A DNA stretch of 64,000 bases, from the NCBI RefSeq assembly GCF_017377655.1, contig NZ_JAFREL010000064.1, positions 1 through 64,000 on the forward strand, read 5' to 3'. The first letter of the stretch is position 1; the number at the start of each line of letters is the position of its first letter. Positions 1-64,000 of the stretch are shown here, piece after piece. Under the pieces are notes generated by a model. That model was given only the letters and a program-made list of their open reading frames with translations. It did no database searches and was not told where the DNA came from. Origin of the DNA: Candidatus Enterococcus ferrettii. GTDB lineage: Bacteria > Bacillota > Bacilli > Lactobacillales > Enterococcaceae. Made by a program: the position numbers and the translations under genes.

Positions 1-90
1 TATTGACGGGGTGCGCACCACTGTTCCTGTTTTTAGGTGGGTTGACTTCTTTTTTTTAGGATATATTAAAGTGTGTCTGTCTCGGGATTT

Positions 91-285
91 TTAAGATCTG
101 CGCTGATTACTGCGCTTAGTCAACCAGTTAACAATAAAATATGCAATTGCTAAAGGAATCCCAATGCGAAAGACTAAGGACAATACGCCAGAAATCAGTG
201 GGCCGATAATTTGCAATGCCAGACTAGCGACTAGAAAAAAGCCGATGACCATTAAAATACGTACAGGAGTTGAATATGTTTTCAT
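91..285 (-). CDS. Small two-helix membrane protein, unknown function
   Basis: This encodes a 64-residue protein with two hydrophobic stretches at about residues 9-27 and 31-53, followed by a short basic tail (KRSNQRRS). That pattern fits a small inner-membrane hairpin protein with its basic end in the cytoplasm. The ATG is preceded by a purine-rich GGAAGAAGGAAG sequence. I do not recognise a family and the neighbours give no functional clue. It is read away from the HAD gene to its right. Length, start context and clear hydrophobic periodicity make it a likely real gene. Confidence 0.6.
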   Translation of the reverse strand: MKTYSTPVRILMVIGFFLVASLALQIIGPLISGVLSLVFRIGIPLAIAYFIVNWLTKRSNQRRS

Positions 286-476
286 AAGTTCTTCCTTCTT
301 CCTTTGTGTTCTTGATTATGTACAAAGTATAACAAAGGTTTTTATTGAAAACGTCCAACTTAAGACGTATTTATCGATTGGCTATTAGTAGGAGAAATTT
401 ATGGGAACGAAGCTATCCTAGGACAGTCAAATGTGCTAGAGTGTTAATTGAATGAATAAATGATGAGGTGAAAAGT

Positions 477-1166
477 ATGTTAGAGGCAATCATTTTTGAT
501 ATGGATGGGGTATTGGTCGATTCTGAATATACCTATTTTGAAAGTAAATCGACGATCTTAGAGGAAGCTGGGCATCCGGTAGAAGAGAGTTATCATTATC
601 AGTTCATGGGAACGACTGGTGAATACATGTGGCAAAAGATGAAGGAAGAATTCTCTTTGCCGTTAACCGCGAGTGACTACGTTGGAAAAATGAATCAATT
701 GCGTGAAAAAATGGTTGCGACGGATGGCGTACGTCCGATTGAGGGGGCACCAGCCTTTGTTAAAAGACTGCATGAAGCAGGGGTACCTCTGGGTGTAGCC
801 TCTTCATCGACTTTAAGGGAAATCAAAGCCAATCTGCAAGCTTTAGGAATCGCGGACTGCTTCCAAATCGTTATGAGCAGCGAAGAAGTTCCAAATTCCA
901 AACCAGCTCCTGATGTCTATTTAGAAGTTGCCCATCGCATGGGCGTAGAACCGAATAATTGTTTGGGAATTGAAGATACTAAAAATGGCAGTACAGCGGT
1001 TCACCGGGCAGGAATGGTCTGTCTAGGCTTCCACAATCCGATCTATCCGAAGCAGGACTTGCAAAAAGCGGATCGAATTGTTGAAACCTTTGAAGGATTA
1101 GATCGGGAAGCTCTGGAAAAAATTTATCAGGAAGTAAAAGGGGAAAAAGATGCAGGCAGTCATTAA
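477..1166 (+). CDS. HAD-superfamily hydrolase, beta-phosphoglucomutase-like
   Basis: The product is a 229-residue cytoplasmic haloacid-dehalogenase family enzyme. Motif I (DMDGVLVDS) lies at about residues 8-16 and holds the nucleophilic Asp. Motif II is the ASSS stretch near residue 107, motif III the Lys in SKPAPDVY, and motif IV the acidic pair in GIEDTKNG. A helical cap lies between motifs I and II, as in beta-phosphoglucomutase and small sugar-phosphate phosphatases. I use the ATG at 477, 6 nt after GAGGTG, rather than the GTG at 468 that overlaps this ribosome site. It overlaps the next gene by 17 nt, so the two are probably cotranscribed. Substrate cannot be told: mutase or phosphatase are both possible. 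Confidence 0.88.
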   Translation: MLEAIIFDMDGVLVDSEYTYFESKSTILEEAGHPVEESYHYQFMGTTGEYMWQKMKEEFSLPLTASDYVGKMNQLREKMVATDGVRPIEGAPAFVKRLHEAGVPLGVASSSTLREIKANLQALGIADCFQIVMSSEEVPNSKPAPDVYLEVAHRMGVEPNNCLGIEDTKNGSTAVHRAGMVCLGFHNPIYPKQDLQKADRIVETFEGLDREALEKIYQEVKGEKDAGSH

Positions 1167-1554
1167 TCAGCAGGAATTTATTACCGAGGGCGGCTGTAAT
1201 GCTTGTGGGTTTCAAAGCTGCGTCACGTACACGCTGCGATTAGAAAATGAAAAGACTCTTTTATTGGATGAGTACGACAATCCTTCGTTGATTACAGCGT
1301 TAGCTCTGGAAAATGGCTGGCGGCAAGAGTATGTAACAATAGGTATTGGTGAGGATGCTTTGGTTTTCAAAAAGTCGGATCAGCAGGTTGAGGTTCATGA
1401 GACAGGCTCCATGATCACCTATCAAAAACCTGGACACCGCTGTTCGATTCCGAAATGTGCAGCAGTTAAAGAAGAAGGGTTTCAACAGGTGAATCAAGTG
1501 CTGCTAGAAATCTTCTCACTGGAAGCTTATGAATTTTTAGAAGCAGTCAACTAG
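1150..1554 (+). CDS. Conserved-looking hypothetical protein, 134 aa
   Basis: A 134-residue soluble protein that starts inside the 3' end of the HAD gene with a GGGGAAAAAG ribosome site just before its ATG. It has no signal peptide or membrane helix. The N-terminal part carries a Cys pair (GGCNACGFQSC) and the C-terminal part another (HRCSIPKC), so metal or disulfide chemistry is possible but unproven. The overlap with the HAD gene argues for translational coupling and a shared role. A strong bidirectional terminator follows directly. I do not recognise the family. Confidence 0.7.
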   Translation: MQAVINQQEFITEGGCNACGFQSCVTYTLRLENEKTLLLDEYDNPSLITALALENGWRQEYVTIGIGEDALVFKKSDQQVEVHETGSMITYQKPGHRCSIPKCAAVKEEGFQQVNQVLLEIFSLEAYEFLEAVN

Positions 1555-1556
1555 AA

Positions 1557-1604
1557 AAGGCCGAAACCTTTGACGAATAATCAAGGGTTTCGGCCTTATT
1601 TTTG
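1557..1604. terminator. Bidirectional intrinsic terminator between converging genes
   Basis: A long inverted repeat (AAGGCCGAAACCTT paired with AAGGGTTTCGGCCTT) has a short loop and is followed by TATTTTT on the + strand. On the - strand it ends in CCTTTTCT. It sits between the stop of the 134-aa gene and the stop of phosphoketolase, so it can end transcription from both sides. Confidence 0.9.
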
Positions 1605-1614
1605 TGTCTTCAGT

Positions 1615-3981
1615 TTATCTTTGCAAATCTTCCCAAGTCCAGTCAGTTACATCAATTAGGTCTTTTCCTTCCGCTCGGATGTAATCATGGTGACGTTGCA
1701 AAATTTCATCCATTTCTTCTGAGAAGTCGGCAGCTTTTTCGCCATAAGCGGCATTAGCTGCGGCTTGTGCTAAGTGGAAACGGTCCATTTCGCTGTAAAC
1801 GCGCATGTCAAATGGTGTAGTAATGTCACCATTTTCACGATAGCCATGAATATACAAATGATGATTATGACGATCAAAGAAGAAATCACGAATCATGTTT
1901 TCATAGCCATGGAAAGCAAAGACTATCGGTTTATCCTTAGTAAACAAGTCATCGAATTCTTCATCACTTAACCCACGAGGGTCATTATCAGGATGACGCA
2001 ATTTCAAAATGTCGACCACATTGATAAAACGAATCTTCATTTCTGGATAATGCTTATTTAGAATGCTGACAGCAGCTAAAGCTTCCAGATTTGGTTCAGT
2101 TCCGGCAGCAGCAATAACGATGTCTGGTTCGCTGTCACCGTCTGTGCTGGCCCAGTCAATTACTTTTAAGCCTTTATCCACTAATTCCTCTGCTTCTTCA
2201 ACCGAATAGAACTGAGGACGCGGATGCTTACTAGAAACGATTAAGTTAATCACTTGTTCTTCCTGCAAGGCTTTATCCATCACTGCCATTAAAGTATTGG
2301 CATCAGCAGGCAAATATTCACGAATAAATTCGGGTTTCTTCTCAGCCAAGTGAGACAAAACACCCGGATCTTGGTGAGTGTAGCCATTATGGTCTTGCTG
2401 GAAGACTGTGGATGTTGAAATCAGATTCAAAGATGGATAATGCTTACGCCAAGGCTGATCGCTGGCTTTGCGCATCCATTTGAAATGCTGCGTCAGCATG
2501 GAATCTACCACCCGCAGGAAGGATTCGTAGCTGGCGAAGAATCCGTGACGACCAGTTAATACGTAGCCTTCCAAGAAACCTTCGGCCTGATGTTCTGATA
2601 ATTGACCATCAATTACCCGACCAACAGAAGACTGCCATTCATCCGAGCTCAACTTAGGTTCCAGCCATTGACGATTGGTTACTTCAAACACTTTGTTCAA
2701 GCGGTTGGATTTGGTTTCGTCTGGTCCAAAAATTCGGAAGTTGTCAGGGTTGTTTTTTATGATATCCCTAGCGTGACCACCGAAGACGATCATATCTTGT
2801 GCTGTAACAGCACCTGGATGTGAAGTATCTACAGCTAATGCACGCCAATCTGGCATATTCAAAGGCTTAGGATCAATTCCGCCATTGGTAATTGGATTGC
2901 TGGACATCCGTTTGATTCCTTTTGGTGAAATTTCACGAATTGAATCTATCACTGTTCCATTTTCATCAAACAATTCTTCTGGATGGTAAGATTTCAACCA
3001 ATTAACCAGTTTATCGGCATGTTCCATGTGATCGGCATCTACCGGAATAGGTACTTGATGGGCCCGGAAGGTACCCTCAATTTTTTCGCCATCCCAGCTT
3101 TCAGGACCGGTCCAGCCTTTTGGTGTCCGGAAAATGATGACAGGCCATTGCGGCATGGTTGCATCTTCAGCTTTACCTTGACGAGCTTTTGTTTGAATCG
3201 CCTTGATTTCTTCAATTACTTTATCTAAGGTTTCCGCCATGATTGGATGAACTTTCTCAGGATCGGTTCCTTCAACAAAATAAGGTTTCCAGCCCATTCC
3301 TTCAAAGTATTTCACTAAGTCTTCATTGCTTTTACGGGAAAGAATGGTAGGATTAGAAATTTTTCCGCCATTTAGATAAAGAATGGGTAAAACAGCCCCA
3401 TCATTGACCGGGTTAATGAATACATTAGAAAACCAACTGCCAGCTAATGGGCCAGTTTCTGATTCGCCATCCCCGACAACAGTTGCTGCAATGACATCAG
3501 GATTATCTAAGATCGCTCCGGTTGCATGAGAGATTGAGTAGCCTAATTCGCCGCCTTCATGAATAGAACCAGGTGTTTCCGGTGCTGCATGAGAGGCAAT
3601 CCCACCAGGAAATGAGAACATTTTGAATAAGCGTTTTAAGCCGGCTTCGTCTTGAGTAACTTCGGGATAAATTTCAGAATAGCTGCCATCTAAGTAAGAG
3701 TTAGAGACCATTACTTGGCCGCCATGTCCGGGACCTTCAATGTAGAACATGTTCAAATCATATTTATTAATGACCCGATTTAAATGAGCATAAATGAAGT
3801 TTTGGCCGGCAATGGTGCCCCAGTGTCCGATTGGATGAGCTTTAATGTCTTCTTTTTGAATGGAGCGCTTTAATAAAGGATTATCCTTTAAATAAATTTG
3901 GGCGACAGAAATATAATTGGCCGCACGCCACCAAGCGTTGAGTCGGTCGAGATATTCTTTGGAATCTACGTTTACTGTCAT
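1615..3981 (-). CDS. xpk: D-xylulose 5-phosphate / D-fructose 6-phosphate phosphoketolase
   Basis: This 788-residue enzyme has the usual phosphoketolase length. It splits xylulose 5-phosphate (and often fructose 6-phosphate) with phosphate into acetyl phosphate and glyceraldehyde 3-phosphate (or erythrose 4-phosphate), using thiamine diphosphate. Family signatures are visible: [14 protein letters not shown] near residue 150, the cofactor-binding [14 protein letters not shown] near residue 175, and [12 protein letters not shown] in the C-terminal half. The ATG follows AAAGGAGC. It is transcribed alone, away from the polyol PTS operons to its right, from a promoter at 4031-4059. Its position beside two pentitol-type PTS operons, one carrying araD, fits a role as the exit for pentose phosphates. 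Confidence 0.97.
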
Positions 3982-4030
3982 GAGTAAAAGCTCCTTTTTT
4001 AGTATTTTTTACTATAATATAGCCACTTTC

Positions 4031-4059
4031 ACTATAGCGCGATCGCAAAAAAATGTAAA
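4031..4059 (-). promoter_or_regulatory. Sigma-70 type promoter of phosphoketolase
   Basis: On the - strand, TTTACA (4059-4054) and TATAGT (4036-4031) are separated by 17 nt, about 50 nt upstream of the phosphoketolase start. Both hexamers are close to consensus. No good cre site overlaps it. Confidence 0.65.
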
Positions 4060-4299
4060 ACAATCAGTCTCTTATTGCAGCATAGTATAGTTAAATAATG
4101 AGACTGCTTCATGGAAAAAATAGGAAGTCAGAGTACCAAGTTGCATAAAGGGTTGCCAAAAAAGTATATTGAAGAGATCAGCAGCTCTGATTTAGTCGAT
4201 TTGTTTATAAAAGAACAAACAGATGGCAAAGGAGGCTAAGGATAAAGGTCTCATGTTGCATAAAAAACACTGAATCTTTTGGGAACAACGCTGGTAGCA
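4060..4299. other. Intergenic region with no convincing gene
   Basis: Between the phosphoketolase promoter and the PRD-operon control region there is about 240 nt without a supported gene. A 42-codon reading frame at 4111-4239 has no ribosome site and no recognisable similarity. It could be a decayed remnant. Confidence 0.4.
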
Positions 4300-4314
4300 A
4301 TGTAAGCGATTTTA
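4300..4314 (+). promoter_or_regulatory. Catabolite-responsive element (cre) of first Gat-type operon
   Basis: ATGTAAGCGATTTTA matches the cre consensus WTGNAANCGNWNNCW at 14 of 15 positions. It abuts a TATAAT (4313-4318) that would serve as the -10 box for the PRD regulator gene. CcpA bound here would block initiation, giving glucose repression of the operon. Confidence 0.6.
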
Positions 4315-4344
4315 TAATAAATTGTAATTGTGAGAGGGATGGCT

Positions 4345-6414
4345 ATGAACTTAGAAAAACGAACGAATCAAATTTTTATGGAACTCATCAATAATCCACA
4401 GCTGGCTAGTAAAGCGCTGTGTGAGAAATTTGATCTTTCCCGTGGACAATTGAATTATGCATTGAAGAAAATTAATGATTCACTGCAAGATGAAAAGCTG
4501 GGGGAAATTAAGCGAACCAAAAACGGTCGCTTTATTATTCCAAATGAGACGTTGTCCTATTTTAAAGGTGGTGATGAAACGCTGGGAGAACCACAGGAGA
4601 ATTATGTGTTTTCCGGCAAGGAACGTGTCTATCTAATTGAATTGATGCTTATAAGTAAAGAGGATTATCTCTCGCTGAATCATTTTATTGATGACTTGCA
4701 GGTAAGCCGCAACACGATTTTGCGCGATTTAAAAGAAACCAACCAGGACGTCACACGGCATGATTTAGCCTTAAAGTACACGCGACAAAAAGGCTACTTC
4801 ATCGACGGAGATGAATGGAACAAAAGGCAGCTGTTATCGGATGTTTTAGGTCACTTGGCTGAGATGTATAACGGCATTAATTTCATCATTCAGTTTGCTA
4901 ATCTGGAGGTAGAAATGATTGAAACCTTTCGCAAAAGGGTGGAGATGATTGAACAGGATTTAGAGGTTCGTTTCACTGATGAGCGTTTAAAGATTTTGCC
5001 GCTGCTGATCATTTTACTGATTCGACGAGCGCAAAAGGGCAAGATGATTTCCTACAGCTTTAAGGTGAATTATCGGGAGCTGGCAGATACGAAGGAGTAC
5101 TTGGCTGCTGACCGGGTAGTATGGGATGTAGATGGCTTAAGTGAGAACGAACGAGTGTATCTGACAATGCTGCTTTTAACGACAAATCTTTCCCGAGGCG
5201 ACATCCTTTCTTTAAAGGAAATCAACAAGATGAAGGAAGCGTTGGAGGGGGTCATCGCCAACTTTGAAAAAATTGCCGGCGTGAGCTTAGAAGAAAAGGA
5301 AAAACTGCTGGACCGTCTGCTGGTTCATATGCGGCCAGCCTATTATCGGATTAAGTATCATTTAAACCTGCAAACGAAATATTATCAGGAAAATAAGGAT
5401 GCCAATTTATTTTCCCTGGTATATCTAGTTAAGGAAGCCAGCGGACCGTTAGAGGAGTTCTTTGGTCAGAAAATTCCAGATGCTGAACTATTCTTTATCT
5501 CCTTGTTTATCGGCAGTCACATTGTAGAAAGTACGAAAATTATTCATCCAGAAAATCGTAAAAAAGGTATTATCGTATGTCCTAATGGAGTCTCAATTGC
5601 TGTTCTATTGGAAAATACGTTGCGAAACTTGTTGCCGGAAATTGATTTTGTTGCTTTGATGTCAGCCCGAGAATTCTATCAGCAAGATTATGAGGCGGAC
5701 TTCATTTTCTCAGCTGTCCCTTTAAAAACGGAGAAAAAGGTATTTGTCGTCAACAGCTTTTTAACCGAACCAGAGAAAAAGCAGCTGCGGGAACGGGTGC
5801 TGCGATCAACGGCTGCGATTCAGCCAGGAGTGGTCACTCCTGAGAAGGTGTTATCGATGGTTAAAAAATATGCGACCGTTACAGATGAAGATCAGCTGTA
5901 TAGCGAATTGCTGAATTTATTCACCCCGAAGGAATCGAAAATACTGACGAAAAAAAAGCCGCATCTAATTGATTTATTGAAAGGCGAAACAATTCGAATT
6001 TTCGAAGAACCAACCGAATGGCTGACAGTTTTGGATGAACTGGCAGTACCTTTAGAAAAACACAAAGTAATCACCAAGAATTATATTGAAGCCTTGAAAA
6101 AAGAAATGCCAACCTTGCCAGCGTACACAGTTTTACGTAACCGCATCGTATTGCCACATACGGTTCCAGAAGCTGGCGCAATCGGTGTAGGTATCAGTTT
6201 GGGTATCTTGAAGCATGCACTGATCGCAGATGACGGCAGCCGAATCAAGACAGTTGTACTGTTGGGATCAAATGATAAGGATGAACACATTGATTTGATT
6301 TTTGAACTAATGAGCTTGGCAGGGGCCAAACAACTTGATCAACTTGAACAAGCTAAGAATGAAAAAGAAGTACGGGAAGCTTTAGCGAGCTTCAATAAAG
6401 ATTATTGGAGGTAA
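4345..6414 (+). CDS. PRD-containing transcriptional activator with EIIB/EIIA domains (MtlR/ManR type)
   Basis: A 689-residue PTS-controlled regulator. Visible in order: an N-terminal helix-turn-helix (CEKFDLSRGQLNYALKK), a second wHTH around residues 110-160 (LQVSRNTILRDLKE), two PTS regulation domains through the middle, an EIIB(Gat)-like domain with a candidate phospho-cysteine (IIVCPNG), and a C-terminal EIIA-like domain with its His in VLPHTVPEAG. I use the ATG at 4345, 6 nt after GAGAGGG, not the upstream GTG. It is the first gene of an operon with EIIA 4 nt downstream. By family logic it activates this operon when the EII is not taking its phosphate and when HPr phosphorylates a PRD. 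It resembles the regulator at 9807. Confidence 0.9.
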   Translation: MNLEKRTNQIFMELINNPQLASKALCEKFDLSRGQLNYALKKINDSLQDEKLGEIKRTKNGRFIIPNETLSYFKGGDETLGEPQENYVFSGKERVYLIELMLISKEDYLSLNHFIDDLQVSRNTILRDLKETNQDVTRHDLALKYTRQKGYFIDGDEWNKRQLLSDVLGHLAEMYNGINFIIQFANLEVEMIETFRKRVEMIEQDLEVRFTDERLKILPLLIILLIRRAQKGKMISYSFKVNYRELADTKEYLAADRVVWDVDGLSENERVYLTMLLLTTNLSRGDILSLKEINKMKEALEGVIANFEKIAGVSLEEKEKLLDRLLVHMRPAYYRIKYHLNLQTKYYQENKDANLFSLVYLVKEASGPLEEFFGQKIPDAELFFISLFIGSHIVESTKIIHPENRKKGIIVCPNGVSIAVLLENTLRNLLPEIDFVALMSAREFYQQDYEADFIFSAVPLKTEKKVFVVNSFLTEPEKKQLRERVLRSTAAIQPGVVTPEKVLSMVKKYATVTDEDQLYSELLNLFTPKESKILTKKKPHLIDLLKGETIRIFEEPTEWLTVLDELAVPLEKHKVITKNYIEALKKEMPTLPAYTVLRNRIVLPHTVPEAGAIGVGISLGILKHALIADDGSRIKTVVLLGSNDKDEHIDLIFELMSLAGAKQLDQLEQAKNEKEVREALASFNKDYWR

Positions 6415-6418
6415 TGAA

Positions 6419-6895
6419 ATGACGGCGGAAACCAAACTAAGCGGGTATTTGAAAACACCCCTGATTTTTGTACAGGAAGTTTACGATTCGCGGGATGAAC
6501 TGTTGGAACAGGTTTCTCAGCGGGCACTTAACCTAGGGTGGGTGCGAGAAGACTTTCTGTCACGGATTAAAGAAAGAGAGGAGACCTTCCCAACAGGTAT
6601 TCAGCTGCAAAATCTAGGTGCAGCGATCCCTCATACGGATTCGGAATGTGTCTTAAAGGAGTTTGTGGCAGTAGTAACCAATGAACGTCCGGTTGTTTTT
6701 AACAGCATGGAGGATAAAAACGTGCAGGTAAAGACCGACATTGTGTTTATCCTAGGGTTGAATCAGCCTCATGCACAATTGGAAATGCTGCAGTCGTTAA
6801 TGGGGCTCTTACAAAATGAAACCCTGTTATCAGAAATGTTATTGGCGTCAAACGAAGTATCACTATTGGAAGTCATTCAAAAAAATAATTTATAG
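6419..6895 (+). CDS. PTS galactitol-family EIIA
   Basis: A 158-residue cytoplasmic EIIA of the fructose/mannitol-like fold used by galactitol-class systems. The expected phospho-histidine lies in AAIPHTDSE after the conserved TFPTGIQL segment. It passes phosphate from HPr to the EIIB encoded next. The ATG is preceded by GGAGG. It starts 4 nt after the regulator stop and is followed by EIIB, EIIC and a dehydrogenase, a complete uptake-and-oxidation cassette for one polyol. Confidence 0.92.
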   Translation: MTAETKLSGYLKTPLIFVQEVYDSRDELLEQVSQRALNLGWVREDFLSRIKEREETFPTGIQLQNLGAAIPHTDSECVLKEFVAVVTNERPVVFNSMEDKNVQVKTDIVFILGLNQPHAQLEMLQSLMGLLQNETLLSEMLLASNEVSLLEVIQKNNL

Positions 6896-6911
6896 GATAG
6901 GGGAAAATAAA

Positions 6912-7205
6912 ATGAAAAGAAAAGTAAAAGTATTAGTCGCATGTGGAGCAGGAATTGCAACATCAACAGTAGTTATGAAAAAGGTAGAGGACTTGTTTGC
7001 CCGCAATCAGATCCCGGTAGAAATTATGCAAATTAAAATCGCGGAAGCATCAGCAAAACAGGATGAAGCGGATATTTTGATCTCAACAACGATGCTGCCG
7101 ACGGAATACAAGATTCCAGCGATCAAAGCGATGGCCTTCTTAACTGGCATTAACACGGAAAAAGTTGAGAATGAAATTTTGGAAGCTGTGAATTCATTAG
7201 ATTAA
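6912..7205 (+). CDS. PTS galactitol-family EIIB
   Basis: A 97-residue EIIB with the classic N-terminal phospho-cysteine loop (VLVACGAGIATSTVV, residues about 6-20). It takes phosphate from EIIA and gives it to the sugar during transport through EIIC. I use the ATG at 6912 after GGATAGGGG, since the longer frame would run back into EIIA. An 80-nt gap to the EIIC gene contains a small palindrome that covers the EIIC ribosome site. Confidence 0.93.
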   Translation: MKRKVKVLVACGAGIATSTVVMKKVEDLFARNQIPVEIMQIKIAEASAKQDEADILISTTMLPTEYKIPAIKAMAFLTGINTEKVENEILEAVNSLD

Positions 7206-7255
7206 TAGGGTGATAGCTGAAGGTAAATAGGAATGATTTTTACTGAAGAATTGTT

Positions 7256-7272
7256 CCTTAATATATTTAAGG
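7256..7272 (+). promoter_or_regulatory. Hairpin overlapping the EIIC ribosome site
   Basis: CCTTAA (7256-7261) can pair with TTAAGG (7267-7272) across a 5-nt loop. The 3' arm runs into the AAGGAGG ribosome site of the EIIC gene, so folding would hide part of it. The stem is only 6 bp and AU-rich, so an effect on translation is speculative. Confidence 0.3.
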
Positions 7273-7285
7273 AGGATTTAATTGA

Positions 7286-8554
7286 ATGGATAGCTTAACA
7301 AACGTCGTACAAAGTATTTTGAACATGGGTTCAAGTGTTGTGCTGCCGATTATCATGTTTATTGTGGGGATTGTCTTTCGGGTTCCACTGAAAAAAGCCA
7401 TTATTTCAGGTCTTACGGTTGGTATTGGGATGATTGGGATTAACTTAGTTATTAATTTACTAACAACAAGTGTTGGTCCTGCAGCACAGGCAATGGTTGA
7501 ACGGTTTGGGCTAAACTTAACAATCATCGACGCAGGCTGGCCAACAGTCGCAGCTGGTACTTGGGCGCAACCAATCGCAGCTGTGATGATTCCAATTATT
7601 TTGATAGTGAACCTGATCATGTTAGCAATGAACTGGACAAAGACACTGAATATCGATATTTGGAACTATTGGCACATGAGTGCGGCTGCAGCAACCGGTT
7701 ACATTGTAACAAATAATTTTCTTTTTGGCATCATCTGCGGCATTATTTATACCGTGTTTGTACAAATTATTGCTGATAAGACTGCACCAAAAATGCAAGA
7801 ATACTACGGATTAGAAGGTGTCAGCTTACCAACCGGATCAGCACAGGGCTATGCAGTTTTGGCGATTCCCATCGGATGGCTGATTGATCGTATTCCAGGA
7901 ATCAACAAATTAGATGTTAAGCCAGAAACAATTCAAAAACGTTTTGGTATTTTCGGCGAGCCAATGATTATGGGAATTATTATCGGGGTATTTTTAGGTT
8001 TGCTGGGTGGTTATGATATTGCTGGGATTCTTCAAATTGGGATGACCATGGGTGGTGTGATGTTCTTGATGCCGCGGATGGTAAAAATCTTGATGGAGGG
8101 CTTGATTCCAATTCAAGAAAGTGCTCAAAAAATGCTGCAAAGTCGTTATGGCGATCGGGAAATTTACTTAGGAATGGATGCGGCTTTAGCAACAGGCTCT
8201 CCAGCTGCATTGTCAACAGGACTGTTGATGGTACCAATCACGTTGTTCTTAGCGGTTATTTTGCCAGGAAACCGCGTATTACCGTTTGGTGATTTGGCAA
8301 CGATTCCTTTCTTTGCGGCCTTGGTTGTACCTAGTCGTAAAGGGAATATTTTGCACTCGGTTTTATCTCTAACTGTCGTAATTGCACTTGCGCTATTGAT
8401 GGCGACTGACTATGCACCAACACTAACTACAATGGCTGAGGGGATTGTTGAATTCCCAGAAGGTGCTGCTCAAATCAGTAATCTGGATACTGGCGGAAAT
8501 ATCTTGAACTGGATTTTCTTAAAATTGGCACAGTTAGTTAACTCAATCATGTAG
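7286..8554 (+). CDS. PTS galactitol-family EIIC (GatC-like permease)
   Basis: A 422-residue, strongly hydrophobic polytopic membrane protein of the GatC family, the channel component that binds the polyol outside and releases it phosphorylated inside. Characteristic features are many membrane helices, the conserved PLKKA segment near residue 32 and GDLATIPFF near residue 335. The ATG has an AAGGAGG site upstream. Placed after EIIA and EIIB and directly before a zinc dehydrogenase, it most likely carries a hexitol or pentitol. The exact substrate (galactitol, arabitol, ribitol, xylitol) cannot be told from sequence. Confidence 0.93.
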   Translation: MDSLTNVVQSILNMGSSVVLPIIMFIVGIVFRVPLKKAIISGLTVGIGMIGINLVINLLTTSVGPAAQAMVERFGLNLTIIDAGWPTVAAGTWAQPIAAVMIPIILIVNLIMLAMNWTKTLNIDIWNYWHMSAAAATGYIVTNNFLFGIICGIIYTVFVQIIADKTAPKMQEYYGLEGVSLPTGSAQGYAVLAIPIGWLIDRIPGINKLDVKPETIQKRFGIFGEPMIMGIIIGVFLGLLGGYDIAGILQIGMTMGGVMFLMPRMVKILMEGLIPIQESAQKMLQSRYGDREIYLGMDAALATGSPAALSTGLLMVPITLFLAVILPGNRVLPFGDLATIPFFAALVVPSRKGNILHSVLSLTVVIALALLMATDYAPTLTTMAEGIVEFPEGAAQISNLDTGGNILNWIFLKLAQLVNSIM

Positions 8555-8569
8555 GAGGCTTTTATACTA

Positions 8570-9628
8570 ATGAATAAAATGATGAAAGGTGTCTCAAAGC
8601 AGGCACCTGGTTACGATCAAATGGCATTTATCAACTTGGAAATACCAGAAGCAACTGATGACAAGGTATTGATCAAAGTTGCGTACACCGGCATTTGTGG
8701 ATCAGATATCCATACCTTTAAAGGTGAATACAAAAATCCAACAACTCCAGTTGTCTTGGGACATGAATTTTCCGGACAAGTCGTTGCAATTGGTGATCAA
8801 GTAAAAAAAGTAAAAGTGGGAGATCGCGTAACCAGCGAAACGACTTTTACAGTCTGTAACGAATGCGACTACTGCAAGAAAAAACAGTACAATCTATGTC
8901 CACATCGTAAAGGGATCGGTACGCAGCAAAATGGCAGCATGGCTAATTATGTTTTAGCTAGAGAAGAAAGCATTCATTTACTGCCGGATGAATTGAGTTA
9001 TGAGGGGGCGGCTATGAGTGAACCGCTAGCTTGCTGTGTCCATGCTATGTATCAAAAAAGCCGTTTGGAATTGCAGGATAAAATTATCATTATGGGCCCT
9101 GGCCCAATCGGTTTATTCCTGTTGCAAATCGCTAAAGATATCGGTGCCTTCATCATCATGACGGGTATTACCAAAGATGCGCATCGACTTGAGTTGGCAA
9201 AAAAAATGGGGGCTGATGTCGTTGTCGATACAATGAAAGAAAATCTAGCCGAGGTTGTTGAGGAAGTCACTGATGGCTATGGTGTTGATAAGGTTTATGA
9301 TGCTTCAGGAGCCTTGCCGGCTGTTAATGCCAGTTTACCGCTGATGCGCAAGCAAGGAATTTTCGTTCAAGTCGGTCTATTCAGAGACAAAATGAATGAA
9401 CTGGATTTAGAAACAATTATTCAACGAGAAATTGAGTATGTGGGCAGCCGCTCACAAAATCCTTACGACTGGCCGATTGCGATTCATCTGTTAGCCAAAG
9501 GAGCTATCCATATCGATGAAATGATTACTAAAAAATATCCGTTGGAAGAATGGCGCACCGCCTTTGATAAAGTCATGGAGGGCAATGAGATCAAGGTTAT
9601 GATCGAGTCCAATCCTGGAGAGTTTTAA
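8570..9628 (+). CDS. Zinc-dependent polyol-phosphate dehydrogenase (MDR family)
   Basis: A 352-residue medium-chain dehydrogenase. The catalytic zinc site is visible as GICGSD and GHEF in the N-terminal domain. The structural zinc lobe is intact, with four cysteines (CNECDYCKKKQYNLC). The Rossmann motif GPGPIGLF lies near residue 178. It probably oxidises the phosphorylated polyol released by the EII complex to a ketose phosphate with NAD(+). The gene ends the operon and is followed by a terminator. Relatives include galactitol-1-phosphate and arabitol-phosphate dehydrogenases. It differs from the dehydrogenase at 14659, which lacks the structural zinc cysteines. Confidence 0.9.
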   Translation: MNKMMKGVSKQAPGYDQMAFINLEIPEATDDKVLIKVAYTGICGSDIHTFKGEYKNPTTPVVLGHEFSGQVVAIGDQVKKVKVGDRVTSETTFTVCNECDYCKKKQYNLCPHRKGIGTQQNGSMANYVLAREESIHLLPDELSYEGAAMSEPLACCVHAMYQKSRLELQDKIIIMGPGPIGLFLLQIAKDIGAFIIMTGITKDAHRLELAKKMGADVVVDTMKENLAEVVEEVTDGYGVDKVYDASGALPAVNASLPLMRKQGIFVQVGLFRDKMNELDLETIIQREIEYVGSRSQNPYDWPIAIHLLAKGAIHIDEMITKKYPLEEWRTAFDKVMEGNEIKVMIESNPGEF

Positions 9629-9634
9629 TTAAAT

Positions 9635-9688
9635 AAACAGATGATTCAGAATGCCAAATGACAGGTATTTTGGATCATCTGTTTTTTT
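9635..9688 (+). terminator. Intrinsic terminator of first Gat-type operon
   Basis: AAACAGATGATTCA is matched by TGGATCATCTGTTT in an imperfect long stem followed by a run of T (9682-9688). It comes 7 nt after the dehydrogenase stop. Confidence 0.9.
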
Positions 9689-9736
9689 GGGTAAAAATAA
9701 GGGCATAATATATGGGTGAAATGAGTGCAAAACTAA

Positions 9737-9751
9737 ATGATACCGTTTACT
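9737..9751 (+). promoter_or_regulatory. cre site upstream of second PRD regulator
   Basis: ATGATACCGTTTACT matches the cre consensus at 14 of 15 positions, about 55 nt upstream of the regulator start. No clear -35/-10 pair stands out next to it. It implies CcpA control of the regulator gene. Confidence 0.5.
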
Positions 9752-9806
9752 AAAAGAGGATTTAAGGGTAGACTAGGTGGAAAATGATTTAGGCGGGTGA
9801 AGTGGA

Positions 9807-11897
9807 GTGGAATTAGATAATCGCAATGTACAGCTGCTGCAGCTGATTTCTTCCAGTGTACAGATTACATCCAAAGAGCTGATGGAGAAAAATAAGTTAA
9901 CTCGGAATCAATTGGATTATTCGATTAAGAAAATCAATGAGTTTTTGAAGGACAATAACTATGAACCGATTATTCGTTCCCGCAAAGGCCATTTTGTGGT
10001 TGATGCTAAAGTGGTGGATGATTTTTCTGGTCTAGCGAATAGTGAGAGCCGCTTAAAGGCAACGGAAAGCAGTTTTTTAGATGAAGAATATCGACTGTTA
10101 GTGATTTTACTGCTAGTTTTTTCGTCAGACTATTTATCGTTGTATCATTTTTCCGACACATTGGAGGTCAGCAAAAATACGATTGTTTCAGATATTAAGA
10201 AGCTGAAGGAATTTTTAGGTAAGCACCGAATTACGATCGAGTATTCTCGTAAAAAAGGATATTATTTTAAGGGAAATGAAGAAATTATTCGCGGTGTGAT
10301 TCTCTCTATCACGGATAAGGTGATGGAGTCAATTTACAATACAGTGATTTTCCATAAGTATCTGCTGATTTCGGAACAGGAAATTGAAGAAAAACGCAAG
10401 TTGATCCGTATGATTGAATCGGAAATGCAGGTACATTATACGGACAACCGGATTCAGACCGCGCCGTATTTTTTGAATTTGCTGACAAAGCGTGTGCGAA
10501 ATGGACACTTATTGGATCAGCGCTTTGGATCCATTGCTAAAGAGGTAATGGATACTAAGGAGTATGCAGCCATCGTAAAGGTACTGGCTGGGCGCTATGA
10601 ATTGCCAAAAAGTTACAGTGAGCACTTGTATTTGTGTCTATTTATTCTTTCTTTAAAGATTACTGATTTAAGCAATATGTTTTCGTTAAACACGGATGCG
10701 TTGCGCAGCCATATAACAGATTTTATCGAATTGTTGGAAAAAAATATTGTAATTCAGCTAAATGATAAAGCACAATTGATTGAAAATCTAGCGTTGCATC
10801 TGGCACCGGCCTATTATCGGATTAAATATGGTTTGACTAGTGACTATACGATTACAGATTTTGTGAAGACTCAGTTGGATCCTTTATTTTTCATGGTGAA
10901 AACTTCAATCGCACCATTAGAGGAATTTTTCCAAGAACGGATTCCTAACGATGAGGTTTATTTAATCACCATGTTTGTGGGAGCTTACATGCAAAAGGAA
11001 AAGCCGATTAACGAAAGTAAAACAACGGTTAATGCGATGGTCGTTTGTCCGAATGGTATTATCAGTTCGAAGCTTTTGGAGAATACGTTGGATAATTGGT
11101 TTCCTATGATCCGTTTTCTGCCAGCTTGCTCAATTCGAGAATTCTACCAACAAGAGAATGAATTGGATGTTCAGTTGATCTTTTCCACGACACCATTAAC
11201 AACCGAATTGCCGGTGATTGTGGTGGGGAATGACTTATCGACTATGAATAAGAATTTAATCGTCAACGAAGTGATTCAGTTGATTTACAAAATTGACAGC
11301 TACAAGCTGCAACCGGATTATACCTTGGCAATTGTTAAGAAGTATGTTGAGCTGTCGCCAGAAATTGAAGAACGAATTCGTAAAGAGCTGCTGATATCCT
11401 ACAACTCAATCTTCCAAATTCAGGATCAGGAAGTGCTGACAAACCAGAACAAACGACACCTTAGTGATGTTATAACACCGGAAAGTATCGTTTTGCTAGA
11501 TGGCGAGGAAAGCTGGGAAAGTGTCTTACAGAAAACGACCCAAAACCTAATCGATCGTGATATTGTGGAGCCTCGCTACTTAACGAGTTTACGGGAGCAG
11601 TTTCCGGTAGTTGCGCCGAATATTTTACTGGGAAATAGTATCGTTATTCCTCATACTGTTCCAGAAAACGGTACGAAAAGCTTAGGTATGTGCTTTACCA
11701 AGGTCAAGCAGGGTTTTCAAAGTGAGGACCAGTGTTTCTATTATGTAGTGGTTATCTCAGCAGTTGATAGGAAGCAGCATATTCAGCCAATGATGGAGCT
11801 TTTGAAGATAGCCAGTGATAAAAAAATGCTAGAAAAATTGGCAGCCGCTGATAATAAAGCAGAAATTTTGTCTGTTATTTCCGCTGTGAAAAAATAG
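9807..11897 (+). CDS. PRD-containing transcriptional activator with EIIB/EIIA domains
   Basis: A 696-residue paralogue of the regulator at 4345 with the same architecture: N-terminal HTH (LMEKNKLTRNQLDYSIKK), a second HTH (LEVSKNTIVSDIKK), two PRDs, an EIIB(Gat)-like domain with Cys in MVVCPNGI, and a C-terminal EIIA-like domain with His in IVIPHTVPENG. Start is GTG at 9807 with only a weak purine-rich site (GGTGAAGTGG), so expression may be low. Unlike the first regulator it is transcribed as its own unit: a strong terminator separates it from the PTS operon at 12094 that it presumably controls. Confidence 0.9.
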   Translation: MELDNRNVQLLQLISSSVQITSKELMEKNKLTRNQLDYSIKKINEFLKDNNYEPIIRSRKGHFVVDAKVVDDFSGLANSESRLKATESSFLDEEYRLLVILLLVFSSDYLSLYHFSDTLEVSKNTIVSDIKKLKEFLGKHRITIEYSRKKGYYFKGNEEIIRGVILSITDKVMESIYNTVIFHKYLLISEQEIEEKRKLIRMIESEMQVHYTDNRIQTAPYFLNLLTKRVRNGHLLDQRFGSIAKEVMDTKEYAAIVKVLAGRYELPKSYSEHLYLCLFILSLKITDLSNMFSLNTDALRSHITDFIELLEKNIVIQLNDKAQLIENLALHLAPAYYRIKYGLTSDYTITDFVKTQLDPLFFMVKTSIAPLEEFFQERIPNDEVYLITMFVGAYMQKEKPINESKTTVNAMVVCPNGIISSKLLENTLDNWFPMIRFLPACSIREFYQQENELDVQLIFSTTPLTTELPVIVVGNDLSTMNKNLIVNEVIQLIYKIDSYKLQPDYTLAIVKKYVELSPEIEERIRKELLISYNSIFQIQDQEVLTNQNKRHLSDVITPESIVLLDGEESWESVLQKTTQNLIDRDIVEPRYLTSLREQFPVVAPNILLGNSIVIPHTVPENGTKSLGMCFTKVKQGFQSEDQCFYYVVVISAVDRKQHIQPMMELLKIASDKKMLEKLAAADNKAEILSVISAVKK

Positions 11898-11903
11898 GAA
11901 AGA

Positions 11904-11946
11904 CTCCTCTGATAAAAAAATCAGAGGAGCTTTCTTATTTTTTACT
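11904..11946 (+). terminator. Intrinsic terminator after second PRD regulator
   Basis: CTCCTCTGAT (11904-11913) pairs perfectly with ATCAGAGGAG (11920-11929), followed by a T-rich tail. It separates regulator and structural genes. Confidence 0.92.
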
Positions 11947-12037
11947 AGAAATAACCTTTGTTAAATCAACGTTTTCAGCAATTCATACAAGTAATGCTGA
12001 ATTTGTTGAGTAAAAAGTAATTCCAAAACAAATTCAA

Positions 12038-12052
12038 AAGAAACCGTTTCCG
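12038..12052 (+). promoter_or_regulatory. cre-like site before second Gat-type PTS operon
   Basis: The symmetric core GAAACCGTTTC resembles cre (13 of 15 positions). It lies just upstream of TGCTATCTT, a possible extended -10 box, and about 50 nt before the EIIA start. Confidence 0.4.
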
Positions 12053-12093
12053 TGCTATCTTTTCATTAGCAAGACAAGTAAGGAGGAGATAGC

Positions 12094-12552
12094 GTGCTAA
12101 AAAAAGAACTTTTATTTTATAAACTGGCCCCTGATGATTACGAAACACTGGTTCGTTTTCTTGGGGGGAGAATGGAGGAGCTGGGATATGTAAAGGCTAG
12201 TTATGTACCCGCAGTCGTTGAGAGGGAAAAAGGATTTCCTACGGGATTAAGCATGGGGAATTATGGAATTGCCATTCCTCATACGGATCGAGAGCATGTG
12301 AATCAATCAGTATTGGCGATTGCAACCTTGAAGAAACCGATATATGTCTGCTCTATGATCGATCCAACCAAGGAAGTGGAAGTATCGTTGGTGATCCTGA
12401 TGGCAGTGGAAGATCCTGATGGTCAGGTAAAAATGCTTAGCAAGCTAATGGGTCTTTTCCAAGACGTGGAGACCCTGAAACAATTGGAGCAATCCAACTC
12501 ATGTGAAGAAATGTATCAAATTTTGTCCAAATTAGAATTAGAAGTTGTTTAA
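12094..12552 (+). CDS. PTS galactitol-family EIIA (second system)
   Basis: A 152-residue EIIA with the phospho-histidine motif AIPHTDREH after GFPTGLSMGN. Its GTG start follows AAGGAGGAGA. It opens a nine-gene operon running to 18581 with two EIIB genes, an EIIC, a dehydrogenase, AraD, a small membrane protein, a RhaD-like aldolase and a 2-hydroxyacid dehydrogenase. It should transfer phosphate from HPr to one or both EIIB proteins encoded just downstream. Confidence 0.92.
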   Translation: MLKKELLFYKLAPDDYETLVRFLGGRMEELGYVKASYVPAVVEREKGFPTGLSMGNYGIAIPHTDREHVNQSVLAIATLKKPIYVCSMIDPTKEVEVSLVILMAVEDPDGQVKMLSKLMGLFQDVETLKQLEQSNSCEEMYQILSKLELEVV

Positions 12553-12574
12553 AAACAGTCAGGAGGAAAAAGCA

Positions 12575-12880
12575 ATGAAACAGTACAACGTATTATCCGT
12601 ATGCGGATCAGGCACAGTCACATCATCAATGGTGGCGGAAAAATTAAGAGAAGCTCTAGAAGAAAAAGGCTATCGGATTACCACAACTGAGGCTCGCCCA
12701 ACCGAAGCATTACAACTGGCACAAGGTGGAACCTTTGATTTTATCACCTACACCAGTCCGTTACCAGAGGGCGAATATGGTGTTCCGGTAGTCAATGCCA
12801 TCGGTTTTTTAACGGGCTTTGGCGATGAAGAATTTTTAGAAGAAATTGATGGTGTTTTAGCAGAACTAGATAAGCAGTAA
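12575..12880 (+). CDS. PTS galactitol-family EIIB, copy 1 of tandem pair
   Basis: A 101-residue EIIB with the phospho-cysteine loop LSVCGSGTVTSSMV. Start is the ATG at 12575 after AGGAGG; the longer frame back to 12545 overlaps EIIA. The next gene is a second EIIB about 85% identical by eye. Both copies keep the catalytic Cys, so neither is obviously dead. They may serve the same EIIC or two different substrates. Confidence 0.92.
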   Translation: MKQYNVLSVCGSGTVTSSMVAEKLREALEEKGYRITTTEARPTEALQLAQGGTFDFITYTSPLPEGEYGVPVVNAIGFLTGFGDEEFLEEIDGVLAELDKQ

Positions 12881-12901
12881 CAGGCATAGGGGGAAACAAA
12901 A

Positions 12902-13213
12902 ATGAAGCACTACAAGGTCTTGTCGGTATGCGGATCAGGTACAGTTACTTCGTCAATGGTTGCAGAGAAGCTGCGGGAATCGTCAGAGGAAATGGGATTT
13001 TTTATTACAACGATGGAAGCACGGCCAACCGAAGCGCTGCAGCTGGCACAAGGAGGAATGTTTGATTTTATCACTTACACCAGTCCACTGCCGGAAGGAG
13101 ACTACGGAGTGCCAACAGTCAATGCTATGGGGTTTTTAACTGGCTTTGTGGATGAATTTCTGGAAGAAGTAGCAGAAGTTTTGGCAGAGCTGGAAAAAAA
13201 TAAAAAAGCGTAA
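12902..13213 (+). CDS. PTS galactitol-family EIIB, copy 2 of tandem pair
   Basis: A 103-residue near-duplicate of the preceding EIIB. The loop LSVCGSGTVTSSMV is unchanged. Differences cluster at about residues 27-38 (helix after the active site) and in the C-terminal helix, where one Glu is missing and a short basic tail (KNKKA) is added. It lies 21 nt after copy 1 and 12 nt before EIIC with its own ribosome site (AGGGGG). This is a recent tandem duplication. Confidence 0.92.
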   Translation: MKHYKVLSVCGSGTVTSSMVAEKLRESSEEMGFFITTMEARPTEALQLAQGGMFDFITYTSPLPEGDYGVPTVNAMGFLTGFVDEFLEEVAEVLAELEKNKKA

Positions 13214-13225
13214 AGGAGTAGTGAG

Positions 13226-14647
13226 ATGTTAGAAACGTTAAAAAGTGTCTTTGATACCTTCGGCTCAGCAGTATTTGTACCAGTTATGATTTTTGTTGTC
13301 GCAAAGGTTTTGAAGGTCAAAACACAAAAAGCCTTCCTATCTGGTTTGTATGCTGGTGTTGGATTGATGGGCTTTACCTTGATTTTGAACTCATATACAC
13401 CAATTATTTCAGAGGTTGTTCAGCAAATGGTGGATCAGACGGGGATTAATCTGCCCGCCTTCGATGTGGGCTGGCAGGCAACAGCGCTCGTTGCTTATTC
13501 AACGGAAGCCGGCATGATTTACTTAGTGATTGCCTTAGTTTTACAGACCGTTTTATTCTTGGTGAAATGGACCAACGTGTTCCAGCCATCGGATCTGTGG
13601 AATAACTATTCCTACATGGTTTGGGGCTCAATGGTTTATCTGGCAACCCGCAACATGATTTTAGCAGTTGTCCTGATGTGCTTGCTGAATATGTACAGTC
13701 TGCTTTTATCAGAAATGCTGGCAAGAAGATGGTCGACTTACTACAACTATCCTAACTGTACCATCATTGCCATGCACAATATCGAACCAGGAATTTTCGC
13801 CTTACTTATGGACCCGGTTTGGAACATGATTGGCTTGCACAAGGTACGAATGAATCCACAGGGACTGCAAAAGAAACTAGGCTTCCTGGGAGAGCCCATT
13901 TCATTAGGCTTGTTTTTAGGTTTGTTCTTAGGAATTCTAGGCAACTTCAGTCAATTGGGCAGTTTAGAATCTTGGGGACAAATTACGCAAGTCGGAATTG
14001 CTACTAGTGCGGTAATGGCAATCTTCCCGAAAGTAGCAGGAATCTTTGCTCAGGCCTTTAATCCAATTTCACAGGCTGCCAGCAAAAATGTACGCGGAAA
14101 TAACAAAGAACGTGAATGGTATCTTGGGGTAAATGATGCAACTGGATACGGTGAACCGGCAACTTTGATTTCTGGAATTATTTTGATTCCAATTATGGTA
14201 GCCTTGGCAATGATTTTACCAGGCAACCAAACCTTGCCAGTAGTAGATTTGTTGGCAATTCCTTATATGGTTCAAGCTTTAGTATGTTTGACTAACGGAA
14301 ATATTGCGAAGACGCTGTTGAATGGTGCTATTTGGTTCAGCTTAGGTTTGTATATGTGTACCTACACAGCACCAATGTTTACGGAAATCGCTCAGACAGT
14401 CGGCGTAACTTTGCCAGCGGGGGCTTTGATGGTAACCAGCTTCAATATTTTAGGAAAACCGATTTTTGGATTGATATTCTTAGCTTTCTTAAGTCAAAAT
14501 CCAATCTTTATTGGTTTAACTATTGTGGCCTATTTCGTGATTTACTTCCTGTTCCGCAAGAACAAAGAAGCCTTTTACGATTATCTTGAACGGGCAGCAG
14601 CAAAAAACAATGGTGAACAACCTTCAGGTGAAACAAAAGTAGCGTAG
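13226..14647 (+). CDS. PTS galactitol-family EIIC (second system)
   Basis: A 473-residue polytopic membrane permease of the GatC family, longer than the 422-residue copy at 7286 because of a C-terminal helix and a charged tail (about residues 430-473). Shared features include the KTQKAFLSGLYAG segment near residue 30 and the VVDLLAIPYM loop near residue 335. The ATG follows AAAGGAG. With AraD and a dehydrogenase downstream, a pentitol such as D- or L-arabitol is a reasonable guess. This is inference from context only. Confidence 0.92.
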   Translation: MLETLKSVFDTFGSAVFVPVMIFVVAKVLKVKTQKAFLSGLYAGVGLMGFTLILNSYTPIISEVVQQMVDQTGINLPAFDVGWQATALVAYSTEAGMIYLVIALVLQTVLFLVKWTNVFQPSDLWNNYSYMVWGSMVYLATRNMILAVVLMCLLNMYSLLLSEMLARRWSTYYNYPNCTIIAMHNIEPGIFALLMDPVWNMIGLHKVRMNPQGLQKKLGFLGEPISLGLFLGLFLGILGNFSQLGSLESWGQITQVGIATSAVMAIFPKVAGIFAQAFNPISQAASKNVRGNNKEREWYLGVNDATGYGEPATLISGIILIPIMVALAMILPGNQTLPVVDLLAIPYMVQALVCLTNGNIAKTLLNGAIWFSLGLYMCTYTAPMFTEIAQTVGVTLPAGALMVTSFNILGKPIFGLIFLAFLSQNPIFIGLTIVAYFVIYFLFRKNKEAFYDYLERAAAKNNGEQPSGETKVA

Positions 14648-14658
14648 GAGATGAAAGC

Positions 14659-15720
14659 ATGACAAAGCAAATGGAGGCAAGTGTTTTAGTGGCACCCGGG
14701 GTTTTGGAATATAAAAAAGTGGGTATTCCAGAAATTGGTGCAAACGAGGTCTTAATTAAAGTAGCTTACGCGGGAATCTGTGGGTCAGATGTGCCCCGCG
14801 CAAACTTAGAAAACGGTGCAAGAATGTACCCGATTATCTTAGGCCATGAATTTAGCGGTACGGTTGATAAAGTAGGATCAAACGTAACCAAAATCAAGGT
14901 CGGCGACAAGGTAGCCATTGCACCATTAATCCCGGATCCTAATTCAGAATATACTAAAGAAGGATACTATGGGCTTAGTGATAATTATAACATAATTGGT
15001 ACAGGGAGTAATGGCGCTTTCAGTGAATATGTAACGGTACCTGAGGACCATGCAGTAGTGATGCCTGAGGAATTGGACTTGCTCTCTGCAGCGGGGGTAG
15101 AACCAGCGACGATCAGTTGGCATGCCTTACGGCGAGCACAAATTGAGGTAGGTGACACCATGGCAGTTTTAGGCTGTGGACCGATCGGCCAGTTTGCGAT
15201 TCAAATTGCTAAAATATTTGGGGCGAAAACTGTAATTGCCGTAGATATTTTTGACGACAAATTGTCCTTGGCTAAGGAATTGGGTGCGGATATTGCCATC
15301 AACAGCAAAGATGTCGATTTGGAGCAGGCCATTAAAGACCTGACAGGACTCGGTGTTGATGTGGTGATTGAGACTGCTGGCAGTAAAATCACCCAAAAGC
15401 AGTCGCTGTTGATTACTCGCAAACACGGTCGGATTGTCTTTGTGGGTATTTCCCATCAGGATTTACCATTATCAGAGGCAGAAGCGGAGCGGATTATGCG
15501 AGCTGAGCTGACAGTTACCGGGTCCTGGAATTCCTATACAGCCCCTTACCCTGGTCGAGCTTGGGAGGCCACCTTGGATGAAATGTCTAAAGGACGTATC
15601 AAATTCAAAGAAATGATTTCACATGAAATCTCTTTAAAAGAACTGCCGGAAGTATTACCGAAGATGTTCAAACGAGAATTAAACTACAACAAGATTGTGG
15701 TAGCTGTTCATCCGGAATAA
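14659..15720 (+). CDS. Polyol-phosphate dehydrogenase, MDR family, lacking the structural zinc cysteines
   Basis: A 353-residue medium-chain dehydrogenase resembling galactitol-1-phosphate and D-arabitol-phosphate dehydrogenases. The catalytic metal ligands are present (GICGSD, LGHEFSG, and Glu in GVEPAT), as is the NAD motif GCGPIGQF near residue 173. The usual four-cysteine structural zinc lobe is replaced by a cysteine-free segment around residues 92-112 (PDPNSEYTKEGYYG). A Mn-dependent D-arabitol-phosphate dehydrogenase of similar size is known from Enterococcus avium, so that activity is a good candidate. The gene lies between EIIC and araD, so its product is likely a pentulose 5-phosphate. 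Confidence 0.88.
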   Translation: MTKQMEASVLVAPGVLEYKKVGIPEIGANEVLIKVAYAGICGSDVPRANLENGARMYPIILGHEFSGTVDKVGSNVTKIKVGDKVAIAPLIPDPNSEYTKEGYYGLSDNYNIIGTGSNGAFSEYVTVPEDHAVVMPEELDLLSAAGVEPATISWHALRRAQIEVGDTMAVLGCGPIGQFAIQIAKIFGAKTVIAVDIFDDKLSLAKELGADIAINSKDVDLEQAIKDLTGLGVDVVIETAGSKITQKQSLLITRKHGRIVFVGISHQDLPLSEAEAERIMRAELTVTGSWNSYTAPYPGRAWEATLDEMSKGRIKFKEMISHEISLKELPEVLPKMFKRELNYNKIVVAVHPE

Positions 15721-15735
15721 AAAGGAGTATCGATT

Positions 15736-16428
15736 ATGTTAGAGCAATTAAAAGAAGAAGTTTTTCAAGCAAATTTAGAGCTGCCCAAACACGGGTTAAT
15801 TAAATATACTTGGGGCAATGTTAGTGCGTTTGATAAAGAAACCGAATATTTTGTAATTAAACCAAGTGGTGTTAGTTACGAAAACATGACGGCTGACGAC
15901 ATGGTAGTAGTAGATTTAGAGAACAATGTAATTGAAGGAAAACTGAACCCTTCATCAGACACCCCAACACATGCTGTATTGTACAAAGCTTTCCCTGAAA
16001 TTGGTGGAATTGTGCATACCCATTCTACTTGGGCAACAATTTGGGCGCAATCTGGATTGGATTGTCCCGCGATGGGCACCACGCATGCAGATACCTTTTA
16101 TGGTTCAGTTCCTTGTGCCCGTTTGCTAACTCAAGAGGAAATAGATGAGGGCTATGAGCATGAAACCGGCAATGTGATTGTCGAAACCTTCAGACAGAGA
16201 GACATTCAACCAATGGAGATTCCCGGAGTTTTGCTGCATGGACATGGTCCGTTTACTTGGGGCAAAGATGCCAGCAGTGCGGTAATGAATGCGGTAGTTT
16301 TGGATGAGGTATGTAAGCTGAATTTGTTTACCCGTCAATTGAATACCTATGCGGAGAATTTGCCGCAACGAGTTTTAGATAAGCATTATTTACGCAAACA
16401 CGGTGCGAATGCTTATTACGGTCAGTAA
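15736..16428 (+). CDS. araD: L-ribulose-5-phosphate 4-epimerase
   Basis: A 230-residue class II aldolase/epimerase family protein closely resembling E. coli AraD along its length. Metal-binding His residues are visible in [14 protein letters not shown] near residue 95 and in [11 protein letters not shown] near residue 170. The C-terminus [15 protein letters not shown] is typical. It converts L-ribulose 5-phosphate to D-xylulose 5-phosphate. Here it stands in a PTS-polyol operon, not an arabinose operon, implying that the upstream dehydrogenase makes L-ribulose 5-phosphate or a related pentulose phosphate. The product can enter the phosphoketolase reaction encoded at 1615-3981. Confidence 0.95.
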
Positions 16429-16435
16429 GCAACTG

Positions 16436-16470
16436 CGAATAACCAGCTCAAGGAGTTGGTTATTCGTCTT
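16436..16470 (+). terminator. Intra-operon hairpin after araD (attenuator or processing site)
   Basis: CGAATAACCAGCTC (16436-16449) pairs with the segment ending TGGTTATTCG (to 16466), a 14-bp stem with one GU pair and a 3-nt loop. The following TCTTTGTTC is only partly T-rich, so termination may be incomplete and downstream genes less expressed. Confidence 0.6.
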
Positions 16471-16495
16471 TGTTCAACGAATAGGAGGACTACAG

Positions 16496-16678
16496 ATGTT
16501 AAGTGAACTGTTTACGTTGATTGGCTTTGCCTTTTTTATCAAAATCTTTTTTGATGGTGCCAAGAAAATTATTATCGGCAGCAATGGAGATATCGTCAAA
16601 AACAAGACGTATATTATTCATGGGATTTTAGGTTTTGCCTTCATTATTGTTAGTCGTCTGCTGCTATTGGTTTTATAG
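16496..16678 (+). CDS. Small membrane protein in polyol operon
   Basis: A 60-residue protein starting at the ATG 16496 after AGGAGG. It has hydrophobic segments at about residues 3-18 and 42-60 separated by a polar loop (DGAKKIIIGSNGDIVKNKT), so it is probably a two-helix membrane hairpin. The gene sits between the araD hairpin and the aldolase, whose ribosome site overlaps its stop. No family is recognised. An accessory to the EIIC permease is possible, but this is inference from position only. Confidence 0.65.
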   Translation: MLSELFTLIGFAFFIKIFFDGAKKIIIGSNGDIVKNKTYIIHGILGFAFIIVSRLLLLVL

Positions 16679-16689
16679 GAGGTAAAAAA

Positions 16690-17523
16690 GTGAACATTCA
16701 TAACATTTTAACCGCACCCTTTATTCACGAAATGTGCGAAGCCACCAATCAGCTGTGGCGTTATGGCTGGGCTGAGCGCAATGGCGGTAATATCAGCTAT
16801 CGAATACCAGCCGAGGAAGTGCGCTATTATTTATCCTTGGATCGAACGTTTCCAGTGTCGCCGTTGTCCTTTCAAATTTCTGAACTAGCCGGCGAAATCT
16901 TTTTGGTCTCTGGCTCAGGCAAGTATTTTAAGAATGTGCAGCATAATCCGGCAGACTGCTTGGCTTTGATTCGGATTTCAGCAGAGGGTGACAGCTATGA
17001 ATTATTGTGGGGACTGGAAAATGGGGATGTGCCCACTAGCGAATTGGCTTCTCATTTAAAATGCCATCAGGTTCGGTTGGCTCAGGATCCGCAGCATCGA
17101 GTCATATTACATACTCATGCCTCGGCTATTTCAGCTATGACCTTTGTCCATCCTTTAGAGGATCGAGCATTTACTAGAACCCTGTGGCAAATGATTACAG
17201 AATGCCTGGTGGTTTTCCCAGATGGAGTCGCTGTTTTGCCGTGGATGGTGGCTGGAACCAATGAGCTAGGTGATGCTTCAGCAGCGAAAATGAGGGATTG
17301 TCGGATTGTTGTCTGGCCGCATCATGGCATAATGAGTGCCGGTCAGTCAATGGATGATGCCTTTGGTTTAATTGAAACTGCTGAAAAATCGGCGGATATT
17401 TATTTGAAAATTTGTTCGACTAACCAGCCTATTTTGCAAAAAATCACGGATGCACAATTATGGGACCTAGCTGCAGCTTTCCAGGTAGCACCTAAAGCTG
17501 GCGTGTTGGAGGAAGAAAAATAA
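16690..17523 (+). CDS. rhaD: Rhamnulose-1-phosphate aldolase-like class II aldolase
   Basis: A 277-residue protein matching the size of RhaD (274 residues in E. coli). The phosphate-binding segment ERNGGNISYRI is near residue 31, zinc-ligand histidines in ILHTHASAIS near residue 140, and a further His in WPHHGIMSAG. RhaD cleaves L-rhamnulose 1-phosphate to DHAP and L-lactaldehyde. Start is GTG after AGGAGG. No rhamnose isomerase or kinase is nearby, so the natural substrate here is probably a ketose 1-phosphate derived from a PTS-imported polyol. Its stop overlaps the start of the next gene. Confidence 0.88.
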   Translation: MNIHNILTAPFIHEMCEATNQLWRYGWAERNGGNISYRIPAEEVRYYLSLDRTFPVSPLSFQISELAGEIFLVSGSGKYFKNVQHNPADCLALIRISAEGDSYELLWGLENGDVPTSELASHLKCHQVRLAQDPQHRVILHTHASAISAMTFVHPLEDRAFTRTLWQMITECLVVFPDGVAVLPWMVAGTNELGDASAAKMRDCRIVVWPHHGIMSAGQSMDDAFGLIETAEKSADIYLKICSTNQPILQKITDAQLWDLAAAFQVAPKAGVLEEEK

Positions 17524-18581
17524 TGATAAAAATTGTCGTTGTAGGTGATCCCTTTGTGCCATCCGAGAATCTGATAAAGGCTGCGCAGCAGCTAGACCTT
17601 CCGCAGCCCAGCGAGATCAGAGCCTTTGACTGGTATCCCGGGTACTCCCGAGAAGCGTTTCGTCAAATTGTTAAACAAATTGAACAGGAGGGTCCTAACG
17701 AGTTTTTGCTGCCAGCAGGCTTAGTCGAGGCGATGCAAACCACTGATATTTTGTTGGTTCATATAGCTCCGGTATCTCAAACCATGCTGCAAGCAGCAGA
17801 CAATTTACAATTAATCGGGACCTGTCGTGGTGGATTGGAACACATTGATCTGCTTGAATGGGAAAAGCACCCTAACGTACAGCTGATTCACGTCATTCGC
17901 AATGCTGAACCAGTGGCTGATTTTACGATTGGATTGATGTACAGTGTGGTGCGAAATATCGCCTGTTCCTACAAAGAAGTACAAGAAGGTAACTGGCCGC
18001 AGCATTTTCCCAATGATCCCTACAAAAACTCGCTGTCTAATTTAACAGTTGGACTGATTGGATTGGGCCACATTGGCAAGCGGGTAGTAAAGAAGCTTAA
18101 TGGTTTAGGTATTCCAGTGATTGCTTATGATGCCTTCGCTGACCAGCAACAGCTGCAAGCTGCTGGATACCACCTTCAGCTGACAGATATCAAAACAGTG
18201 TTCCGTCAAGCGGATATCGTGTCCTTACATTTGCGGGTTGTACCAGAGACGATAAACCTGATCGATCAGCAGCTCCTACAGTTAATGAAACCTAGTTCTT
18301 ATTTGATCAATACCGCTCGACCAGATATTTTGAACAAGCAGGACTTTTATGATATTTTGGCAACGAAGAAAATTGCAGGTGCCGGAGTTGATGTTGTATG
18401 GGAGGAACCGATTCTCCCCAACGATCCATTGCTAAGCTTAGACAATCTAATTATCACCTCTCACATAGCAGGAGACACGATTGATGCCATCGAACATTCC
18501 CCCGATTTATTGCAGCAGGAGCTGAACCATTACCTGCAAACAGGCAATTCTGAACTAAGTATTCTCCATAAAAATCAATAA
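17523..18581 (+). CDS. D-isomer-specific 2-hydroxyacid dehydrogenase (PGDH family)
   Basis: A 352-residue NAD-dependent dehydrogenase. The nucleotide-binding motif GLIGLGHIGKRV lies near residue 180. The catalytic triad is present: Arg in NTARPD, Glu in WEEPILP and His in TSHIAGD. It overlaps the aldolase gene by 1 nt and ends the operon. A related gene occurs at 38121 in another PTS operon. In this family the substrate is a 2-hydroxy or 2-keto acid such as a glycerate, lactate or sugar acid. It may handle an oxidised side product of the aldolase, but the true substrate is unknown. Confidence 0.88.
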   Translation: MIKIVVVGDPFVPSENLIKAAQQLDLPQPSEIRAFDWYPGYSREAFRQIVKQIEQEGPNEFLLPAGLVEAMQTTDILLVHIAPVSQTMLQAADNLQLIGTCRGGLEHIDLLEWEKHPNVQLIHVIRNAEPVADFTIGLMYSVVRNIACSYKEVQEGNWPQHFPNDPYKNSLSNLTVGLIGLGHIGKRVVKKLNGLGIPVIAYDAFADQQQLQAAGYHLQLTDIKTVFRQADIVSLHLRVVPETINLIDQQLLQLMKPSSYLINTARPDILNKQDFYDILATKKIAGAGVDVVWEEPILPNDPLLSLDNLIITSHIAGDTIDAIEHSPDLLQQELNHYLQTGNSELSILHKNQ

Positions 18582-18590
18582 TCTAGTGAA

Positions 18591-18632
18591 AAACACCTCT
18601 TGATGTCAATAAATATTAAGAGGTGTTTCTTT
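18591..18632 (+). terminator. Intrinsic terminator of second Gat-type operon
   Basis: AAACACCTCTT (18591-18601) pairs with AAGAGGTGTTT (18618-18628), followed by CTTT. It closes the 12094-18581 operon. Confidence 0.88.
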
Positions 18633-18766
18633 GACCTCCCCCACTCTTTTTTCACAAATTCACGAATTAGTTCACCTTTTTTTATTCTTAGCAAAAAAAG
18701 ACCGTATTAATTTTGTGGTCAAAGGGTTCTATACTTTGGGTGTATTAGAAATAGGAGGAACGTGCT

Positions 18767-19567
18767 ATGACAGATTGGTTAAACATTGCAGGAAAAAAAG
18801 TAATTGTGACTGGTGGTTCGTCAGGAATCGGCGCAAGTATCGTGGCAGAATTGTTGGAGGTTGGGGTACAGGTTGCGAACTTCGACTTAAGGGAAGGCAG
18901 CCAGCAGCACGAGAATCTTCGCTTTTTCGCCACTGACATTTCATCGAGAGAACAGGTGGAAGCAAATGTAGCGAAAGTAGTGGCAGAATTTGGAACGATT
19001 GACGGCTTGGTGAACAATGCGGGAATCAATGTTCCAAGATTATTAGTGGATAGTAAAGAACCGCATGGTGAGTTTGAATTGTCTGATGGTGTTTTCGATA
19101 AGATTTTTGCGATTAATCAAAAAGGCCTCTTCTTAATGAGCCAAGCAGTTGCTAGAATAATGGTAGGAAAGAAACAAGGTGTCATCATCAATATGTCTTC
19201 TGAAAGTGGGCTGGAAGGTTCTGAAGGACAGAGTGCCTATGCAGCAACTAAGGCAGCTGTTAACAGCTATACCCGTTCTTGGGCGAAGGAACTAGGAAAG
19301 CAAGGGATTCGGGTTGTCGGAATTGCTCCAGGAATCATGGAGGAAACAGGCTTACGAACGATCGAGTATGAAACTGCCCTAGCTTACACTCGCGGAATTA
19401 CAGTTGATGATTTACGCCAAAACTATAGTAAAACCACTACCATTCCTTTAGGCAGAAGCGGCAAATTAAGTGAAGTAGCAGATCTAGTGTGCTACTACCT
19501 ATCGGATCGGGCAAGTTATATCACTGGTGTTACAACCAATGTCGCAGGTGGTAAAACAAGAGGTTAA
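18767..19567 (+). CDS. srlD: Sorbitol-6-phosphate 2-dehydrogenase (SDR family)
   Basis: A 266-residue short-chain dehydrogenase. The cofactor motif TGGSSGIGASI is near residue 15, NNAGIN near residue 83, and the Ser-Tyr-Lys catalytic residues lie in NMSSESGLEGSEG and SAYAATKAA. It oxidises sorbitol 6-phosphate to fructose 6-phosphate. It is the first gene of an operon whose order (dehydrogenase, PRD regulator, gutM, EIIC, EIIBC, EIIA) equals the gutFRMCBA operon of Lactobacillus casei. The ATG follows AGGAGG. A TATACT at 18730-18735 could be the -10 box, without a clear -35, which fits activator dependence. A close paralogue is encoded at 48586. Confidence 0.93.
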   Translation: MTDWLNIAGKKVIVTGGSSGIGASIVAELLEVGVQVANFDLREGSQQHENLRFFATDISSREQVEANVAKVVAEFGTIDGLVNNAGINVPRLLVDSKEPHGEFELSDGVFDKIFAINQKGLFLMSQAVARIMVGKKQGVIINMSSESGLEGSEGQSAYAATKAAVNSYTRSWAKELGKQGIRVVGIAPGIMEETGLRTIEYETALAYTRGITVDDLRQNYSKTTTIPLGRSGKLSEVADLVCYYLSDRASYITGVTTNVAGGKTRG

Positions 19568-19587
19568 GGTGAAAGCGGGGTAATAAG

Positions 19588-21435
19588 ATGGCGTTGGTGA
19601 ATCGTTGGTATCAAGTATTGCAGCATTTTATTACTCAGGATCGGCTGACTCTGGAAGAGTTGGAGCTGATTACCGATACAACTTCACAAACAGTCAAAAA
19701 GACCATTCAACTGCTAAATGAACAGATGGAGCATGTGGCTAAAATAGTTGAAGCCTCTGGGGTTTATCAGTTAAAAGTGATTGATTCAAAGCAATTTGAG
19801 GCAGTTATGAATGGCAGTTTGAAGCAGCAGATGGATTTTAATTCCAGCAGTAAACGCATGGCCGTATTGATTGACTGCTTTATGAAACGACAGGATTACG
19901 TGGTAATTGATGATCTGTCTGAATTATTGGGGGTTAGTCGGTCAACGGTAAATAAGGACCTGCGGAATTTGAAACAGCTGCTGCAGGAATTTGATGTTTC
20001 ACTGATTGGAACCCCAAATAAAGGCTTGCTGCTGCAAGGGCAGGAAGAGAATTTGCGGATGTTGTATTTGTACCATGCCTATGACTACTTGGAATATACC
20101 AGCTTAAGTGAAACGATTTTATTACTAATCGAAGAAATAGCCATAACCAAAAAACTGGATTTTCGTACTGCTGGCTTGTGGCAAAAGGTAATTGGTTTAA
20201 CCTTGGATCGGATTCAAGAGGGGAGAACGTTGCAGGCAGCTGTTCCGTATTACGTAAACTATTTTGCGGAAGATGTGCAGGTTGAAGAGTTGCGGGTGAC
20301 GATCGAGGAAAGTTACAGTGTCACACTGAGTCAATTTGAATTTGATTTTCTGTGTTTTCCGTTAACTATTTTCAACAACAATGTGGTGGATGAACAAATA
20401 GCAGAAAATCCGATTGTTCGACAACTGTTTCAGACGATGATGGCAGCTATTCATGAAGCAGTAATTATCACAATTGACGAAGATGAGCTATTCAGAAATT
20501 TGCGGGCTCATTTTATGTTTTTAGTGAATCGAATTATTTTTCGTGTTCAGGCTTATGATATATTCGGTCATGATTTTCGTAATAAGCATGCTTTTGCTTA
20601 TGAGCTAGCGGATATCGGAATTCGTTCGTTGGCAGACTTTTTAAACAAGCCGCAGCGTACGGCAGAAATTTCCTATTTGGCAATTTATTTTGAATTGGCC
20701 TTGAAGGCAGATACTAGCGGGAATTTTAAAGAGATTGCGATTGTCTGCAATACTGGAAAGGGAACGGCTTTAATGCTGAAACGTCAGCTAGGCAATGTAT
20801 TGGGCCCTAATATCCGTATTGCTCATTATTCTGAGGAAGAATATCAAACCAAAGATCTAAATCGTTATTTTGCTATATTCACAACGATCCCGTTGAAGGA
20901 AACCAAAGTTCCGACGACCTTAATTAAGCTGACGGATCTTTTTAATGACAATTGGCTTTTAGGCGAGTGGAAACGAATCATGGCTTCAAAGGCAGCGTCA
21001 TTCGAAAATGTTCACTTCAGCTTTGCAGCATTAGATAGTCAGAAATCTTATGAAGAGAATCTGTTGACAATGCTAGATCAGCTTGAGCTGGAACGCTGGA
21101 TTGATGCAGCCTTTAAGGAATACATCCTGCAGAAATCACAGGAGGAATCAGCAGTCATTGAAAATGGGATTGCTTTCCCTCATGGAATTAATAATCAAAG
21201 TGATCAGATTATTGCTTTTATTGGTTCGTATCCTGAGAAACCATCCATTGAAGAAATTGAATTAGTCTTTTTAGTCGCCATTCCAGTCAATTTGACGATG
21301 GAGGCTGAGGATGAGCTGTTAAGTTTTTACGACACCATTTTTACCATTTCTTCCAGTCCAAACCTGCGCAAAAAGGTGAAGAAAGTTACTTCTAAGGAAG
21401 AATACACGCAGTTATTAACGAAAGGAGAAGTCTAA
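19588..21435 (+). CDS. gutR: Sorbitol operon PRD transcriptional activator (GutR-like)
   Basis: A 615-residue PRD regulator. It shows an N-terminal HTH region, a second HTH (LLGVSRSTVNKDLRNLK) near residue 115, two PRDs, an EIIB-like domain with Cys in AIVCNTGKGTA near residue 390, and a C-terminal EIIA-like domain with His in IAFPHGINNQ near residue 530. It lies inside the operon it should activate, between the dehydrogenase and gutM. It is shorter than the other PRD regulators here, mainly in the PRD region. The ribosome site is weak (GCGGGG). Confidence 0.9.
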   Translation: MALVNRWYQVLQHFITQDRLTLEELELITDTTSQTVKKTIQLLNEQMEHVAKIVEASGVYQLKVIDSKQFEAVMNGSLKQQMDFNSSSKRMAVLIDCFMKRQDYVVIDDLSELLGVSRSTVNKDLRNLKQLLQEFDVSLIGTPNKGLLLQGQEENLRMLYLYHAYDYLEYTSLSETILLLIEEIAITKKLDFRTAGLWQKVIGLTLDRIQEGRTLQAAVPYYVNYFAEDVQVEELRVTIEESYSVTLSQFEFDFLCFPLTIFNNNVVDEQIAENPIVRQLFQTMMAAIHEAVIITIDEDELFRNLRAHFMFLVNRIIFRVQAYDIFGHDFRNKHAFAYELADIGIRSLADFLNKPQRTAEISYLAIYFELALKADTSGNFKEIAIVCNTGKGTALMLKRQLGNVLGPNIRIAHYSEEEYQTKDLNRYFAIFTTIPLKETKVPTTLIKLTDLFNDNWLLGEWKRIMASKAASFENVHFSFAALDSQKSYEENLLTMLDQLELERWIDAAFKEYILQKSQEESAVIENGIAFPHGINNQSDQIIAFIGSYPEKPSIEEIELVFLVAIPVNLTMEAEDELLSFYDTIFTISSSPNLRKKVKKVTSKEEYTQLLTKGEV

Positions 21436-21436
21436 G

Positions 21437-21919
21437 ATGAATATCTTTTTTCTAGGTGCTATTGCTCTTGTTGCTTACATTATTCAGACGTTTTTAGGCT
21501 TAAAACAAATAAAAAATTTCAATACCGTATATGGTCGGATGCGCCGAAAAGGCAAGGTGGCTATCGGTAGAAGACCTGGAAAGATTGCTTCAGGAACACT
21601 TATTCTATTTGCGGTAGATGCTGCGGGAAAAATTGGTGAGTCAGAAATGATGCAGGGAACTTCGATCCTAGCGCGATTCAAGCCCAAGATGCAATTTGTT
21701 GGACTGGATATCCACGAGCTGGCTGAAGATCATCCTGTTTTATTGAAGGAAAATAAATTGACCCGTCAAGCGGTATTGAATGCGCAAAAAGTTTATCTGG
21801 AAGTGGAAAAAGGCAATTATCAAGAAAGTCAGCCAGTCTCACCGGCTATGAATGTGGGGCTGCAATTATCAATGCTAAAACAATCAATTCAAACAAAATT
21901 TACTAAAGGGAGTGTCTAA
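21437..21919 (+). CDS. gutM: Glucitol operon activator protein GutM
   Basis: A 160-residue GutM-family protein with an N-terminal membrane helix (about residues 2-20) followed by a basic cytoplasmic domain (VYGRMRRKGKVAIGRR). GutM proteins assist activation of glucitol operons, but their mechanism is poorly known. It begins one nucleotide after the gutR stop and is 2 nt from EIIC, so translation is coupled. Shorter paralogues occur at 39159 and 51327, each next to a glucitol-family EII. Confidence 0.9.
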   Translation: MNIFFLGAIALVAYIIQTFLGLKQIKNFNTVYGRMRRKGKVAIGRRPGKIASGTLILFAVDAAGKIGESEMMQGTSILARFKPKMQFVGLDIHELAEDHPVLLKENKLTRQAVLNAQKVYLEVEKGNYQESQPVSPAMNVGLQLSMLKQSIQTKFTKGSV

Positions 21920-21921
21920 AA

Positions 21922-22473
21922 ATGGATTTTCTAATTAAATTCGCAGAAGGCTTTATGGGTCTTTTTCAAACAGGTGCTGAAACATTTATCAGCTGGATGA
22001 CAGGAATTGTTCCGGTTGTATTACTTTTGATGGTGGCAATGAATACCTTGATTGCCTTTTTAGGAGAAGAGCGAGTAACGAAAGTAGCGCAAGCTTCTTC
22101 TAAAAATCCGTTGACCCGTTACTTGATTTTACCGTTTTTGTCAGCCTTCATGCTGGGAAATCCGATGTCCTTTACCATGGCACGTTTCTTGCCGGAGTAC
22201 TATAAACCAAGTTACTATGCTTCTCAAGCACAGTTCTGCCACACTAGTAACGGCGTATTTCCTCATATTAATCCGGGTGAGCTGTTTGTTTGGATGGGGA
22301 TCGCTCAAGGAATTACAGCACTCGGTCTAAATTCAATGGAACTGGCCATTCGTTACATGCTGGTAGGGATTGTCATGAACTTTATCGGTGGTTGGGTAAC
22401 AGACTTTACGACAGCCTTTGTTTGTAAGCAACAAGGTGTTGAATTGAGTAAAGACGTGCGGACAGTAGAGTAG
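21922..22473 (+). CDS. srlA: PTS glucitol/sorbitol EIIC
   Basis: A 183-residue membrane protein with several helices, the usual size of the SrlA/GutC subunit. The N-terminus ([19 protein letters not shown]) and the FLGEERV segment near residue 49 are typical of the family. It forms part of the sorbitol channel with the EIIBC protein encoded next. It has an AAAGGGAG ribosome site and lies in the sorbitol operon. Confidence 0.95.
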
Positions 22474-22483
22474 AGGAGGAAAA

Positions 22484-23485
22484 ATGATGACTTACAAAAG
22501 TATTAAGATTGTTAAAGGCAACGGCGGATTTGGCGGACCATTAGTCATTACTCCGACAGAAGAAAAACACAAGTTTATTTACGTAACTGGCGGCGGTGAA
22601 AAACCGGCGATTGTTGATAAAATTGCAGAATTAACCGGGATGGAACCAGTCAATGGCTTTAAAACCTCTATTCCTGATGAAGAAATTGCTTTAGCAATTA
22701 TCGATTGCGGCGGAACTTTACGCTGCGGAATTTACCCCAAGAAAAATATTCCTACAGTAAATATTGTTCCAACTGGCAAAAGTGGTCCTTTGGCACAATA
22801 CATTACAGAAGAAATCTATGTTTCAGCAGTTGGTGTAGATCAAATTATGCTGGCAGACGAAGGTGAAGCAGCCGCTGCACCGACAGAAGCACCAAAGGAA
22901 GAAAAGAAATACAAATATTCTACTGATAAAAAGATTACCGAACAAAGAGCTGAGCAGCAAAGTTTTATTGCTAAAATTGGGATGGGTGCCGGAAAAGTTG
23001 TAGCTACCTTTAACCAGTCTGCTCGTGAGGGTGTTCAAACGATGATCAACACGGTCATTCCTTTTATGGCCTTTGTATCCTTGTTGATTGGGATTATCCA
23101 AGGCTCCGGAATCGGAACGGTTTTTGCCAACATGATGAAGCCCTTGGCAGGCAATGTAATTGGTCTGATCATTATCGGTTTTATCTGTTCACTACCATTC
23201 CTGTCACCATTGTTAGGACCAGGAGCAGTTATTAGTCAGATTTTAGGAACCTTGATCGGGGTAGAAATTGGGAAAGGAAACATTCCTCCGCAATTAGCGT
23301 TACCAGCCTTGTTTGCGATCAATACGCAAAATGCGGCTGACTTTATACCGGTTGGTTTAGGTTTAGAGGAAGCTGAAGCGGAAACAGTTGAAGTTGGTGT
23401 ACCCTCTGTCTTGTATTCTCGTTTCTTAAATGGTGTACCGCGGGTTGTTGTAGCTTGGCTGGCAAGTTTTGGTATGTACAGTTAA
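22484..23485 (+). CDS. srlE: PTS glucitol/sorbitol EIIBC
   Basis: A 333-residue fusion. The N-terminal EIIB domain has the phospho-cysteine in [12 protein letters not shown] near residue 75. A Glu/Lys/Ala-rich linker follows at about residues 125-155. The C-terminal membrane domain contains [12 protein letters not shown] and [20 protein letters not shown]. It transfers phosphate to incoming sorbitol. Start is the first of two ATGs after GAGGAGG. Paralogues at 36001 and 52272 have different linkers and TARCG or TARIG after the active Cys. Confidence 0.95.
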
Positions 23486-23523
23486 ACTAGTAGGTAAAAG
23501 TAGTTGTTGGGAGAGATGATAAA

Positions 23524-23877
23524 ATGATTTTTGAGACGCAAGTGACCAATATTGGACCGGAAGCTGAAATGTTCCAGGCCGAAAACATGTTGATATTTTT
23601 TGGCGATGAAGCACCAGATACTCTGGCAGATTACTGCTACAATATAGAGCTAAAGGCTTCAACCGATGAGATTCTTCCGGGTATGACTTTTTCGTTTGAT
23701 GACCAGGCGTACCAAATCACTGCTGTTGGGGATGTTGTGAAGAAAAACCTAGATGATTTAGGCCACATTACCCTGCGTTTTGATGGGTCAACGGAAGCAG
23801 AATTACCAGGCACCCTTTATGTAGAAGCAAAAGAAATGCCGACGATTCAAGTCGGAACGAACATTAGTATTCAGTAA
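23524..23877 (+). CDS. srlB: PTS glucitol/sorbitol EIIA lacking a conserved histidine
   Basis: A 117-residue EIIA of the glucitol family, last gene of the sorbitol operon. It aligns along its length with E. coli SrlB and with the EIIA proteins at 40807 and 53375. Those have a His after the conserved Cys (CVIHE, CLIHD; E. coli CFIHC), which I recall as the annotated phosphorylation site. This protein reads CYNIE there. Its only histidine is in the conserved LGHITLRFDG near residue 81. Either phosphorylation uses that His, or the protein depends on another EIIA. The ribosome site is GGGAGAG. Confidence 0.88.
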   Translation: MIFETQVTNIGPEAEMFQAENMLIFFGDEAPDTLADYCYNIELKASTDEILPGMTFSFDDQAYQITAVGDVVKKNLDDLGHITLRFDGSTEAELPGTLYVEAKEMPTIQVGTNISIQ

Positions 23878-23880
23878 AAA

Positions 23881-23949
23881 GTGTTGCAAGCTCCCTCGGC
23901 TTTGAGACGATTGGCTGAGGATTCGCGAAAACGGATACTTGCTCCACAC
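23881..23949 (+). ncRNA. Predicted three-way-junction RNA element upstream of glycerate kinase
   Basis: Starting just after the EIIA stop, the sequence can fold into a closing stem (GTGT and GCAAG at 23881-23890 with CTTGC and ACAC at 23938-23949) enclosing two hairpins: CCTCGGC/GCTGAGG (23894-23920) and ATTCG/CGGAT (23921-23936). A terminator hairpin and glxK follow. The arrangement resembles a riboswitch or leader, but it was found by eye only and could be chance. Confidence 0.3.
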
Positions 23950-23953
23950 CTTA

Positions 23954-24027
23954 AAAAAATACCTTCTTGGAAAAGCTTTGCATTTTTGTTTAAGAAATGT
24001 AAGACTTGAACCAAGAAGGTATTTTTT
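23954..24027. terminator. Long bidirectional terminator before glycerate kinase
   Basis: AAAAAATACCTTCTTGG (23954-23970) pairs perfectly with the 17 nt at 24011-24027, which end in six T. The loop contains a smaller stem (TTGCATTT with AAATGTAA). It ends 20 nt before the glxK start, so it should stop sorbitol-operon transcripts or act as an attenuator for glxK. Confidence 0.85.
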
Positions 24028-24046
24028 ATGAGGAGGAAAGTGCAAA

Positions 24047-25168
24047 ATGAAGGTATTAATCATGCCTGACTCTTTTAAAGGGAGTCTATCGGCACCAGAG
24101 GTTGCAGCTGCAGTTCAAAAAGGGTTGGCTAGAGTATGGTCAGAGGCAGAATATCTTACGTTGCCTGTTGGTGATGGTGGAGAAGGTACCTTGGATGCTC
24201 TGATCAGCAGCTTGAACTTAATGACCGCTGAGATTGAAGTAACGGGGCCATTTGGCGATAAAATTGCGATGCGCTATGGTTTTAAGGGACAGCAAGCCTT
24301 TTTTGAAATGGCTGATTTGGTTGGTCTGCCTCAAATGCCTGCTGAGCAGCGGTTCCCTTTACGTTTACAGACGAAAGGGTTAGGAGAACTATTGGTTTAT
24401 CTAGTGCAGCAGAATTTTACAGAGATTGGGATTGGTGTGGGGGGAAGTGCCAATGTTGATGGCGGGATTGGCTTTGCGGCTGGACTAGGCTATCGTTTCT
24501 TAGATGAAGAGGGCAAAGAGCTATTGCCAATTGGCGAAAATTTGGCTAAGGTTGCCAAAATTGACGACGAGGCCGTTTTTTCTAAGCTTAATCAGGCAAC
24601 GGTCAAAATTATTAATGATGTAAAGAATCCTCTTTGCGGTGAACAGGGGGCGGCCGCTGTTTTTGGGCCCCAAAAAGGATTGCGGGAAGAAGAAATAAAA
24701 GCAACCGATGAAGCCTTGCAGAGCTTCTATCAACTGGCAGCACCAGAAGTCTTAGCGTTGTCAGGGGCTGGTGCTGGCGGTGGTATCGCTGCTGGCGTGG
24801 TAGCTTTTGCTCAAGGCCAGATTGTATCAGGGATCGATTATGTTTTGGATTTGATGGATTTTGAAGAGACCGTAAAGGACGCTGATTTAGTTATCGTTGG
24901 TGAGGGTCGTATGGATCAACAAAGTCTTTCTGGTAAAGCGCCGGTAGGAATTGCTCAGCGAGTACCAAAGGAAATTCCGGTGATTGCTCTGTGCGGAAGT
25001 GTGGACAAAGGATTGACCAATACTGCAGCGGCTGGGATTACAGCGGCGTTTCCTATTTTGCATCAGCCAGAGGAATTGCCAGCAGCTTTAACAGATACTG
25101 AAGCTAATCTAATTCGAACGGCAGAAAGTGTCGCTAGTTTTTATCAAAAATTAGTTGAAAAATACTAA
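24047..25168 (+). CDS. glxK: Glycerate kinase
   Basis: A 373-residue glycerate kinase of the GlxK/GarK family. Family motifs are the N-terminus MPDSFKGSLSA, LPVGDGGEGTLDAL near residue 43, GVGGSANVDGGIGFAAG near residue 130, GAGAGGGIAAG near residue 240 and VGEGRMDQQSLSGKAP near residue 285. It phosphorylates D-glycerate with ATP to a phosphoglycerate that enters glycolysis. The ATG follows GAGGAGG. The gene stands after a strong terminator and 48 nt before mtnK, so it may be cotranscribed with the deoxyribose/methylthioribose set. A direct metabolic link is not evident. Confidence 0.95.
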   Translation: MKVLIMPDSFKGSLSAPEVAAAVQKGLARVWSEAEYLTLPVGDGGEGTLDALISSLNLMTAEIEVTGPFGDKIAMRYGFKGQQAFFEMADLVGLPQMPAEQRFPLRLQTKGLGELLVYLVQQNFTEIGIGVGGSANVDGGIGFAAGLGYRFLDEEGKELLPIGENLAKVAKIDDEAVFSKLNQATVKIINDVKNPLCGEQGAAAVFGPQKGLREEEIKATDEALQSFYQLAAPEVLALSGAGAGGGIAAGVVAFAQGQIVSGIDYVLDLMDFEETVKDADLVIVGEGRMDQQSLSGKAPVGIAQRVPKEIPVIALCGSVDKGLTNTAAAGITAAFPILHQPEELPAALTDTEANLIRTAESVASFYQKLVEKY

Positions 25169-25216
25169 GCAATCGTTGAAGCGAAGGTTGCAATTCAAAG
25201 AAAGTAGGCGAAATTC

Positions 25217-26446
25217 ATGCAAGTACGGCTTGCAAAAAATCCTCGTTATCAAAAACACTTTTTGATGGATCAAGCAGCAATTGCTGATTATGTAGTCAAT
25301 GAACTACAGCTGTTTCCTTCAATTGAAGAGCTGAGCGTGGCTGAAATTGGTGACGGAAATATTAATTATGTCTTTCGAATTATGAATCAAAGAACTGGGG
25401 AAAGTGTGGTTATTAAACAGGCAGACAAGCTGCTGCGCTCTTCTGGCCGGCCGCTATCAATTGATCGCAGCCGGATTGAAGCAGAAATTTTGCTTTGGCA
25501 AAATGAATTGGCGCCGGATTATGTGCCAAAGGTTTACCATTTTGATCCACAAATGTATGCTTTAACTATGGAAGATATTTCCACGTACCACAATATGCGC
25601 TATCAGCTGATTGATCAGCAGGTTTTTCCTCATTTCAGCGAAGAGATATCTGATTATCTAGCAGAGACCCTATTGCCGACGACTGACCTGATTTTAGCGC
25701 GGGATGTAAAAAAGCAAAAGGTACGGGACTTTATTAATAGTGAGATGTCGGATATTAGTGAGGATTTGGTCTTTACCGAGCCTTATAATAACTATAAGCA
25801 ACGAAATATCATCACCCCTGGCAATCAAGAATTTGTGGCGGAAAACTTGTATCAAAATGCTCCGCTGCAAACCGAGGTAGCTTGGCTGAGGAACAATTTC
25901 ATGAACAATGCTCAGGCTTTGATCCACGGGGATTTGCATACCGGCTCTATCTTTATTAATCAGACGGGGTTAAAGGTCATTGATCCCGAATTTGCATTTT
26001 ATGGTCCGATTGGCTATGATATCGGCAATGTGTTGGCTCATTTGTATTTTCCAATGGTCGAAAATATGTTAAAAAAACAGTCCAACCAGGCTTTTGATCA
26101 ATGGAGCCAGTCGGCCATTCAAGAAGTTTATGACAAGACCAGAGCAAAATTCGAAGCGATTTATGATCAGCAGGTTGACTGTTCCCTGTACCGCAATGAA
26201 GCGTTTGAACAAAGTATGCTGGATGCCATTTTTGCCGATGCTTTAGGCTACGCTGGAACTGAAATTATCCGGCGAGTGGTTGGTGACTCAAAGGTAAAAG
26301 AATTGAGCCTGCTAACACAGACAGAAGCTCAGCTGAAAATGGAGCGCTTATTGATCAAAATAGGGATTCAATTAATTATTGATCGCCGGAAGATCACCAG
26401 CGGCCAGCAATTAATCCAGCACGTGAACGAATTAAAGGAGCGATAA
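25217..26446 (+). CDS. mtnK: S-methyl-5-thioribose kinase (or 5-deoxyribose kinase)
   Basis: A 409-residue kinase resembling Bacillus MtnK, with GDGNINYVFRI near residue 47, IDRSRIEAE near residue 88, the catalytic Asp in LIHGDLHTGSIF near residue 236 and VIDPEFAFYGPIGYD near residue 255. It phosphorylates C1 of methylthioribose or 5-deoxyribose with ATP. The start at 25217 has a weak ribosome site; a later ATG at 25265 has none. With mtnA and a class II aldolase directly downstream and no other mtn genes visible, it fits the DHAP shunt rather than the full methionine salvage cycle. Confidence 0.93.
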   Translation: MQVRLAKNPRYQKHFLMDQAAIADYVVNELQLFPSIEELSVAEIGDGNINYVFRIMNQRTGESVVIKQADKLLRSSGRPLSIDRSRIEAEILLWQNELAPDYVPKVYHFDPQMYALTMEDISTYHNMRYQLIDQQVFPHFSEEISDYLAETLLPTTDLILARDVKKQKVRDFINSEMSDISEDLVFTEPYNNYKQRNIITPGNQEFVAENLYQNAPLQTEVAWLRNNFMNNAQALIHGDLHTGSIFINQTGLKVIDPEFAFYGPIGYDIGNVLAHLYFPMVENMLKKQSNQAFDQWSQSAIQEVYDKTRAKFEAIYDQQVDCSLYRNEAFEQSMLDAIFADALGYAGTEIIRRVVGDSKVKELSLLTQTEAQLKMERLLIKIGIQLIIDRRKITSGQQLIQHVNELKER

Positions 26447-26451
26447 GTCAA

Positions 26452-27507
26452 ATGGAACGACAAGATACAGAGATGCCTACGTTATTGCAATACGAGAACG
26501 TGGCTTGGTATGAAGCAGGCAAGGTCCGAATTTTGGACCGCCGCATCTACCCAACTCGCGTAGAATTTGTAGAATGTACCACTTATCAGGAGGTAGCTCA
26601 GGCGATTACCGATATGGTAACGCAAAGTGCCGGACCGTATACAGCTGCGGGAATGGGCATGGCTTTAGCTAGTAATCAAAGTAAGGACTTAGCTCCTGAG
26701 GAACAAATTGCTTATTTGCAGGAAGCCTCTGAAACCATTGCAACAGCTCGTCCGACTACTGCGAATCGTATGCGATTAATCACGGAAAAATGTTTACGGG
26801 TAGCGGAAGCAGCCCTAACTATTGGGCATGATCCTACTGAGTCTATCAAGCAAAATACGATTGATTCTCTAAATCGTCGGTATTTTACTATGAGCAAGGT
26901 AGCAAAATATTTAATCGACAAAATTCCTGACGAGGGTACGGTACTCACCCAATGCTTTGGTGAAACAATTATCGGAACTCTATTACGGGAAGCTAAACAG
27001 CAGGGTAAACAGCTGCGTTTTTTCTGTGCTGAAACGCGACCTTATTTACAAGGGGCGCGCCTAACTGCCAGCTGTTGTGCGGAAATGGGCTTTGAAACGA
27101 CTGTTGTTTCTGACAATATGATTGCCTATCTTATGACTCATGAAAAAATTGATATTTATACTTCTGCAGCAGATACGATTGCTCAAGACGGTTACATAGC
27201 CAATAAAGTGGGGACGTATCAGATTGCGCTGTTGGCTAATCGCTTTGGGATTCCCTATTTTGTGACGGGGATTCCCGATGCGGATAAAAAGACGCGCGAA
27301 AGCATTAAAATCGAAATGCGGAACCCGGAGCAGGTACTGGAAATGAACGGTATCAAGCATACCTTGCCTGGTGTTATAGCGATTTATCCTTCCTTTGATG
27401 TGACACCGCCGGAATTAATTGGTGGAATTGTTACCGATCGCGGCATCTTTTCGCCTTATGATTTAGCCAGCTACATGAAAGTGAACCCAGAAAATACATT
27501 TTATTAA
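26452..27507 (+). CDS. mtnA: S-methyl-5-thioribose-1-phosphate / 5-deoxyribose-1-phosphate isomerase
   Basis: A 351-residue aldose-ketose isomerase of the MtnA/eIF2B-like family. The catalytic Cys is at about residue 168 in LTQCFGETI, where canonical MtnA has LTHCNTG. The catalytic Asp is at about residue 241 in SAADTIAQDG, followed by the family segment IANKVGTYQ. These altered surroundings suggest the variant subfamily found with class II aldolases. It converts the 1-phosphate to the matching ribulose 1-phosphate. It starts 6 nt after mtnK with AAAGGAG as ribosome site. Confidence 0.92.
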   Translation: MERQDTEMPTLLQYENVAWYEAGKVRILDRRIYPTRVEFVECTTYQEVAQAITDMVTQSAGPYTAAGMGMALASNQSKDLAPEEQIAYLQEASETIATARPTTANRMRLITEKCLRVAEAALTIGHDPTESIKQNTIDSLNRRYFTMSKVAKYLIDKIPDEGTVLTQCFGETIIGTLLREAKQQGKQLRFFCAETRPYLQGARLTASCCAEMGFETTVVSDNMIAYLMTHEKIDIYTSAADTIAQDGYIANKVGTYQIALLANRFGIPYFVTGIPDADKKTRESIKIEMRNPEQVLEMNGIKHTLPGVIAIYPSFDVTPPELIGGIVTDRGIFSPYDLASYMKVNPENTFY

Positions 27508-27519
27508 GGATGAGAAAAA

Positions 27520-28161
27520 ATGAATTATTTAAAAGAACGGGAAGCGATTGTTGAATACGGCAAGAAGCTGATTATTGAAGGGTTAACGACAGGTACTGGC
27601 GGCAACATCAGTCTCTTTTTAAGAGAGGAAGGTGTTATGCTGATCAGCCCTAGCGGCATTCCCTACTTTGATACCAAAATGGAAGATATTGTCGTGATGG
27701 ATTTAGAAGGGACTATCGTTGAGGGCGACCGCAAGCCTTCGAGTGAATACGACTTGCATGCTATTTTTTACCGCAATCGTCCAGATGTTAATAGTGTGGT
27801 TCACACGCATTCTGAATATGCCACCACTTTTGCTTGTTTGCAGCAGGAAATTGAACCGCTGCATTACATCATCGGCTCGATTGGAGAAAAGGTTCGTTGT
27901 TGTGAGTATTGCACCTTTGGCAGCTATGAATTAGCCGAAGAAGCCTATAACAAAATTGGTAAAGATAAAGGAATTTTGTTAGGAAATCATGGTGTTTTGA
28001 CGATTGGCAGTACGTTGTCTCAGGCTTTTGAAATCGCTAAAGATATTGAATTTATCGCTAAATTAAATTACCGTGCGCGCTGTATTGGCACCCCCGTTTT
28101 ATTGAACAAGGAACAGCTGGCGGAAGCAATGGAAAAATTCGGCACATACGGGCAGCAGTAA
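27520..28161 (+). CDS. Class II aldolase, likely 5-deoxyribulose-1-P / methylthioribulose-1-P aldolase
   Basis: A 213-residue fuculose-phosphate-aldolase family protein. Substrate-binding TGTGGNISLF is near residue 26, zinc histidines in VVHTHSEYATTF near residue 92, and a third in LGNHGVLTIG near residue 152. In the DHAP shunt the equivalent enzyme (Ald2/DrdA) cleaves the ketose 1-phosphate to DHAP and acetaldehyde or methylthioacetaldehyde. It is the last gene of the mtnK-mtnA operon, 13 nt after mtnA, and a terminator follows. Without this context it would be called L-fuculose-phosphate aldolase, which remains possible. Confidence 0.88.
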   Translation: MNYLKEREAIVEYGKKLIIEGLTTGTGGNISLFLREEGVMLISPSGIPYFDTKMEDIVVMDLEGTIVEGDRKPSSEYDLHAIFYRNRPDVNSVVHTHSEYATTFACLQQEIEPLHYIIGSIGEKVRCCEYCTFGSYELAEEAYNKIGKDKGILLGNHGVLTIGSTLSQAFEIAKDIEFIAKLNYRARCIGTPVLLNKEQLAEAMEKFGTYGQQ

Positions 28162-28183
28162 GAAAAGCACTTCTTAAAAGCAG

Positions 28184-28226
28184 GACTCTCATTAACAGAG
28201 TATTTTTGTTAATGAGGGTCTTTTTT
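28184..28226 (+). terminator. Intrinsic terminator after class II aldolase
   Basis: GACTCTCATTAACA (28184-28197) pairs with TGTTAATGAGGGTC (28207-28220), followed by six T. Confidence 0.92.
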
Positions 28227-28306
28227 CTATCATTTATTAAACATAAAATAACGTTGTTTGGACGTCGGAAACTGATGGAGGGATTGCGAAAAAATCAGCA
28301 AACCAA

Positions 28307-28321
28307 TCAGAGCGCTTACAT
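28307..28321 (-). promoter_or_regulatory. cre site upstream of Ula-type operon
   Basis: Read on the - strand, ATGTAAGCGCTCTGA matches the cre consensus at 14 of 15 positions. It lies about 30 nt upstream of the predicted -35 box of the operon, consistent with CcpA control. Confidence 0.6.
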
Positions 28322-28352
28322 TTTTGCACAAATATGTGGCAATAATCTCTAC

Positions 28353-28381
28353 TTATCAAGAATTGTTGCCGCCTATATACT
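28353..28381 (+). promoter_or_regulatory. Predicted promoter of Ula-type operon
   Basis: TTATCA (28353-28358) and TATACT (28376-28381) are 17 nt apart, 25 nt before the regulator ATG. The -35 box is weak. Confidence 0.45.
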
Positions 28382-28405
28382 TTGTTTAGACGAGGGGATA
28401 AGAAC

Positions 28406-30490
28406 ATGAAAGATCGAACGATTAACATTCTAAAGCTTTTTATAACTACTGACTATCCTTTGGACTTGCCAGCACTGGAGGAAAAATTCCACATCAGTGC
28501 TCGCACCATTCGCAATGAATTGAAGGAAATTAATGCCTTTTTGGTACAGAAAAAATTTCCTGAAATTGAAAATGTTCGCAAAAAAGGATACCAGCTGGTT
28601 CTGTCAGCTGATCAGCGCAAGCAATTGAACGAATTTACTAAAAAGATGGGAACCCCCGAGTATCTGGAAAGAGAAAATCGGATTTTCGATTTGATTTTAG
28701 CCTTTTCCTTAGGCCAACGCCCGGTTTTTCTCTATCAAAAGGAAGAGGAGTATCTCATCTCCAAAAGTACCTTGGATGAAGACATGCGGCGGGTTCGAAC
28801 GACGTTGCAAACCTACGGAATTGAAGTATTAAGCATTGCTAAGCAGGGAATTGTGCTTCGTGGAGCGGAACGGTCCATCCGAACGATGATCTATGACATC
28901 ATTAACGACACGGTTGGGGTGATTGATCCAGAGAAGGAACATTTATCCTCGTTAAATCGTTCGATTCTTGACCAGTATATTCCGCTGTCACTTTTGCAGA
29001 AGCTGGATCAGCTGTACGACCAATCTATCTCATCGGTTGAAGACAATATCTACCGAAATCAGTTAATTGTTTTTACCGCTGTGTGGCTCAGCCGCTTTCT
29101 AAGGCAGGATATGATTGCCAGTACCGCTTGGGAAGTTGTAGATACACCACAAAGTGAAATTCGTGATTATGTGAATGCGATTTGTAATAAATTTGCGATT
29201 CATCCGCCTGAAATTGAAATTAAGTACATTGTGTTTATGCTGAATACCTTCAACTCGCGGGATATGAACAATTCTATCGAATGGGTGCAGGCTCAACTGC
29301 TATCGATTCAACTGATCAAATTTGTTGAAACGCAAACCAAAATTCCTTTTTCTCGCAAGGAGGAAGTCCTGCAGGAAGGCCTGTATAAACACATCGCCGG
29401 ATTAATTAATCGGGTAAAAAGCGATGTTCAAATTGTGAATCCCTTAAAAGAAAATATTCAAAAGAACTACGGCAATATTTACACAGCTATTCAGCAATTC
29501 ACACCGGAAATTGAGAAATGGACCGGGAAAAAATTAAGTGAAGATGAAATCGCTTTTCTAACCATTCACTTTTCTACTTCAGTTAGTGCAATTAATCAAG
29601 ATCTTCATTACGTCTACAAAGCGGTGGTGATTTGCAACCACGGAATGGCAACGGGAAAACTGCTGTCGGAAAACTTAAAGGAGCTTTTCAATATTGAAGT
29701 ATTAGCAGTATTAAGCTCTCGAGAGATCGACTTGATCGATAAGCTGGATGTGGATCTAGTATTTTCCACCGTTCATGTTTCTTACGATAAGAAGCCGCTG
29801 CTGGAGCTGGACCCGATTATCAAGGAAGAAAGCAAGAAGAGGATTCAGCAATTTTTAACGGAGAACAGCAAATATAAACGTTTGATTAACAACAGCAACG
29901 ATTCTACTCACTTGTTTTACACCTTGATTGACATTATTGAACGAAGCCAAGGGCAGGTGAATGGTGAAATTTATAAAGAATTGGAAATAATCTTTGATCA
30001 AAATCATTTAGTGATCAATAAAAAGGAGATTCAGCCGATGTTGAAAGATGTGTTAAAGGACAGTGCCATTCTGTTGAAGCAGCCTGTTCACGATTGGGAG
30101 GAAGCAATTGAGAATGTAGCTGAGCCTCTGTTGAAGGAAGCAGTGATTGAAAAAAGTTATGTGGAGGCCATGATTCAATCGGTCAAGGAGTTCGGACCTT
30201 ATATTGTGATAGGCAAGCATATCGCGTTAGCCCATGCCCGACCGGAGGATGGTGTAAATCGCTTAGGTCTTAGCGTAGCCACACTAGAAACACCAGTGGA
30301 ATTTGGCAACGACAGCAATGATCCAGTCAAAATTGTTTTTTGTCTGGCGGCAGTGGATTCCTTCTCCCACTTAAATATCATGAAAAGCTTGGTGGAGTTA
30401 ATTAACGATGAGGATAAGATTGATCGATTAAGCGAATTCACCGACGTAGAAGAGTTTAAAGCAGTGTTGTTCAGTGAAGCAGGAAAATAA
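28406..30490 (+). CDS. PRD transcriptional regulator with EIIB and mannitol/ascorbate-type EIIA domain
   Basis: A 694-residue regulator with N-terminal HTH (LEEKFHISARTIRNELKE), two PRDs, an EIIB-like domain with Cys in AVVICNHGMATGK near residue 415, and a C-terminal EIIA domain with the His in ALAHARPEDGV near residue 610. The HARPE motif is that of genuine ascorbate/mannitol-type EIIA proteins. No separate EIIA gene exists in this operon, so this domain may supply phosphate to the EIIB encoded next. Start is the ATG at 28406 after GAGGGG. Confidence 0.9.
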   Translation: MKDRTINILKLFITTDYPLDLPALEEKFHISARTIRNELKEINAFLVQKKFPEIENVRKKGYQLVLSADQRKQLNEFTKKMGTPEYLERENRIFDLILAFSLGQRPVFLYQKEEEYLISKSTLDEDMRRVRTTLQTYGIEVLSIAKQGIVLRGAERSIRTMIYDIINDTVGVIDPEKEHLSSLNRSILDQYIPLSLLQKLDQLYDQSISSVEDNIYRNQLIVFTAVWLSRFLRQDMIASTAWEVVDTPQSEIRDYVNAICNKFAIHPPEIEIKYIVFMLNTFNSRDMNNSIEWVQAQLLSIQLIKFVETQTKIPFSRKEEVLQEGLYKHIAGLINRVKSDVQIVNPLKENIQKNYGNIYTAIQQFTPEIEKWTGKKLSEDEIAFLTIHFSTSVSAINQDLHYVYKAVVICNHGMATGKLLSENLKELFNIEVLAVLSSREIDLIDKLDVDLVFSTVHVSYDKKPLLELDPIIKEESKKRIQQFLTENSKYKRLINNSNDSTHLFYTLIDIIERSQGQVNGEIYKELEIIFDQNHLVINKKEIQPMLKDVLKDSAILLKQPVHDWEEAIENVAEPLLKEAVIEKSYVEAMIQSVKEFGPYIVIGKHIALAHARPEDGVNRLGLSVATLETPVEFGNDSNDPVKIVFCLAAVDSFSHLNIMKSLVELINDEDKIDRLSEFTDVEEFKAVLFSEAGK

Positions 30491-30514
30491 TTTAAAAAAT
30501 AGAATGGAGCGAAA

Positions 30515-30829
30515 ATGATTATGGGTAAAAGAGTAGAGATTTTATTTGTTTGTGGTGCGGGGCTGGGCAGCAGCTTTGCCGCTCAGATGGCAGCTGAGGA
30601 TGTTTTAAATGCACACAATGTTGATGCAAAATTGGATCATGTAGATATTTCAACGGCTGCTTCGGTTCAACCGGATGTAATTATTACTGCCACTAATTTC
30701 CAATCACAGTTTGAAAAGTTTTCGATTGATGAAAGCAAAACATCAATTGTTTTCTTAAAGAATATCGTTTCAAAAGCAGAAATCGAAGAAAAATTATTAC
30801 CAGTTTTAGCAGAAAAAGGCGCTTTGTAA
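30515..30829 (+). CDS. PTS ascorbate-family EIIB
   Basis: A 104-residue EIIB with the phospho-cysteine loop LFVCGAGLGSSFAAQ near residues 10-24, typical of the UlaB/SgaB family. It lies 24 nt after the regulator and directly before the UlaA-like EIIC. No EIIA is encoded nearby; the C-terminal domain of the regulator or an unlinked EIIA must provide phosphate. Two ATGs (30515, 30521) are possible starts. Confidence 0.92.
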   Translation: MIMGKRVEILFVCGAGLGSSFAAQMAAEDVLNAHNVDAKLDHVDISTAASVQPDVIITATNFQSQFEKFSIDESKTSIVFLKNIVSKAEIEEKLLPVLAEKGAL

Positions 30830-30855
30830 AAAATTAGCATAAAGGAGACAAAAAA

Positions 30856-32139
30856 ATGGGTGTAGTGAATTTTATTATTCAAAATATTTTGACACAGGCC
30901 TCAATCACAATTGCGTTAATTGCCATGTTGGGCTTGGTCCTGCAAAAGAAATCCGTGGGACAAGTCATTTCGGGTACCTTGAAAACCTTGCTGGGCTTCC
31001 AGGTGTTAAGTGCCGGCTCCAGTATTATCGTGGGCAGCTTAACCTACTTCGGTGAAATCTTCACAGCAGGCTTCAATATGCAGGGGATTATTCCTTCCAT
31101 TGAAGCAATTAATGGACAGGCGATGAACGAATTAGGTTTAGGCCGCGATATTGCGTTAACCTTTTTAGCAATTTTTGTTTTTAATATTGTCATTGCTCGC
31201 TTCACTAAATGGAAATATATCTTCTTAACTGGTCAGGCAATTTTATGGATGGCTACGATGACAACTGTCTTTGGTTATTTCTCTGGTCTGCGGGGAATCG
31301 TTTTGATTCTGGTAGGCGGATTTGTTGGCGCCGTCTTTGCCGTTGCTATGCCGGCAATTGCACAGCCGATTATTCGTAAGATTACTGGTTCCAATGATAT
31401 TGCCTTAGGTCACTTTTGTACGATTGGTTACATGTTTGAAGCTGGGGTTGCTTACATTTTCGGTGAAAAAGGCGAAAACAAAAAATCAATCGAAGATATC
31501 AATTTGCCAAAATCCTTTGAATTTCTGCAAGATACTTATCTATCGGTGATGGTAGTCATGGTGCCGTTGTACATCATCACAGCTGCCTTCGCTGGAGCAG
31601 GAGCTGTAGACACTGGTTCTCAGCATTACTTGATGTATGCGTTCTTGCAAGCAATCCAGTTCGTCGTTGGGGTTTATGTCCTGCTATCTGGCGTCCGTCT
31701 GTTATTAGGAGAAATCGTGCCAGCCTTCCGCGGAATCGCTATGAAGCTTGTGCCGAATGCAGTGCCAGCCCTAGATTGTCCGGTATTCTTCCCGTACTCA
31801 CCAAACGCAGTTATTTTGGGCTTCATTACAACAACGATTGGTACGATTATTGCCATGTTTGTTTTACCGATGTTTGGTTTAGCTATGATTCTGCCAGGAA
31901 TGTTAACGAACTTCTTTGCTGGTGGTACCGCCGGAATCTTCGGAAATGCAGTTGGTGGACGACGAGGGGCAATTATCGGTGGGATCGCTCACGGGTTCTT
32001 TATCACCTTATTACCAGCTTTATTAGTAACAATTTTCAATCAAATGGGCTTCGTCAATGCCACCGCAACCGATGTTGATACTGTTACGGTCGCTCTATTG
32101 TACGCATGGATCTTAAGCCCCATCTTAAAAGCCTTTTAG
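30856..32139 (+). CDS. PTS ascorbate-family EIIC (UlaA-like permease)
   Basis: A 427-residue polytopic membrane protein of the UlaA family, which has its own fold distinct from other EIIC groups. It begins with an amphipathic helix and LGLVLQKKSVGQVISG, and has CPVFFPYSPNAVILGF near residue 310 and the Gly-rich NAVGGRRGAIIGG near residue 370. It follows EIIB with an AAAGGAG site. The substrate need not be ascorbate: the operon has a bisphosphate-type aldolase and a kinase but none of the ascorbate enzymes UlaD, UlaE, UlaF or UlaG. Confidence 0.93.
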   Translation: MGVVNFIIQNILTQASITIALIAMLGLVLQKKSVGQVISGTLKTLLGFQVLSAGSSIIVGSLTYFGEIFTAGFNMQGIIPSIEAINGQAMNELGLGRDIALTFLAIFVFNIVIARFTKWKYIFLTGQAILWMATMTTVFGYFSGLRGIVLILVGGFVGAVFAVAMPAIAQPIIRKITGSNDIALGHFCTIGYMFEAGVAYIFGEKGENKKSIEDINLPKSFEFLQDTYLSVMVVMVPLYIITAAFAGAGAVDTGSQHYLMYAFLQAIQFVVGVYVLLSGVRLLLGEIVPAFRGIAMKLVPNAVPALDCPVFFPYSPNAVILGFITTTIGTIIAMFVLPMFGLAMILPGMLTNFFAGGTAGIFGNAVGGRRGAIIGGIAHGFFITLLPALLVTIFNQMGFVNATATDVDTVTVALLYAWILSPILKAF

Positions 32140-32157
32140 GCTGGAAAGGAGTACCTT

Positions 32158-32556
32158 ATGTTTGGCTTTTTCAAAAAGAAAGAAAAGGAAACAGCTGAGG
32201 TAGTAGAAACAGCTTTGACTGAAGAGGAAAAGCAAGCCTTAACAGTCAAGCTTCAGGAATTAACCGCTCAAATTGAAGCGGCTGATCCAGCAGAAAAAGA
32301 AGAGCTGGCTCAATTACATGAACAGCTGGGTCTCACCTATGCAGAATTAGAAGAGACAGAGCAGGCCATCAAAGAATTAGAAAGCAGTCTGGAGTACAAA
32401 CTTACCATCAAGGACGGCTACAAAAAGTTAATGAGTCTCTACAACGCCAAGCGAGCTGAAGCTGCTCGCAACGGCGACGATGCAGGGATTGATTATTATA
32501 TGGGCAAGATGGACGACATGCGCCAGATTGCCAAGAAAGTCACTATCAGTGGATAA
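32158..32556 (+). CDS. Acidic coiled-coil/TPR-like hypothetical protein
   Basis: A 132-residue soluble, Glu/Lys/Ala-rich protein. Residues 20-80 are strongly helical with heptad-like Leu spacing and a TPR-like segment (AQLHEQLGLTYAELEETEQA). The N-terminus MFGFFKKKEKE is basic and hydrophobic and could touch the membrane. It sits between the EIIC and aldolase genes with a good AAAGGAG ribosome site. No function is known to me; a scaffold between permease and aldolase is only a guess. Confidence 0.75.
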   Translation: MFGFFKKKEKETAEVVETALTEEEKQALTVKLQELTAQIEAADPAEKEELAQLHEQLGLTYAELEETEQAIKELESSLEYKLTIKDGYKKLMSLYNAKRAEAARNGDDAGIDYYMGKMDDMRQIAKKVTISG

Positions 32557-32580
32557 AAAAGAAAAGAAGGTATTGTATAC

Positions 32581-33447
32581 ATGTATAAAACACTCAAAGA
32601 AGTCACTCAAACTGCCACAGAATTAAACATGACCATTGGCGCCTTTAACACCCATAATTTGGAAATGCTGCCGGAAATGATTCGGGCCGCTAAAGAAATG
32701 GGTGCACCGATTATCATCCAAACCAGTATCGATACAGCCAAGTATATCGGGTATAAAGTCATGGTGGCTGTGGTCAAGGAAATTGCAGAGGATGAAATGG
32801 TAGATGTCTGCCTGCATTTGGATCATGCACGAGACTTTGACGAAATCAAAGCGGCCATCGATGCCGGCTACTCTAGCGTAATGTACGATGGGTCGCATTT
32901 GCCATTTAAAGAAAATATTGCCAAAACCAAAGCCGTTGTTGAATATGCCCATGCCCATGGTGCTTCAGTGGAGGGGGAATTAGGGACCATCGGCGGAACC
33001 GAAGAAGGAATTTCAGTTGCAGAAGACGATAAGGTTTATACGAAACCTGCCGATGCAGTAGAATTTGTCGAACAAACCGGTGTAGATGCACTAGCAATTG
33101 CCATTGGAACCAACCATGGTCAATTCAAATCCAAAACGGAAGTCAATATTCCTTTATTAAAAGAGATCCATGCAGTTGTAGATATTCCATTAGTCGTACA
33201 TGGCGGTACTGGAGTAAAAGAAGAAGATTACCCTGAACTAATCAATCACGGCATTCGCAAGTTTAATGTCGGAACCGAATTGCTGGTAAATTGGACCAAA
33301 ACTGCGAAAGAATCCTTTGCCGAAACTGAAGTCAACAAATCTCTGCGCCATAATGTAATCCCGGCAAATATCAAGGTAAAAGAAATTGTTAAACACAAAA
33401 TCGGGCTTTTTATGAACGTAGACAGTCCGCTAACCTTGAAAAAATAA
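32581..33447 (+). CDS. Class II ketose-bisphosphate aldolase
   Basis: A 288-residue zinc aldolase of the fructose/tagatose-bisphosphate family. The zinc and catalytic segment CLHLDHARDFDEI is near residue 80, the Glu motif VEGELGTIGGTEEG near residue 136, and the phosphate loop VHGGTGVKEEDY near residue 207, with KFNVGTELL near residue 225. It cleaves a ketose bisphosphate to DHAP and an aldehyde. With the kinase downstream it suggests that the imported sugar phosphate is phosphorylated again and split. Fructose-bisphosphate aldolase is the general call; tagatose or another epimer is equally possible. Confidence 0.92.
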   Translation: MYKTLKEVTQTATELNMTIGAFNTHNLEMLPEMIRAAKEMGAPIIIQTSIDTAKYIGYKVMVAVVKEIAEDEMVDVCLHLDHARDFDEIKAAIDAGYSSVMYDGSHLPFKENIAKTKAVVEYAHAHGASVEGELGTIGGTEEGISVAEDDKVYTKPADAVEFVEQTGVDALAIAIGTNHGQFKSKTEVNIPLLKEIHAVVDIPLVVHGGTGVKEEDYPELINHGIRKFNVGTELLVNWTKTAKESFAETEVNKSLRHNVIPANIKVKEIVKHKIGLFMNVDSPLTLKK

Positions 33448-33448
33448 G

Positions 33449-34066
33449 ATGAAAAAATACCTGATCTTACTGGCAGGGAGTCCAGCAACCGGCAAAACCT
33501 ATCTAATTAATGAAATCAAAAAGGAGCTGCCGGAGCTGTTCGTCATTACCCCAGATGAAGGCAAAGAGATTCTAGCAGATTCAGTTGGGTTTAACAGCCT
33601 AGCAGAAAAAGCGGCATTAGAACAAAAAGTCTGGAAATTTTATTATGGGGTATTGGATTTATATATGGAAGCAGGCAAACGGGTAATCCTTTCAGAGTAT
33701 CCCTTCAGTCAAAAGCAGGCGCCCAAATTACAAGCGTTAGCAGAGAAACATGACTATCATATCATTACCATTCGTTTAGTGGCTGATTTCGACGTGCTTT
33801 GGCAGCGGCGAAAGGTAAGAGATGTGGCGGATGATCGGCATTTAAGCCACATTATGACCCACTACCATTTTGGCGATCAGCTTACCGAACGTACTCAAGC
33901 GGATGCATTGATTACCGAAGAAGCCTTTCGCCGGATAATCAGCGATCGGCGCTATCACCAATTTCAATTAGGGGAGTTAGTCGAGTTTGATGTTTCAGAC
34001 TATGAAAAAGTAGATTATCAGCCATTTATTCACGCGTTGAAGGAACGGATTGAGGGAAATCGTTGA
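33449..34066 (+). CDS. P-loop kinase of unknown substrate
   Basis: A 205-residue nucleoside-triphosphate binding protein. The Walker A motif AGSPATGKTYLI is near residues 9-20. A second acidic motif (LSEYPFSQ) near residue 89 could bind the substrate, and basic WQRRKVRD near residue 114 could form a lid. It starts 1 nt after the aldolase stop with a poor ribosome site, so it is probably translated by coupling. The fold suggests a small-molecule kinase (shikimate, gluconate or nucleoside type) or a zeta-like enzyme. In this operon a sugar-phosphate kinase feeding the aldolase is a plausible reading. Confidence 0.8.
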   Translation: MKKYLILLAGSPATGKTYLINEIKKELPELFVITPDEGKEILADSVGFNSLAEKAALEQKVWKFYYGVLDLYMEAGKRVILSEYPFSQKQAPKLQALAEKHDYHIITIRLVADFDVLWQRRKVRDVADDRHLSHIMTHYHFGDQLTERTQADALITEEAFRRIISDRRYHQFQLGELVEFDVSDYEKVDYQPFIHALKERIEGNR

Positions 34067-34229
34067 TAAGAAAAAAATAAGCCAAAGATGCCGAAATCAT
34101 CAGTTCTCCAACGGCTCATCCTTTGAACAACTGTCCTGGCTCGTCTATGACAGCATGATTGTTGACTTGAAAAAGGCAACCGGCCAAGAACAAAAAGACA
34201 TGGATGATCGTCACGCGAATATGGAATAG
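34050..34229 (+). other. Possible small or remnant reading frame
   Basis: A 59-codon frame begins at a TTG inside the kinase gene (AAGGAA upstream) and reads through an otherwise empty gap, with protein-like composition (SSFEQLSWLVYDSMIVDLKK). It may be a short coupled gene or the tail of a decayed one. No family is recognised. Confidence 0.25.
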
Positions 34230-34236
34230 ATAAAGC

Positions 34237-34280
34237 GGCAGTAGTTCTCTGAAAAAAAGCCAGGGATCTACTGCTGTTTT
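34237..34280. terminator. Bidirectional terminator between converging genes
   Basis: GGCAGTAG (34237-34244) pairs with CTACTGCTG (34268-34276), with further pairing inside. T-rich tracts flank it on both strands (TGTTTTCT on +; CTTTTTTTC inside the loop on -). It separates the kinase and the SorC regulator, whose stop follows directly. Confidence 0.7.
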
Positions 34281-35234
34281 CTATTCGTCTGGATTATCAG
34301 AAAGCATACGATGAGCAATGACATCGGTAGTGATCAAATCAGTAATTAAATGATTCTTGCAGGCATAGTAAACCCCAGACCACTTGTCTTCATGATGGGC
34401 AATGGCAACTACTTGGGGAATTTTTTTCAAATCTTCAATCCCAACCCCAATGACATTGTTGTTAATGTCATGATTAACTTCTTGACCTTCTCTATCAAAG
34501 AAACGAGAGTTCACATCTCCAACAACCCCCAGCTTTTCTAACTCAACAATGTCCTCTTTTGTTATATATCCAATCTCCTCCATCGTGTTTACATGGTAAG
34601 GTGATGAGATGCTGACGATGGCCAAAGAGACATTTTTTGCCTCTTCTAAAATACCCTTAATATAGATATTATTCTCGAATTCTTTCCGCATCAAAGGATT
34701 GGAAACCAGTGCCGGTGTATACAAATACTTTGATGTACTGCGAGTTTTTCTAGCAAATTCATAACAAAGCTGATTAGAGTGAATATCAAAATGGTCTGTA
34801 CCCATCCCGCCGATCAGAGGAATAAAGACCTTGTCAGGATAATTCTCAAAAGGAAACTGCGTCACCAGACTCTTGATGGATTTACCCCAGGAAACACCAA
34901 TAGTATCTTTTTTTTCAATGTTATTTTTAATCGAGATTGCTGCGGTTTGTCCTAAGACTTTCTCCACTTCTGAAAAGGATAAGTTACTCGTGTCGATAAC
35001 GACAGCGGAATTTAACCCGAATTCCTTTTCCAATTTGTTTTCCAGGTCAATAGAATAGACATCTTCGCTATTAATAAAAAATTCAATAAAGCCCTTGTTG
35101 CGGGCAGCAATCAACCATTTTGAAATAAGAGAACGTGAAACACCTAGTTTTTTCGCTATCTGCACTTGTGTTAAACCCTCTTTGTAATAAAGTGTGGCCA
35201 CTTTTAGCATGTTTCTTTCTTCGGATGTACTCAT
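34281..35234 (-). CDS. SorC/DeoR-family sugar-binding transcriptional regulator (copy 1)
   Basis: A 317-residue SorC-family protein. The N-terminal HTH is visible as LTQVQIAKKLGVSRSLISK near residues 20-38. The rest is a sugar-phosphate-binding domain with SWGKSIKSL near residue 115 and LIGGMGTDHFDIHSNQL near residue 140. It is divergent from a glucitol-type PTS operon, and the 215-nt gap holds two large palindromes that are likely operators. The start follows GAGGAGGAG. Two further paralogues (41206, 53833) lie at the 3' ends of the related operons. Confidence 0.92.
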   Translation of the reverse strand: MSTSEERNMLKVATLYYKEGLTQVQIAKKLGVSRSLISKWLIAARNKGFIEFFINSEDVYSIDLENKLEKEFGLNSAVVIDTSNLSFSEVEKVLGQTAAISIKNNIEKKDTIGVSWGKSIKSLVTQFPFENYPDKVFIPLIGGMGTDHFDIHSNQLCYEFARKTRSTSKYLYTPALVSNPLMRKEFENNIYIKGILEEAKNVSLAIVSISSPYHVNTMEEIGYITKEDIVELEKLGVVGDVNSRFFDREGQEVNHDINNNVIGVGIEDLKKIPQVVAIAHHEDKWSGVYYACKNHLITDLITTDVIAHRMLSDNPDE

Positions 35235-35325
35235 GACTCTCCTCCTCCACGCAAATTCATTTACGCTTTGCGGTACTGTTAAGACAGTATCATTTTAAAC
35301 TATTTTGCTACAAAAAAAAAGGGAA

Positions 35326-35358
35326 ATATCATTTGACATTTTTTGTGTCATTTGATAT
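35326..35358. promoter_or_regulatory. Palindromic operator 1 (SorC-type) overlapping the promoter
   Basis: An imperfect 33-bp palindrome with arms ATATCA..TGACA and TGTCA..TGATAT. It covers the -35 box and spacer of the promoter at 35333-35361, so a bound regulator would interfere directly with RNA polymerase. Confidence 0.65.
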
Positions 35359-35361
35359 ATT
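35333..35361 (+). promoter_or_regulatory. Sigma-70 promoter of glucitol-type operon A
   Basis: TTGACA (35333-35338) and TATATT (35356-35361) are spaced by 17 nt, nearly consensus. It drives the EIIC gene at 35450 with a leader of about 80 nt. It is embedded in palindrome 1 and followed by palindrome 2. Confidence 0.75.
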
Positions 35362-35371
35362 GTTCTCGAAA

Positions 35372-35404
35372 GTATCATTCGACACGATTTGTGTCATATG
35401 ATAC
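35372..35404. promoter_or_regulatory. Palindromic operator 2 (SorC-type) downstream of the promoter
   Basis: A 33-bp palindrome with arms GTATCAT..GACAC and GTGTC..ATGATAC. Its centre is 46 bp from that of operator 1, and it begins about 10 nt after the -10 box, near the expected transcription start. A further half-site (GTGTCATAT) lies at 35419-35427. Confidence 0.7.
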
Positions 35405-35449
35405 GAAAACTCGCGCGAGTGTCATATTCCAAATTTTAGGAGGAAGGTT

Positions 35450-35983
35450 ATGGATTTTTTAGTAAAACTATCAGACGGTTTCATCGGAATGTTTCAAGCA
35501 GGAGCTGACACATTTGTGGGGTTCCTTACCGGAATTATCCCACTACTCATTACGTTAATTTTATTTGTAAACGCTTTGATCAAGATCATCGGTGAGGAAA
35601 GAGTTTTTGGCTTCATGCAAGCATGTACTAAGTTTATCGTTTTACGTTACACCTTGATTCCATTTCTGGCATGTTTCTTTTTAACTAATCCGATGTGTTA
35701 TACCTTTGGACGATTCTTAAAGGAAGAACACAAGGCAGCTTACTATGACTCAACCGTGTCAATGGTTCACCCAATTGTTGGTCTTTTTCCTCATGCGAAT
35801 GCCGCGGAATTATTTGTTTATTTAGGAGTTGCTGCTGGTTTTGAAAAGGTGGGGAACCAAAGTGAACTGGCCCTTCGTTATCTCTTAGCTGGTTTTGTCA
35901 TCATCTTGATTCGAGGAATTGTTACTGAACGAATTGCTGCTATTTTATCTAGTCGTGACAAAAAGAAAGCTGTCAGTGCTTAA
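35450..35983 (+). CDS. srlA: PTS glucitol-family EIIC (operon A)
   Basis: A 177-residue membrane protein of the SrlA family, with the family N-terminus (LVKLSDGFIGMFQAGADT) and IGEERVFGF near residue 46. It is first in an operon with EIIBC, two dehydrogenases, GutM, a SAF-domain oxidoreductase, EIIA and SorC. It is closer in sequence to the copy at 51723 than to the sorbitol copy at 21922 (for example both have VHPI/VHPV and LFPHANA/LFPYANA segments), so operons A and B probably carry related substrates distinct from sorbitol. Confidence 0.93.
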   Translation: MDFLVKLSDGFIGMFQAGADTFVGFLTGIIPLLITLILFVNALIKIIGEERVFGFMQACTKFIVLRYTLIPFLACFFLTNPMCYTFGRFLKEEHKAAYYDSTVSMVHPIVGLFPHANAAELFVYLGVAAGFEKVGNQSELALRYLLAGFVIILIRGIVTERIAAILSSRDKKKAVSA

Positions 35984-36000
35984 CGAATGGAGGGAAAAGA

Positions 36001-37023
36001 ATGAGTAAAACAGTAATTGTTCATAAAGGAAAAGGTGGATGGGGTGGGCCATTAACCTTAGTTCCAGATGCCAAAAAAAGATACGTCATTAGTGTAACTG
36101 GTGGAGGAATTCATCCAGTAGCAGAAAAAATTGCCCGATTAACAGGGACAACGGCGGTTGATGCGTTTAAAAATCCAGTAGAGAAAGAAGAAACCTTAGC
36201 TGCAGTAATCGACTGTGGTGGGACGGCTCGCTGTGGTACGTACCCACGGATGCGTATACCAACAGTGAATGTGAAGCTGCAGGCACCTTCTGGACCATTA
36301 GCGAAATTCATGACGGAAGATATTTTTGTTTCAGGAACAACAGTAGATGATTTGGAATTAGTTAATGGGAATTCCAGCAGTTTAGAGGAAACCGTTGTTC
36401 AAGAGGTAAAGGAAGAACCCATTGTTAGAGATATGGAAGAATCGTCACAGGAAACCGCTGCGACAACCCCGGAAGAAAGTTATGAAAGTAAAAAAGGATT
36501 CATTGGTCTGATCGATAAAATTGGCCGAGCCGCTGGGAGCTTTATCAATATTATGTATCAGGCGGGACGTGAGACGATTGAAACGGTTATGACGAATATT
36601 TTACCGTTTATGGCCTTTGTCGCTACCTTAATCGGGATCATCAATTATACCGGTATCGGTGATTTGATCGCAAAAGTCTTGTCACCGTTAGCTGGAAGTC
36701 TGATTGGCTTGGTAATTTTAGGCTTAATTACCAGCCTGCCATTTCTGTCGCCGTTATTGGCACCAGGAGCCGTTATTGCATCAGTGATCGGGTTGCTAAT
36801 CGGTACAGAAATTGCAAACGGAACCATTCCAGCCCATTATGCACTACCAGCATTATTCGCTATCAATTCACAGGTTGGCTGTGACTTTGCACCAGTAGGT
36901 ATGACTCTTGGCGAGGCTGATCCGGCAACGATTTCCTCTGGTGTTCCATCCATTCTTTTTTCACGGGTGTTAACCGGCCCATTGGCAGTTGTGGTTGCTT
37001 ACTTCATGTCATTCGGACTGTAA
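36001..37023 (+). CDS. srlE: PTS glucitol-family EIIBC (operon A)
   Basis: A 340-residue EIIBC. The EIIB phospho-cysteine is in AVIDCGGTARCG near residue 74. A Glu-rich linker spans about residues 122-160, and the C-terminal membrane domain carries FLSPLLAPGAVI and [20 protein letters not shown]. The start follows GGAGGG. It passes phosphate from the EIIA at 40807 to the incoming polyol. It is unusual that three non-PTS genes separate it from its EIIA. Confidence 0.93.
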   Translation: MSKTVIVHKGKGGWGGPLTLVPDAKKRYVISVTGGGIHPVAEKIARLTGTTAVDAFKNPVEKEETLAAVIDCGGTARCGTYPRMRIPTVNVKLQAPSGPLAKFMTEDIFVSGTTVDDLELVNGNSSSLEETVVQEVKEEPIVRDMEESSQETAATTPEESYESKKGFIGLIDKIGRAAGSFINIMYQAGRETIETVMTNILPFMAFVATLIGIINYTGIGDLIAKVLSPLAGSLIGLVILGLITSLPFLSPLLAPGAVIASVIGLLIGTEIANGTIPAHYALPALFAINSQVGCDFAPVGMTLGEADPATISSGVPSILFSRVLTGPLAVVVAYFMSFGL

Positions 37024-37048
37024 AAATAATTTAAGAGGTGAAGGGTAA

Positions 37049-38116
37049 ATGATTCCTGAAAAAATTAAGTTTGGCTGCTTACTCAAAAAAGGAGTGGCCG
37101 AGGTGAAAGAAATGAAATTGCCAGAGCTCAAGGAAGATGAGCTTCTTGTTAAGCAAGAAGCCTGCAACATCTGCACAACTGATTACCAGCAATGGCTGGG
37201 ATTGCGTGAGCATCAAGGCTATCCTATGGCGGGTGGACATGAATGTTCAGGAACAGTGATTGCTAAAGGAACTGCTGTTGGTGACACTTATGAAGTTGGC
37301 GATAAAGTCAGCGTCGTCTATGACTATTGCGGTTATTGTGATGAATGTAAACACGGCGAGGTAACCAGCTGCGAAAACATCAAGCAGTTCGGTAAAAATT
37401 ACTCAGAGGACTATTATGGTATCTTCGGTTTTGCCAACTACTTTATTCGCAAAGCAAAAAGCTTCGTGAAAATGAATCCCGAATTGCCACCATCAGAAGC
37501 AGCTTTTGTCGAGCCATTATCATCAGTGATTCAAAACATGAAGAAGCTGCGGGTGAAATCCGGTACCGATACCGTAATTGTAATCGGTGCAGGAACCATG
37601 GGTCTGCTAAATGCAGAAACAGCACGGGCCTTTGGTGCTAGGGTAATTGTTTCTGAATTAATGGAGAAGAAGCTGCAGGTAGCACAAGCGATGGGTTTTG
37701 AAACCATCAATCCTAAAGAAGTAGATGCGGTTTCTAAGGTGAAGGAATTAACCAATGGTAAGGGAGCCGATATCGTAGTGGTAGCCGTAGGTGCTACTGC
37801 AGCAAATAACCAAGCCTTGGAAATGGTGAAACCGAAAGACGGCAAAATATCCATGTATGCTGCCGGATATCCAGCACCGGAAATGGATGTTGATTCTAAC
37901 AAGATTCATTACATGCGCTTAGAATTAATCGGAACCTATGGATCAACATTGGAAGACTTCTCTGATGCAGCTGAAATGCTGAACACTGGACGGGTGAATG
38001 TTTCCAAATTGATAGAAACGCACATCCCATTGGCTGAAATTCAAGCAGCTTTCCAAGCAGCAAGTACCCCAGGCAACTTCCGAGTGTCTGTCACATTAAA
38101 TGAGGATAGGAGTTAA
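37049..38116 (+). CDS. Zinc-dependent alcohol/polyol dehydrogenase (MDR family)
   Basis: A 355-residue medium-chain dehydrogenase with catalytic zinc residues in CNICTTD and GGHECSG, an intact structural zinc lobe (CGYCDECKHGEVTSC) and the NAD motif GAGTMGLLNAE near residue 182. The catalytic His of GHE is kept. The sequence EPLSSVIQNMKKL near residue 153 follows the usual MDR layout. It differs clearly from the polyol-phosphate dehydrogenases at 8570 and 14659. The operon context suggests oxidation of a phosphorylated polyol; substrate unknown. Confidence 0.9.
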   Translation: MIPEKIKFGCLLKKGVAEVKEMKLPELKEDELLVKQEACNICTTDYQQWLGLREHQGYPMAGGHECSGTVIAKGTAVGDTYEVGDKVSVVYDYCGYCDECKHGEVTSCENIKQFGKNYSEDYYGIFGFANYFIRKAKSFVKMNPELPPSEAAFVEPLSSVIQNMKKLRVKSGTDTVIVIGAGTMGLLNAETARAFGARVIVSELMEKKLQVAQAMGFETINPKEVDAVSKVKELTNGKGADIVVVAVGATAANNQALEMVKPKDGKISMYAAGYPAPEMDVDSNKIHYMRLELIGTYGSTLEDFSDAAEMLNTGRVNVSKLIETHIPLAEIQAAFQAASTPGNFRVSVTLNEDRS

Positions 38117-38120
38117 GAAA

Positions 38121-39137
38121 ATGGCAAAATGTTTAGCAATCGCAGACCTTTTCATCGATCAGGAAATGATGGAAAAGGGACTCACCCTGTTAGAAGAAAA
38201 AGGAATTACTGTTGTTGTCAAGAATTGGCAGCATGAGGATTTGGAGGCTCTGCAAAAGGATAATATTACGCTGGAAAAACAAGGCAGTGAAGCTGTTGAT
38301 TTGCCTGAGGAATTACTAGCGGACATTGAAGAATATGACTATATCATTACGCAATTTGCTCCGATTGGCAAAAAAGTTATCGACCAAGCAAAAAATCTGA
38401 AATTTATCGGTGTTTTGCGAGCAGGGATTGAAAACGTCAACCGTAGCTATGCTGAAGCAAAAGGAATCACAGTCTTTAATACACCTGGTCGCAGTGAAAC
38501 CAGTGTTTCAGAATACGCTGTCGGATTGATGCTTTCAGAAATCCGTAATATTGCTCGAGCAGACCGCAAGCTTCGTAATGGCGAGTGGGAAAAATACTAT
38601 CCCAACGGTGTATTGGCACCAGAATTGAAAGAGTCGGTAGTTGGTTTGGTCGGCTATGGGGCAATTGGACAGAAGGTAGCCAATTTAGTTCGGCCCTTTG
38701 GCGGCAAAATTATCTTTTTTGACGACTATTTCACTGGGGATACAACAGATACTCAAGTTTCCTTAGAAGAATTAGTCACTCAAGCCGACATTATTTCCAT
38801 GCACTACCGATTGACGCCAGAAACCAAGAATATGTTGAATCGCGAGCACTTCAAAAAGATGAAGTCTACTGCTGTAGTTATTAACAGTGCTCGTTCAGGG
38901 CTAATCAATGAACAAGATTTAATTGAAGCCCTGCAAAACAAAGAAATTACTGGAGCAGCAGTAGATGTCTTTGAACAAGAACCGCTGCCAGCTGACCATC
39001 CTTACTTAACTCTGGAAAATGTAACTATCACGCCCCATATCGCAGGATCAACGATTGGCAATTTCGCCAATTCACCAAATATTTTGGCAAACCGTATGGT
39101 GAATGAGTACCTGCCAACATCTGTAACGGTAAACTAA
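38121..39137 (+). CDS. D-isomer-specific 2-hydroxyacid dehydrogenase (PGDH family, operon A)
   Basis: A 338-residue dehydrogenase with the nucleotide motif GLVGYGAIGQKV near residue 180, catalytic Arg in NSARSGLINEQ, Glu in FEQEPLPADHP and His in TPHIAGST. I use the ATG at 38121 after AGGAG; the longer frame starts inside the previous gene. It is related to the gene at 17523. In operon A it accompanies an alcohol dehydrogenase and a SAF-domain oxidoreductase, so the pathway probably passes through an oxidised, acid-level intermediate. This is inference. Confidence 0.9.
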   Translation: MAKCLAIADLFIDQEMMEKGLTLLEEKGITVVVKNWQHEDLEALQKDNITLEKQGSEAVDLPEELLADIEEYDYIITQFAPIGKKVIDQAKNLKFIGVLRAGIENVNRSYAEAKGITVFNTPGRSETSVSEYAVGLMLSEIRNIARADRKLRNGEWEKYYPNGVLAPELKESVVGLVGYGAIGQKVANLVRPFGGKIIFFDDYFTGDTTDTQVSLEELVTQADIISMHYRLTPETKNMLNREHFKKMKSTAVVINSARSGLINEQDLIEALQNKEITGAAVDVFEQEPLPADHPYLTLENVTITPHIAGSTIGNFANSPNILANRMVNEYLPTSVTVN

Positions 39138-39158
39138 CGGATGAGATAGGAGAAAACG

Positions 39159-39554
39159 ATGATCGATCTTCGCTTGGTATTCATAATTATCGCTTTATTA
39201 CTGTTAAATCTCGCTACCTCAATGAGTCATGCCAGTTATTATCGCAAGACACTGCGAAGCATGATGGAACGAAATGAAGAAGGCTTTCTTGGGATAGGTA
39301 TGGCCAACAGCAAAGTAAAGGCACGAATGATTGCCCTGATACTGGCAGATACGAACGGCGTAATTACTGAATGCCGAGTGATGTCAGGTCTAACGGTTTT
39401 CGCTAAATTTAAAACCTGCCATGAGCTAACGGGCTGCAGTATTCAAAACCTGTCAGCGGAAATTCAAACGAATAAATACAAAACATCAATCGAAGAAGCT
39501 ATTAAACTGATTCAAATTGAAATGGATAATAAAAAATCGGAGGGAACAATATGA
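39159..39554 (+). CDS. gutM: GutM-family protein (operon A)
   Basis: A 131-residue GutM homologue with an N-terminal membrane helix (about residues 4-22) and a cytoplasmic domain containing KARMIALILADTNGVITEC and SGLTVFAKFK. It is shorter than the 160-residue GutM of the sorbitol operon. Its stop overlaps the ATG of the next gene (ATGA). Operon A lacks a PRD regulator, so GutM must act here without GutR, perhaps with the SorC protein or on the EII complex itself. Confidence 0.85.
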   Translation: MIDLRLVFIIIALLLLNLATSMSHASYYRKTLRSMMERNEEGFLGIGMANSKVKARMIALILADTNGVITECRVMSGLTVFAKFKTCHELTGCSIQNLSAEIQTNKYKTSIEEAIKLIQIEMDNKKSEGTI

Positions 39555-40804
39555 CACTATATGGAGAACTGTTAAAACGTCAACAAGAAGGAAACCCAAT
39601 TCGCGTTGGAGTAATCGGCGCTGGGCAAATGGGTCGCGGCATGATCGCACAAATCGCTACGATACCTGGCATGGTCGTAACTGGAGTCAGCGATCTGTTC
39701 GTGGAAAATGCTGAGAAAGCTAAAGAAGCTTACTTAGCTTCTTCAGAAGTAAAAAATGATTTGCTAGTATCGGCAGACTTTAAGGAGATCATTCACTCTG
39801 ACTTAAACGAAGTCATTGTTGATGCAACCGGTGTTCCTGAGGTCGGTGCTAAAATTGCGCTTGAAACCTTAATTGCCAAAAAACATTTGGTCCTATTAAA
39901 TGTTGAAATCGATATTACCATTGGACCATTGATGCATAAGCTATACGACTCAGCCGGTCTCGTTTATACCGGCTCTGATGGAGATGAACCCGCAGCGACG
40001 ACTGAACTATTTGAATTTGCTAAATCAATGGGCATGGAAGTCTTGGTTGCCGGAAAGGGCAAAAACAATAAGCTGAAAACGACTGCCAATCCTGATACAG
40101 CCGCTGAAGAAGCAGCCGGTAAGCATATGGCAGCTCACATGCTGGCAGCCTTCCAGGATGGAACGAAAACAATGGCCGAAATGAACCTGCTCTCTAATGC
40201 TATTGGTTACATTCCAGATAAAGTTGGGATGCATGGCTTATCTGGTGATGTGGATTCAGTGATTAAGGATCTTGATTTGAAGGAAAAGGGCGGCGTCCTT
40301 TCACAATACGGGGTAGTAGAATATGTGGATGGCTTAGCACCTGGTGTCTTTGTCATCGTTAAGGGACAAAATGCTGATGTGACTGGTGAATTGAACTACT
40401 TGATGAAAAAAGGCGACAGAGACCATCATATCTTGTACCGCCCATATCATTTAGCCAGCTTAGAAACACCCATTACTATTGCAAAAGCGGTTCTGCAGCA
40501 GGATCATGCCATTATTCCATTGGGGGCACCGATTTCAGAAACTGTAGCAGTCACTAAAAAAGCTATCAAAGCAGGTGAAAAATTAGACGGTATCGGCGGT
40601 TATTGTGTTCGAGGTGTCTTAGAAACACATACCGAAATGGAAGCGCAAGGACATATTCCAATCGGTTTAATTTCTGGCGAGGTTGTGGCTAAACGTGACA
40701 TTGAGGCTGAGACTTTCATCACAGAAGATGATGTGGAATTGGATCAAAGTACCTCAGTGTGGCAATTACGCAAGCTGCAGGACGATACTTTTAAAGGAGC
40801 TTAA
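39551..40804 (+). CDS. SAF-domain NAD(P)-dependent oxidoreductase (operon A)
   Basis: A 417-residue protein. The N-terminal Rossmann domain has GVIGAGQMGRGMIAQ near residues 19-33 and VDATGVPEVGAKIA near residue 96, as in homoserine-dehydrogenase-like and MocA-like enzymes. The middle contains YTGSDGDEPAATTELFEF and VAGKGKNNKL. The C-terminal part (from about residue 330) resembles a SAF domain. A paralogue at 50016 is about four-fifths identical by eye. The substrate is not known to me. Association with a glucitol-type PTS suggests action on a phosphorylated sugar or sugar acid. Confidence 0.85.
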   Translation: MTLYGELLKRQQEGNPIRVGVIGAGQMGRGMIAQIATIPGMVVTGVSDLFVENAEKAKEAYLASSEVKNDLLVSADFKEIIHSDLNEVIVDATGVPEVGAKIALETLIAKKHLVLLNVEIDITIGPLMHKLYDSAGLVYTGSDGDEPAATTELFEFAKSMGMEVLVAGKGKNNKLKTTANPDTAAEEAAGKHMAAHMLAAFQDGTKTMAEMNLLSNAIGYIPDKVGMHGLSGDVDSVIKDLDLKEKGGVLSQYGVVEYVDGLAPGVFVIVKGQNADVTGELNYLMKKGDRDHHILYRPYHLASLETPITIAKAVLQQDHAIIPLGAPISETVAVTKKAIKAGEKLDGIGGYCVRGVLETHTEMEAQGHIPIGLISGEVVAKRDIEAETFITEDDVELDQSTSVWQLRKLQDDTFKGA

Positions 40805-40806
40805 GC

Positions 40807-41163
40807 ATGCATCAAACAAAAATTACTGAAATTGGATCGATTGTCGAAGATTTTGCTGAAGAATTTCTCCTAGTACTGTTTGGACCGGAAGCGACGGCAG
40901 AATTGCGAGATATTTGTGTCATTCACGAGACGGATCAGCGCCCGAAAGATGCCTTGAAAAAAGACGGCAAGCTGACCATTGGCTCACAGGAATACACTAT
41001 TTTGGAGATAGGCAGCGAAGCCAATCCTAATTATCAAGCATTAGGACATATTTCGATTTATTTTAGAGATGGCGCAAACAATGAAATTCTGCCGGGTGCA
41101 ATTTTGGTTGAACCGAAAGTATTTCCTGAGCTGAAGGTGGGAGACGACATTACTTTTAATTAG
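40807..41163 (+). CDS. srlB: PTS glucitol-family EIIA (operon A)
   Basis: A 118-residue EIIA that keeps the His after the conserved Cys (CVIHETDQ near residue 43), unlike the sorbitol EIIA at 23524, and also keeps LGHISIYF near residue 81. It starts 2 nt after the oxidoreductase stop with AAAGGAG as ribosome site. It should phosphorylate the EIIBC at 36001. It is very similar to the EIIA of operon B (53375). Confidence 0.93.
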   Translation: MHQTKITEIGSIVEDFAEEFLLVLFGPEATAELRDICVIHETDQRPKDALKKDGKLTIGSQEYTILEIGSEANPNYQALGHISIYFRDGANNEILPGAILVEPKVFPELKVGDDITFN

Positions 41164-41205
41164 CTGTTGGGGAAATCCTGTATCTCATATAAGGAGAAAC
41201 TAGCG

Positions 41206-42150
41206 ATGGATATAATAGAAGAAAAAAATATTGTCAAAATGGCCTGCTTGTATTATGAGGAGGGATTGACTCAGGCTCAGATCGCCAAGCAGGTAGGTGT
41301 TTCTCGTTCACTGGTTTCTAAATTACTGCTGGATGCCCGCGAAGAAGGTATTGTAGAAATTACCATTAACAGCAAAAACGCCTATACCTCGATGCTGGAA
41401 AGAAAGCTGGAAAAGAAATATAGTTTGGCAGCGGCCGTTATCATTGATTCCAAAGATCTTACGATTGAAGAAATCGAAAAAATGACTGCAAAAGCTGCTG
41501 CTTACTATTTAAATAAACAGATGAAGCAGGCTAAAAGTGTCGGGATTTCTTGGGGCAAGGCAATTAGAAGAATGGTGGACTATTTTCCTTACAGCAATCA
41601 TTCCTCCCTTTCAGTTGTACCGCTAATCGGCGGCATGGGAGATGATTTCGTCAACATCCACTCCAATCAGTTAAGTCATGATTTGGCTAAAAAGGTTCGC
41701 GGCAAGTCAAAATATCTCTATGCACCGGCGCTGCTAGCAAACGAACAGCTGGCAGATGCTTTGAAAAGCAACCAAGCGATTGAATCAGTATTAAGCGATG
41801 GTTTAAACGTAGATATCGCAGTTGTTGGAATCGGCAGTCCTTACAAGCGAAGTACAATGGAAGAAATCGGCTATCTTTCCCAAGAAGATATCGAAGAACT
41901 CCGCAGCAGCCAAATCGTTGGTGATATCAATTCTCGTTTTTACAATGTACGGGGAGAAGAGGCCGCCTGCAAAATTAATCGAAGCATTATCGGAGTGAAC
42001 TTGCCTGCTATTAAGCAGGTTCCTCAGGTATTAACGATTGCCGCTGATGACCAGCGGATAAAGGCAATTAAAGTAGCCGTAGAAAATCAGCTAGTAAACG
42101 TACTAGTAACTACCGATGGGATTGCTTCAGAATTATTGGCTGACGAATAA
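41206..42150 (+). CDS. SorC-family transcriptional regulator (copy 2, operon A)
   Basis: A 314-residue SorC paralogue with HTH LTQAQIAKQVGVSRSLVSK and effector-domain motifs SWGKAIRRM and LIGGMGDDFVNIHSNQL. I start at the ATG 41206 after AAGGAG; the longer frame lacks a good site. It is the last gene of operon A, so the operon has a SorC protein at each end (the other divergent at 34281). The two may respond to different intermediates or compete for the same operators. A terminator follows. Confidence 0.92.
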   Translation: MDIIEEKNIVKMACLYYEEGLTQAQIAKQVGVSRSLVSKLLLDAREEGIVEITINSKNAYTSMLERKLEKKYSLAAAVIIDSKDLTIEEIEKMTAKAAAYYLNKQMKQAKSVGISWGKAIRRMVDYFPYSNHSSLSVVPLIGGMGDDFVNIHSNQLSHDLAKKVRGKSKYLYAPALLANEQLADALKSNQAIESVLSDGLNVDIAVVGIGSPYKRSTMEEIGYLSQEDIEELRSSQIVGDINSRFYNVRGEEAACKINRSIIGVNLPAIKQVPQVLTIAADDQRIKAIKVAVENQLVNVLVTTDGIASELLADE

Positions 42151-42163
42151 AACTGTTTCAATC

Positions 42164-42197
42164 AAGCATTCCCGCATAGGTGAGGAATGCTTTTTTT
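42164..42197 (+). terminator. Intrinsic terminator of operon A
   Basis: AAGCATTCC (42164-42172) pairs with GGAATGCTT (42184-42192), followed by a run of T. Confidence 0.92.
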
Positions 42198-42316
42198 GTT
42201 GTCAAAATTCTTCTCTATCCATGGAAAAACAAACATAGTAAACTGATAATGAAAGGGTTATCAAAAAAGTAACTCTTTGAGGTTGTTTATTTTTCTAGTG
42301 TGAGGGGGAAAGTGCA

Positions 42317-44899
42317 ATGAATCACCGGGAAAGAATTTTAAACTTTTTAAGGATCCATCCTGAAGGCTATTCAACGATGGAGCTTGCTGAAAGGTTGGCC
42401 ATCCCCAGACCAACCGTCAGCAAGCTGTTGAATGAACTTGTCCGTCAGAACAAGGTACAGAAGAGCAAAAGCTACCCAGTGCTTTATGAGCGATGTGCCA
42501 AGGAAATCAATCATTGCTTTAAGGAAATTATTGGTTATGACAAGAGCTTAAAGGCTCAAATTGTCAGCTGTAAAAGCTCAGTCAGCTATCCGCCAAAGGG
42601 GCTGCCGGTATTGCTGCTAGGAGATAGCGGGGTAGGCAAAAGCTTCTTGGCCGAGCATGTTTATCACTACGCGGTGGAGACGAGGTTAATTGCTGAAGGC
42701 AGCCCTTTTAAGACTTTAAATTGTGCCGATTATGCCAACAATCCTGAATTGTTATCGGCTGCGCTGTTTGGCTACGTGAAGGGCAGCTTTACTGGGGCGG
42801 ATGCAGATAAAAAAGGAATTTTTGAAGAAGCCGAGGGCGGTTATCTGTTCTTGGACGAGGTGCATCAGCTGCCGCCGGCTGGCCAAGAAAAATTATTTAG
42901 GTATTTGGACAAAGGGATCATTTCTAAACTGGGATCACAAAAGGAAGTCCCCTTAAATGTCCGTTTGATTTTTGCTACTACCAATCTGCCAGACACGATG
43001 CTGGAGACTTTTATTCGCCGGATCCCTGTTGTCATCCATCTGCCAAGATATGTGGAAAGACCCGTGGATGAGCGATATCGTATTATCTATCAATTATTTT
43101 TTAAGGAGAAAAGAAAGATTGATCGGGATATTATTGTTTCAGCTGATTTGTATAATATGTTGTTGATGTTTGATGACAAGGGCAATATTGGTACAATCAA
43201 GAATTTAATTAAGGTAGTCCTGGCTAATGCTATTTTTCAGCAAAAGAACTCGGATTTACGAGTAGGATTAAACAATCTGCCTTCTCATCAATATGTTTAT
43301 GACTTGAATTATACCTTTGTTAAAAATGAAATCGCCATCTGCTCAGAAAGTGAATTGGAGAGCAGTACTGTTCAGGTGCAGGACCCATTTCTTTCAGAAG
43401 AACTGCTAAATGAGATTGAAGAACAATTATCTGCCTCACCGTATGATTATCACGAAACCATGAGCGTACTTGCAGCCAGTATTTCCAAAATAGAAAAATT
43501 AAACGATCAGCACTTAAATACGCAGGTGTTTCATGAGCCGATTCGCAAAATCTTTGAATATTTGGAACGAAATTATGGTTTTCGTTTTAGTCAGCAGCAC
43601 GTCATTTTTTTCTCGAAGCTGCTGTTTTATGGTCTAAAGGATGAGCTGGAGGCTCCTGAAAAAATCGAGAAATACCAGCGAATTTTGAAGCGGTTGAAGA
43701 ATCATGACTATAAGGTATACAAGGTGACTAAGATCATCATCGAGATGATTCGAATAAATTTGGATATTCGAGACCTGTCTACTTCCTTTTTCCTGATTGC
43801 TAATTTTTATATGCTTTATCATACCAATCAGGCGGGGCCCACGCTGCCATACCTAATTATCGTTTCTCATGGTGTTTCGACAGCCAACAGTATTTCTGGA
43901 CTGGTCAACCAAGCATTTGGTCAATATCTGTTCGAAGGGATTGACATGCCCTATAACTCGACAAAAAAGGAAGTTTTGCGCAAGCTGAAAAAGCGATTGG
44001 AGAACATAGATACCTCCAAGGGGGTGTTGATCCTAGTTGATATGGGATCGCTGCTGGAATTAATTGATGATATTCAGGAGGAAGTAGTAGGTGAAGTTGC
44101 TATGATTAACAATATTACTTCACAAATTGCTTTAGAGACGGCCAATCTCGTTTTGCAGAAAATGACCTTAGAGCAGGTGGTGGGTCAGCTGAGGGAGGCA
44201 ATTCAAACAACAATTAAATATATTCCTTCGAAAAAACACAGTAGTTTAGTCCTGCTGGCTTGTTTAACGGGAACGCGAAGCGCTGAAAAGATCAAAGGGA
44301 TTTTAAAGACGTGTTTAGTCAATGATCAATTGACCTATCGCTGCTGTACCTATGATTTTTTAGCCAATGAAGCGGAACGAAAAGACCTAATTCAGAAATA
44401 CAATCGGGTATTAACGGTGACTACGACACCGGTAAACGTTGTTGGGAGTATCGCCTTGCAGGAACTGCTGACAGAAAAGGGAGAGCAAACGCTGAGAATC
44501 TTTTATAAGGATTATTTATCTGAGCACGAGCTGCAGCAAGTATTCGATCGAATGATTGAAGCCTTCACCTTAGAAAATCTGATGGAGCAGTTAACTATTT
44601 TAAATCCGACTAAGCTCATGAAGGATGTATCGGAATTTGTTCTGCATCTAGAAAGAAACTTGGTAAAAGCCTATACAGCAGCAGAGAAAAAGGTGATCCT
44701 GATGCATGCGGCTATCATGATTGAACGTTTGATTTTAGAGAGAGGACAGGAAGCTGCTGGGAAGTGTAAGACTATCGATCCACACTGTAACGAAAAAAAG
44801 TATCAGGCTTTGAAAAAAGCGATAAGTGTAATAGAAGGAAAGTACAATATTGTGGTAAATGAAAAAGAACTGGTCCTGCTGGAAAACCTTTTGTTCTAG
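42317..44899 (+). CDS. levR: LevR-like sigma-54 transcriptional activator with PTS domains
   Basis: An 860-residue activator. N-terminal HTH (LAERLAIPRPTVSKLLNELV) is followed by a sigma-54 interaction AAA+ domain with Walker A (LLGDSGVGKSFLAE near residue 104), a GSFTGA loop in place of the usual GAFTGA near residue 157, and Walker B (YLFLDEVHQLP near residue 175). Then come a PRD, an EIIA(Man)-like domain with His in LIIVSHGVSTA near residue 515, an EIIB-like segment (VLLACLTGTRSAEK) and a second PRD. It should activate the mannose-type PTS operon downstream through RpoN. The ATG follows GAGGGGG. Confidence 0.93.
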   Translation: MNHRERILNFLRIHPEGYSTMELAERLAIPRPTVSKLLNELVRQNKVQKSKSYPVLYERCAKEINHCFKEIIGYDKSLKAQIVSCKSSVSYPPKGLPVLLLGDSGVGKSFLAEHVYHYAVETRLIAEGSPFKTLNCADYANNPELLSAALFGYVKGSFTGADADKKGIFEEAEGGYLFLDEVHQLPPAGQEKLFRYLDKGIISKLGSQKEVPLNVRLIFATTNLPDTMLETFIRRIPVVIHLPRYVERPVDERYRIIYQLFFKEKRKIDRDIIVSADLYNMLLMFDDKGNIGTIKNLIKVVLANAIFQQKNSDLRVGLNNLPSHQYVYDLNYTFVKNEIAICSESELESSTVQVQDPFLSEELLNEIEEQLSASPYDYHETMSVLAASISKIEKLNDQHLNTQVFHEPIRKIFEYLERNYGFRFSQQHVIFFSKLLFYGLKDELEAPEKIEKYQRILKRLKNHDYKVYKVTKIIIEMIRINLDIRDLSTSFFLIANFYMLYHTNQAGPTLPYLIIVSHGVSTANSISGLVNQAFGQYLFEGIDMPYNSTKKEVLRKLKKRLENIDTSKGVLILVDMGSLLELIDDIQEEVVGEVAMINNITSQIALETANLVLQKMTLEQVVGQLREAIQTTIKYIPSKKHSSLVLLACLTGTRSAEKIKGILKTCLVNDQLTYRCCTYDFLANEAERKDLIQKYNRVLTVTTTPVNVVGSIALQELLTEKGEQTLRIFYKDYLSEHELQQVFDRMIEAFTLENLMEQLTILNPTKLMKDVSEFVLHLERNLVKAYTAAEKKVILMHAAIMIERLILERGQEAAGKCKTIDPHCNEKKYQALKKAISVIEGKYNIVVNEKELVLLENLLF

Positions 44900-44922
44900 T
44901 AGTAAAGGATTTGTCTGGAGTT

Positions 44923-44953
44923 AAGGAGCTGCCAATTGAGGCTGCTCCTTTTT
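44923..44953 (+). terminator. Intrinsic terminator after the LevR-like gene
   Basis: AAGGAGC and GCC (44923-44933) pair with GGC and GCTCCTT (44940-44950) around a 6-nt loop, followed by T. It ends exactly where the -24 element of the sigma-54 promoter begins. Confidence 0.85.
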
Positions 44954-44968
44954 GGCATGGCAGTTGCA
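44953..44968 (+). promoter_or_regulatory. Sigma-54 (-24/-12) promoter of mannose-type PTS operon
   Basis: TGGCATGGCAGTTGCA fits the RpoN consensus TGGCAC-N5-TTGCW. The invariant GG (44954-44955) and GC (44966-44967) are separated by 10 nt as required. It lies about 30 nt upstream of the EIIA start and directly downstream of the gene for its presumed activator. Confidence 0.88.
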
Positions 44969-45000
44969 TACTAATAAGGTGAAGAAGGGAGTTGAAGCAC

Positions 45001-45414
45001 TTGATTGGGATTATTTTAGTTACTCATGGAGATTTAGGGAAGGAGATGATAAACAGTGCGCAGTTGATCGTGGGTGAAATTCCTTTTATTAATCATTGCT
45101 CCTTACGGAAAGAAGACAAAACAGACCGCTTAAAAGAGCGATTAGAGAAAACAATTCACACAATGAAGGAGTTAGATGGAATTATTATTTTGTCTGACTT
45201 GTTTGGCGGCACGCCCTCCAACCTGTCGATGCTGGAAAATCGCCGAGAGAATGTACGAACGATCGCCGGAGTCAATTTGACGATGTTGCTGACCTGTATT
45301 TTAGAAAGAGAGCAGTATTCCTTGGATGACTTGGCAGAACAGATTGTTTTGGAAGGGAAGGAGGGAATTAAGTTTACATCAAGACTTTTGAAGGAGGGAA
45401 AAGGACATGAATAA
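45001..45414 (+). CDS. PTS mannose-family EIIA
   Basis: A 137-residue EIIA(Man). The phospho-histidine is in the N-terminal IGIILVTHGDLG, and LFGGTPSNLSML near residue 67 is the family's second signature. I use the TTG at 45001, 10 nt after GAAGGGA, giving the usual MIGIILVTHG start; the TTG at 44992 is too close to the ribosome site. It begins an operon driven by the sigma-54 promoter and overlaps EIIB by 8 nt. Confidence 0.93.
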   Translation: MIGIILVTHGDLGKEMINSAQLIVGEIPFINHCSLRKEDKTDRLKERLEKTIHTMKELDGIIILSDLFGGTPSNLSMLENRRENVRTIAGVNLTMLLTCILEREQYSLDDLAEQIVLEGKEGIKFTSRLLKEGKGHE

Positions 45415-45883
45415 AATTGTAATGAGCAGGGTTGATTTTCGTTTGATCCATGGACAGGTGATTACCAAATGGCTAAAATATTATCCTGCCAGAAAAGTAG
45501 TGATTATTGACGATCTGCTGGCAGAGGATGAATTCATGGCAGAGATCTACAAAATGGCCATTCCCCAAGGACTAGTATTAGATATTCTGAATACCGATGA
45601 ATTGGCTGATTATCTGGCAAATAGCCAAGAGGAATTGTTCTTATTATTCAAATCGATCGAAACTGCCTATCAGATGATCAAGCAAGGGATTCAGCTACCG
45701 CAGCTGGTAATTGGCGGTGTACCAAGCGAAAGTGGGAAAAAGATGGTATTCAGCGGTGTTTATCTGAGCAAGATAGAGCTGGAGCAGCTGCAGGAGCTGG
45801 AGAGCTTAGGGGTGCCCATTAGCTTTGCGACGACACCAGATGACAAAAGTACGCAGCTGGCCTCCATTCGCGACAGTCTTTAA
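45407..45883 (+). CDS. PTS mannose-family EIIB
   Basis: A 158-residue EIIB of the mannose/sorbose family with the phospho-histidine in VDFRLIHGQVITKW near residue 16. Mannose-family EIIBs use His rather than Cys, as seen here. It overlaps the EIIA gene by 8 nt. EIIA and EIIB are separate genes, as in levan/fructose and sorbose systems and unlike the fused ManX of E. coli. Confidence 0.94.
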   Translation: MNKIVMSRVDFRLIHGQVITKWLKYYPARKVVIIDDLLAEDEFMAEIYKMAIPQGLVLDILNTDELADYLANSQEELFLLFKSIETAYQMIKQGIQLPQLVIGGVPSESGKKMVFSGVYLSKIELEQLQELESLGVPISFATTPDDKSTQLASIRDSL

Positions 45884-45895
45884 AAAGGGGGAGTT

Positions 45896-46663
45896 ATGAT
45901 GGATTTTCAAACACTGGTTATGGCGTTAGTGATGGGATTATTGTACTGGATTTGTAATGGAACTGTTGGATATACCCTGTGGATGGGCTTCGGTACACCT
46001 TTTGCGATGGGATTATTTGCAGGACTTATTTATGGAGATGTGACCACGGGGATTATTTTGGCTGGCAGTATCAAATTGATCTTTCTTGGGGTAATTGCGC
46101 CAGGAGGGCAGCTGCCATCGGATGAAAATATTGCAGCTGCTTGTATTATTCCGTTAGCATTAAAAACGGGAATGTCAACCGAGGTAGCATTGACCTTAGC
46201 AGTGCCGGTGGCAATGCTGGGAGCCTTTTTATACAACATGAAGAAAATTGTTAATATTCGTTTTGTACAAATGGCCGAAGACAGTGTGGAGCAGATGAAT
46301 TTTAAAAAGTTATGGCGCAGTGCTTTTTCTTGGCCGATGTTTGCCAACTTTCTTTTGTTCTTCATGCCAGTTTTCTTAGTCAATATTTTTGGCGAAAACA
46401 TTGTACAACCAGTATTGGACATTATTCCCGAATGGCTGATGCACGGGTTGGAAATTGCAGGAGGTATTTTACCAGCAATTGGCTTCTCCATGATCATGGT
46501 GATGATTGGCAAGAAAAAATTTATTCCCTTCTTCATTATCGGATACTTCGTAACGGTAGTGACGAATCTGAATATTTTAATTTCCATTATTATCGCCATT
46601 TCAATTGCTATTATTTTGGTTACGACCAAACGTGAGATGAGAGGAGATGTGAGTCGTGGATAA
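45896..46663 (+). CDS. PTS mannose-family EIIC
   Basis: A 255-residue polytopic membrane protein of the ManY/SorA type. The segment LAGSIKLIFLGVIAPGGQLPSDENIAAAC is typical, ending in the conserved ALK at about residue 85. Two adjacent ATGs (45896 and 45899) are possible; the second is better spaced from AGGGGGAG. It overlaps EIID by 8 nt. Together with EIID it forms the membrane channel. Confidence 0.94.
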   Translation: MMDFQTLVMALVMGLLYWICNGTVGYTLWMGFGTPFAMGLFAGLIYGDVTTGIILAGSIKLIFLGVIAPGGQLPSDENIAAACIIPLALKTGMSTEVALTLAVPVAMLGAFLYNMKKIVNIRFVQMAEDSVEQMNFKKLWRSAFSWPMFANFLLFFMPVFLVNIFGENIVQPVLDIIPEWLMHGLEIAGGILPAIGFSMIMVMIGKKKFIPFFIIGYFVTVVTNLNILISIIIAISIAIILVTTKREMRGDVSRG

Positions 46664-47483
46664 GGTAGAAAAGTCAGCGGAGCAACCCTCTGTCTTAACA
46701 AAAAGAGACTTGGATTATGCTCATTTCAGATGGTGGCTATTAGCCGAAGTTAGTGTGAATTATGAACGAATGCAGGGCATTGCTTACTGTGCAAGTATGG
46801 CTCCAGTCCTGCGGAAAATTTATAAGGACAAGGAAGAAAGTGAATTAAAGGCGGCTCTTAAACAACACTTGGCCTTTTTCAATACGGAGGCCACTTGGGG
46901 AGCATTGATCTTTGGAAGTGTTATTGCGATGGAGGAACAGCGGGCCAGTGACGAAAGCATTCCGGCTGAATTAATTACGAGCTACAAAACAGGGCTGATG
47001 GGAACATTGGCCGGCATCGGTGACACGATTGACTTAGCCACTATTTATACCTTGGTATCAGCCGCTTGTGCCAGTTTGGCAATTGATGGCAATATCTTAG
47101 CTCCCTTTCTGATGATTGTATTAGGTACCTTAATGTATTTTGAAGGCTATTTCTTTAATCGCTTTGGGTATAAATATGGAAAGACTTCGGTTCGAAATAT
47201 CTTGGCCTCCGGGCTGCTGCAGGATGTAGTTGAAGGAGCGAATATTGTCGGACTATTCATGATTGGCTGTTTGTCGGCGGGATTGATCACTCTGAGTACT
47301 ACCTTTACTCTAGGTTCCTTCAATTTGCAGGAAACCTTGGATACCATTTTGCCAGGGATTTTACCCATTTCTATGTTTTTCCTCGTTTACTTTTTAATGA
47401 CCAAGAGTAAATTGTCCGCCTCTAAAATTGTTTTGATTTTAATTGTCGGTTCGGTTATCGGCTCGCTGCTGGGAATTTTTTAG
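46656..47483 (+). CDS. PTS mannose-family EIID
   Basis: A 275-residue EIID. The N-terminal region has the family pattern (SVNYERMQGIAYCASMAPVL near residue 30). GLMGTLAGIGDTID near residue 113 and the hydrophobic C-terminal helices are also typical. The GTG start overlaps the EIIC stop by 8 nt with GAGGAGATG upstream. It completes the four-subunit mannose-type permease. An esterase gene follows after 10 nt. Confidence 0.94.
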   Translation: MDKVEKSAEQPSVLTKRDLDYAHFRWWLLAEVSVNYERMQGIAYCASMAPVLRKIYKDKEESELKAALKQHLAFFNTEATWGALIFGSVIAMEEQRASDESIPAELITSYKTGLMGTLAGIGDTIDLATIYTLVSAACASLAIDGNILAPFLMIVLGTLMYFEGYFFNRFGYKYGKTSVRNILASGLLQDVVEGANIVGLFMIGCLSAGLITLSTTFTLGSFNLQETLDTILPGILPISMFFLVYFLMTKSKLSASKIVLILIVGSVIGSLLGIF

Positions 47484-47493
47484 GAGTGAAGCC

Positions 47494-48252
47494 ATGGGGA
47501 TTTTAAAAATAACCAGTGAGTCTAAAGCACTAAAACGGGATCAGAGTTTTTTACTTGTTCTGCCAAAAAGGGAGCAGGAAAGCTTAACGGTGTGTTACCT
47601 GCTGCATGGCGGTGGCGATGATTACACTAAATGGCTGCGGCGAACCCCCTTGGAGCAATATGCCAATATGTATCACGTGGCTTTTGTTTTGCCAGAGGCA
47701 GGAATGTCCTACTACTGTGATCGTGAGGACCAGCGATTTTCAACATACATTTTTTCTGAGCTGCCCGCTTTTCTAGAGCAAAATTTTCAGTTTGCGGCGG
47801 GACAGGCGTTGATTGCCGGATTATCGATGGGCGGTTACGGCAGCTTTAAACAGGTGTTGACAAAGCCAACGCAGTATTTGGCTGCTGGCAGCTTCTCCGG
47901 CGATTTAGATATTGCACAAAGTCGTTTGTCAGAGGACTTGTTTACCGCTGCCTGGAACGAGGAACGCTATCAACTGATCTTTGGTGATAAAGATCAGTTC
48001 GACCGTAGTGAAGAAAATCTCTATTATTTACTTGCACAAAAGCAGGAGCTGCCGTTCCTGTATATGTCTTGTGGTTTGAGCGATCCACTATTGGAGAACA
48101 ATCAAGCCTTTTACGAAGCGGCTTGTAAACAAACCCCGATTACCTTTGAAACCTGGGCAGGAGCACATGACTGGCAATTTTGGGATGAAAGTCTTCGGCG
48201 CTTTCTGCAATTGGCGGCAGAACAGGGCTATGTAAAAGAGGTGGGAAATTGA
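47494..48252 (+). CDS. Esterase D / tributyrin-esterase-like alpha/beta hydrolase
   Basis: A 252-residue alpha/beta hydrolase. The oxyanion segment YLLHGGGDDYTKW is near residue 33, the nucleophile Ser in AGLSMGGYGSF near residue 112, and the catalytic His in GAHDWQFWDE near residue 226. There is no signal peptide, so it acts in the cytoplasm. The ATG at 47494 lies after TAGGAG; an earlier frame overlaps EIID. Placed straight after a mannose-type PTS, it may remove an acyl group from the imported sugar phosphate. That role is inference. Confidence 0.88.
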   Translation: MGILKITSESKALKRDQSFLLVLPKREQESLTVCYLLHGGGDDYTKWLRRTPLEQYANMYHVAFVLPEAGMSYYCDREDQRFSTYIFSELPAFLEQNFQFAAGQALIAGLSMGGYGSFKQVLTKPTQYLAAGSFSGDLDIAQSRLSEDLFTAAWNEERYQLIFGDKDQFDRSEENLYYLLAQKQELPFLYMSCGLSDPLLENNQAFYEAACKQTPITFETWAGAHDWQFWDESLRRFLQLAAEQGYVKEVGN

Positions 48253-48593
48253 TTGTCTTAGACTATTACTATTATTCACCAATCTTGGAAAAGGATACTT
48301 TTTGCGGCATACAATATGACGATCTGCAGAAGGTAACGAAGTGTCTGTGCATTATTCCGGGAAAGAGTATGACCGTGGAAGATGTTTTATGTGACTATCG
48401 AGAGAAAATAAAAAAAGAAAATGTGCTGCTGATTGTACCAGATGCAACAGAATATAACTATGAGGAGCCTTATTTCCGTAAACGTTTTGAACGATCAATT
48501 ACTGAAACGATGACGCTCCTGTTGCATTTACTCAAGGCTCCTTCAGAACTGCCGCGGGAAGTTAAAATTAGAAAGGATGAAAAAGATGTCTGA
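48249..48593 (+). CDS. Hypothetical protein in mannose-type PTS operon, 114 aa
   Basis: A 114-residue soluble protein starting at a TTG that overlaps the esterase stop, with GAGGTGGG upstream, so translation is probably coupled. The first half (YYYYSPILEKDTFCGIQYDD) resembles the N-terminal strand region of esterase-D-like proteins (it also has CLCIIPG and LLIVPDA strands), as if it were a truncated relative of the preceding enzyme lacking the Ser-His machinery. I do not recognise it otherwise. Confidence 0.65.
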   Translation: MIVLDYYYYSPILEKDTFCGIQYDDLQKVTKCLCIIPGKSMTVEDVLCDYREKIKKENVLLIVPDATEYNYEEPYFRKRFERSITETMTLLLHLLKAPSELPREVKIRKDEKDV

Positions 48594-49386
48594 CTGGCTA
48601 GGATTACAAGGGAAAGTCTATATTGTCACTGGCGGGTCTTCAGGTATTGGTAAAGCCATTGTTGATGAACTGCTGGCAGCTGGTGCCCAAGTGATAAATG
48701 CAGATATTCACTCCAGTGTTCAACTGCATCCGCGATTACATTTTATTGAGACGGATGTTTCCTCAAAAACAGCGGTGGAACACTTAATAGCCACTACTTT
48801 GAAAAAAGCGGGAACGATTGATGGCATTGTAAACAATGCAGGGATCAATCTTCCTAGACTGCTGGCGGATCAAAAACATCCTCATGGGCGGTATGAGCTG
48901 ACAGAAGAGATTTTTGATCAGCTGCTTGCCATTAATTTGAAAAGTGTCTATCTGTTAAGTCAGGCTGCTGCCCGAATTTTCTATCAAACGGGTACCGGCG
49001 TAGTAATTAATATTTCTTCTGAAGCCGGTTTAGAAGGATCAGAAGGTCAAAGTATTTATGCGGCAACTAAGGCAGCGATCAACAGCTTTACTCGTTCTTG
49101 GGCTAAAGAACTGGGAAAATTTAACATTCGGGTTGTTGGGGTAGCACCGGGAATTATGGAAGAAACCGGCTTGCGCACGCTGGAGTATGAAGAAGCTTTA
49201 GCTTACACGCGTGGGATTACGGTGGATGCACTGAGAAAAAACTATTCGAAGGTTTCGACGATTCCCTTAGGCAGAAGTGGACGTCTTGAGGAAGTTGCAA
49301 ACGTTGTAAGCTTCTTATTGTCGGATCGGGCCAGCTATATAAGTGGGGTTACGATGAATGTCGCTGGTGGGAAAACACGAGGATAG
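48586..49386 (+). CDS. srlD: Sorbitol-6-phosphate 2-dehydrogenase-like SDR (second copy)
   Basis: A 266-residue short-chain dehydrogenase, the same length as the sorbitol-operon enzyme at 18767 and strongly similar to it. Cofactor motif TGGSSGIGKAI is near residue 15, NNAGIN near residue 83, and catalytic residues lie in NISSEAGLEGSEG and SIYAATKAA. I use the ATG at 48586; the longer frame overlaps the previous gene. As last gene of a LevR-controlled mannose-type PTS operon it probably oxidises a hexitol 6-phosphate or related polyol phosphate taken up by that permease. Confidence 0.9.
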   Translation: MSDWLGLQGKVYIVTGGSSGIGKAIVDELLAAGAQVINADIHSSVQLHPRLHFIETDVSSKTAVEHLIATTLKKAGTIDGIVNNAGINLPRLLADQKHPHGRYELTEEIFDQLLAINLKSVYLLSQAAARIFYQTGTGVVINISSEAGLEGSEGQSIYAATKAAINSFTRSWAKELGKFNIRVVGVAPGIMEETGLRTLEYEEALAYTRGITVDALRKNYSKVSTIPLGRSGRLEEVANVVSFLLSDRASYISGVTMNVAGGKTRG

Positions 49387-49441
49387 AGTTGTCCATTTGA
49401 GGATCGTTAATGGTTTTGTCGAAGTTAAAAGCAATAAATCG

Positions 49442-49475
49442 AGCATTCCTGTGCCTTATACAGGGATGCTTTTTT
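49442..49475 (+). terminator. Intrinsic terminator of the sigma-54 operon
   Basis: AGCATTCCTGT (49442-49452) pairs with ACAGGGATGCT (49460-49470) followed by six T. Confidence 0.92.
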
Positions 49476-49915
49476 GATATAAAAATGACAAAAGTAACCG
49501 ATTCTCATCGTAATTGACTAATTAACTCATCGTTTTTTAACGAAGAATCAGTAATAAATAGTCAATGTGTAAACGCTCACAATCTAAGCTGTAAGGAAGA
49601 AAGAGGCGGGCAAAAAACACAGGCTAATTTTCGAACGAATTCTAGTTTTCTTATCACTGGAGTCAAAGCAGCATAATTGAAGGTAAGTGAAAGAGTGATC
49701 AATGTTTCGGGAGAAGCTAAAAATAGTACTCTTTATAGTTTCGAATACTTTTAATGTCCGTTATTTATATTAGTGATTGATTTTCGTTTTATATAAAAAT
49801 AGAGTGGTAATCAGCAGCTGGAAAAGTATATATATACGGTTATATCACCTTTTCTATAAGGGTTTTCTCGGTTGTAACATATGTTCCAATCGATATAAAA
49901 AGTTCAAAAAGATAT
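49476..49915. other. AT-rich intergenic region with nested inverted repeat, no gene
   Basis: About 440 nt without a plausible gene. It contains a nested inverted repeat (ATTGACTA 49513-49520 with TAGTCAAT 49559-49566, enclosing TCGTT-TTTT-AACGA at 49530-49543), a cre site at 49567 and several AT-rich stretches. The length suggests extended regulation of operon B. Confidence 0.6.
49567..49581 (+). promoter_or_regulatory. cre site, distal, operon B
   Basis: GTGTAAACGCTCACA matches the cre consensus at 14 of 15 positions (first base differs). It lies about 360 nt upstream of the operon B promoter, so it may serve an unrecognised upstream promoter or act by looping. Confidence 0.5.
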
Positions 49916-49930
49916 AAGAAAGCGTTGACA
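49916..49930 (+). promoter_or_regulatory. cre site overlapping the -35 box of operon B
   Basis: AAGAAAGCGTTGACA matches cre at 14 of 15 positions and contains the whole -35 hexamer. CcpA binding would exclude RNA polymerase. Confidence 0.6.
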
Positions 49931-49952
49931 TGTTTTGGAGCCGTGTTATACT
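49925..49952 (+). promoter_or_regulatory. Sigma-70 promoter of operon B
   Basis: TTGACA (49925-49930) and TATACT (49947-49952) are spaced by 16 nt. The -35 box is perfect. A cre overlaps upstream and a palindromic operator follows downstream. Confidence 0.8.
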
Positions 49953-49967
49953 AAGGGTGTCTTAAGG

Positions 49968-49992
49968 CATATGACATTTAAGTTGTCATATG
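49968..49992. promoter_or_regulatory. SorC-type palindromic operator of operon B
   Basis: CATATGACA (49968-49976) and TGTCATATG (49984-49992) form a 25-bp palindrome just after the expected transcription start. The same CATATGACA half-site occurs in the operators at 35326-35427, pointing to shared or related SorC regulators acting as roadblock repressors. Confidence 0.7.
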
Positions 49993-50015
49993 ACAACAAT
50001 ATGGAGGGGTTCACA

Positions 50016-51266
50016 ATGACACTTTATGGAAAGCTTTTGGAGAGAGAAAGAAACAATGACCCAATTAAAGTCGGAGTAATTGGTGCAGGACAAATGGGAT
50101 TTGGAATGATTGCACAAATTTCGACTATTCCTGGTATGGCAGTGACTGGAGTCAGCGACATCAATATTGATGGCGCTAAGCGAGCAGCGGATGCCTATAA
50201 TGCAAGTGCGGAGAAGAAAGTTGACATCTTGACCAGTTCAGATTTTAAAGAAATTATTCATTCAGATAAAGTAGAAGTCATCGTTGATGCAACGGGTGTA
50301 CCAGAAGTCGGCGCTCAAATTTCCTTAGAGACATTGTTAGCTAAAAAACATTTAGTATTACTGAATGTAGAAGTGGATATTACCATTGGCCCTCTAATGA
50401 AGAAAATGTATGATTCAGCGAACTTGATTTATACCGGATCTGATGGCGATGAGCCAGCAGCAACGACTGAATTATTCGAATTTGCGAAAAGTATGGGGAT
50501 GGAAGTCTTAGTTGCTGGTAAAGGGAAGAACAACAAATTAAAGGTTGGTGCCAATCCCGATACTGCCCAAGCTGAAGCAGATGAGAAAAACATGTCCAGC
50601 CATATGCTGGCAGCCTTCCAGGATGGAACCAAGACCATGGCAGAAATGAACTTATTGTCCAATGCGATCGGCTTTGTTCCTGACAAAGTAGGAATGCATG
50701 GAATCAGCGGCGATGTAGATTCAGTAATTAAGGATCTAGATACGAAGGAAAATGGCGGTATCTTAGATAAATATGGTGTTGTAGAATACGTAGATGGTTT
50801 AGCACCAGGAGTATTTGTCATTGTAAAAGGCCAAAACGAAGGCGTACAGCACGAGTTAAGCTACTTAATGAAGAAGGGCGATCGTGATCATCATATCCTG
50901 TACCGTCCATACCATTTAGCCAGCTTAGAAACACCAATCACTATTGCTAAGGCAGTCTTAAACCACGATCATGCGATTGTTCCATTGGGGGCACCAATCT
51001 CTGAAACAGTAGCAGTAGCGAAGAAAGACATCAAAAAAGGGGAAAAAATCGATGGCATCGGCGGCTATTGTGTCCGCGGTGTTCTGGAAACCCACGAAGA
51101 CATGGCTAAAAATGGCAATGTGCCAATCGGTTTAGTTGGTGGTTCATCTGTTGCCAAACGCGACATTAAGGATGGAACCTTCTTAACCTATGATGATATT
51201 GAAATCGACGAATCAACTACGGTTTATCGTTTACGTAAATTACAAGATTCTACGTTTGGCGAGTAA
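50016..51266 (+). CDS. SAF-domain NAD(P)-dependent oxidoreductase (operon B)
   Basis: A 416-residue paralogue of the protein at 39551, alike over the full length, with Rossmann motif GVIGAGQMGFGMIAQ, YTGSDGDEPAATTELFEF and a C-terminal SAF-like part. I use the ATG at 50016 after ATGGAGGGG; an upstream frame would include the operator. Here it is the first gene of the operon and is followed by a hairpin, so it may be made in excess over the transport genes. That suggests it is the key enzyme of the pathway. Its reaction is not known to me. Confidence 0.86.
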   Translation: MTLYGKLLERERNNDPIKVGVIGAGQMGFGMIAQISTIPGMAVTGVSDINIDGAKRAADAYNASAEKKVDILTSSDFKEIIHSDKVEVIVDATGVPEVGAQISLETLLAKKHLVLLNVEVDITIGPLMKKMYDSANLIYTGSDGDEPAATTELFEFAKSMGMEVLVAGKGKNNKLKVGANPDTAQAEADEKNMSSHMLAAFQDGTKTMAEMNLLSNAIGFVPDKVGMHGISGDVDSVIKDLDTKENGGILDKYGVVEYVDGLAPGVFVIVKGQNEGVQHELSYLMKKGDRDHHILYRPYHLASLETPITIAKAVLNHDHAIVPLGAPISETVAVAKKDIKKGEKIDGIGGYCVRGVLETHEDMAKNGNVPIGLVGGSSVAKRDIKDGTFLTYDDIEIDESTTVYRLRKLQDSTFGE

Positions 51267-51277
51267 GCAACAACAAT

Positions 51278-51310
51278 AAAGCAGATGGGGGGACGCCCTT
51301 GTCTGCTTTT
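51278..51310 (+). terminator. Intra-operon hairpin between oxidoreductase and gutM
   Basis: AAAGCAGA (51278-51285) pairs with TCTGCTTT (51302-51309), extended by GU and GC pairs in the G-rich and C-rich arms, and is followed by TT. It probably acts as a partial terminator or an mRNA 3'-end stabiliser for the first gene. Confidence 0.6.
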
Positions 51311-51326
51311 GGAAAGGAAGAGCCTT

Positions 51327-51707
51327 ATGGGTGGATTTGTTATACTTTTAGCTATATTGATGATGCTGCAAAGTGTTTTTAGTGTTGTTCAAGTCAAATA
51401 CTATCAAAGCTTTATCCGTAAAATTACGACTGAACAGGCCGGCACAGACTATGATTTTTATACAGAAGTAGTGAAGGGCCGAATGCTGCGGACGATCGTA
51501 GCGGTCGTAATCGACAAAAACGGAAAAGTCGTTCAGTGCTATTGCTGCAGTGGGTTAACGATCTTTGCCAAGTTCAAAGAGGACCCCGCTTACCAAGGTA
51601 TGCACTTAGAAGAATTTTACAGCAAGAAGCTGCAAGAAAATCAATTATCGAAGATTGAAGAAGCATTGTCAAAAATCTACTCACGGAAATTGGAAGCGGT
51701 TACCTAA
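51327..51707 (+). CDS. gutM: GutM-family protein (operon B)
   Basis: A 126-residue GutM homologue with an N-terminal membrane helix (about residues 2-20) and a cytoplasmic part with GRMLRTIVAVVIDKNGKVVQ and SGLTIFAKFKEDP, matching the copy at 39159. I use the ATG at 51327 after GGAAAGGAAG. It directly precedes EIIC. As in operon A there is no PRD regulator in the operon. Confidence 0.85.
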   Translation: MGGFVILLAILMMLQSVFSVVQVKYYQSFIRKITTEQAGTDYDFYTEVVKGRMLRTIVAVVIDKNGKVVQCYCCSGLTIFAKFKEDPAYQGMHLEEFYSKKLQENQLSKIEEALSKIYSRKLEAVT

Positions 51708-51722
51708 AAGGAGGACATTACT

Positions 51723-52256
51723 ATGAAATACATTGAATGGGCAGGAAAAAACTTTATTGGTTTGTTTGAAGCAGGCGGCGAACAATTTATGGGCTATATG
51801 ACCGGGATTGTTCCACTATTAATTGTACTATTAACCTTTACTTATTCAGTTATTGCATTTATCGGGGAAGAACGTGTTGACCGAGCAATCCGCTATTGTT
51901 CTAAATATATGATCTTGCGCTATTCATTGATGCCGATTTTAGCTGTTTTAATGCTGACCAACCCAATGGCTTATACCTTTGGGAAATTCGTTAAGGAAGA
52001 AGAAAAACCAGCATTTTATGATGCAGCAGTATCCTTTGTTCATCCCGTTACCGGCTTATTCCCTTACGCTAATGCAGGTGAATTATTTGTTTACCTTGGA
52101 ATTGCCAATGGGGTAATGGAAGCCGGCTACAGCCAATCAAGCTTAGCCGTTCGTTACTTCTTAGTTGGGGTAGTGGTTATCTTGATGCGGGGAATTGTCA
52201 CTGAGCGTTTGACCAAGTTTATGATGGCCAAAGAAGCTAAAAAAGCGCAGGCATAA
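51723..52256 (+). CDS. srlA: PTS glucitol-family EIIC (operon B)
   Basis: A 177-residue membrane protein, the same length as the operon A copy at 35450 and similar to it throughout (IGEERV, TNPMAYTFGKFVKEEEKPAFYD, RGIVTERLT). It follows gutM after an AAAGGAGG ribosome site. With EIIBC and EIIA downstream it forms a full glucitol-type EII complex. Confidence 0.94.
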   Translation: MKYIEWAGKNFIGLFEAGGEQFMGYMTGIVPLLIVLLTFTYSVIAFIGEERVDRAIRYCSKYMILRYSLMPILAVLMLTNPMAYTFGKFVKEEEKPAFYDAAVSFVHPVTGLFPYANAGELFVYLGIANGVMEAGYSQSSLAVRYFLVGVVVILMRGIVTERLTKFMMAKEAKKAQA

Positions 52257-52271
52257 GAAGGAGGAAGCGGC

Positions 52272-53345
52272 ATGTATAAAACAGTCTTTGTAAAACCGGG
52301 AAATAAAGGTTGGGGTGTTGGATTAACCTTAGTACCATCAGAGAAAAAGAATAAAGTTGTCTCAGTTACCGGCGGCGGCATCCATCCGGTAGCGCAGCAG
52401 ATCGCAAACCTAACAGGCTGTGAAGCTTGTGACGGCTTTAAAAATGCAATTCCCGAGGATGAAACACTTTGTGCAGTTATCGACTGCGGTGGAACAGCGC
52501 GGATCGGGGTTTATCCGATGAAACGTATCCCAACTGTGGATATTTTACCGTCCTCACCATCAGGACCTTTAGCAAAACATATTACTGAAGATATCTTCGT
52601 TTCTGGTGTACGCCCAGAAGATGTAGCCTTAGTAGAAAATGCAGACTTAGAAGACCGCCAAATGGCAGGTATCGACCATGCCCATGCAACGGGGGCAGAC
52701 TCTGCAGCAGCAACCGAAGCAATTATCACTAAGCAAGACGAAGGACGCGAATCAGAAGAAGAGTTCCGGGAAAGATATTCGAAAATCAAAGAAGAACACA
52801 AGCAAGAAGTAGCAAAAAAAGACAGCTTCTTAGTTAGCTTCTCTCGGGGAATCGGGAGTATTATGGGAACCTTCTACCAATCTGGTCGTGACGCAGTGGA
52901 CATGCTATTGAAAAATATCATTCCATTTATGGCCTTTATCAGTATGATGGTAGGGATTATTAACTACACAGGTGTCGGCGACTGGCTGGCAAATGTCTTG
53001 TCTCCACTAGCAGGCTCACTGCCAGGAATGATCGCCTTGTCGCTAATTTGTACGATTCCGATTTTGTCGCCAATCTTAGGCCCAGGTGCGGTAATTTCAC
53101 AGGTAATCGGGGTGCTGATTGGTACACAGATTGCAAATGGCTCTATTCCAGTACAGTATGCATTGCCTGCCCTGTTTGCAATTAATGGACATGCTGGTTG
53201 TGACTTCATTCCGGTTGGTTTATCATTAGGAGAGGCGAAACCTGAAACCGTAGCCATCGGTGTTCCAGCAATTTTATATGGCCGGATGTTAACTGGATTT
53301 ACTGCAGTAATCCTAGCTTGGCTGGCAAGTTTCGGTATGTATTAA
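52272..53345 (+). CDS. srlE: PTS glucitol-family EIIBC (operon B)
   Basis: A 357-residue EIIBC with phospho-cysteine in AVIDCGGTARIG near residue 76. The second Cys of the usual TARCG is Ile here. A long acidic and Ala-rich linker (about residues 123-180) is larger than in the paralogues, and the membrane domain has LSPILGPGAVI and [20 protein letters not shown]. The start follows AAGGAGGA. The extra linker length is the main difference from operon A. Confidence 0.94.
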   Translation: MYKTVFVKPGNKGWGVGLTLVPSEKKNKVVSVTGGGIHPVAQQIANLTGCEACDGFKNAIPEDETLCAVIDCGGTARIGVYPMKRIPTVDILPSSPSGPLAKHITEDIFVSGVRPEDVALVENADLEDRQMAGIDHAHATGADSAAATEAIITKQDEGRESEEEFRERYSKIKEEHKQEVAKKDSFLVSFSRGIGSIMGTFYQSGRDAVDMLLKNIIPFMAFISMMVGIINYTGVGDWLANVLSPLAGSLPGMIALSLICTIPILSPILGPGAVISQVIGVLIGTQIANGSIPVQYALPALFAINGHAGCDFIPVGLSLGEAKPETVAIGVPAILYGRMLTGFTAVILAWLASFGMY

Positions 53346-53374
53346 AAAGAGAATGAATGGGAGCGAATAACTAA

Positions 53375-53728
53375 ATGGTAAAAACGAAGATTATAGAAAT
53401 TGGCAGCATGGTACCAGCTTTTGAAGAAGAACAGTTAATTATTCTTTTTGGTCCAAAAGCAACGGCTGAATTAAGAGATATCTGTTTGATTCATGACTTT
53501 GAAGATACACCAAAGGATGCTTTAAAAGTTGGAGGCAAAATAAAATTCGGAGATCAAGAATTTACAATTGATGAAGTTGGCTCTCAGGCGAACGCAAATT
53601 TTGAAGAATTAGGTCATATTTCCATCTACTTCCGCAACGAAGTCGGGGATGTTCTACCAGGCGCAATCATTGTAAGCCCTGGCGGATTTCCAAAATTTGA
53701 TGTTGGCGATACAATTGAAGTATTGTAA
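53375..53728 (+). CDS. srlB: PTS glucitol-family EIIA (operon B)
   Basis: A 117-residue EIIA with the conserved His after Cys (CLIHDFED near residue 43) and LGHISIYF near residue 81. It is very similar to the operon A EIIA, so the two may exchange between systems. It ends the transport part of operon B and is followed by a terminator that separates it from the SorC gene. Confidence 0.94.
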   Translation: MVKTKIIEIGSMVPAFEEEQLIILFGPKATAELRDICLIHDFEDTPKDALKVGGKIKFGDQEFTIDEVGSQANANFEELGHISIYFRNEVGDVLPGAIIVSPGGFPKFDVGDTIEVL

Positions 53729-53738
53729 TTAAACGCGA

Positions 53739-53770
53739 CCTCCCTTACACTCTAAGGGAGGCTTTTTTTT
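53739..53770 (+). terminator. Intrinsic terminator of operon B
   Basis: CCTCCCTTA (53739-53747) pairs with TAAGGGAGG (53753-53761) followed by eight T. A second small hairpin (AAAAGCTT/AAGCTTTT, 53795-53813) lies between it and the SorC gene. Confidence 0.93.
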
Positions 53771-53832
53771 CAATATCCAGCTTCACAAAATAGGAAAAGC
53801 TTGCGAAGCTTTTACGGCGAGGGGCGTTTAGG

Positions 53833-54801
53833 ATGGAAAAGGGTAAAAATAATAATCGAGACTTAGTAAAAGTAGCAACCATGTACCATAAGGAAAACAT
53901 GAAGCAGTCGGACATTGCAAAGCGCTTAGGGATTTCACGATCATTGGTTTCCAAATATCTGATTGATGCAAAGAATCAAGGAATTGTGGAGATTTACATC
54001 AAAAGCGAAAGCGCTTACTCTGTTGAACTGGAGCTTCAATTGGAGCAGCTTTTCGGATTAACCAAGGCAGTGGTTCTAGATACCAGCACCCTGCGAGAAA
54101 ATGAAATCGAAAAAATCATTATCCAAACAGCGATTACCGCCTATAAAAGGGACATCGCCAAAGCTGAAAAGATCGGCTTGTCATGGGGGAAAATTTTACG
54201 TCGATTTGTTGATGAATATCCTTACGAAAATCATCCGGACGCGTGTATCATTCCTTTGATTGGGGGGATGGGTTCTGATTATGTCGATATCCATTCCAAT
54301 CAATTGGCCTACGATCTAGCCAGAAAGCTGCGAGCCAAGTGCAAATTCTTATACGCCCCGGCTTTGGTGGACAATCCGCTGATTAAGGACAATTTAATTA
54401 ACAATGTAGCCATCAAAGATGTACTGGAAGCCGGCAGAGATGTCGATATGGCAATTGTTGGTTTGGCTTCACCGTTTTCTGACAGCAACACTATGACCGA
54501 AATTGGGTATATCAATGAAGAAGATATTCGGATACTTGCTGATGCTCAGGTGGTTGGAGATATTAATTCCAAATTCTTTGATGCAGAAGGGAAAGAGGTT
54601 GTGTGTACGATTAACGAGAACGTCATTGGCGTTAGCTTGGAAAGTATTCGCAATATTCCTAAAGTCGCGACTATTTGTTACGAAGATACCAAGAAGGAAA
54701 CGTTATATGTGGCGATGAAATCTAAGGTCTTCAACTGTGTGACCGTGACCGACGCATTAGCAGAGTATTTGATTAATCGGATACAGCAAGAAGGAAGTTA
54801 A
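53833..54801 (+). CDS. SorC-family transcriptional regulator (copy 3, operon B)
   Basis: A 322-residue SorC paralogue with HTH MKQSDIAKRLGISRSLVSK and effector-domain motifs SWGKILRRF and LIGGMGSDYVDIHSNQL. It follows operon B after a strong terminator, so it is expressed at a low read-through level or from its own weak promoter. No clear promoter was found in the 60-nt gap. The ribosome site is weak (GAGGGG, distant). It is the likely reader of the palindrome at 49968. A terminator follows. Confidence 0.92.
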   Translation: MEKGKNNNRDLVKVATMYHKENMKQSDIAKRLGISRSLVSKYLIDAKNQGIVEIYIKSESAYSVELELQLEQLFGLTKAVVLDTSTLRENEIEKIIIQTAITAYKRDIAKAEKIGLSWGKILRRFVDEYPYENHPDACIIPLIGGMGSDYVDIHSNQLAYDLARKLRAKCKFLYAPALVDNPLIKDNLINNVAIKDVLEAGRDVDMAIVGLASPFSDSNTMTEIGYINEEDIRILADAQVVGDINSKFFDAEGKEVVCTINENVIGVSLESIRNIPKVATICYEDTKKETLYVAMKSKVFNCVTVTDALAEYLINRIQQEGS

Positions 54802-54806
54802 ATAGT

Positions 54807-54851
54807 AAAAACCTCATTATCAGCAGAAGACCGCTGTGTAATGAGGTTTTT
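54807..54851. terminator. Bidirectional terminator after SorC copy 3
   Basis: AAAAACCTCATTA (54807-54819) pairs with TAATGAGGTTTTT (54839-54851), with an inner AGCAG/CTGCT-like stem. It has A on one side and T on the other, so it works for both converging genes. Confidence 0.92.
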
Positions 54852-54870
54852 AATTTATTATAGAAAAATT

Positions 54871-55584
54871 TTATGAGACTAAGAGATGTTTCAATTGCAG
54901 CAGTTCATCTTCCGTGAAGGACAATTCTCGGAGGTAGTTGCCGATTGTCCCGTAGGCAGCATGAAATTTTTGATGAAACTGCTCCATGATTTCGGGATAA
55001 GAGTGGTAAACATTCAGCAGTTGTTTATTCTGTAAAATGCGGGAATCATGCTTAATGTAGGTATAAGAAACCTGATAATCAGCAATAATCTCTTCAATTA
55101 ATACCCCTTGCAGCAATAAAATCAATTAAATAACAACGCCGGTACGGTCCTTCCCAGCACTGCAATGAATGACTAGCGGATAATGCTCTTTTTGCAGCAA
55201 CAGATGAAACAGCCGGCCAATTTCTGCTCTCCCACCTTCAACATACTCCAAATAACGTTCACTCATAAAGTAAGGATCCGTTGTTTGAGTGCTTAATTCA
55301 GCCGCTCGACCACGATCCTGCTGGCCGCTGAGGTTAATGGAATAATAATGGTTTATTTCATCTTTATAAGGATTGGGTTCTCGTTCTAATTCAGCAGGTG
55401 CCCGCAAATCAATAATGGTTTGAAGATTCAGCTTTTGCATAAGCTGCTGATCAGCAGGAGTGGGACCAAAGAGCATACTAGAACGATAAATGAACCCCTC
55501 AAGCGTTTGTTTTCCCAGAGCGGTATTGTATCCACCGACATCTCTAAAATTGACAATCTCCTCAAACTTGATTCGATTTCCCAT
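54871..55584 (-). pseudogene. Tyrosine-protein phosphatase interrupted by an in-frame stop
   Basis: Two - strand frames in the same register (55584-55126 and 55125-54871) together encode a dual-specificity/tyrosine phosphatase of about 237 residues. The first part has FRDVGGYNT near residue 11 and the complete active-site loop HCSAGKDRTGV near residue 140. Four codons later a TAA (55128-55126) interrupts it, and the C-terminal helices continue in frame. There is no frameshift, so a single base change or a sequencing error explains it. The start at 55584 follows AAGGGGG. A product ending just after the catalytic loop would lack the closing helices and is probably inactive. Confidence 0.8.
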
Positions 55585-55626
55585 GTCATTCCCCCTTGCT
55601 GGAAGCTTACCATAGAACAATATTTG

Positions 55627-55641
55627 TTGAAAACGTTTTTA
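55627..55641 (+). promoter_or_regulatory. cre site between phosphatase and ABC importer
   Basis: TTGAAAACGTTTTTA matches cre at 14 of 15 positions. It lies in the gap between two diverging units and could control either the phosphatase or the importer. Confidence 0.55.
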
Positions 55642-55753
55642 CATAATATTTACAATCCTTTACTTAAACCTTACGTGGAGTTAACCATGAATTGAAATGA
55701 GTCCGCTAGAATAGGTGATGCTAGAAAGCAATTAATTTAAGGGGGCTATTTAA

Positions 55754-56821
55754 GTGAAAAGGTTTAAAAAAGTATTGTTTTTGAGTTTGGCAGTTGTTGC
55801 GTTGGCTGCATGCGGGTCGAATCCAGCCGCTAATATGGAGGAAAGCTCGTCAAAAGCTGAAAATTCGTCGGAATCCACTGATCAAAAAGCGAAGTCTGAT
55901 ACTGGCGAGTTCACCTTATATACCTCCCAACCAGAAGAAGATGTTGCAAAGCTGGTAGAGACATTTAATGAAGAATATCCTGACATCAAGGTAAATGTTT
56001 TTCGTTCAGGAACAGAGGAAGTTATTTCTAAAGTTTTAGCTGAAAAACAAACTGGCAAAATTCAAGCAGATGCGTTGCTGGTATCGGACAGCTTTACTTT
56101 TGAAAATCTAGCAGAGGAAGATTTATTGCAACCCTATGAATCAAAAGAGTTGGCAGAAATTCCGGAAGAGTATGTGGATGATGAAAATTTATATACAGGA
56201 ACGAAATTAATCGTAACTGGCTTAGCTGTAAATACTGACATGGTAGATGCAAATGATATTAAGGGTTTCGCTGATATGACAGACAAACAAGTAAAAGGCC
56301 AAACCATGATTCCAAGTCCGCTGTATTCAGGAGCAGCTTCCCTGAATTTATCGATTTTGACGCAGCAGGAAAAAATCGGCTGGGACTTTTATGAGGCATT
56401 AAAAGACAATGAAGTATTTGTAGGACAAGGAAACGGAACGGTTCGTGATGCATTGATTAATGGGGAACAAGGCATCGGAATGCTGGTTGACTATATGGCT
56501 AATCGTGCGAAGCAAGACGGAGCACCAATAGAGTTTGTTTATCCAGAAGAAGGTGCACTCTATGTAACTGAACCAATCGGTATTATTAAGGATACGGCCA
56601 ACGCTGCGCCTGCAGAAACGTTTGTTGATTTCGTTCTTTCAAAAGAAGGCCAGACGGCTGCTTCTAAAATGGGCTATACTCCAGTACGCCAAGGCGTAGC
56701 TGCACCAGAAGGGTTAAAAGGAGTCGAAGATATCGACCCAATGCCTTTCGATGAAAGCAAAGTTTTGGAAAATCGAGATGCCGATAAAGAAAAATTTGCA
56801 GAACTATTTGGTCAAAATTAA
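55754..56821 (+). CDS. ABC transporter substrate-binding lipoprotein (Fe3+/2-AEP-like family)
   Basis: A 355-residue exported lipoprotein. A signal peptide of about 19 residues ends in the lipobox LAAC, and a Ser/Glu-rich tether follows to about residue 50. The mature fold begins with FTLYTSQPEEDVAKLVETF and FRSGTEEVISK, as in extracellular iron(III)-type and phosphonate-type binding proteins. The GTG start follows AAGGGGG. It is the first gene of an importer operon with a fused permease, an ATPase and a metallophosphoesterase. The iron-ligand tyrosines cannot be assigned, so an organic phosphate or phosphonate is as likely as iron. Confidence 0.9.
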   Translation: MKRFKKVLFLSLAVVALAACGSNPAANMEESSSKAENSSESTDQKAKSDTGEFTLYTSQPEEDVAKLVETFNEEYPDIKVNVFRSGTEEVISKVLAEKQTGKIQADALLVSDSFTFENLAEEDLLQPYESKELAEIPEEYVDDENLYTGTKLIVTGLAVNTDMVDANDIKGFADMTDKQVKGQTMIPSPLYSGAASLNLSILTQQEKIGWDFYEALKDNEVFVGQGNGTVRDALINGEQGIGMLVDYMANRAKQDGAPIEFVYPEEGALYVTEPIGIIKDTANAAPAETFVDFVLSKEGQTAASKMGYTPVRQGVAAPEGLKGVEDIDPMPFDESKVLENRDADKEKFAELFGQN

Positions 56822-56843
56822 GGAAAGATAAGGAGTTTTTCAT

Positions 56844-58499
56844 ATGTCCAAACCTATAAAGGGATTCCATTCTCTGCTCTTTTTTCTGATAGGTTTGTGT
56901 GTATTTATTTTGCCGCTATTCACGTTGTTTAAAATGGCGTTTGAAGCTGAGGGTTCACTGAACCTTCAGAATTTCAACGCCGTTTTTCATTCAGTCAGAA
57001 CGGTCGGAGCGATCAAAAATACACTCATTATTGCTGTGGCTTCAACAATTATATCCGGTCTGTTTGGTGGAATAATGGCAGTAATCGTTGCTTATACCAA
57101 CATTCAAATGAAACGGTTAATTGAAACGATGGTTATTTTACCTTACGTGATTCCAGGCTATGTAGTGACATTGTCTTGGACTTCGTTATTCTCAGCAAAT
57201 GGGCCGATTAATCGTTTATTACTAGAGTTATCGCTGTCCAAGATTAATATGTATTCAATCGGCGGAATTATTTTTGTGATGGGGCTTAGTAATGCTGCCT
57301 TGGTTTATTTGAATCTAGTAGATATTTTGCGCAAGATTCCCCGAGAGCAAGAATGGGCGTCGCTGATTTCAGGCTATTCGGTAAAAGCGACACTGAGAAA
57401 TATCAATTTGCGCAGTGTGCTGTCGCCAATCATTAGTGGGATTGTTTTAGCTTTTTTGAGTTCAATAGATAATTTTGCCATTCCGGTTACGTTGGGAAGT
57501 TCCGCAGGGATTCAAGTATTAAGCACGTATATTTATGAAAAGGCAATCGGTTTTGGTCCCAACAGCTTTAATGAAGCGGCGGTGTTATCCATCATCTTAG
57601 CTAGCTTATCCTTTGTGACCTTGTTTATTCAATGGCTGTTACTGAGAAGGACAAAAAGTTTGGAGACGGCCCCGCTGAACCATGAACCTCGTATATTATT
57701 ATCAGAAGGAAAACGAAAAGCTTTGCAGTTTGGTCTGCTGTTACTACTGTTTTGTATCAATATTGTTCCGCTGATTTTTATGATGCTCTCCTCTTTCCAT
57801 TCGGGATACGTGAAATCCATTTTCGATATTTCGCATATGAGTCTGAAAAACTATCGGTTTATTTTAACCGCCCCAAGTATGTATCAGGGCTTTATTACCA
57901 GCTTTACGATCACGATTGCAGCTATCATTCTCTGTGTTCTTTTAGGCGTGTGGGTGATGCATTACAAACAGCGGGTAAATGCTAAGGCAACATTGCCCAT
58001 TGAGCTGGGAGCCTCGCTAACCTATTCAACGCCCGGAATTGTCCTAGCTTTGAGTATGATTTTTTACTGGAATCAGGTTCCAAATGTTTACGGCACGTTG
58101 AAAATCTTGCTGATTGCCTACGTAACTCGCTATGCCTTACTGCTGCTGCGGGGAAGTAATACCGCCTTTTTAGCTGTCGATAGTGAGTTGGAGGAGGCCG
58201 CATTAGTTTCTGGCTCTAGTCATTGGGAAAAATGGCGGCGAATTCTGTTGCCTATGATTAAACATCAATTGTTTGCCAGTTCATTTTTGATGTTCGTCGG
58301 AGCGTTTACCGAGCTGACTCTGTCTTCTTTACTAGCAGCAGCAGGAACAAAAACGGTTGGTTTGACTATTTTTAATTTACAAACGAGTGGAGACAACAGC
58401 CTGGCTCAGGCCTATTCAGTAATAGTAACCTTGTTTATCTTAGTAATTTTAAGTATTCGTTCCAGTTTGGAGAAAAAAGGGAGGGTAACGAATGACTAA
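56844..58499 (+). CDS. ABC transporter permease, duplicated domain (FbpB/ThiP type)
   Basis: A 551-residue membrane protein with two homologous halves of about six helices each. The ATPase-contact loops are visible as REQEWASLISGYSVKATLRN near residue 170 and ELEEAALVSGSSHWEKWRRI near residue 450. This fused form is typical for iron(III), thiamine and 2-aminoethylphosphonate importers. It lies 23 nt after the binding protein and overlaps the ATPase gene by 8 nt. Confidence 0.93.
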   Translation: MSKPIKGFHSLLFFLIGLCVFILPLFTLFKMAFEAEGSLNLQNFNAVFHSVRTVGAIKNTLIIAVASTIISGLFGGIMAVIVAYTNIQMKRLIETMVILPYVIPGYVVTLSWTSLFSANGPINRLLLELSLSKINMYSIGGIIFVMGLSNAALVYLNLVDILRKIPREQEWASLISGYSVKATLRNINLRSVLSPIISGIVLAFLSSIDNFAIPVTLGSSAGIQVLSTYIYEKAIGFGPNSFNEAAVLSIILASLSFVTLFIQWLLLRRTKSLETAPLNHEPRILLSEGKRKALQFGLLLLLFCINIVPLIFMMLSSFHSGYVKSIFDISHMSLKNYRFILTAPSMYQGFITSFTITIAAIILCVLLGVWVMHYKQRVNAKATLPIELGASLTYSTPGIVLALSMIFYWNQVPNVYGTLKILLIAYVTRYALLLLRGSNTAFLAVDSELEEAALVSGSSHWEKWRRILLPMIKHQLFASSFLMFVGAFTELTLSSLLAAAGTKTVGLTIFNLQTSGDNSLAQAYSVIVTLFILVILSIRSSLEKKGRVTND

Positions 58500-59544
58500 G
58501 CTGATTGTAGAAAAATTGTCCAAAATTTATTCGACAGCTACCGCCTTAGAATCTATTGATTTAGCGATCGATCAAAATGAATTTATCGCAATTTTAGGAC
58601 CTTCAGGTTGTGGGAAGACAACGTTGTTACGTTGTATCGCTGGTTTTGTCGAGCCTACCAGTGGTTCTATTCAGTTCAATGAGCAGGCCTTTTATCAAAA
58701 TAGTCGCCAAATCCCTGTAAATGAGCGGGAACTTGGGATGGTCTTCCAACAATTTGCCCTGTGGCCACACATGAATGTGCTGCAGCATTTGTTGTATCCT
58801 CTAAACAGCAGCAAGCACAAGCAGCTGCTGTCACAAAAGGAAAAAGAAGAGCGTATTGCTGAAATTTTAACCCTAGTAGAATTAACGAACTTTAAGGAAC
58901 GGTTTCCCAATGAATTATCCGGTGGACAGAAGCAGCGGGTGGCTTTAGCCAGAGCAATCGTTTCAAAGCCGCAGCTGCTGTTAATGGATGAGCCGTTAAG
59001 TGCACTAGATGCTCATCTGAAGGAAACCATGATCCGCGAAATCAAGAAAATCCATCAAGCAACCCAAGCAACGATTCTATATGTCACACACGACCAGAAG
59101 GAAGCAATGGCTTTGGCTGATCGAATCATTGTAATGAATCAAGGGAAGATTGAACAATTTGATACGCCTTATAATCTCTATCATTATCCGGCCTCTGAAT
59201 TTGTTGCTGACTTTGTCGGCAAAGCCCAGCTTATCCAAGGAAATTGGCAGGGGTCACAGTTCTATCCTGCGGGCACCGATACTGAATTTTTCTGGACAGG
59301 CCAGGAGGTGCATCCGCATTTTAGGCAGCAGCAAACCTATCCTGTTCATCCTGAAGATTTTGTCCTCTCAGCAGATCAGGGACTAACGGTTCAAGTAATC
59401 GACAAACAATTTTTAGGACGAGAAACACAATACACCGTTCAACTGCAGCAGCAGGAAATGGTTATTTTGTCTCAAGATGCCCAAGCAGCCGAGATTGGGG
59501 ACCAAGTAAGGATCAATCGGAAAGGCTATCAACTATGCGGTTAA
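58492..59544 (+). CDS. ABC transporter ATP-binding protein
   Basis: A 350-residue ATPase with Walker A (LGPSGCGKTTLLR near residue 34), the Q-loop region MVFQQFALWPHM, signature LSGGQKQRVALARA near residue 143, Walker B (LLLMDEPLSALDAH) and the switch His in YVTHDQKEA. The C-terminal 110 residues form a TOBE-like domain as in spermidine/iron/2-AEP importers. It overlaps both neighbours, so the operon is translationally coupled. Confidence 0.95.
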   Translation: MTKLIVEKLSKIYSTATALESIDLAIDQNEFIAILGPSGCGKTTLLRCIAGFVEPTSGSIQFNEQAFYQNSRQIPVNERELGMVFQQFALWPHMNVLQHLLYPLNSSKHKQLLSQKEKEERIAEILTLVELTNFKERFPNELSGGQKQRVALARAIVSKPQLLLMDEPLSALDAHLKETMIREIKKIHQATQATILYVTHDQKEAMALADRIIVMNQGKIEQFDTPYNLYHYPASEFVADFVGKAQLIQGNWQGSQFYPAGTDTEFFWTGQEVHPHFRQQQTYPVHPEDFVLSADQGLTVQVIDKQFLGRETQYTVQLQQQEMVILSQDAQAAEIGDQVRINRKGYQLCG

Positions 59545-60428
59545 TGCATTCGGAAAAAAACTCAAGTAGTTTCCGTATCCTTCAATTCACTGATTTACAC
59601 CTGCGAACCTGGCCGCTGGACGAAGCGGATCAGCAGACTTTGCAAATGATTCAAGCGATGAGCAAGAAAGAACAGCCTGATTTGATTTTGTTTACCGGTG
59701 ATATTGTTTGGAGCACTATTGCCGACGCTCCCTTGGCCATATTTCAAGAGTTTATTGATTTTTGCAATACTTTAGAATTTCCGATTGCTCTAACTTATGG
59801 CAATCATGATTCCAATCACCCGGCTATTACGCGAGGAATGCTGCGACAAAAAGAAACGGACATCAAATCTTTGGCTGAAAAAAAGTGTTCGTTGATTGCT
59901 AATGATCGGGAGAGCTATGTATTGGAGATTTACAATTCAAACCAACTGAAGATTGAACAGCTCTTATTTATTATTGATTCTGGTGAATATACCGACAGCC
60001 CCTACAGCCGGTATGATTGGATCCTGCCCGAGCAAATCGAATGGTTTAAAACAACAGCTCGTTACTATCATAAACATAGCGCAGTGAAGAGTGCGTATAG
60101 TTTTTTGCACATTCCTTTGCAGGAGTTTATGGAGGCTTACCAAGTAAATCGTCCGATAAATAGTGTAGTGGGCGAGTTGCGAGTCGATAGTCCGGAGATC
60201 AATACTGGTTTCTTTGCCGCATTGTTGTTTGATCCTATAACTAAAGGAGTCTTTGCGGGTCATAACCATGATAATAATTTTCAGACGAATTATTTAGGAT
60301 TAGAAGTCGTATTTGGACAAGTTTCAGGCTACGGAGCGATTAGTCAAAACAGAAGGGGCGCTCGTTTAATTATTTTGGAGGAACAGCAGCTTCAGACTTC
60401 GATTCTATATGGTGAGAATTATTTTTAA
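59535..60428 (+). CDS. Calcineurin-like metallophosphoesterase
   Basis: A 297-residue phosphoesterase. Metal-ligand motifs appear in order: QFTDLHLR (near residue 16), FTGDIVWS, TYGNHDSN, HIPLQEF and GHNHDNNF near residue 240. No signal peptide is seen, so it acts inside the cell. The gene overlaps the ATPase by 10 nt, so the substrate is probably what the importer brings in: a phosphodiester or phosphomonoester of an organic molecule. An alternative ATG at 59544 removes the overlap. Confidence 0.92.
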   Translation: MRLMHSEKNSSSFRILQFTDLHLRTWPLDEADQQTLQMIQAMSKKEQPDLILFTGDIVWSTIADAPLAIFQEFIDFCNTLEFPIALTYGNHDSNHPAITRGMLRQKETDIKSLAEKKCSLIANDRESYVLEIYNSNQLKIEQLLFIIDSGEYTDSPYSRYDWILPEQIEWFKTTARYYHKHSAVKSAYSFLHIPLQEFMEAYQVNRPINSVVGELRVDSPEINTGFFAALLFDPITKGVFAGHNHDNNFQTNYLGLEVVFGQVSGYGAISQNRRGARLIILEEQQLQTSILYGENYF

Positions 60429-60440
60429 GACGGGATAAAA

Positions 60441-60484
60441 AAACGAAGCGAAAACCACCTATCAATGTGGTATCGCTTCGTTTA
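60441..60484. terminator. Bidirectional terminator between converging genes
   Basis: AAACGAAGCGA (60441-60451) pairs with TCGCTTCGTTT (60473-60483), with an inner CCAC/GTGG stem. It serves the ABC operon and the hydrolase on the - strand. Confidence 0.92.
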
Positions 60485-60491
60485 ATTTATT

Positions 60492-61418
60492 TTACGGATG
60501 AGCAGCCAAGAAATTCTCGACGGTCTCTTTGTATTTAGCTGGGTCTTTCGACATGGCTTGTGCATGTCCAGCTCCGGCGACAACATATTTTTCCTTTGGT
60601 GCATCGGTGGCTGCATAGACCTCATCTAGCATATAAAATGGCACGAAGTCATCCTTGTCACCATGAATAAATAGCATGGGAGTTGTATTTTTCTTCAATT
60701 GTTTCACAGCATCTGCTTCGCCAAAGAAGTAGCCAGCGCGCACCTTGGTCACTAGACTGGTTACTGGAATCAACGGAAATGAGGGCAGGTTAAACATTTC
60801 CTTCAACTGATAGCTTAGTTCATCCTTAGCAGAAGTATAGCCGCAATCCTCAATGATCGCTTTCACATTTTCCGGTAATTTTTCGCCGCTAGTCATCATA
60901 ACGGTGGCAGCACCCATACTAACACCATGTAAGACGATCGATTCATCTGAGTTAGTCTTCTTCAATACTTCCTGAATCCACTTCACATAATCCTTGCGTT
61001 CATCCCAACCGAAGCCGATATAGTCGCCTTCACTGGACCCGTGACCTCGAGCATCTGGCACAAGTACGTTGTAGCCTAAGCTATGGTAAAGATCGGCATA
61101 CTCAGCCATGTCCTCAGCTTTGCCCATATACCCATGAGCCAAAATCGCCGTTTTCTTTTCATCGTTGTCTGCAGGTAAATAGATCGCTGATAAGTCAAGA
61201 CCATCGCCCGAAGTCAATTTCCAGGTTGTCCGATTATTCTTATCGGTAAACCAAGATTCTGCTTGGATCAGTTCTTCAGTTTTCTCACTGCTGCCATCTC
61301 CTAAAAAGCTCTTTTCAGCCGGAACGACAGCGTAATTGTAAAAATAATTACCAGCAAATACCAAGCCAATGATCAAAACGATCACAACACCAATTAAAAT
61401 TTTCATACTTTTTTTCAC
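60492..61418 (-). CDS. Membrane-anchored alpha/beta hydrolase (YqkD-like)
   Basis: A 308-residue hydrolase. An N-terminal membrane helix (about residues 5-27) anchors the catalytic domain outside. The domain shows ILAHGYMGKAED near residue 92, DARGHGSSEGDYIGFGW near residue 120, nucleophile Ser in LHGVSMGAATV near residue 165, Asp in HGDKDDFVPFY near residue 252 and His in GAGHAQAM near residue 284. The start follows AAGGAG. Substrate unknown; the group is often annotated as cell-surface hydrolase. Confidence 0.9.
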   Translation of the reverse strand: MKKSMKILIGVVIVLIIGLVFAGNYFYNYAVVPAEKSFLGDGSSEKTEELIQAESWFTDKNNRTTWKLTSGDGLDLSAIYLPADNDEKKTAILAHGYMGKAEDMAEYADLYHSLGYNVLVPDARGHGSSEGDYIGFGWDERKDYVKWIQEVLKKTNSDESIVLHGVSMGAATVMMTSGEKLPENVKAIIEDCGYTSAKDELSYQLKEMFNLPSFPLIPVTSLVTKVRAGYFFGEADAVKQLKKNTTPMLFIHGDKDDFVPFYMLDEVYAATDAPKEKYVVAGAGHAQAMSKDPAKYKETVENFLAAHP

Positions 61419-61495
61419 AAAACTGCTCCTTATCTTTTCTTTCGTTCAAGCTTTTCAGCCTGTGTTCTTCACTTCGATAGCTTGTCTACTTGTTA

Positions 61496-61525
61496 ATTAT
61501 ACTTGAGAATAGGAGGGACTGCCAA
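61496..61525 (-). promoter_or_regulatory. Predicted promoter of alpha/beta hydrolase
   Basis: On the - strand TTGGCA (61525-61520) and TATAAT (61501-61496) are separated by 18 nt, about 80 nt upstream of the hydrolase start. Confidence 0.6.
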
Positions 61526-61766
61526 ATGCAGAATTAGAGCTGCCTCCAAAATAAGGGAAACAAATTTATCAATGGTCTTCGGATGTCTGTCATTCAACGA
61601 AACAGGCAGGCATGAAGAGAGCTTTTATCCAAATAACCTGCCAAAAGCTGGACGGGCACCTCTTGCAGTATAGTGAATAGTTGGGCTGCTGACAAGAGGA
61701 GGTTAGTAATAGTTAAAAATAACTAATTATACGCAAATAGATCAAGGCTATTGCTGGAAAACATGC
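61526..61766. other. Intergenic region with inverted repeats, no gene
   Basis: No plausible gene. Several inverted repeats are visible (GGCAGG/CCTGCC near 61600-61640; TAGTTA/TAACTA near 61710-61725), but none has a terminator tail. Confidence 0.5.
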
Positions 61767-61798
61767 TACAATCTGTTCTGGAAAGGACGAATGTACAT

Positions 61799-62206
61799 AT
61801 GAAACTTACTTTGGCAATTGATCTTCTAGAAAATGAATGGAACATAATAGAACCCAATAAGCTTGTTTCACCGGAGCCGCTGATTTTTGCGACCTTCTTG
61901 ATTAATAAGAAGCGGTTGACTGCTGACTCAAACAATCAACCCCAGCTGGGTCGTAACGACGAACGGGAGTTGAAGAAAATTCTTAAGCTGCTGCGTACGA
62001 ATCATCGTGAATATTTGCAGGCGCTGGATCAGGATATCCTGCTTTCAAATAATGAGCACCTTTTTCAGCAGCAGCTATTGATGCAGGCGATGCTTAGTGA
62101 ATTACGTAAGCTGGAGGCTCCCGATGAACTGAAACTGATTCGTTTGGAGCTGACAGGCAGCTGGCCCTTGTATCAAACCGAAGAAGGATTGCTGGATTTA
62201 TATTAG
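61799..62206 (+). CDS. Hypothetical protein, 135 aa
   Basis: A 135-residue soluble protein, mostly helical and Leu-rich. The central region has LGRNDERELKKILKLLRTNH and the C-terminus ends in LELTGSWPLYQTEEGLLDLY. I use the ATG at 61799 after GGAAAGGACG. An extended -10 box (TGCTACAAT, 61764-61772) lies about 30 nt upstream, so it has its own promoter. It is followed closely by another small unknown gene. Family not recognised. Confidence 0.75.
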   Translation: MKLTLAIDLLENEWNIIEPNKLVSPEPLIFATFLINKKRLTADSNNQPQLGRNDERELKKILKLLRTNHREYLQALDQDILLSNNEHLFQQQLLMQAMLSELRKLEAPDELKLIRLELTGSWPLYQTEEGLLDLY

Positions 62207-62297
62207 CCAGCTTTTGTTTGGTCAATACCTTTCATTAACGTTTTTTGGAGATTTCTTTTACAATGAAAGAAAGAGCTAGTGAAAGGAAGGAACAAAA

Positions 62298-62600
62298 ATG
62301 GTATTAGAATATTTTGATGGACAAGAAAATTTTTTCAACGACTATAAAAAAGCCGTGAAAGAGGAAGACTTTGACGAACAAACCGTGATTGATGATGTGA
62401 TGGCGCAGCTAAGCCTGCCTGCTGAAGATGGCAGGTTAAGCTATACGCTTTCCGGCAGCAAAACAAAAAGCAGCCGTCCATCAAGCTTCCCTTTTAGAAA
62501 AGAATTAGTTGCTCGTGATCCTGAGGCAACCGTTGACACCCTCTACTTTTATGAGGGCGAACCTTACGAATTTGATTTGCAAGAAGACGAACAACCGTAG
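62298..62600 (+). CDS. Acidic hypothetical protein, 100 aa
   Basis: A 100-residue acidic soluble protein (many Asp/Glu, ending DLQEDEQP) with a Ser-rich middle (SGSKTKSSRPSSF). The ATG follows AAGGAAGGA. A TACAAT in the 90-nt gap upstream could be its -10 box. A good terminator follows. I do not recognise the family. Confidence 0.7.
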   Translation: MVLEYFDGQENFFNDYKKAVKEEDFDEQTVIDDVMAQLSLPAEDGRLSYTLSGSKTKSSRPSSFPFRKELVARDPEATVDTLYFYEGEPYEFDLQEDEQP

Positions 62601-62606
62601 CATCCG

Positions 62607-62639
62607 ACAGTTTCTGTGAAAACAGAGGCTGTTTTTTTT
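62607..62639 (+). terminator. Intrinsic terminator before amino-acid permease
   Basis: ACAGTTTCTGT (62607-62617) pairs with ACAGAGGCTGT (62622-62632) using two GU pairs, followed by eight T. Confidence 0.9.
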
Positions 62640-62699
62640 GAGTCGTTTTAGCAGACAAATTTCCAGGACTTTTATAGGCTAGGGGATGAGGTGATTCAC

Positions 62700-64000
62700 T
62701 TGAAGAAAAAATTCGGTTTTTGGTCTATTGTCCTGTTGACGATCAATTCAATTGTCGGCTCAGGAATTTTTCTTTCGCCAGGCAGTGTACTGGAGCTGGC
62801 GGGGCCCTATACACCGCTTGTCTATATTGTTGCCGCATTATTTGCGGGAATCTTAGCATTAACCTTCGCCTCGGCTGCCAAGTATGTTAGCCAAAATGGG
62901 GCCTCCTACGCGTATGCGGAAGCCGGTTATGGGAATCATATCGGTTATTATATTGGCATCACACGGTATTTTGCTATGGCAATTGCTTGGGGCGTTCAAG
63001 CGACAGCTGTGGTTCGGCTGGTGCTGGTCCTGTTTGCAGGAGCCAGTGGCGTGACTTATTCTCGTTTAACCATTGGCTTCTTTCTATTGATGGCAAGTCT
63101 ATTTTTAGTGAATCTGTGGGGAACGCAGGTGGTGAAATGGGTGAATAATCTATCCACACTAGGTAAACTGCTGGCCTTAGTTACTGCGATTGTCGCTGGA
63201 ATTTGGGTCTTTCAGCAAACGGGGATCAATCACTTTTCAGAGATTAATCAACTAACGGATCAGAATGGAACCTCCTTGATTCCGCCAATGACGAGTACCT
63301 TATTTGTTAGTGCAGTAGTGACCGCTTTTTATGCATTAGCTGGTTTTGAGAATGTGGCCACTGCCTCTGAAGAGATGGAGAATCCGGCGCGGAATTTGCC
63401 ACGAGCGTTACCTGTGGCCTTTCTGATCATTATAGGCGTGTATGTCAGTCTGGTGACGGTAATTATGCTGATTAATCCCGAGGCAGTTTTGTTGAGTCAT
63501 TCACCGGTTGCTTTAGCAGATGCCTTCAGTAATCCGATTGTCCATCGGATTGTACTATACGGTGCGTTGATTTCTATGGTGGGAATTAATATCGCATTAT
63601 CCTTTAATGTGCCTCGGATGTTGGACGCAATTGTGGAGGAGCATCAATTGCCGCAGCTTTTGGCGCGCAAGAATCGCTATGGGGTGCCAGTCATCAGCTA
63701 CAGCATCACGGTGTTACTGGCGATTTTGATTCCGGTAGCGTTTAACTACCAAATGACGGAAATTATGGTGATCAGCTCGATTTCTCGTTTCCTGCAATTT
63801 GTGGTGGTGCCGCTGGCGGTTGTTCGCTTTTATTACGGTCGGGAAAAGCAGCCTGTTTTGCACCAAGTGCATCACAACTGGTGGACAGATGTACTCGTGC
63901 CATTACTGGGCTTTGTCATTACCATTTTCTTACTGATTAAGTTCGATTGGGTGGCTCAGTTTACTCAAATGGTTAACGGTCAACGTCATCTTAATCTGTT
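62700..64000 (+). CDS. Amino-acid permease, APC superfamily (3' end beyond window)
   Basis: An open frame of 433 codons runs to the window edge with no stop, starting at TTG 62700 after GAGGTGATTCAC. The product begins KKKFGFWSIVLLTINSIVGSGIF, the first helix and substrate-binding loop of APC transporters. It has GASYAYAEAGYG near residue 75 and the conserved GFENVATASEEMENPARNLP near residue 220. About eleven hydrophobic segments are present. It should exchange or import an amino acid with protons; specificity is not evident. Confidence 0.93.
   Translation, partial: MKKKFGFWSIVLLTINSIVGSGIFLSPGSVLELAGPYTPLVYIVAALFAGILALTFASAAKYVSQNGASYAYAEAGYGNHIGYYIGITRYFAMAIAWGVQATAVVRLVLVLFAGASGVTYSRLTIGFFLLMASLFLVNLWGTQVVKWVNNLSTLGKLLALVTAIVAGIWVFQQTGINHFSEINQLTDQNGTSLIPPMTSTLFVSAVVTAFYALAGFENVATASEEMENPARNLPRALPVAFLIIIGVYVSLVTVIMLINPEAVLLSHSPVALADAFSNPIVHRIVLYGALISMVGINIALSFNVPRMLDAIVEEHQLPQLLARKNRYGVPVISYSITVLLAILIPVAFNYQMTEIMVISSISRFLQFVVVPLAVVRFYYGREKQPVLHQVHHNWWTDVLVPLLGFVITIFLLIKFDWVAQFTQMVNGQRHLNL

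Follow-up and report, generated by a model that had tools for sequence, protein, structure and literature searches.

Glucitol-type PTS operons with DXR-II-family oxidoreductases in Candidatus Enterococcus ferrettii: a candidate route for 2-C-methyl-D-erythritol catabolism

Introduction

What do two operons of Candidatus Enterococcus ferrettii import through their glucitol-type PTS, and what does the SAF-domain oxidoreductase encoded in each of them do with it? The operons lie in a 64,000-nucleotide stretch of DNA (the window), and an earlier note, made from the sequence alone, had described them as duplicated modules with no known substrate.

Results

Profile matches bore out the gene positions (35450-42150 for operon A and 50016-54801 for operon B) and the expected domains. 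As the earlier note had claimed, both operons combine a glucitol-type PTS, GutM and a SorC regulator with a SAF-domain oxidoreductase (DRL_A and DRL_B), and the MDR and PGDH-type dehydrogenases attributed to operon A match ADH_N/ADH_zinc_N and 2-Hacid_dh_C, respectively. Gaps within the operons range from -17 to 29 bp, except for 104 bp 5' of SorC in operon B.

Operon A
34281..35234, - strand: SorC-family regulator, divergent from operon A, additional to the earlier note's list
35450..35983, + strand: glucitol-type EIIC (PF03608)
36001..37023, + strand: glucitol-type EIIBC (PF03612/PF07663)
37049..38116, + strand: zinc-type MDR dehydrogenase (PF08240/PF00107)
38100..39137, + strand: 2-hydroxyacid (PGDH-type) dehydrogenase (PF02826)
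39159..39554, + strand: GutM (PF06923)
39551..40804, + strand: DRL_A, DXR-II-family oxidoreductase with SAF domain (PF21135 and PF08666)
40807..41163, + strand: glucitol-type EIIA (PF03829, PTSIIA_gutA)
41167..42150, + strand: SorC-family regulator (PF04198, Sugar-bind)

Operon B
49875..49886, + strand: palindromic site TAACATATGTTC 5' of the operon, common to the E1-E2-E3 operon of contig C81
49917..49952, + strand: promoter-like TTGACA-16-TATACT, its -35 overlapping cre-like AGAAAGCGTTGACA
49983..49996, + strand: 14-bp perfect palindrome TTGTCATATGACAA, candidate operator
50016..51266, + strand: DRL_B, DXR-II-family oxidoreductase with SAF domain (PF21135 and PF08666)
51285..51707, + strand: GutM (PF06923)
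51723..52256, + strand: glucitol-type EIIC (PF03608, EII-GUT)
52272..53345, + strand: glucitol-type EIIBC (PF03612/PF07663, EIIBC-GUT_N/C)
53375..53728, + strand: glucitol-type EIIA (PF03829)
53833..54801, + strand: SorC-family regulator (PF04198)

The cre-like AGAAAGCGTTGACA 5' of operon B was recognized by eye. The palindrome TTGTCATATGACAA is partly conserved in related B operons; it has one exact site, and at two mismatches or fewer at least one site was also present in 37 of 100 shuffles.

DRL_A and DRL_B, described previously as nearly identical, share 78% identity. Rather than duplicated modules, the operons represent a related enzyme with different transporters: identities between A and B are 54, 55 and 59% for EIIC, EIIBC and EIIA and 29% for GutM, and these low values therefore rule out a recent duplication of one module. 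A third DRL-PTS operon (operon C) is present on contig C117 of the same genome. The MDR dehydrogenase of operon A has no solved relative at E<=1e-40; the nearest solved relative of the PGDH-type dehydrogenase, which is present in 5 of 20 genus genomes, is 1wwk.

Judged by domains and residues, the SAF-domain oxidoreductases belong to the characterized DXR-II/DRL family (alternative 1-deoxyxylulose-5-phosphate, or DXP, reductoisomerase), which has the substrate pair DXP/MEP; the statement that no substrate is known thus does not hold at the level of the family. Rossmann, DRL catalytic and SAF domains are present in both copies. An acidic residue in the cofactor loop predicts NAD, and the V-S-D loops of DRL_A and DRL_B are of this NAD-type, which predicts that both enzymes use NAD and not NADPH. 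DRL_A matched 3UPL in a structure-relative search. Characterized DXR-II (3UPL, 3UPY; PMC3847144) resembles the window enzymes in domain layout and in substrate-binding and dimer residues but has an Arg-type cofactor loop. Of the 24 DXR-II diagnostic positions of PMC3847144, 23 are kept in both copies (including Lys191, Lys193, Thr229 and Arg320), the lone departure being position 351, where Ile replaces Val. In a tree of DRL sequences alone, the window enzymes cluster with the DRL of Listeria ivanovii, a species on the DXR-II list in the available part of PMC3847144.

The genomic context of the family was surveyed at 116 loci, a non-random sample, with 110 non-redundant DRL loci; of 44 DRL matches, 36 were taken as wide stretches, two were the window's own and six were left out. 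Homologs of the SAF enzyme recur beside a glucitol-type PTS at 49 of the 110 non-redundant loci in this sample, whose relatives are the best 80 of 106. Genes for E1 plus E2 resembling those of pyruvate/acetoin dehydrogenases were found at 27 of these 49 PTS-linked loci versus none of 15 PTS operons without DRL, where some stretches end at contig ends (e.g., control loci L184, L186 and L202) and Fisher values for the associations ignore shared ancestry. This count requires E2 together with E1a or E1b and supersedes a looser one of 30/49 that included transketolase-like matches. At the remaining 22 of the 49, no E1+E2 pair lies within 8 kb. In the same sample, the acidic NAD-type residue is present in 62 of 63 DRLs in a PTS or E1+E2 context and also in 24 of 47 outside these contexts, among them all five classed by an IspD-labelled neighbor. 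Among 12 rhizobial and related genomes, E1-adjacent DRLs are acidic in 10/10 cases, and STRR-type DRLs are not E1-adjacent in 8/8. A close E1a is encoded in 13 of 16 DRL-positive genus genomes versus none of four DRL-negative ones, and is missing from the other three DRL-positive genomes. One relative, P0109, is annotated as a sorbitol-6-phosphate 2-dehydrogenase. A 172-residue neighbor of the third DRL locus proved to be UPF0047, and an erythrulose-phosphate isomerase was therefore dropped as a candidate.

Operons A and B hold no E1/E2 genes. An operon encoding SorC, E1a, E1b, E2 and E3 is located on contig C81 of this genome, not adjacent to the DRL operons. The operator pattern TAACATATGTYM, picked after the promoters had been read, occurs five times in 5.4 Mb, three times before the C81 operon and once before operon B; the shared palindromic site is absent from operon A. 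Sequence identity of the C81 SorC protein reaches 63% with the second SorC of operon C and ranges over 54-64% for the SorC proteins of the single-locus forms L083, L047 and L088, versus 29-34% for the remaining SorC proteins compared. The shared site and related regulators tie the complex to operon B and also, via a regulator, to operon C. The complex shares E1a, E1b, E2 and E3 domains with the pyruvate and acetoin dehydrogenase complexes, and profile models name its E1/E2 nearest pyruvate dehydrogenase. It differs from these known complexes in that its type is found with DRL-PTS operons in the 27 loci above, and from pyruvate dehydrogenase in that the housekeeping enzyme is encoded apart, on contig C98, and the C81 E1a, at 361 bits, falls below the pyruvate-dehydrogenase cut-off of 393.85 bits, which the E1a of locus L059 passes (405 bits). 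The C81 E2 scores 94 bits on the acetoin-dehydrogenase E2 model (cut-off 307). The recurring E1/E2 partner suggests an acetyl-bearing product.

Discussion

Family, residues, gene context, co-occurrence, the shared site and the related regulators, as read from the sequences, point to catabolism of 2-C-methyl-D-erythritol through the PTS, a reverse DRL reaction and the E1-E2-E3 complex. We consider this pathway probable, with moderate confidence; its direction, substrate, products and regulator roles are what we infer. 2-C-methyl-D-erythritol would enter via the PTS as MEP, which DRL would oxidize to DXP in an NAD-dependent reaction, the reverse of that of DXR-II. The ThDP/lipoate complex (E1a-E1b-E2-E3) encoded on C81 would cleave DXP, as acetoin dehydrogenase does acetoin, into acetyl-CoA, D-glyceraldehyde 3-phosphate and NADH. 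The cleavage would be effectively irreversible and draw the DRL step forward. SorC regulators, perhaps with CcpA at the cre-like site, would control the genes.

It is unlikely, though conceivable, that the PTS imports some other branched polyol (e.g., apiitol or hamamelitol), which the same DRL rearrangement would convert into a pentulose- or hexulose-phosphate that passes straight to central metabolism and therefore needs no E1/E2 complex. The PTS-linked loci lacking nearby E1+E2 (22/49) would be explained in this way, but the recurrence of that partner elsewhere and the ties of the complex to operons B and C would not. Such a substrate most likely fits operon A above the other operons. In the tree, its divergent EIIBC clusters with that of a DRL-unlinked PTS encoded on contig C70; the operon B EIIBC falls in a clade of DRL-linked transporters. 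With this transporter and two extra dehydrogenases, operon A may serve another branched polyol, the same kind of enzyme acting on a PTS-delivered phosphate perhaps other than that of operon B.

We are more doubtful still that DRL is an ordinary linear polyol-phosphate dehydrogenase acting without rearrangement, the E1/E2/E3 proteins forming a second pyruvate dehydrogenase for downstream flux. The glucitol-type PTS, the pyruvate-dehydrogenase-like E1/E2 profiles and the annotation of P0109 are compatible with such a role; the retention of 23/24 DXR-II positions and the housekeeping complex on C98 argue against it, as does the true sorbitol operon. The EIIC, EIIBC, EIIA and GutM families are common to gut/srl operons and operons A and B, but neither A nor B has a sorbitol-6-phosphate dehydrogenase or PRD/GutR regulator. 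The window has its own at 18767 (sorbitol-6-phosphate dehydrogenase; NF004817, 455 bits, cut-off 304) and 19588 (PRD and Mga domains), as the earlier note had recognized, and the EIIBC proteins of A and B lie outside the clade of 9/13 non-DRL transporters that holds this sorbitol operon. Sorbitol is thus disfavored as their substrate. The SAF enzyme probably does act on a polyol phosphate delivered by the PTS; the sugar-acid alternative found no support in the data examined.

A normal isoprenoid role from DXP to MEP, suggested by family membership, has a negligible likelihood: IspG was found in none of 20 genus genomes, this one included (search control positive in 9/14), and HMG-CoA reductase is present here, which therefore rules it out, and unlike DXR-II of isoprenoid synthesis the window enzymes occur in a genome without the MEP pathway, have the NAD-type residue and, in all three copies, reside in glucitol-type PTS operons.

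A literature search yielded no description of a methylerythritol PTS-DRL-E1/E2 pathway, in keeping with the earlier suggestion of an undescribed system, and none of the terms phosphotransferase, sorbitol, glucitol and catabol- appears in the text of PMC3847144. The route by which FSA aldolase connects hydroxyacetone with 1-deoxyxylulose, as given in the available part of PMC7767278, would represent a further exit from DXP; FSA-type genes lie near 10/110 DRL loci, and the window operons have none.

In the portions available, PMC3847144 and PMC13001223 treat DXR-II as an enzyme of isoprenoid synthesis and a target for antibacterials, with a patchy distribution lacking a clear pattern, and report DXR-II activity in Finegoldia, which has neither isoprenoid pathway. 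We lean, if only slightly, toward a widespread bacterial catabolism of 2-C-methyl-D-erythritol, and perhaps other 2-methyltetrols, with the first committed step of isoprenoid formation reversed, in which DXR-II genes without an MEP pathway would be catabolic and the NADPH-type rhizobial DXR-II a branch of a largely catabolic family. If true, a catabolic role would explain the patchy distribution, including Finegoldia, and a DXR-II gene alone would be poor evidence of the MEP pathway. Isoprene photooxidation is reported to be a source of 2-C-methyl-D-erythritol, in the form of 2-methyltetrols. Plants accumulate 2-C-methyl-D-erythritol and its glucosides, according to the available part of PMC11192765, and the proposed pathway, if true, would give a fate to this plant compound.

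Identity of the SAF enzymes

Both copies of the SAF-domain oxidoreductase (DRL_A and DRL_B, 78% identical) matched the Pfam families DRL_cat (PF21135) and SAF, and their only solved relatives at E ≤ 0.001 were 3UPL and 3UPY (E 9e-83). The latter is the Brucella abortus structure of DXR-II, an alternative DXP reductoisomerase (PMC3847144). In the alignment, each copy matched the reference at 23 of the 24 positions checked, including Lys191, Lys193, Thr229 and Arg320; the sole mismatch in both was Ile for Val at 351. Thr229 is described as "absolutely conserved" in DXR-II and anchors fosmidomycin together with Lys191 and Lys193, and Arg320 is a dimer interface residue (PMC3847144). DRL_B shares 82% identity with a protein of Listeria ivanovii, a species named in the DXR-II species list of the same paper. 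The earlier note had made its proposal of an uncharacterised pathway depend on there being no characterised homologue with a known substrate; a characterised family whose substrate is known, DXR-II, does exist, and its existence makes the case a more specific one.

Thr229 was missing from 6 of the 131 DRL proteins in the alignment. Proteins without it (L050, L079, L080, L081, L110 and L113; also L225, L227 and L228) may catalyze a different reaction; L113 sits in a PTS + E1 operon.

Three DRL operons in one genome

The coordinates of operons A and B in the earlier note proved correct when the genes were checked in the window. A third DRL gene of this genome (5.4 Mb, 157 contigs) lies in operon C.

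DRL operons and adjacent regulator
34281-35234: divergent SorC beside operon A
35450-42150: operon A, EIIC-EIIBC-MDR-PGDH-GutM-DRL-EIIA-SorC
50016-54801: operon B, DRL-GutM-EIIC-EIIBC-EIIA-SorC
contig C117: operon C, DRL-GutM-EIIC-EIIBC-EIIA-SorC-SorC

Intergenic gaps within operons A and B range from -17 to 29 bp, except for 104 bp before SorC_B, the operon B regulator. Between A and B, the EIIC, EIIBC and EIIA proteins are 54, 55 and 59% identical and GutM 29%. Because the operon C EIIBC shares 83% identity with its operon B counterpart and 56% with the one in operon A, operons B and C are kin, whereas in A the enzyme is related but the transporter differs. In trees, DRL_A falls in a group (support 91, not starred) with Listeria ivanovii and with L047 and L083, whose DRLs are E1-linked, and the operon A EIIBC clusters with a PTS on contig C70 that is not DRL-linked (100/99). 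The operon A PGDH is present in 5 of 20 genus genomes, with stops counted within the matched stretch in three of the five; in relatives L169, L172 and L174 it is open over 331-345 aa and accompanied by MDR and DRL in the operon A order. The odds that operon A acts on a different substrate from operon B are about even.

GutM (39159-39554 and 51285-51707) is retained in these operons, which have SorC as regulator, and the operon A protein begins with a long hydrophobic stretch; judged from sequence, a membrane or PTS accessory protein fits better than a plain DNA-binding activator. The interval between operons A and B (42317-49386) encodes a sigma-54-type activator, a mannose-family PTS (IIA, IIB, IIC, IID), an esterase and a short-chain dehydrogenase.

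DRL neighborhoods across bacteria

We examined 116 DRL loci (L042, L047-L161), a non-random sample of 36 of 44 DRL matches plus the best 80 of 106 relatives; 110 remained once those at least 97% identical were merged. PTS context, defined as at least two of EIIC, EIIBC, EIIA and GutM within 8 kb of DRL, was present in 49 of 110. A 2-oxoacid-dehydrogenase-like complex (E1+E2) lay near 41, of which 27 belong to the 49 PTS-linked loci and 14 to the other 61, and a same-strand E1a gene directly followed DRL at 24 of the 110. The control comprised all 29 glucitol-EIIA matches not near DRL, 15 of which had EIIC, EIIBC and EIIA; none of these 15 had E1+E2, and one (L191) had E1a/E1b with E2 absent. 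The difference, 27/49 versus 0/15, gives a Fisher p of 6e-5, ignoring shared ancestry. Loci combining DRL with E1+E2 are found repeatedly, in Bacillota, Actinomycetota and Pseudomonadota, typically as SorC-GutM-EIIC-EIIBC-EIIA-DRL-E1a-E1b-E2-E3, at times with two further genes after E3: a small one (cluster c104) that had no Pfam match and that we guess to be HPr, and EI. Among 398 genomes drawn from the phylum, DRL was found in 38 (E ≤ 1e-20), glucitol EIIA in 34 (E ≤ 1e-10) and both in 28, the two lists being compared by hand.

Genome G174 carries L191, the glucitol PTS with E1a/E1b and no DRL, and elsewhere L078, a DRL-PTS operon that lacks E1; the system may be divided here as it is in Enterococcus. 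At 8 of 110 loci (L042 on contig C117, 13730-15801; L047, L076, L077, L085, L098, L104 and L157), genes for three proteins recur near DRL: a class II aldolase, a TIM-family protein and a UPF0047 protein. In a PTS-less variant (L054, L073, L107, L108, L109 and L111), DRL neighbors genes for an FGGY sugar kinase and RpiR regulator, often also for an SIS protein and MDR dehydrogenase; the substrate of this variant may be a different sugar. One Listeria operon, described as a sorbitol operon (PMC11176438), encodes a glucitol PTS, GutM, a SorC-type regulator and a SAF-domain protein; in light of our results, it may belong to the DRL operons.

A candidate partner complex in the Enterococcus genome

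In Enterococcus alishanensis (L083), DRL, SorC, E1a, E1b, E2, E3 and EIIA are consecutive, with GutM-EIIC-EIIBC divergent. The genome of the window carries SorC-E1a-E1b-E2-E3 on contig C81, its E1a being 85% identical to that of L083; the housekeeping pyruvate dehydrogenase E1a, above its model's cut-off, is on a separate contig (C98). Close E1a proteins (84-100% identity to that of L083) occur in 13 of 16 genus genomes with DRL versus 0 of 4 without. With 361 bits (cut-off 393.85) and 276 bits (cut-off 411.35), the C81 E1a falls short of the pyruvate dehydrogenase E1a models, and the C81 E2 reaches 94 bits against the acetoin-dehydrogenase E2 model, whose cut-off is 307; the E1a of L059 is above a pyruvate dehydrogenase cut-off. 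The nearest profile models of the C81 proteins are those of pyruvate dehydrogenase, and "acetoin-dehydrogenase-like" therefore denotes the proposed chemistry, not a family assignment.

The pattern TAACATATGTYM, selected after the promoters had been read, has five occurrences genome-wide (5.4 Mb), versus three for the reversed control pattern.

Occurrences of TAACATATGTYM
before the C81 operon: three sites
49875: one site, before operon B
contig C129: one site, within a coding gene

Of the 20 enterococcal stretches scanned, 16 contain the looser [TG][AG]ACATATGT, one of them (L181) away from DRL. Within the window this palindrome lies only before operon B, and operon A lacks it. The C81 SorC shares 63% identity with the second SorC of operon C and 58, 64 and 54% with those of L083, L047 and L088. 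Identity is 29-34% between this group and four other SorC proteins: those of operons A and B, the divergent one and the first of operon C.

Predicted cofactor preference

The residues following the second Rossmann strand are L-S-A-R-R in the reference and V-S-D in both DRL_A and DRL_B. By the usual rule, an acidic residue at this position favors NAD+ and Arg favors NADP+. Where DRL has PTS and/or E1+E2 context, the residue is acidic at 62 of 63 loci, the exception (L078) having Asn; the remaining 47 comprise 24 acidic and 23 not. Twelve rhizobial and related genomes yielded 23 DRLs. Eight are of STRR type, and none of these has E1a within its 3.5-kb stretch; another 10 are E1a-adjacent, all acidic; the remaining 5 are of other kinds. 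The STRR and E1a-adjacent types occur together in six of the 12 genomes, and an additional functional DXR-II paralogue is reported in each of Mesorhizobium loti and Ochrobactrum anthropi (PMC3847144). All five loci classed by an IspD-labelled neighbor are acidic too, which weakens this residue as a marker of catabolism.

Proposed pathway and relation to isoprenoid synthesis

We infer the mechanism of all three steps. On import, a terminal hydroxyl of 2-C-methyl-D-erythritol would be phosphorylated by the glucitol-type EII; DRL would then yield DXP with NAD+; and a ThDP-dependent E1 with a lipoyl E2 would transfer an acetyl group to CoA, releasing glyceraldehyde 3-phosphate. The DXR equilibrium favors MEP. 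The step is described as reversible (PMC13001223). DXP, of the form CH3-CO-CHOH-R, is an acetoin analogue; it is the one intermediate that connects DXR-II with a complex that transfers acetyl groups. Alternatively, an FSA-type aldolase, present near 10 of 110 DRL loci, could split DXP into hydroxyacetone and glyceraldehyde 3-phosphate; FSA has served to make 1-deoxyxylulose out of hydroxyacetone (PMC7767278).

IspG/GcpE was found in none of the 20 genus genomes (all genomes of the group), the control being positive in 9 of 14 named genomes, and HMG-CoA reductase was found in the genome of the window. Both results speak against a role of DRL in isoprenoid synthesis. An incomplete MEP pathway is reported for about half of Enterococcus species (PMC13001223), to which DRL genes tallied as Dxr might, at a guess, contribute. 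Anaerococcus prevotii and Finegoldia magna have DXR-II and neither isoprenoid pathway, and the Finegoldia enzyme is active (PMC3847144); DXR-II in such organisms is a puzzle left by that study. A DRL from a different Anaerococcus (L085) lies inside a glucitol-PTS operon. No description of the proposed pathway was found in the literature searched, a search reaching few subscription journals. The enzyme families are already known; what is new is the proposed pathway, as a variant of a PTS polyol route.
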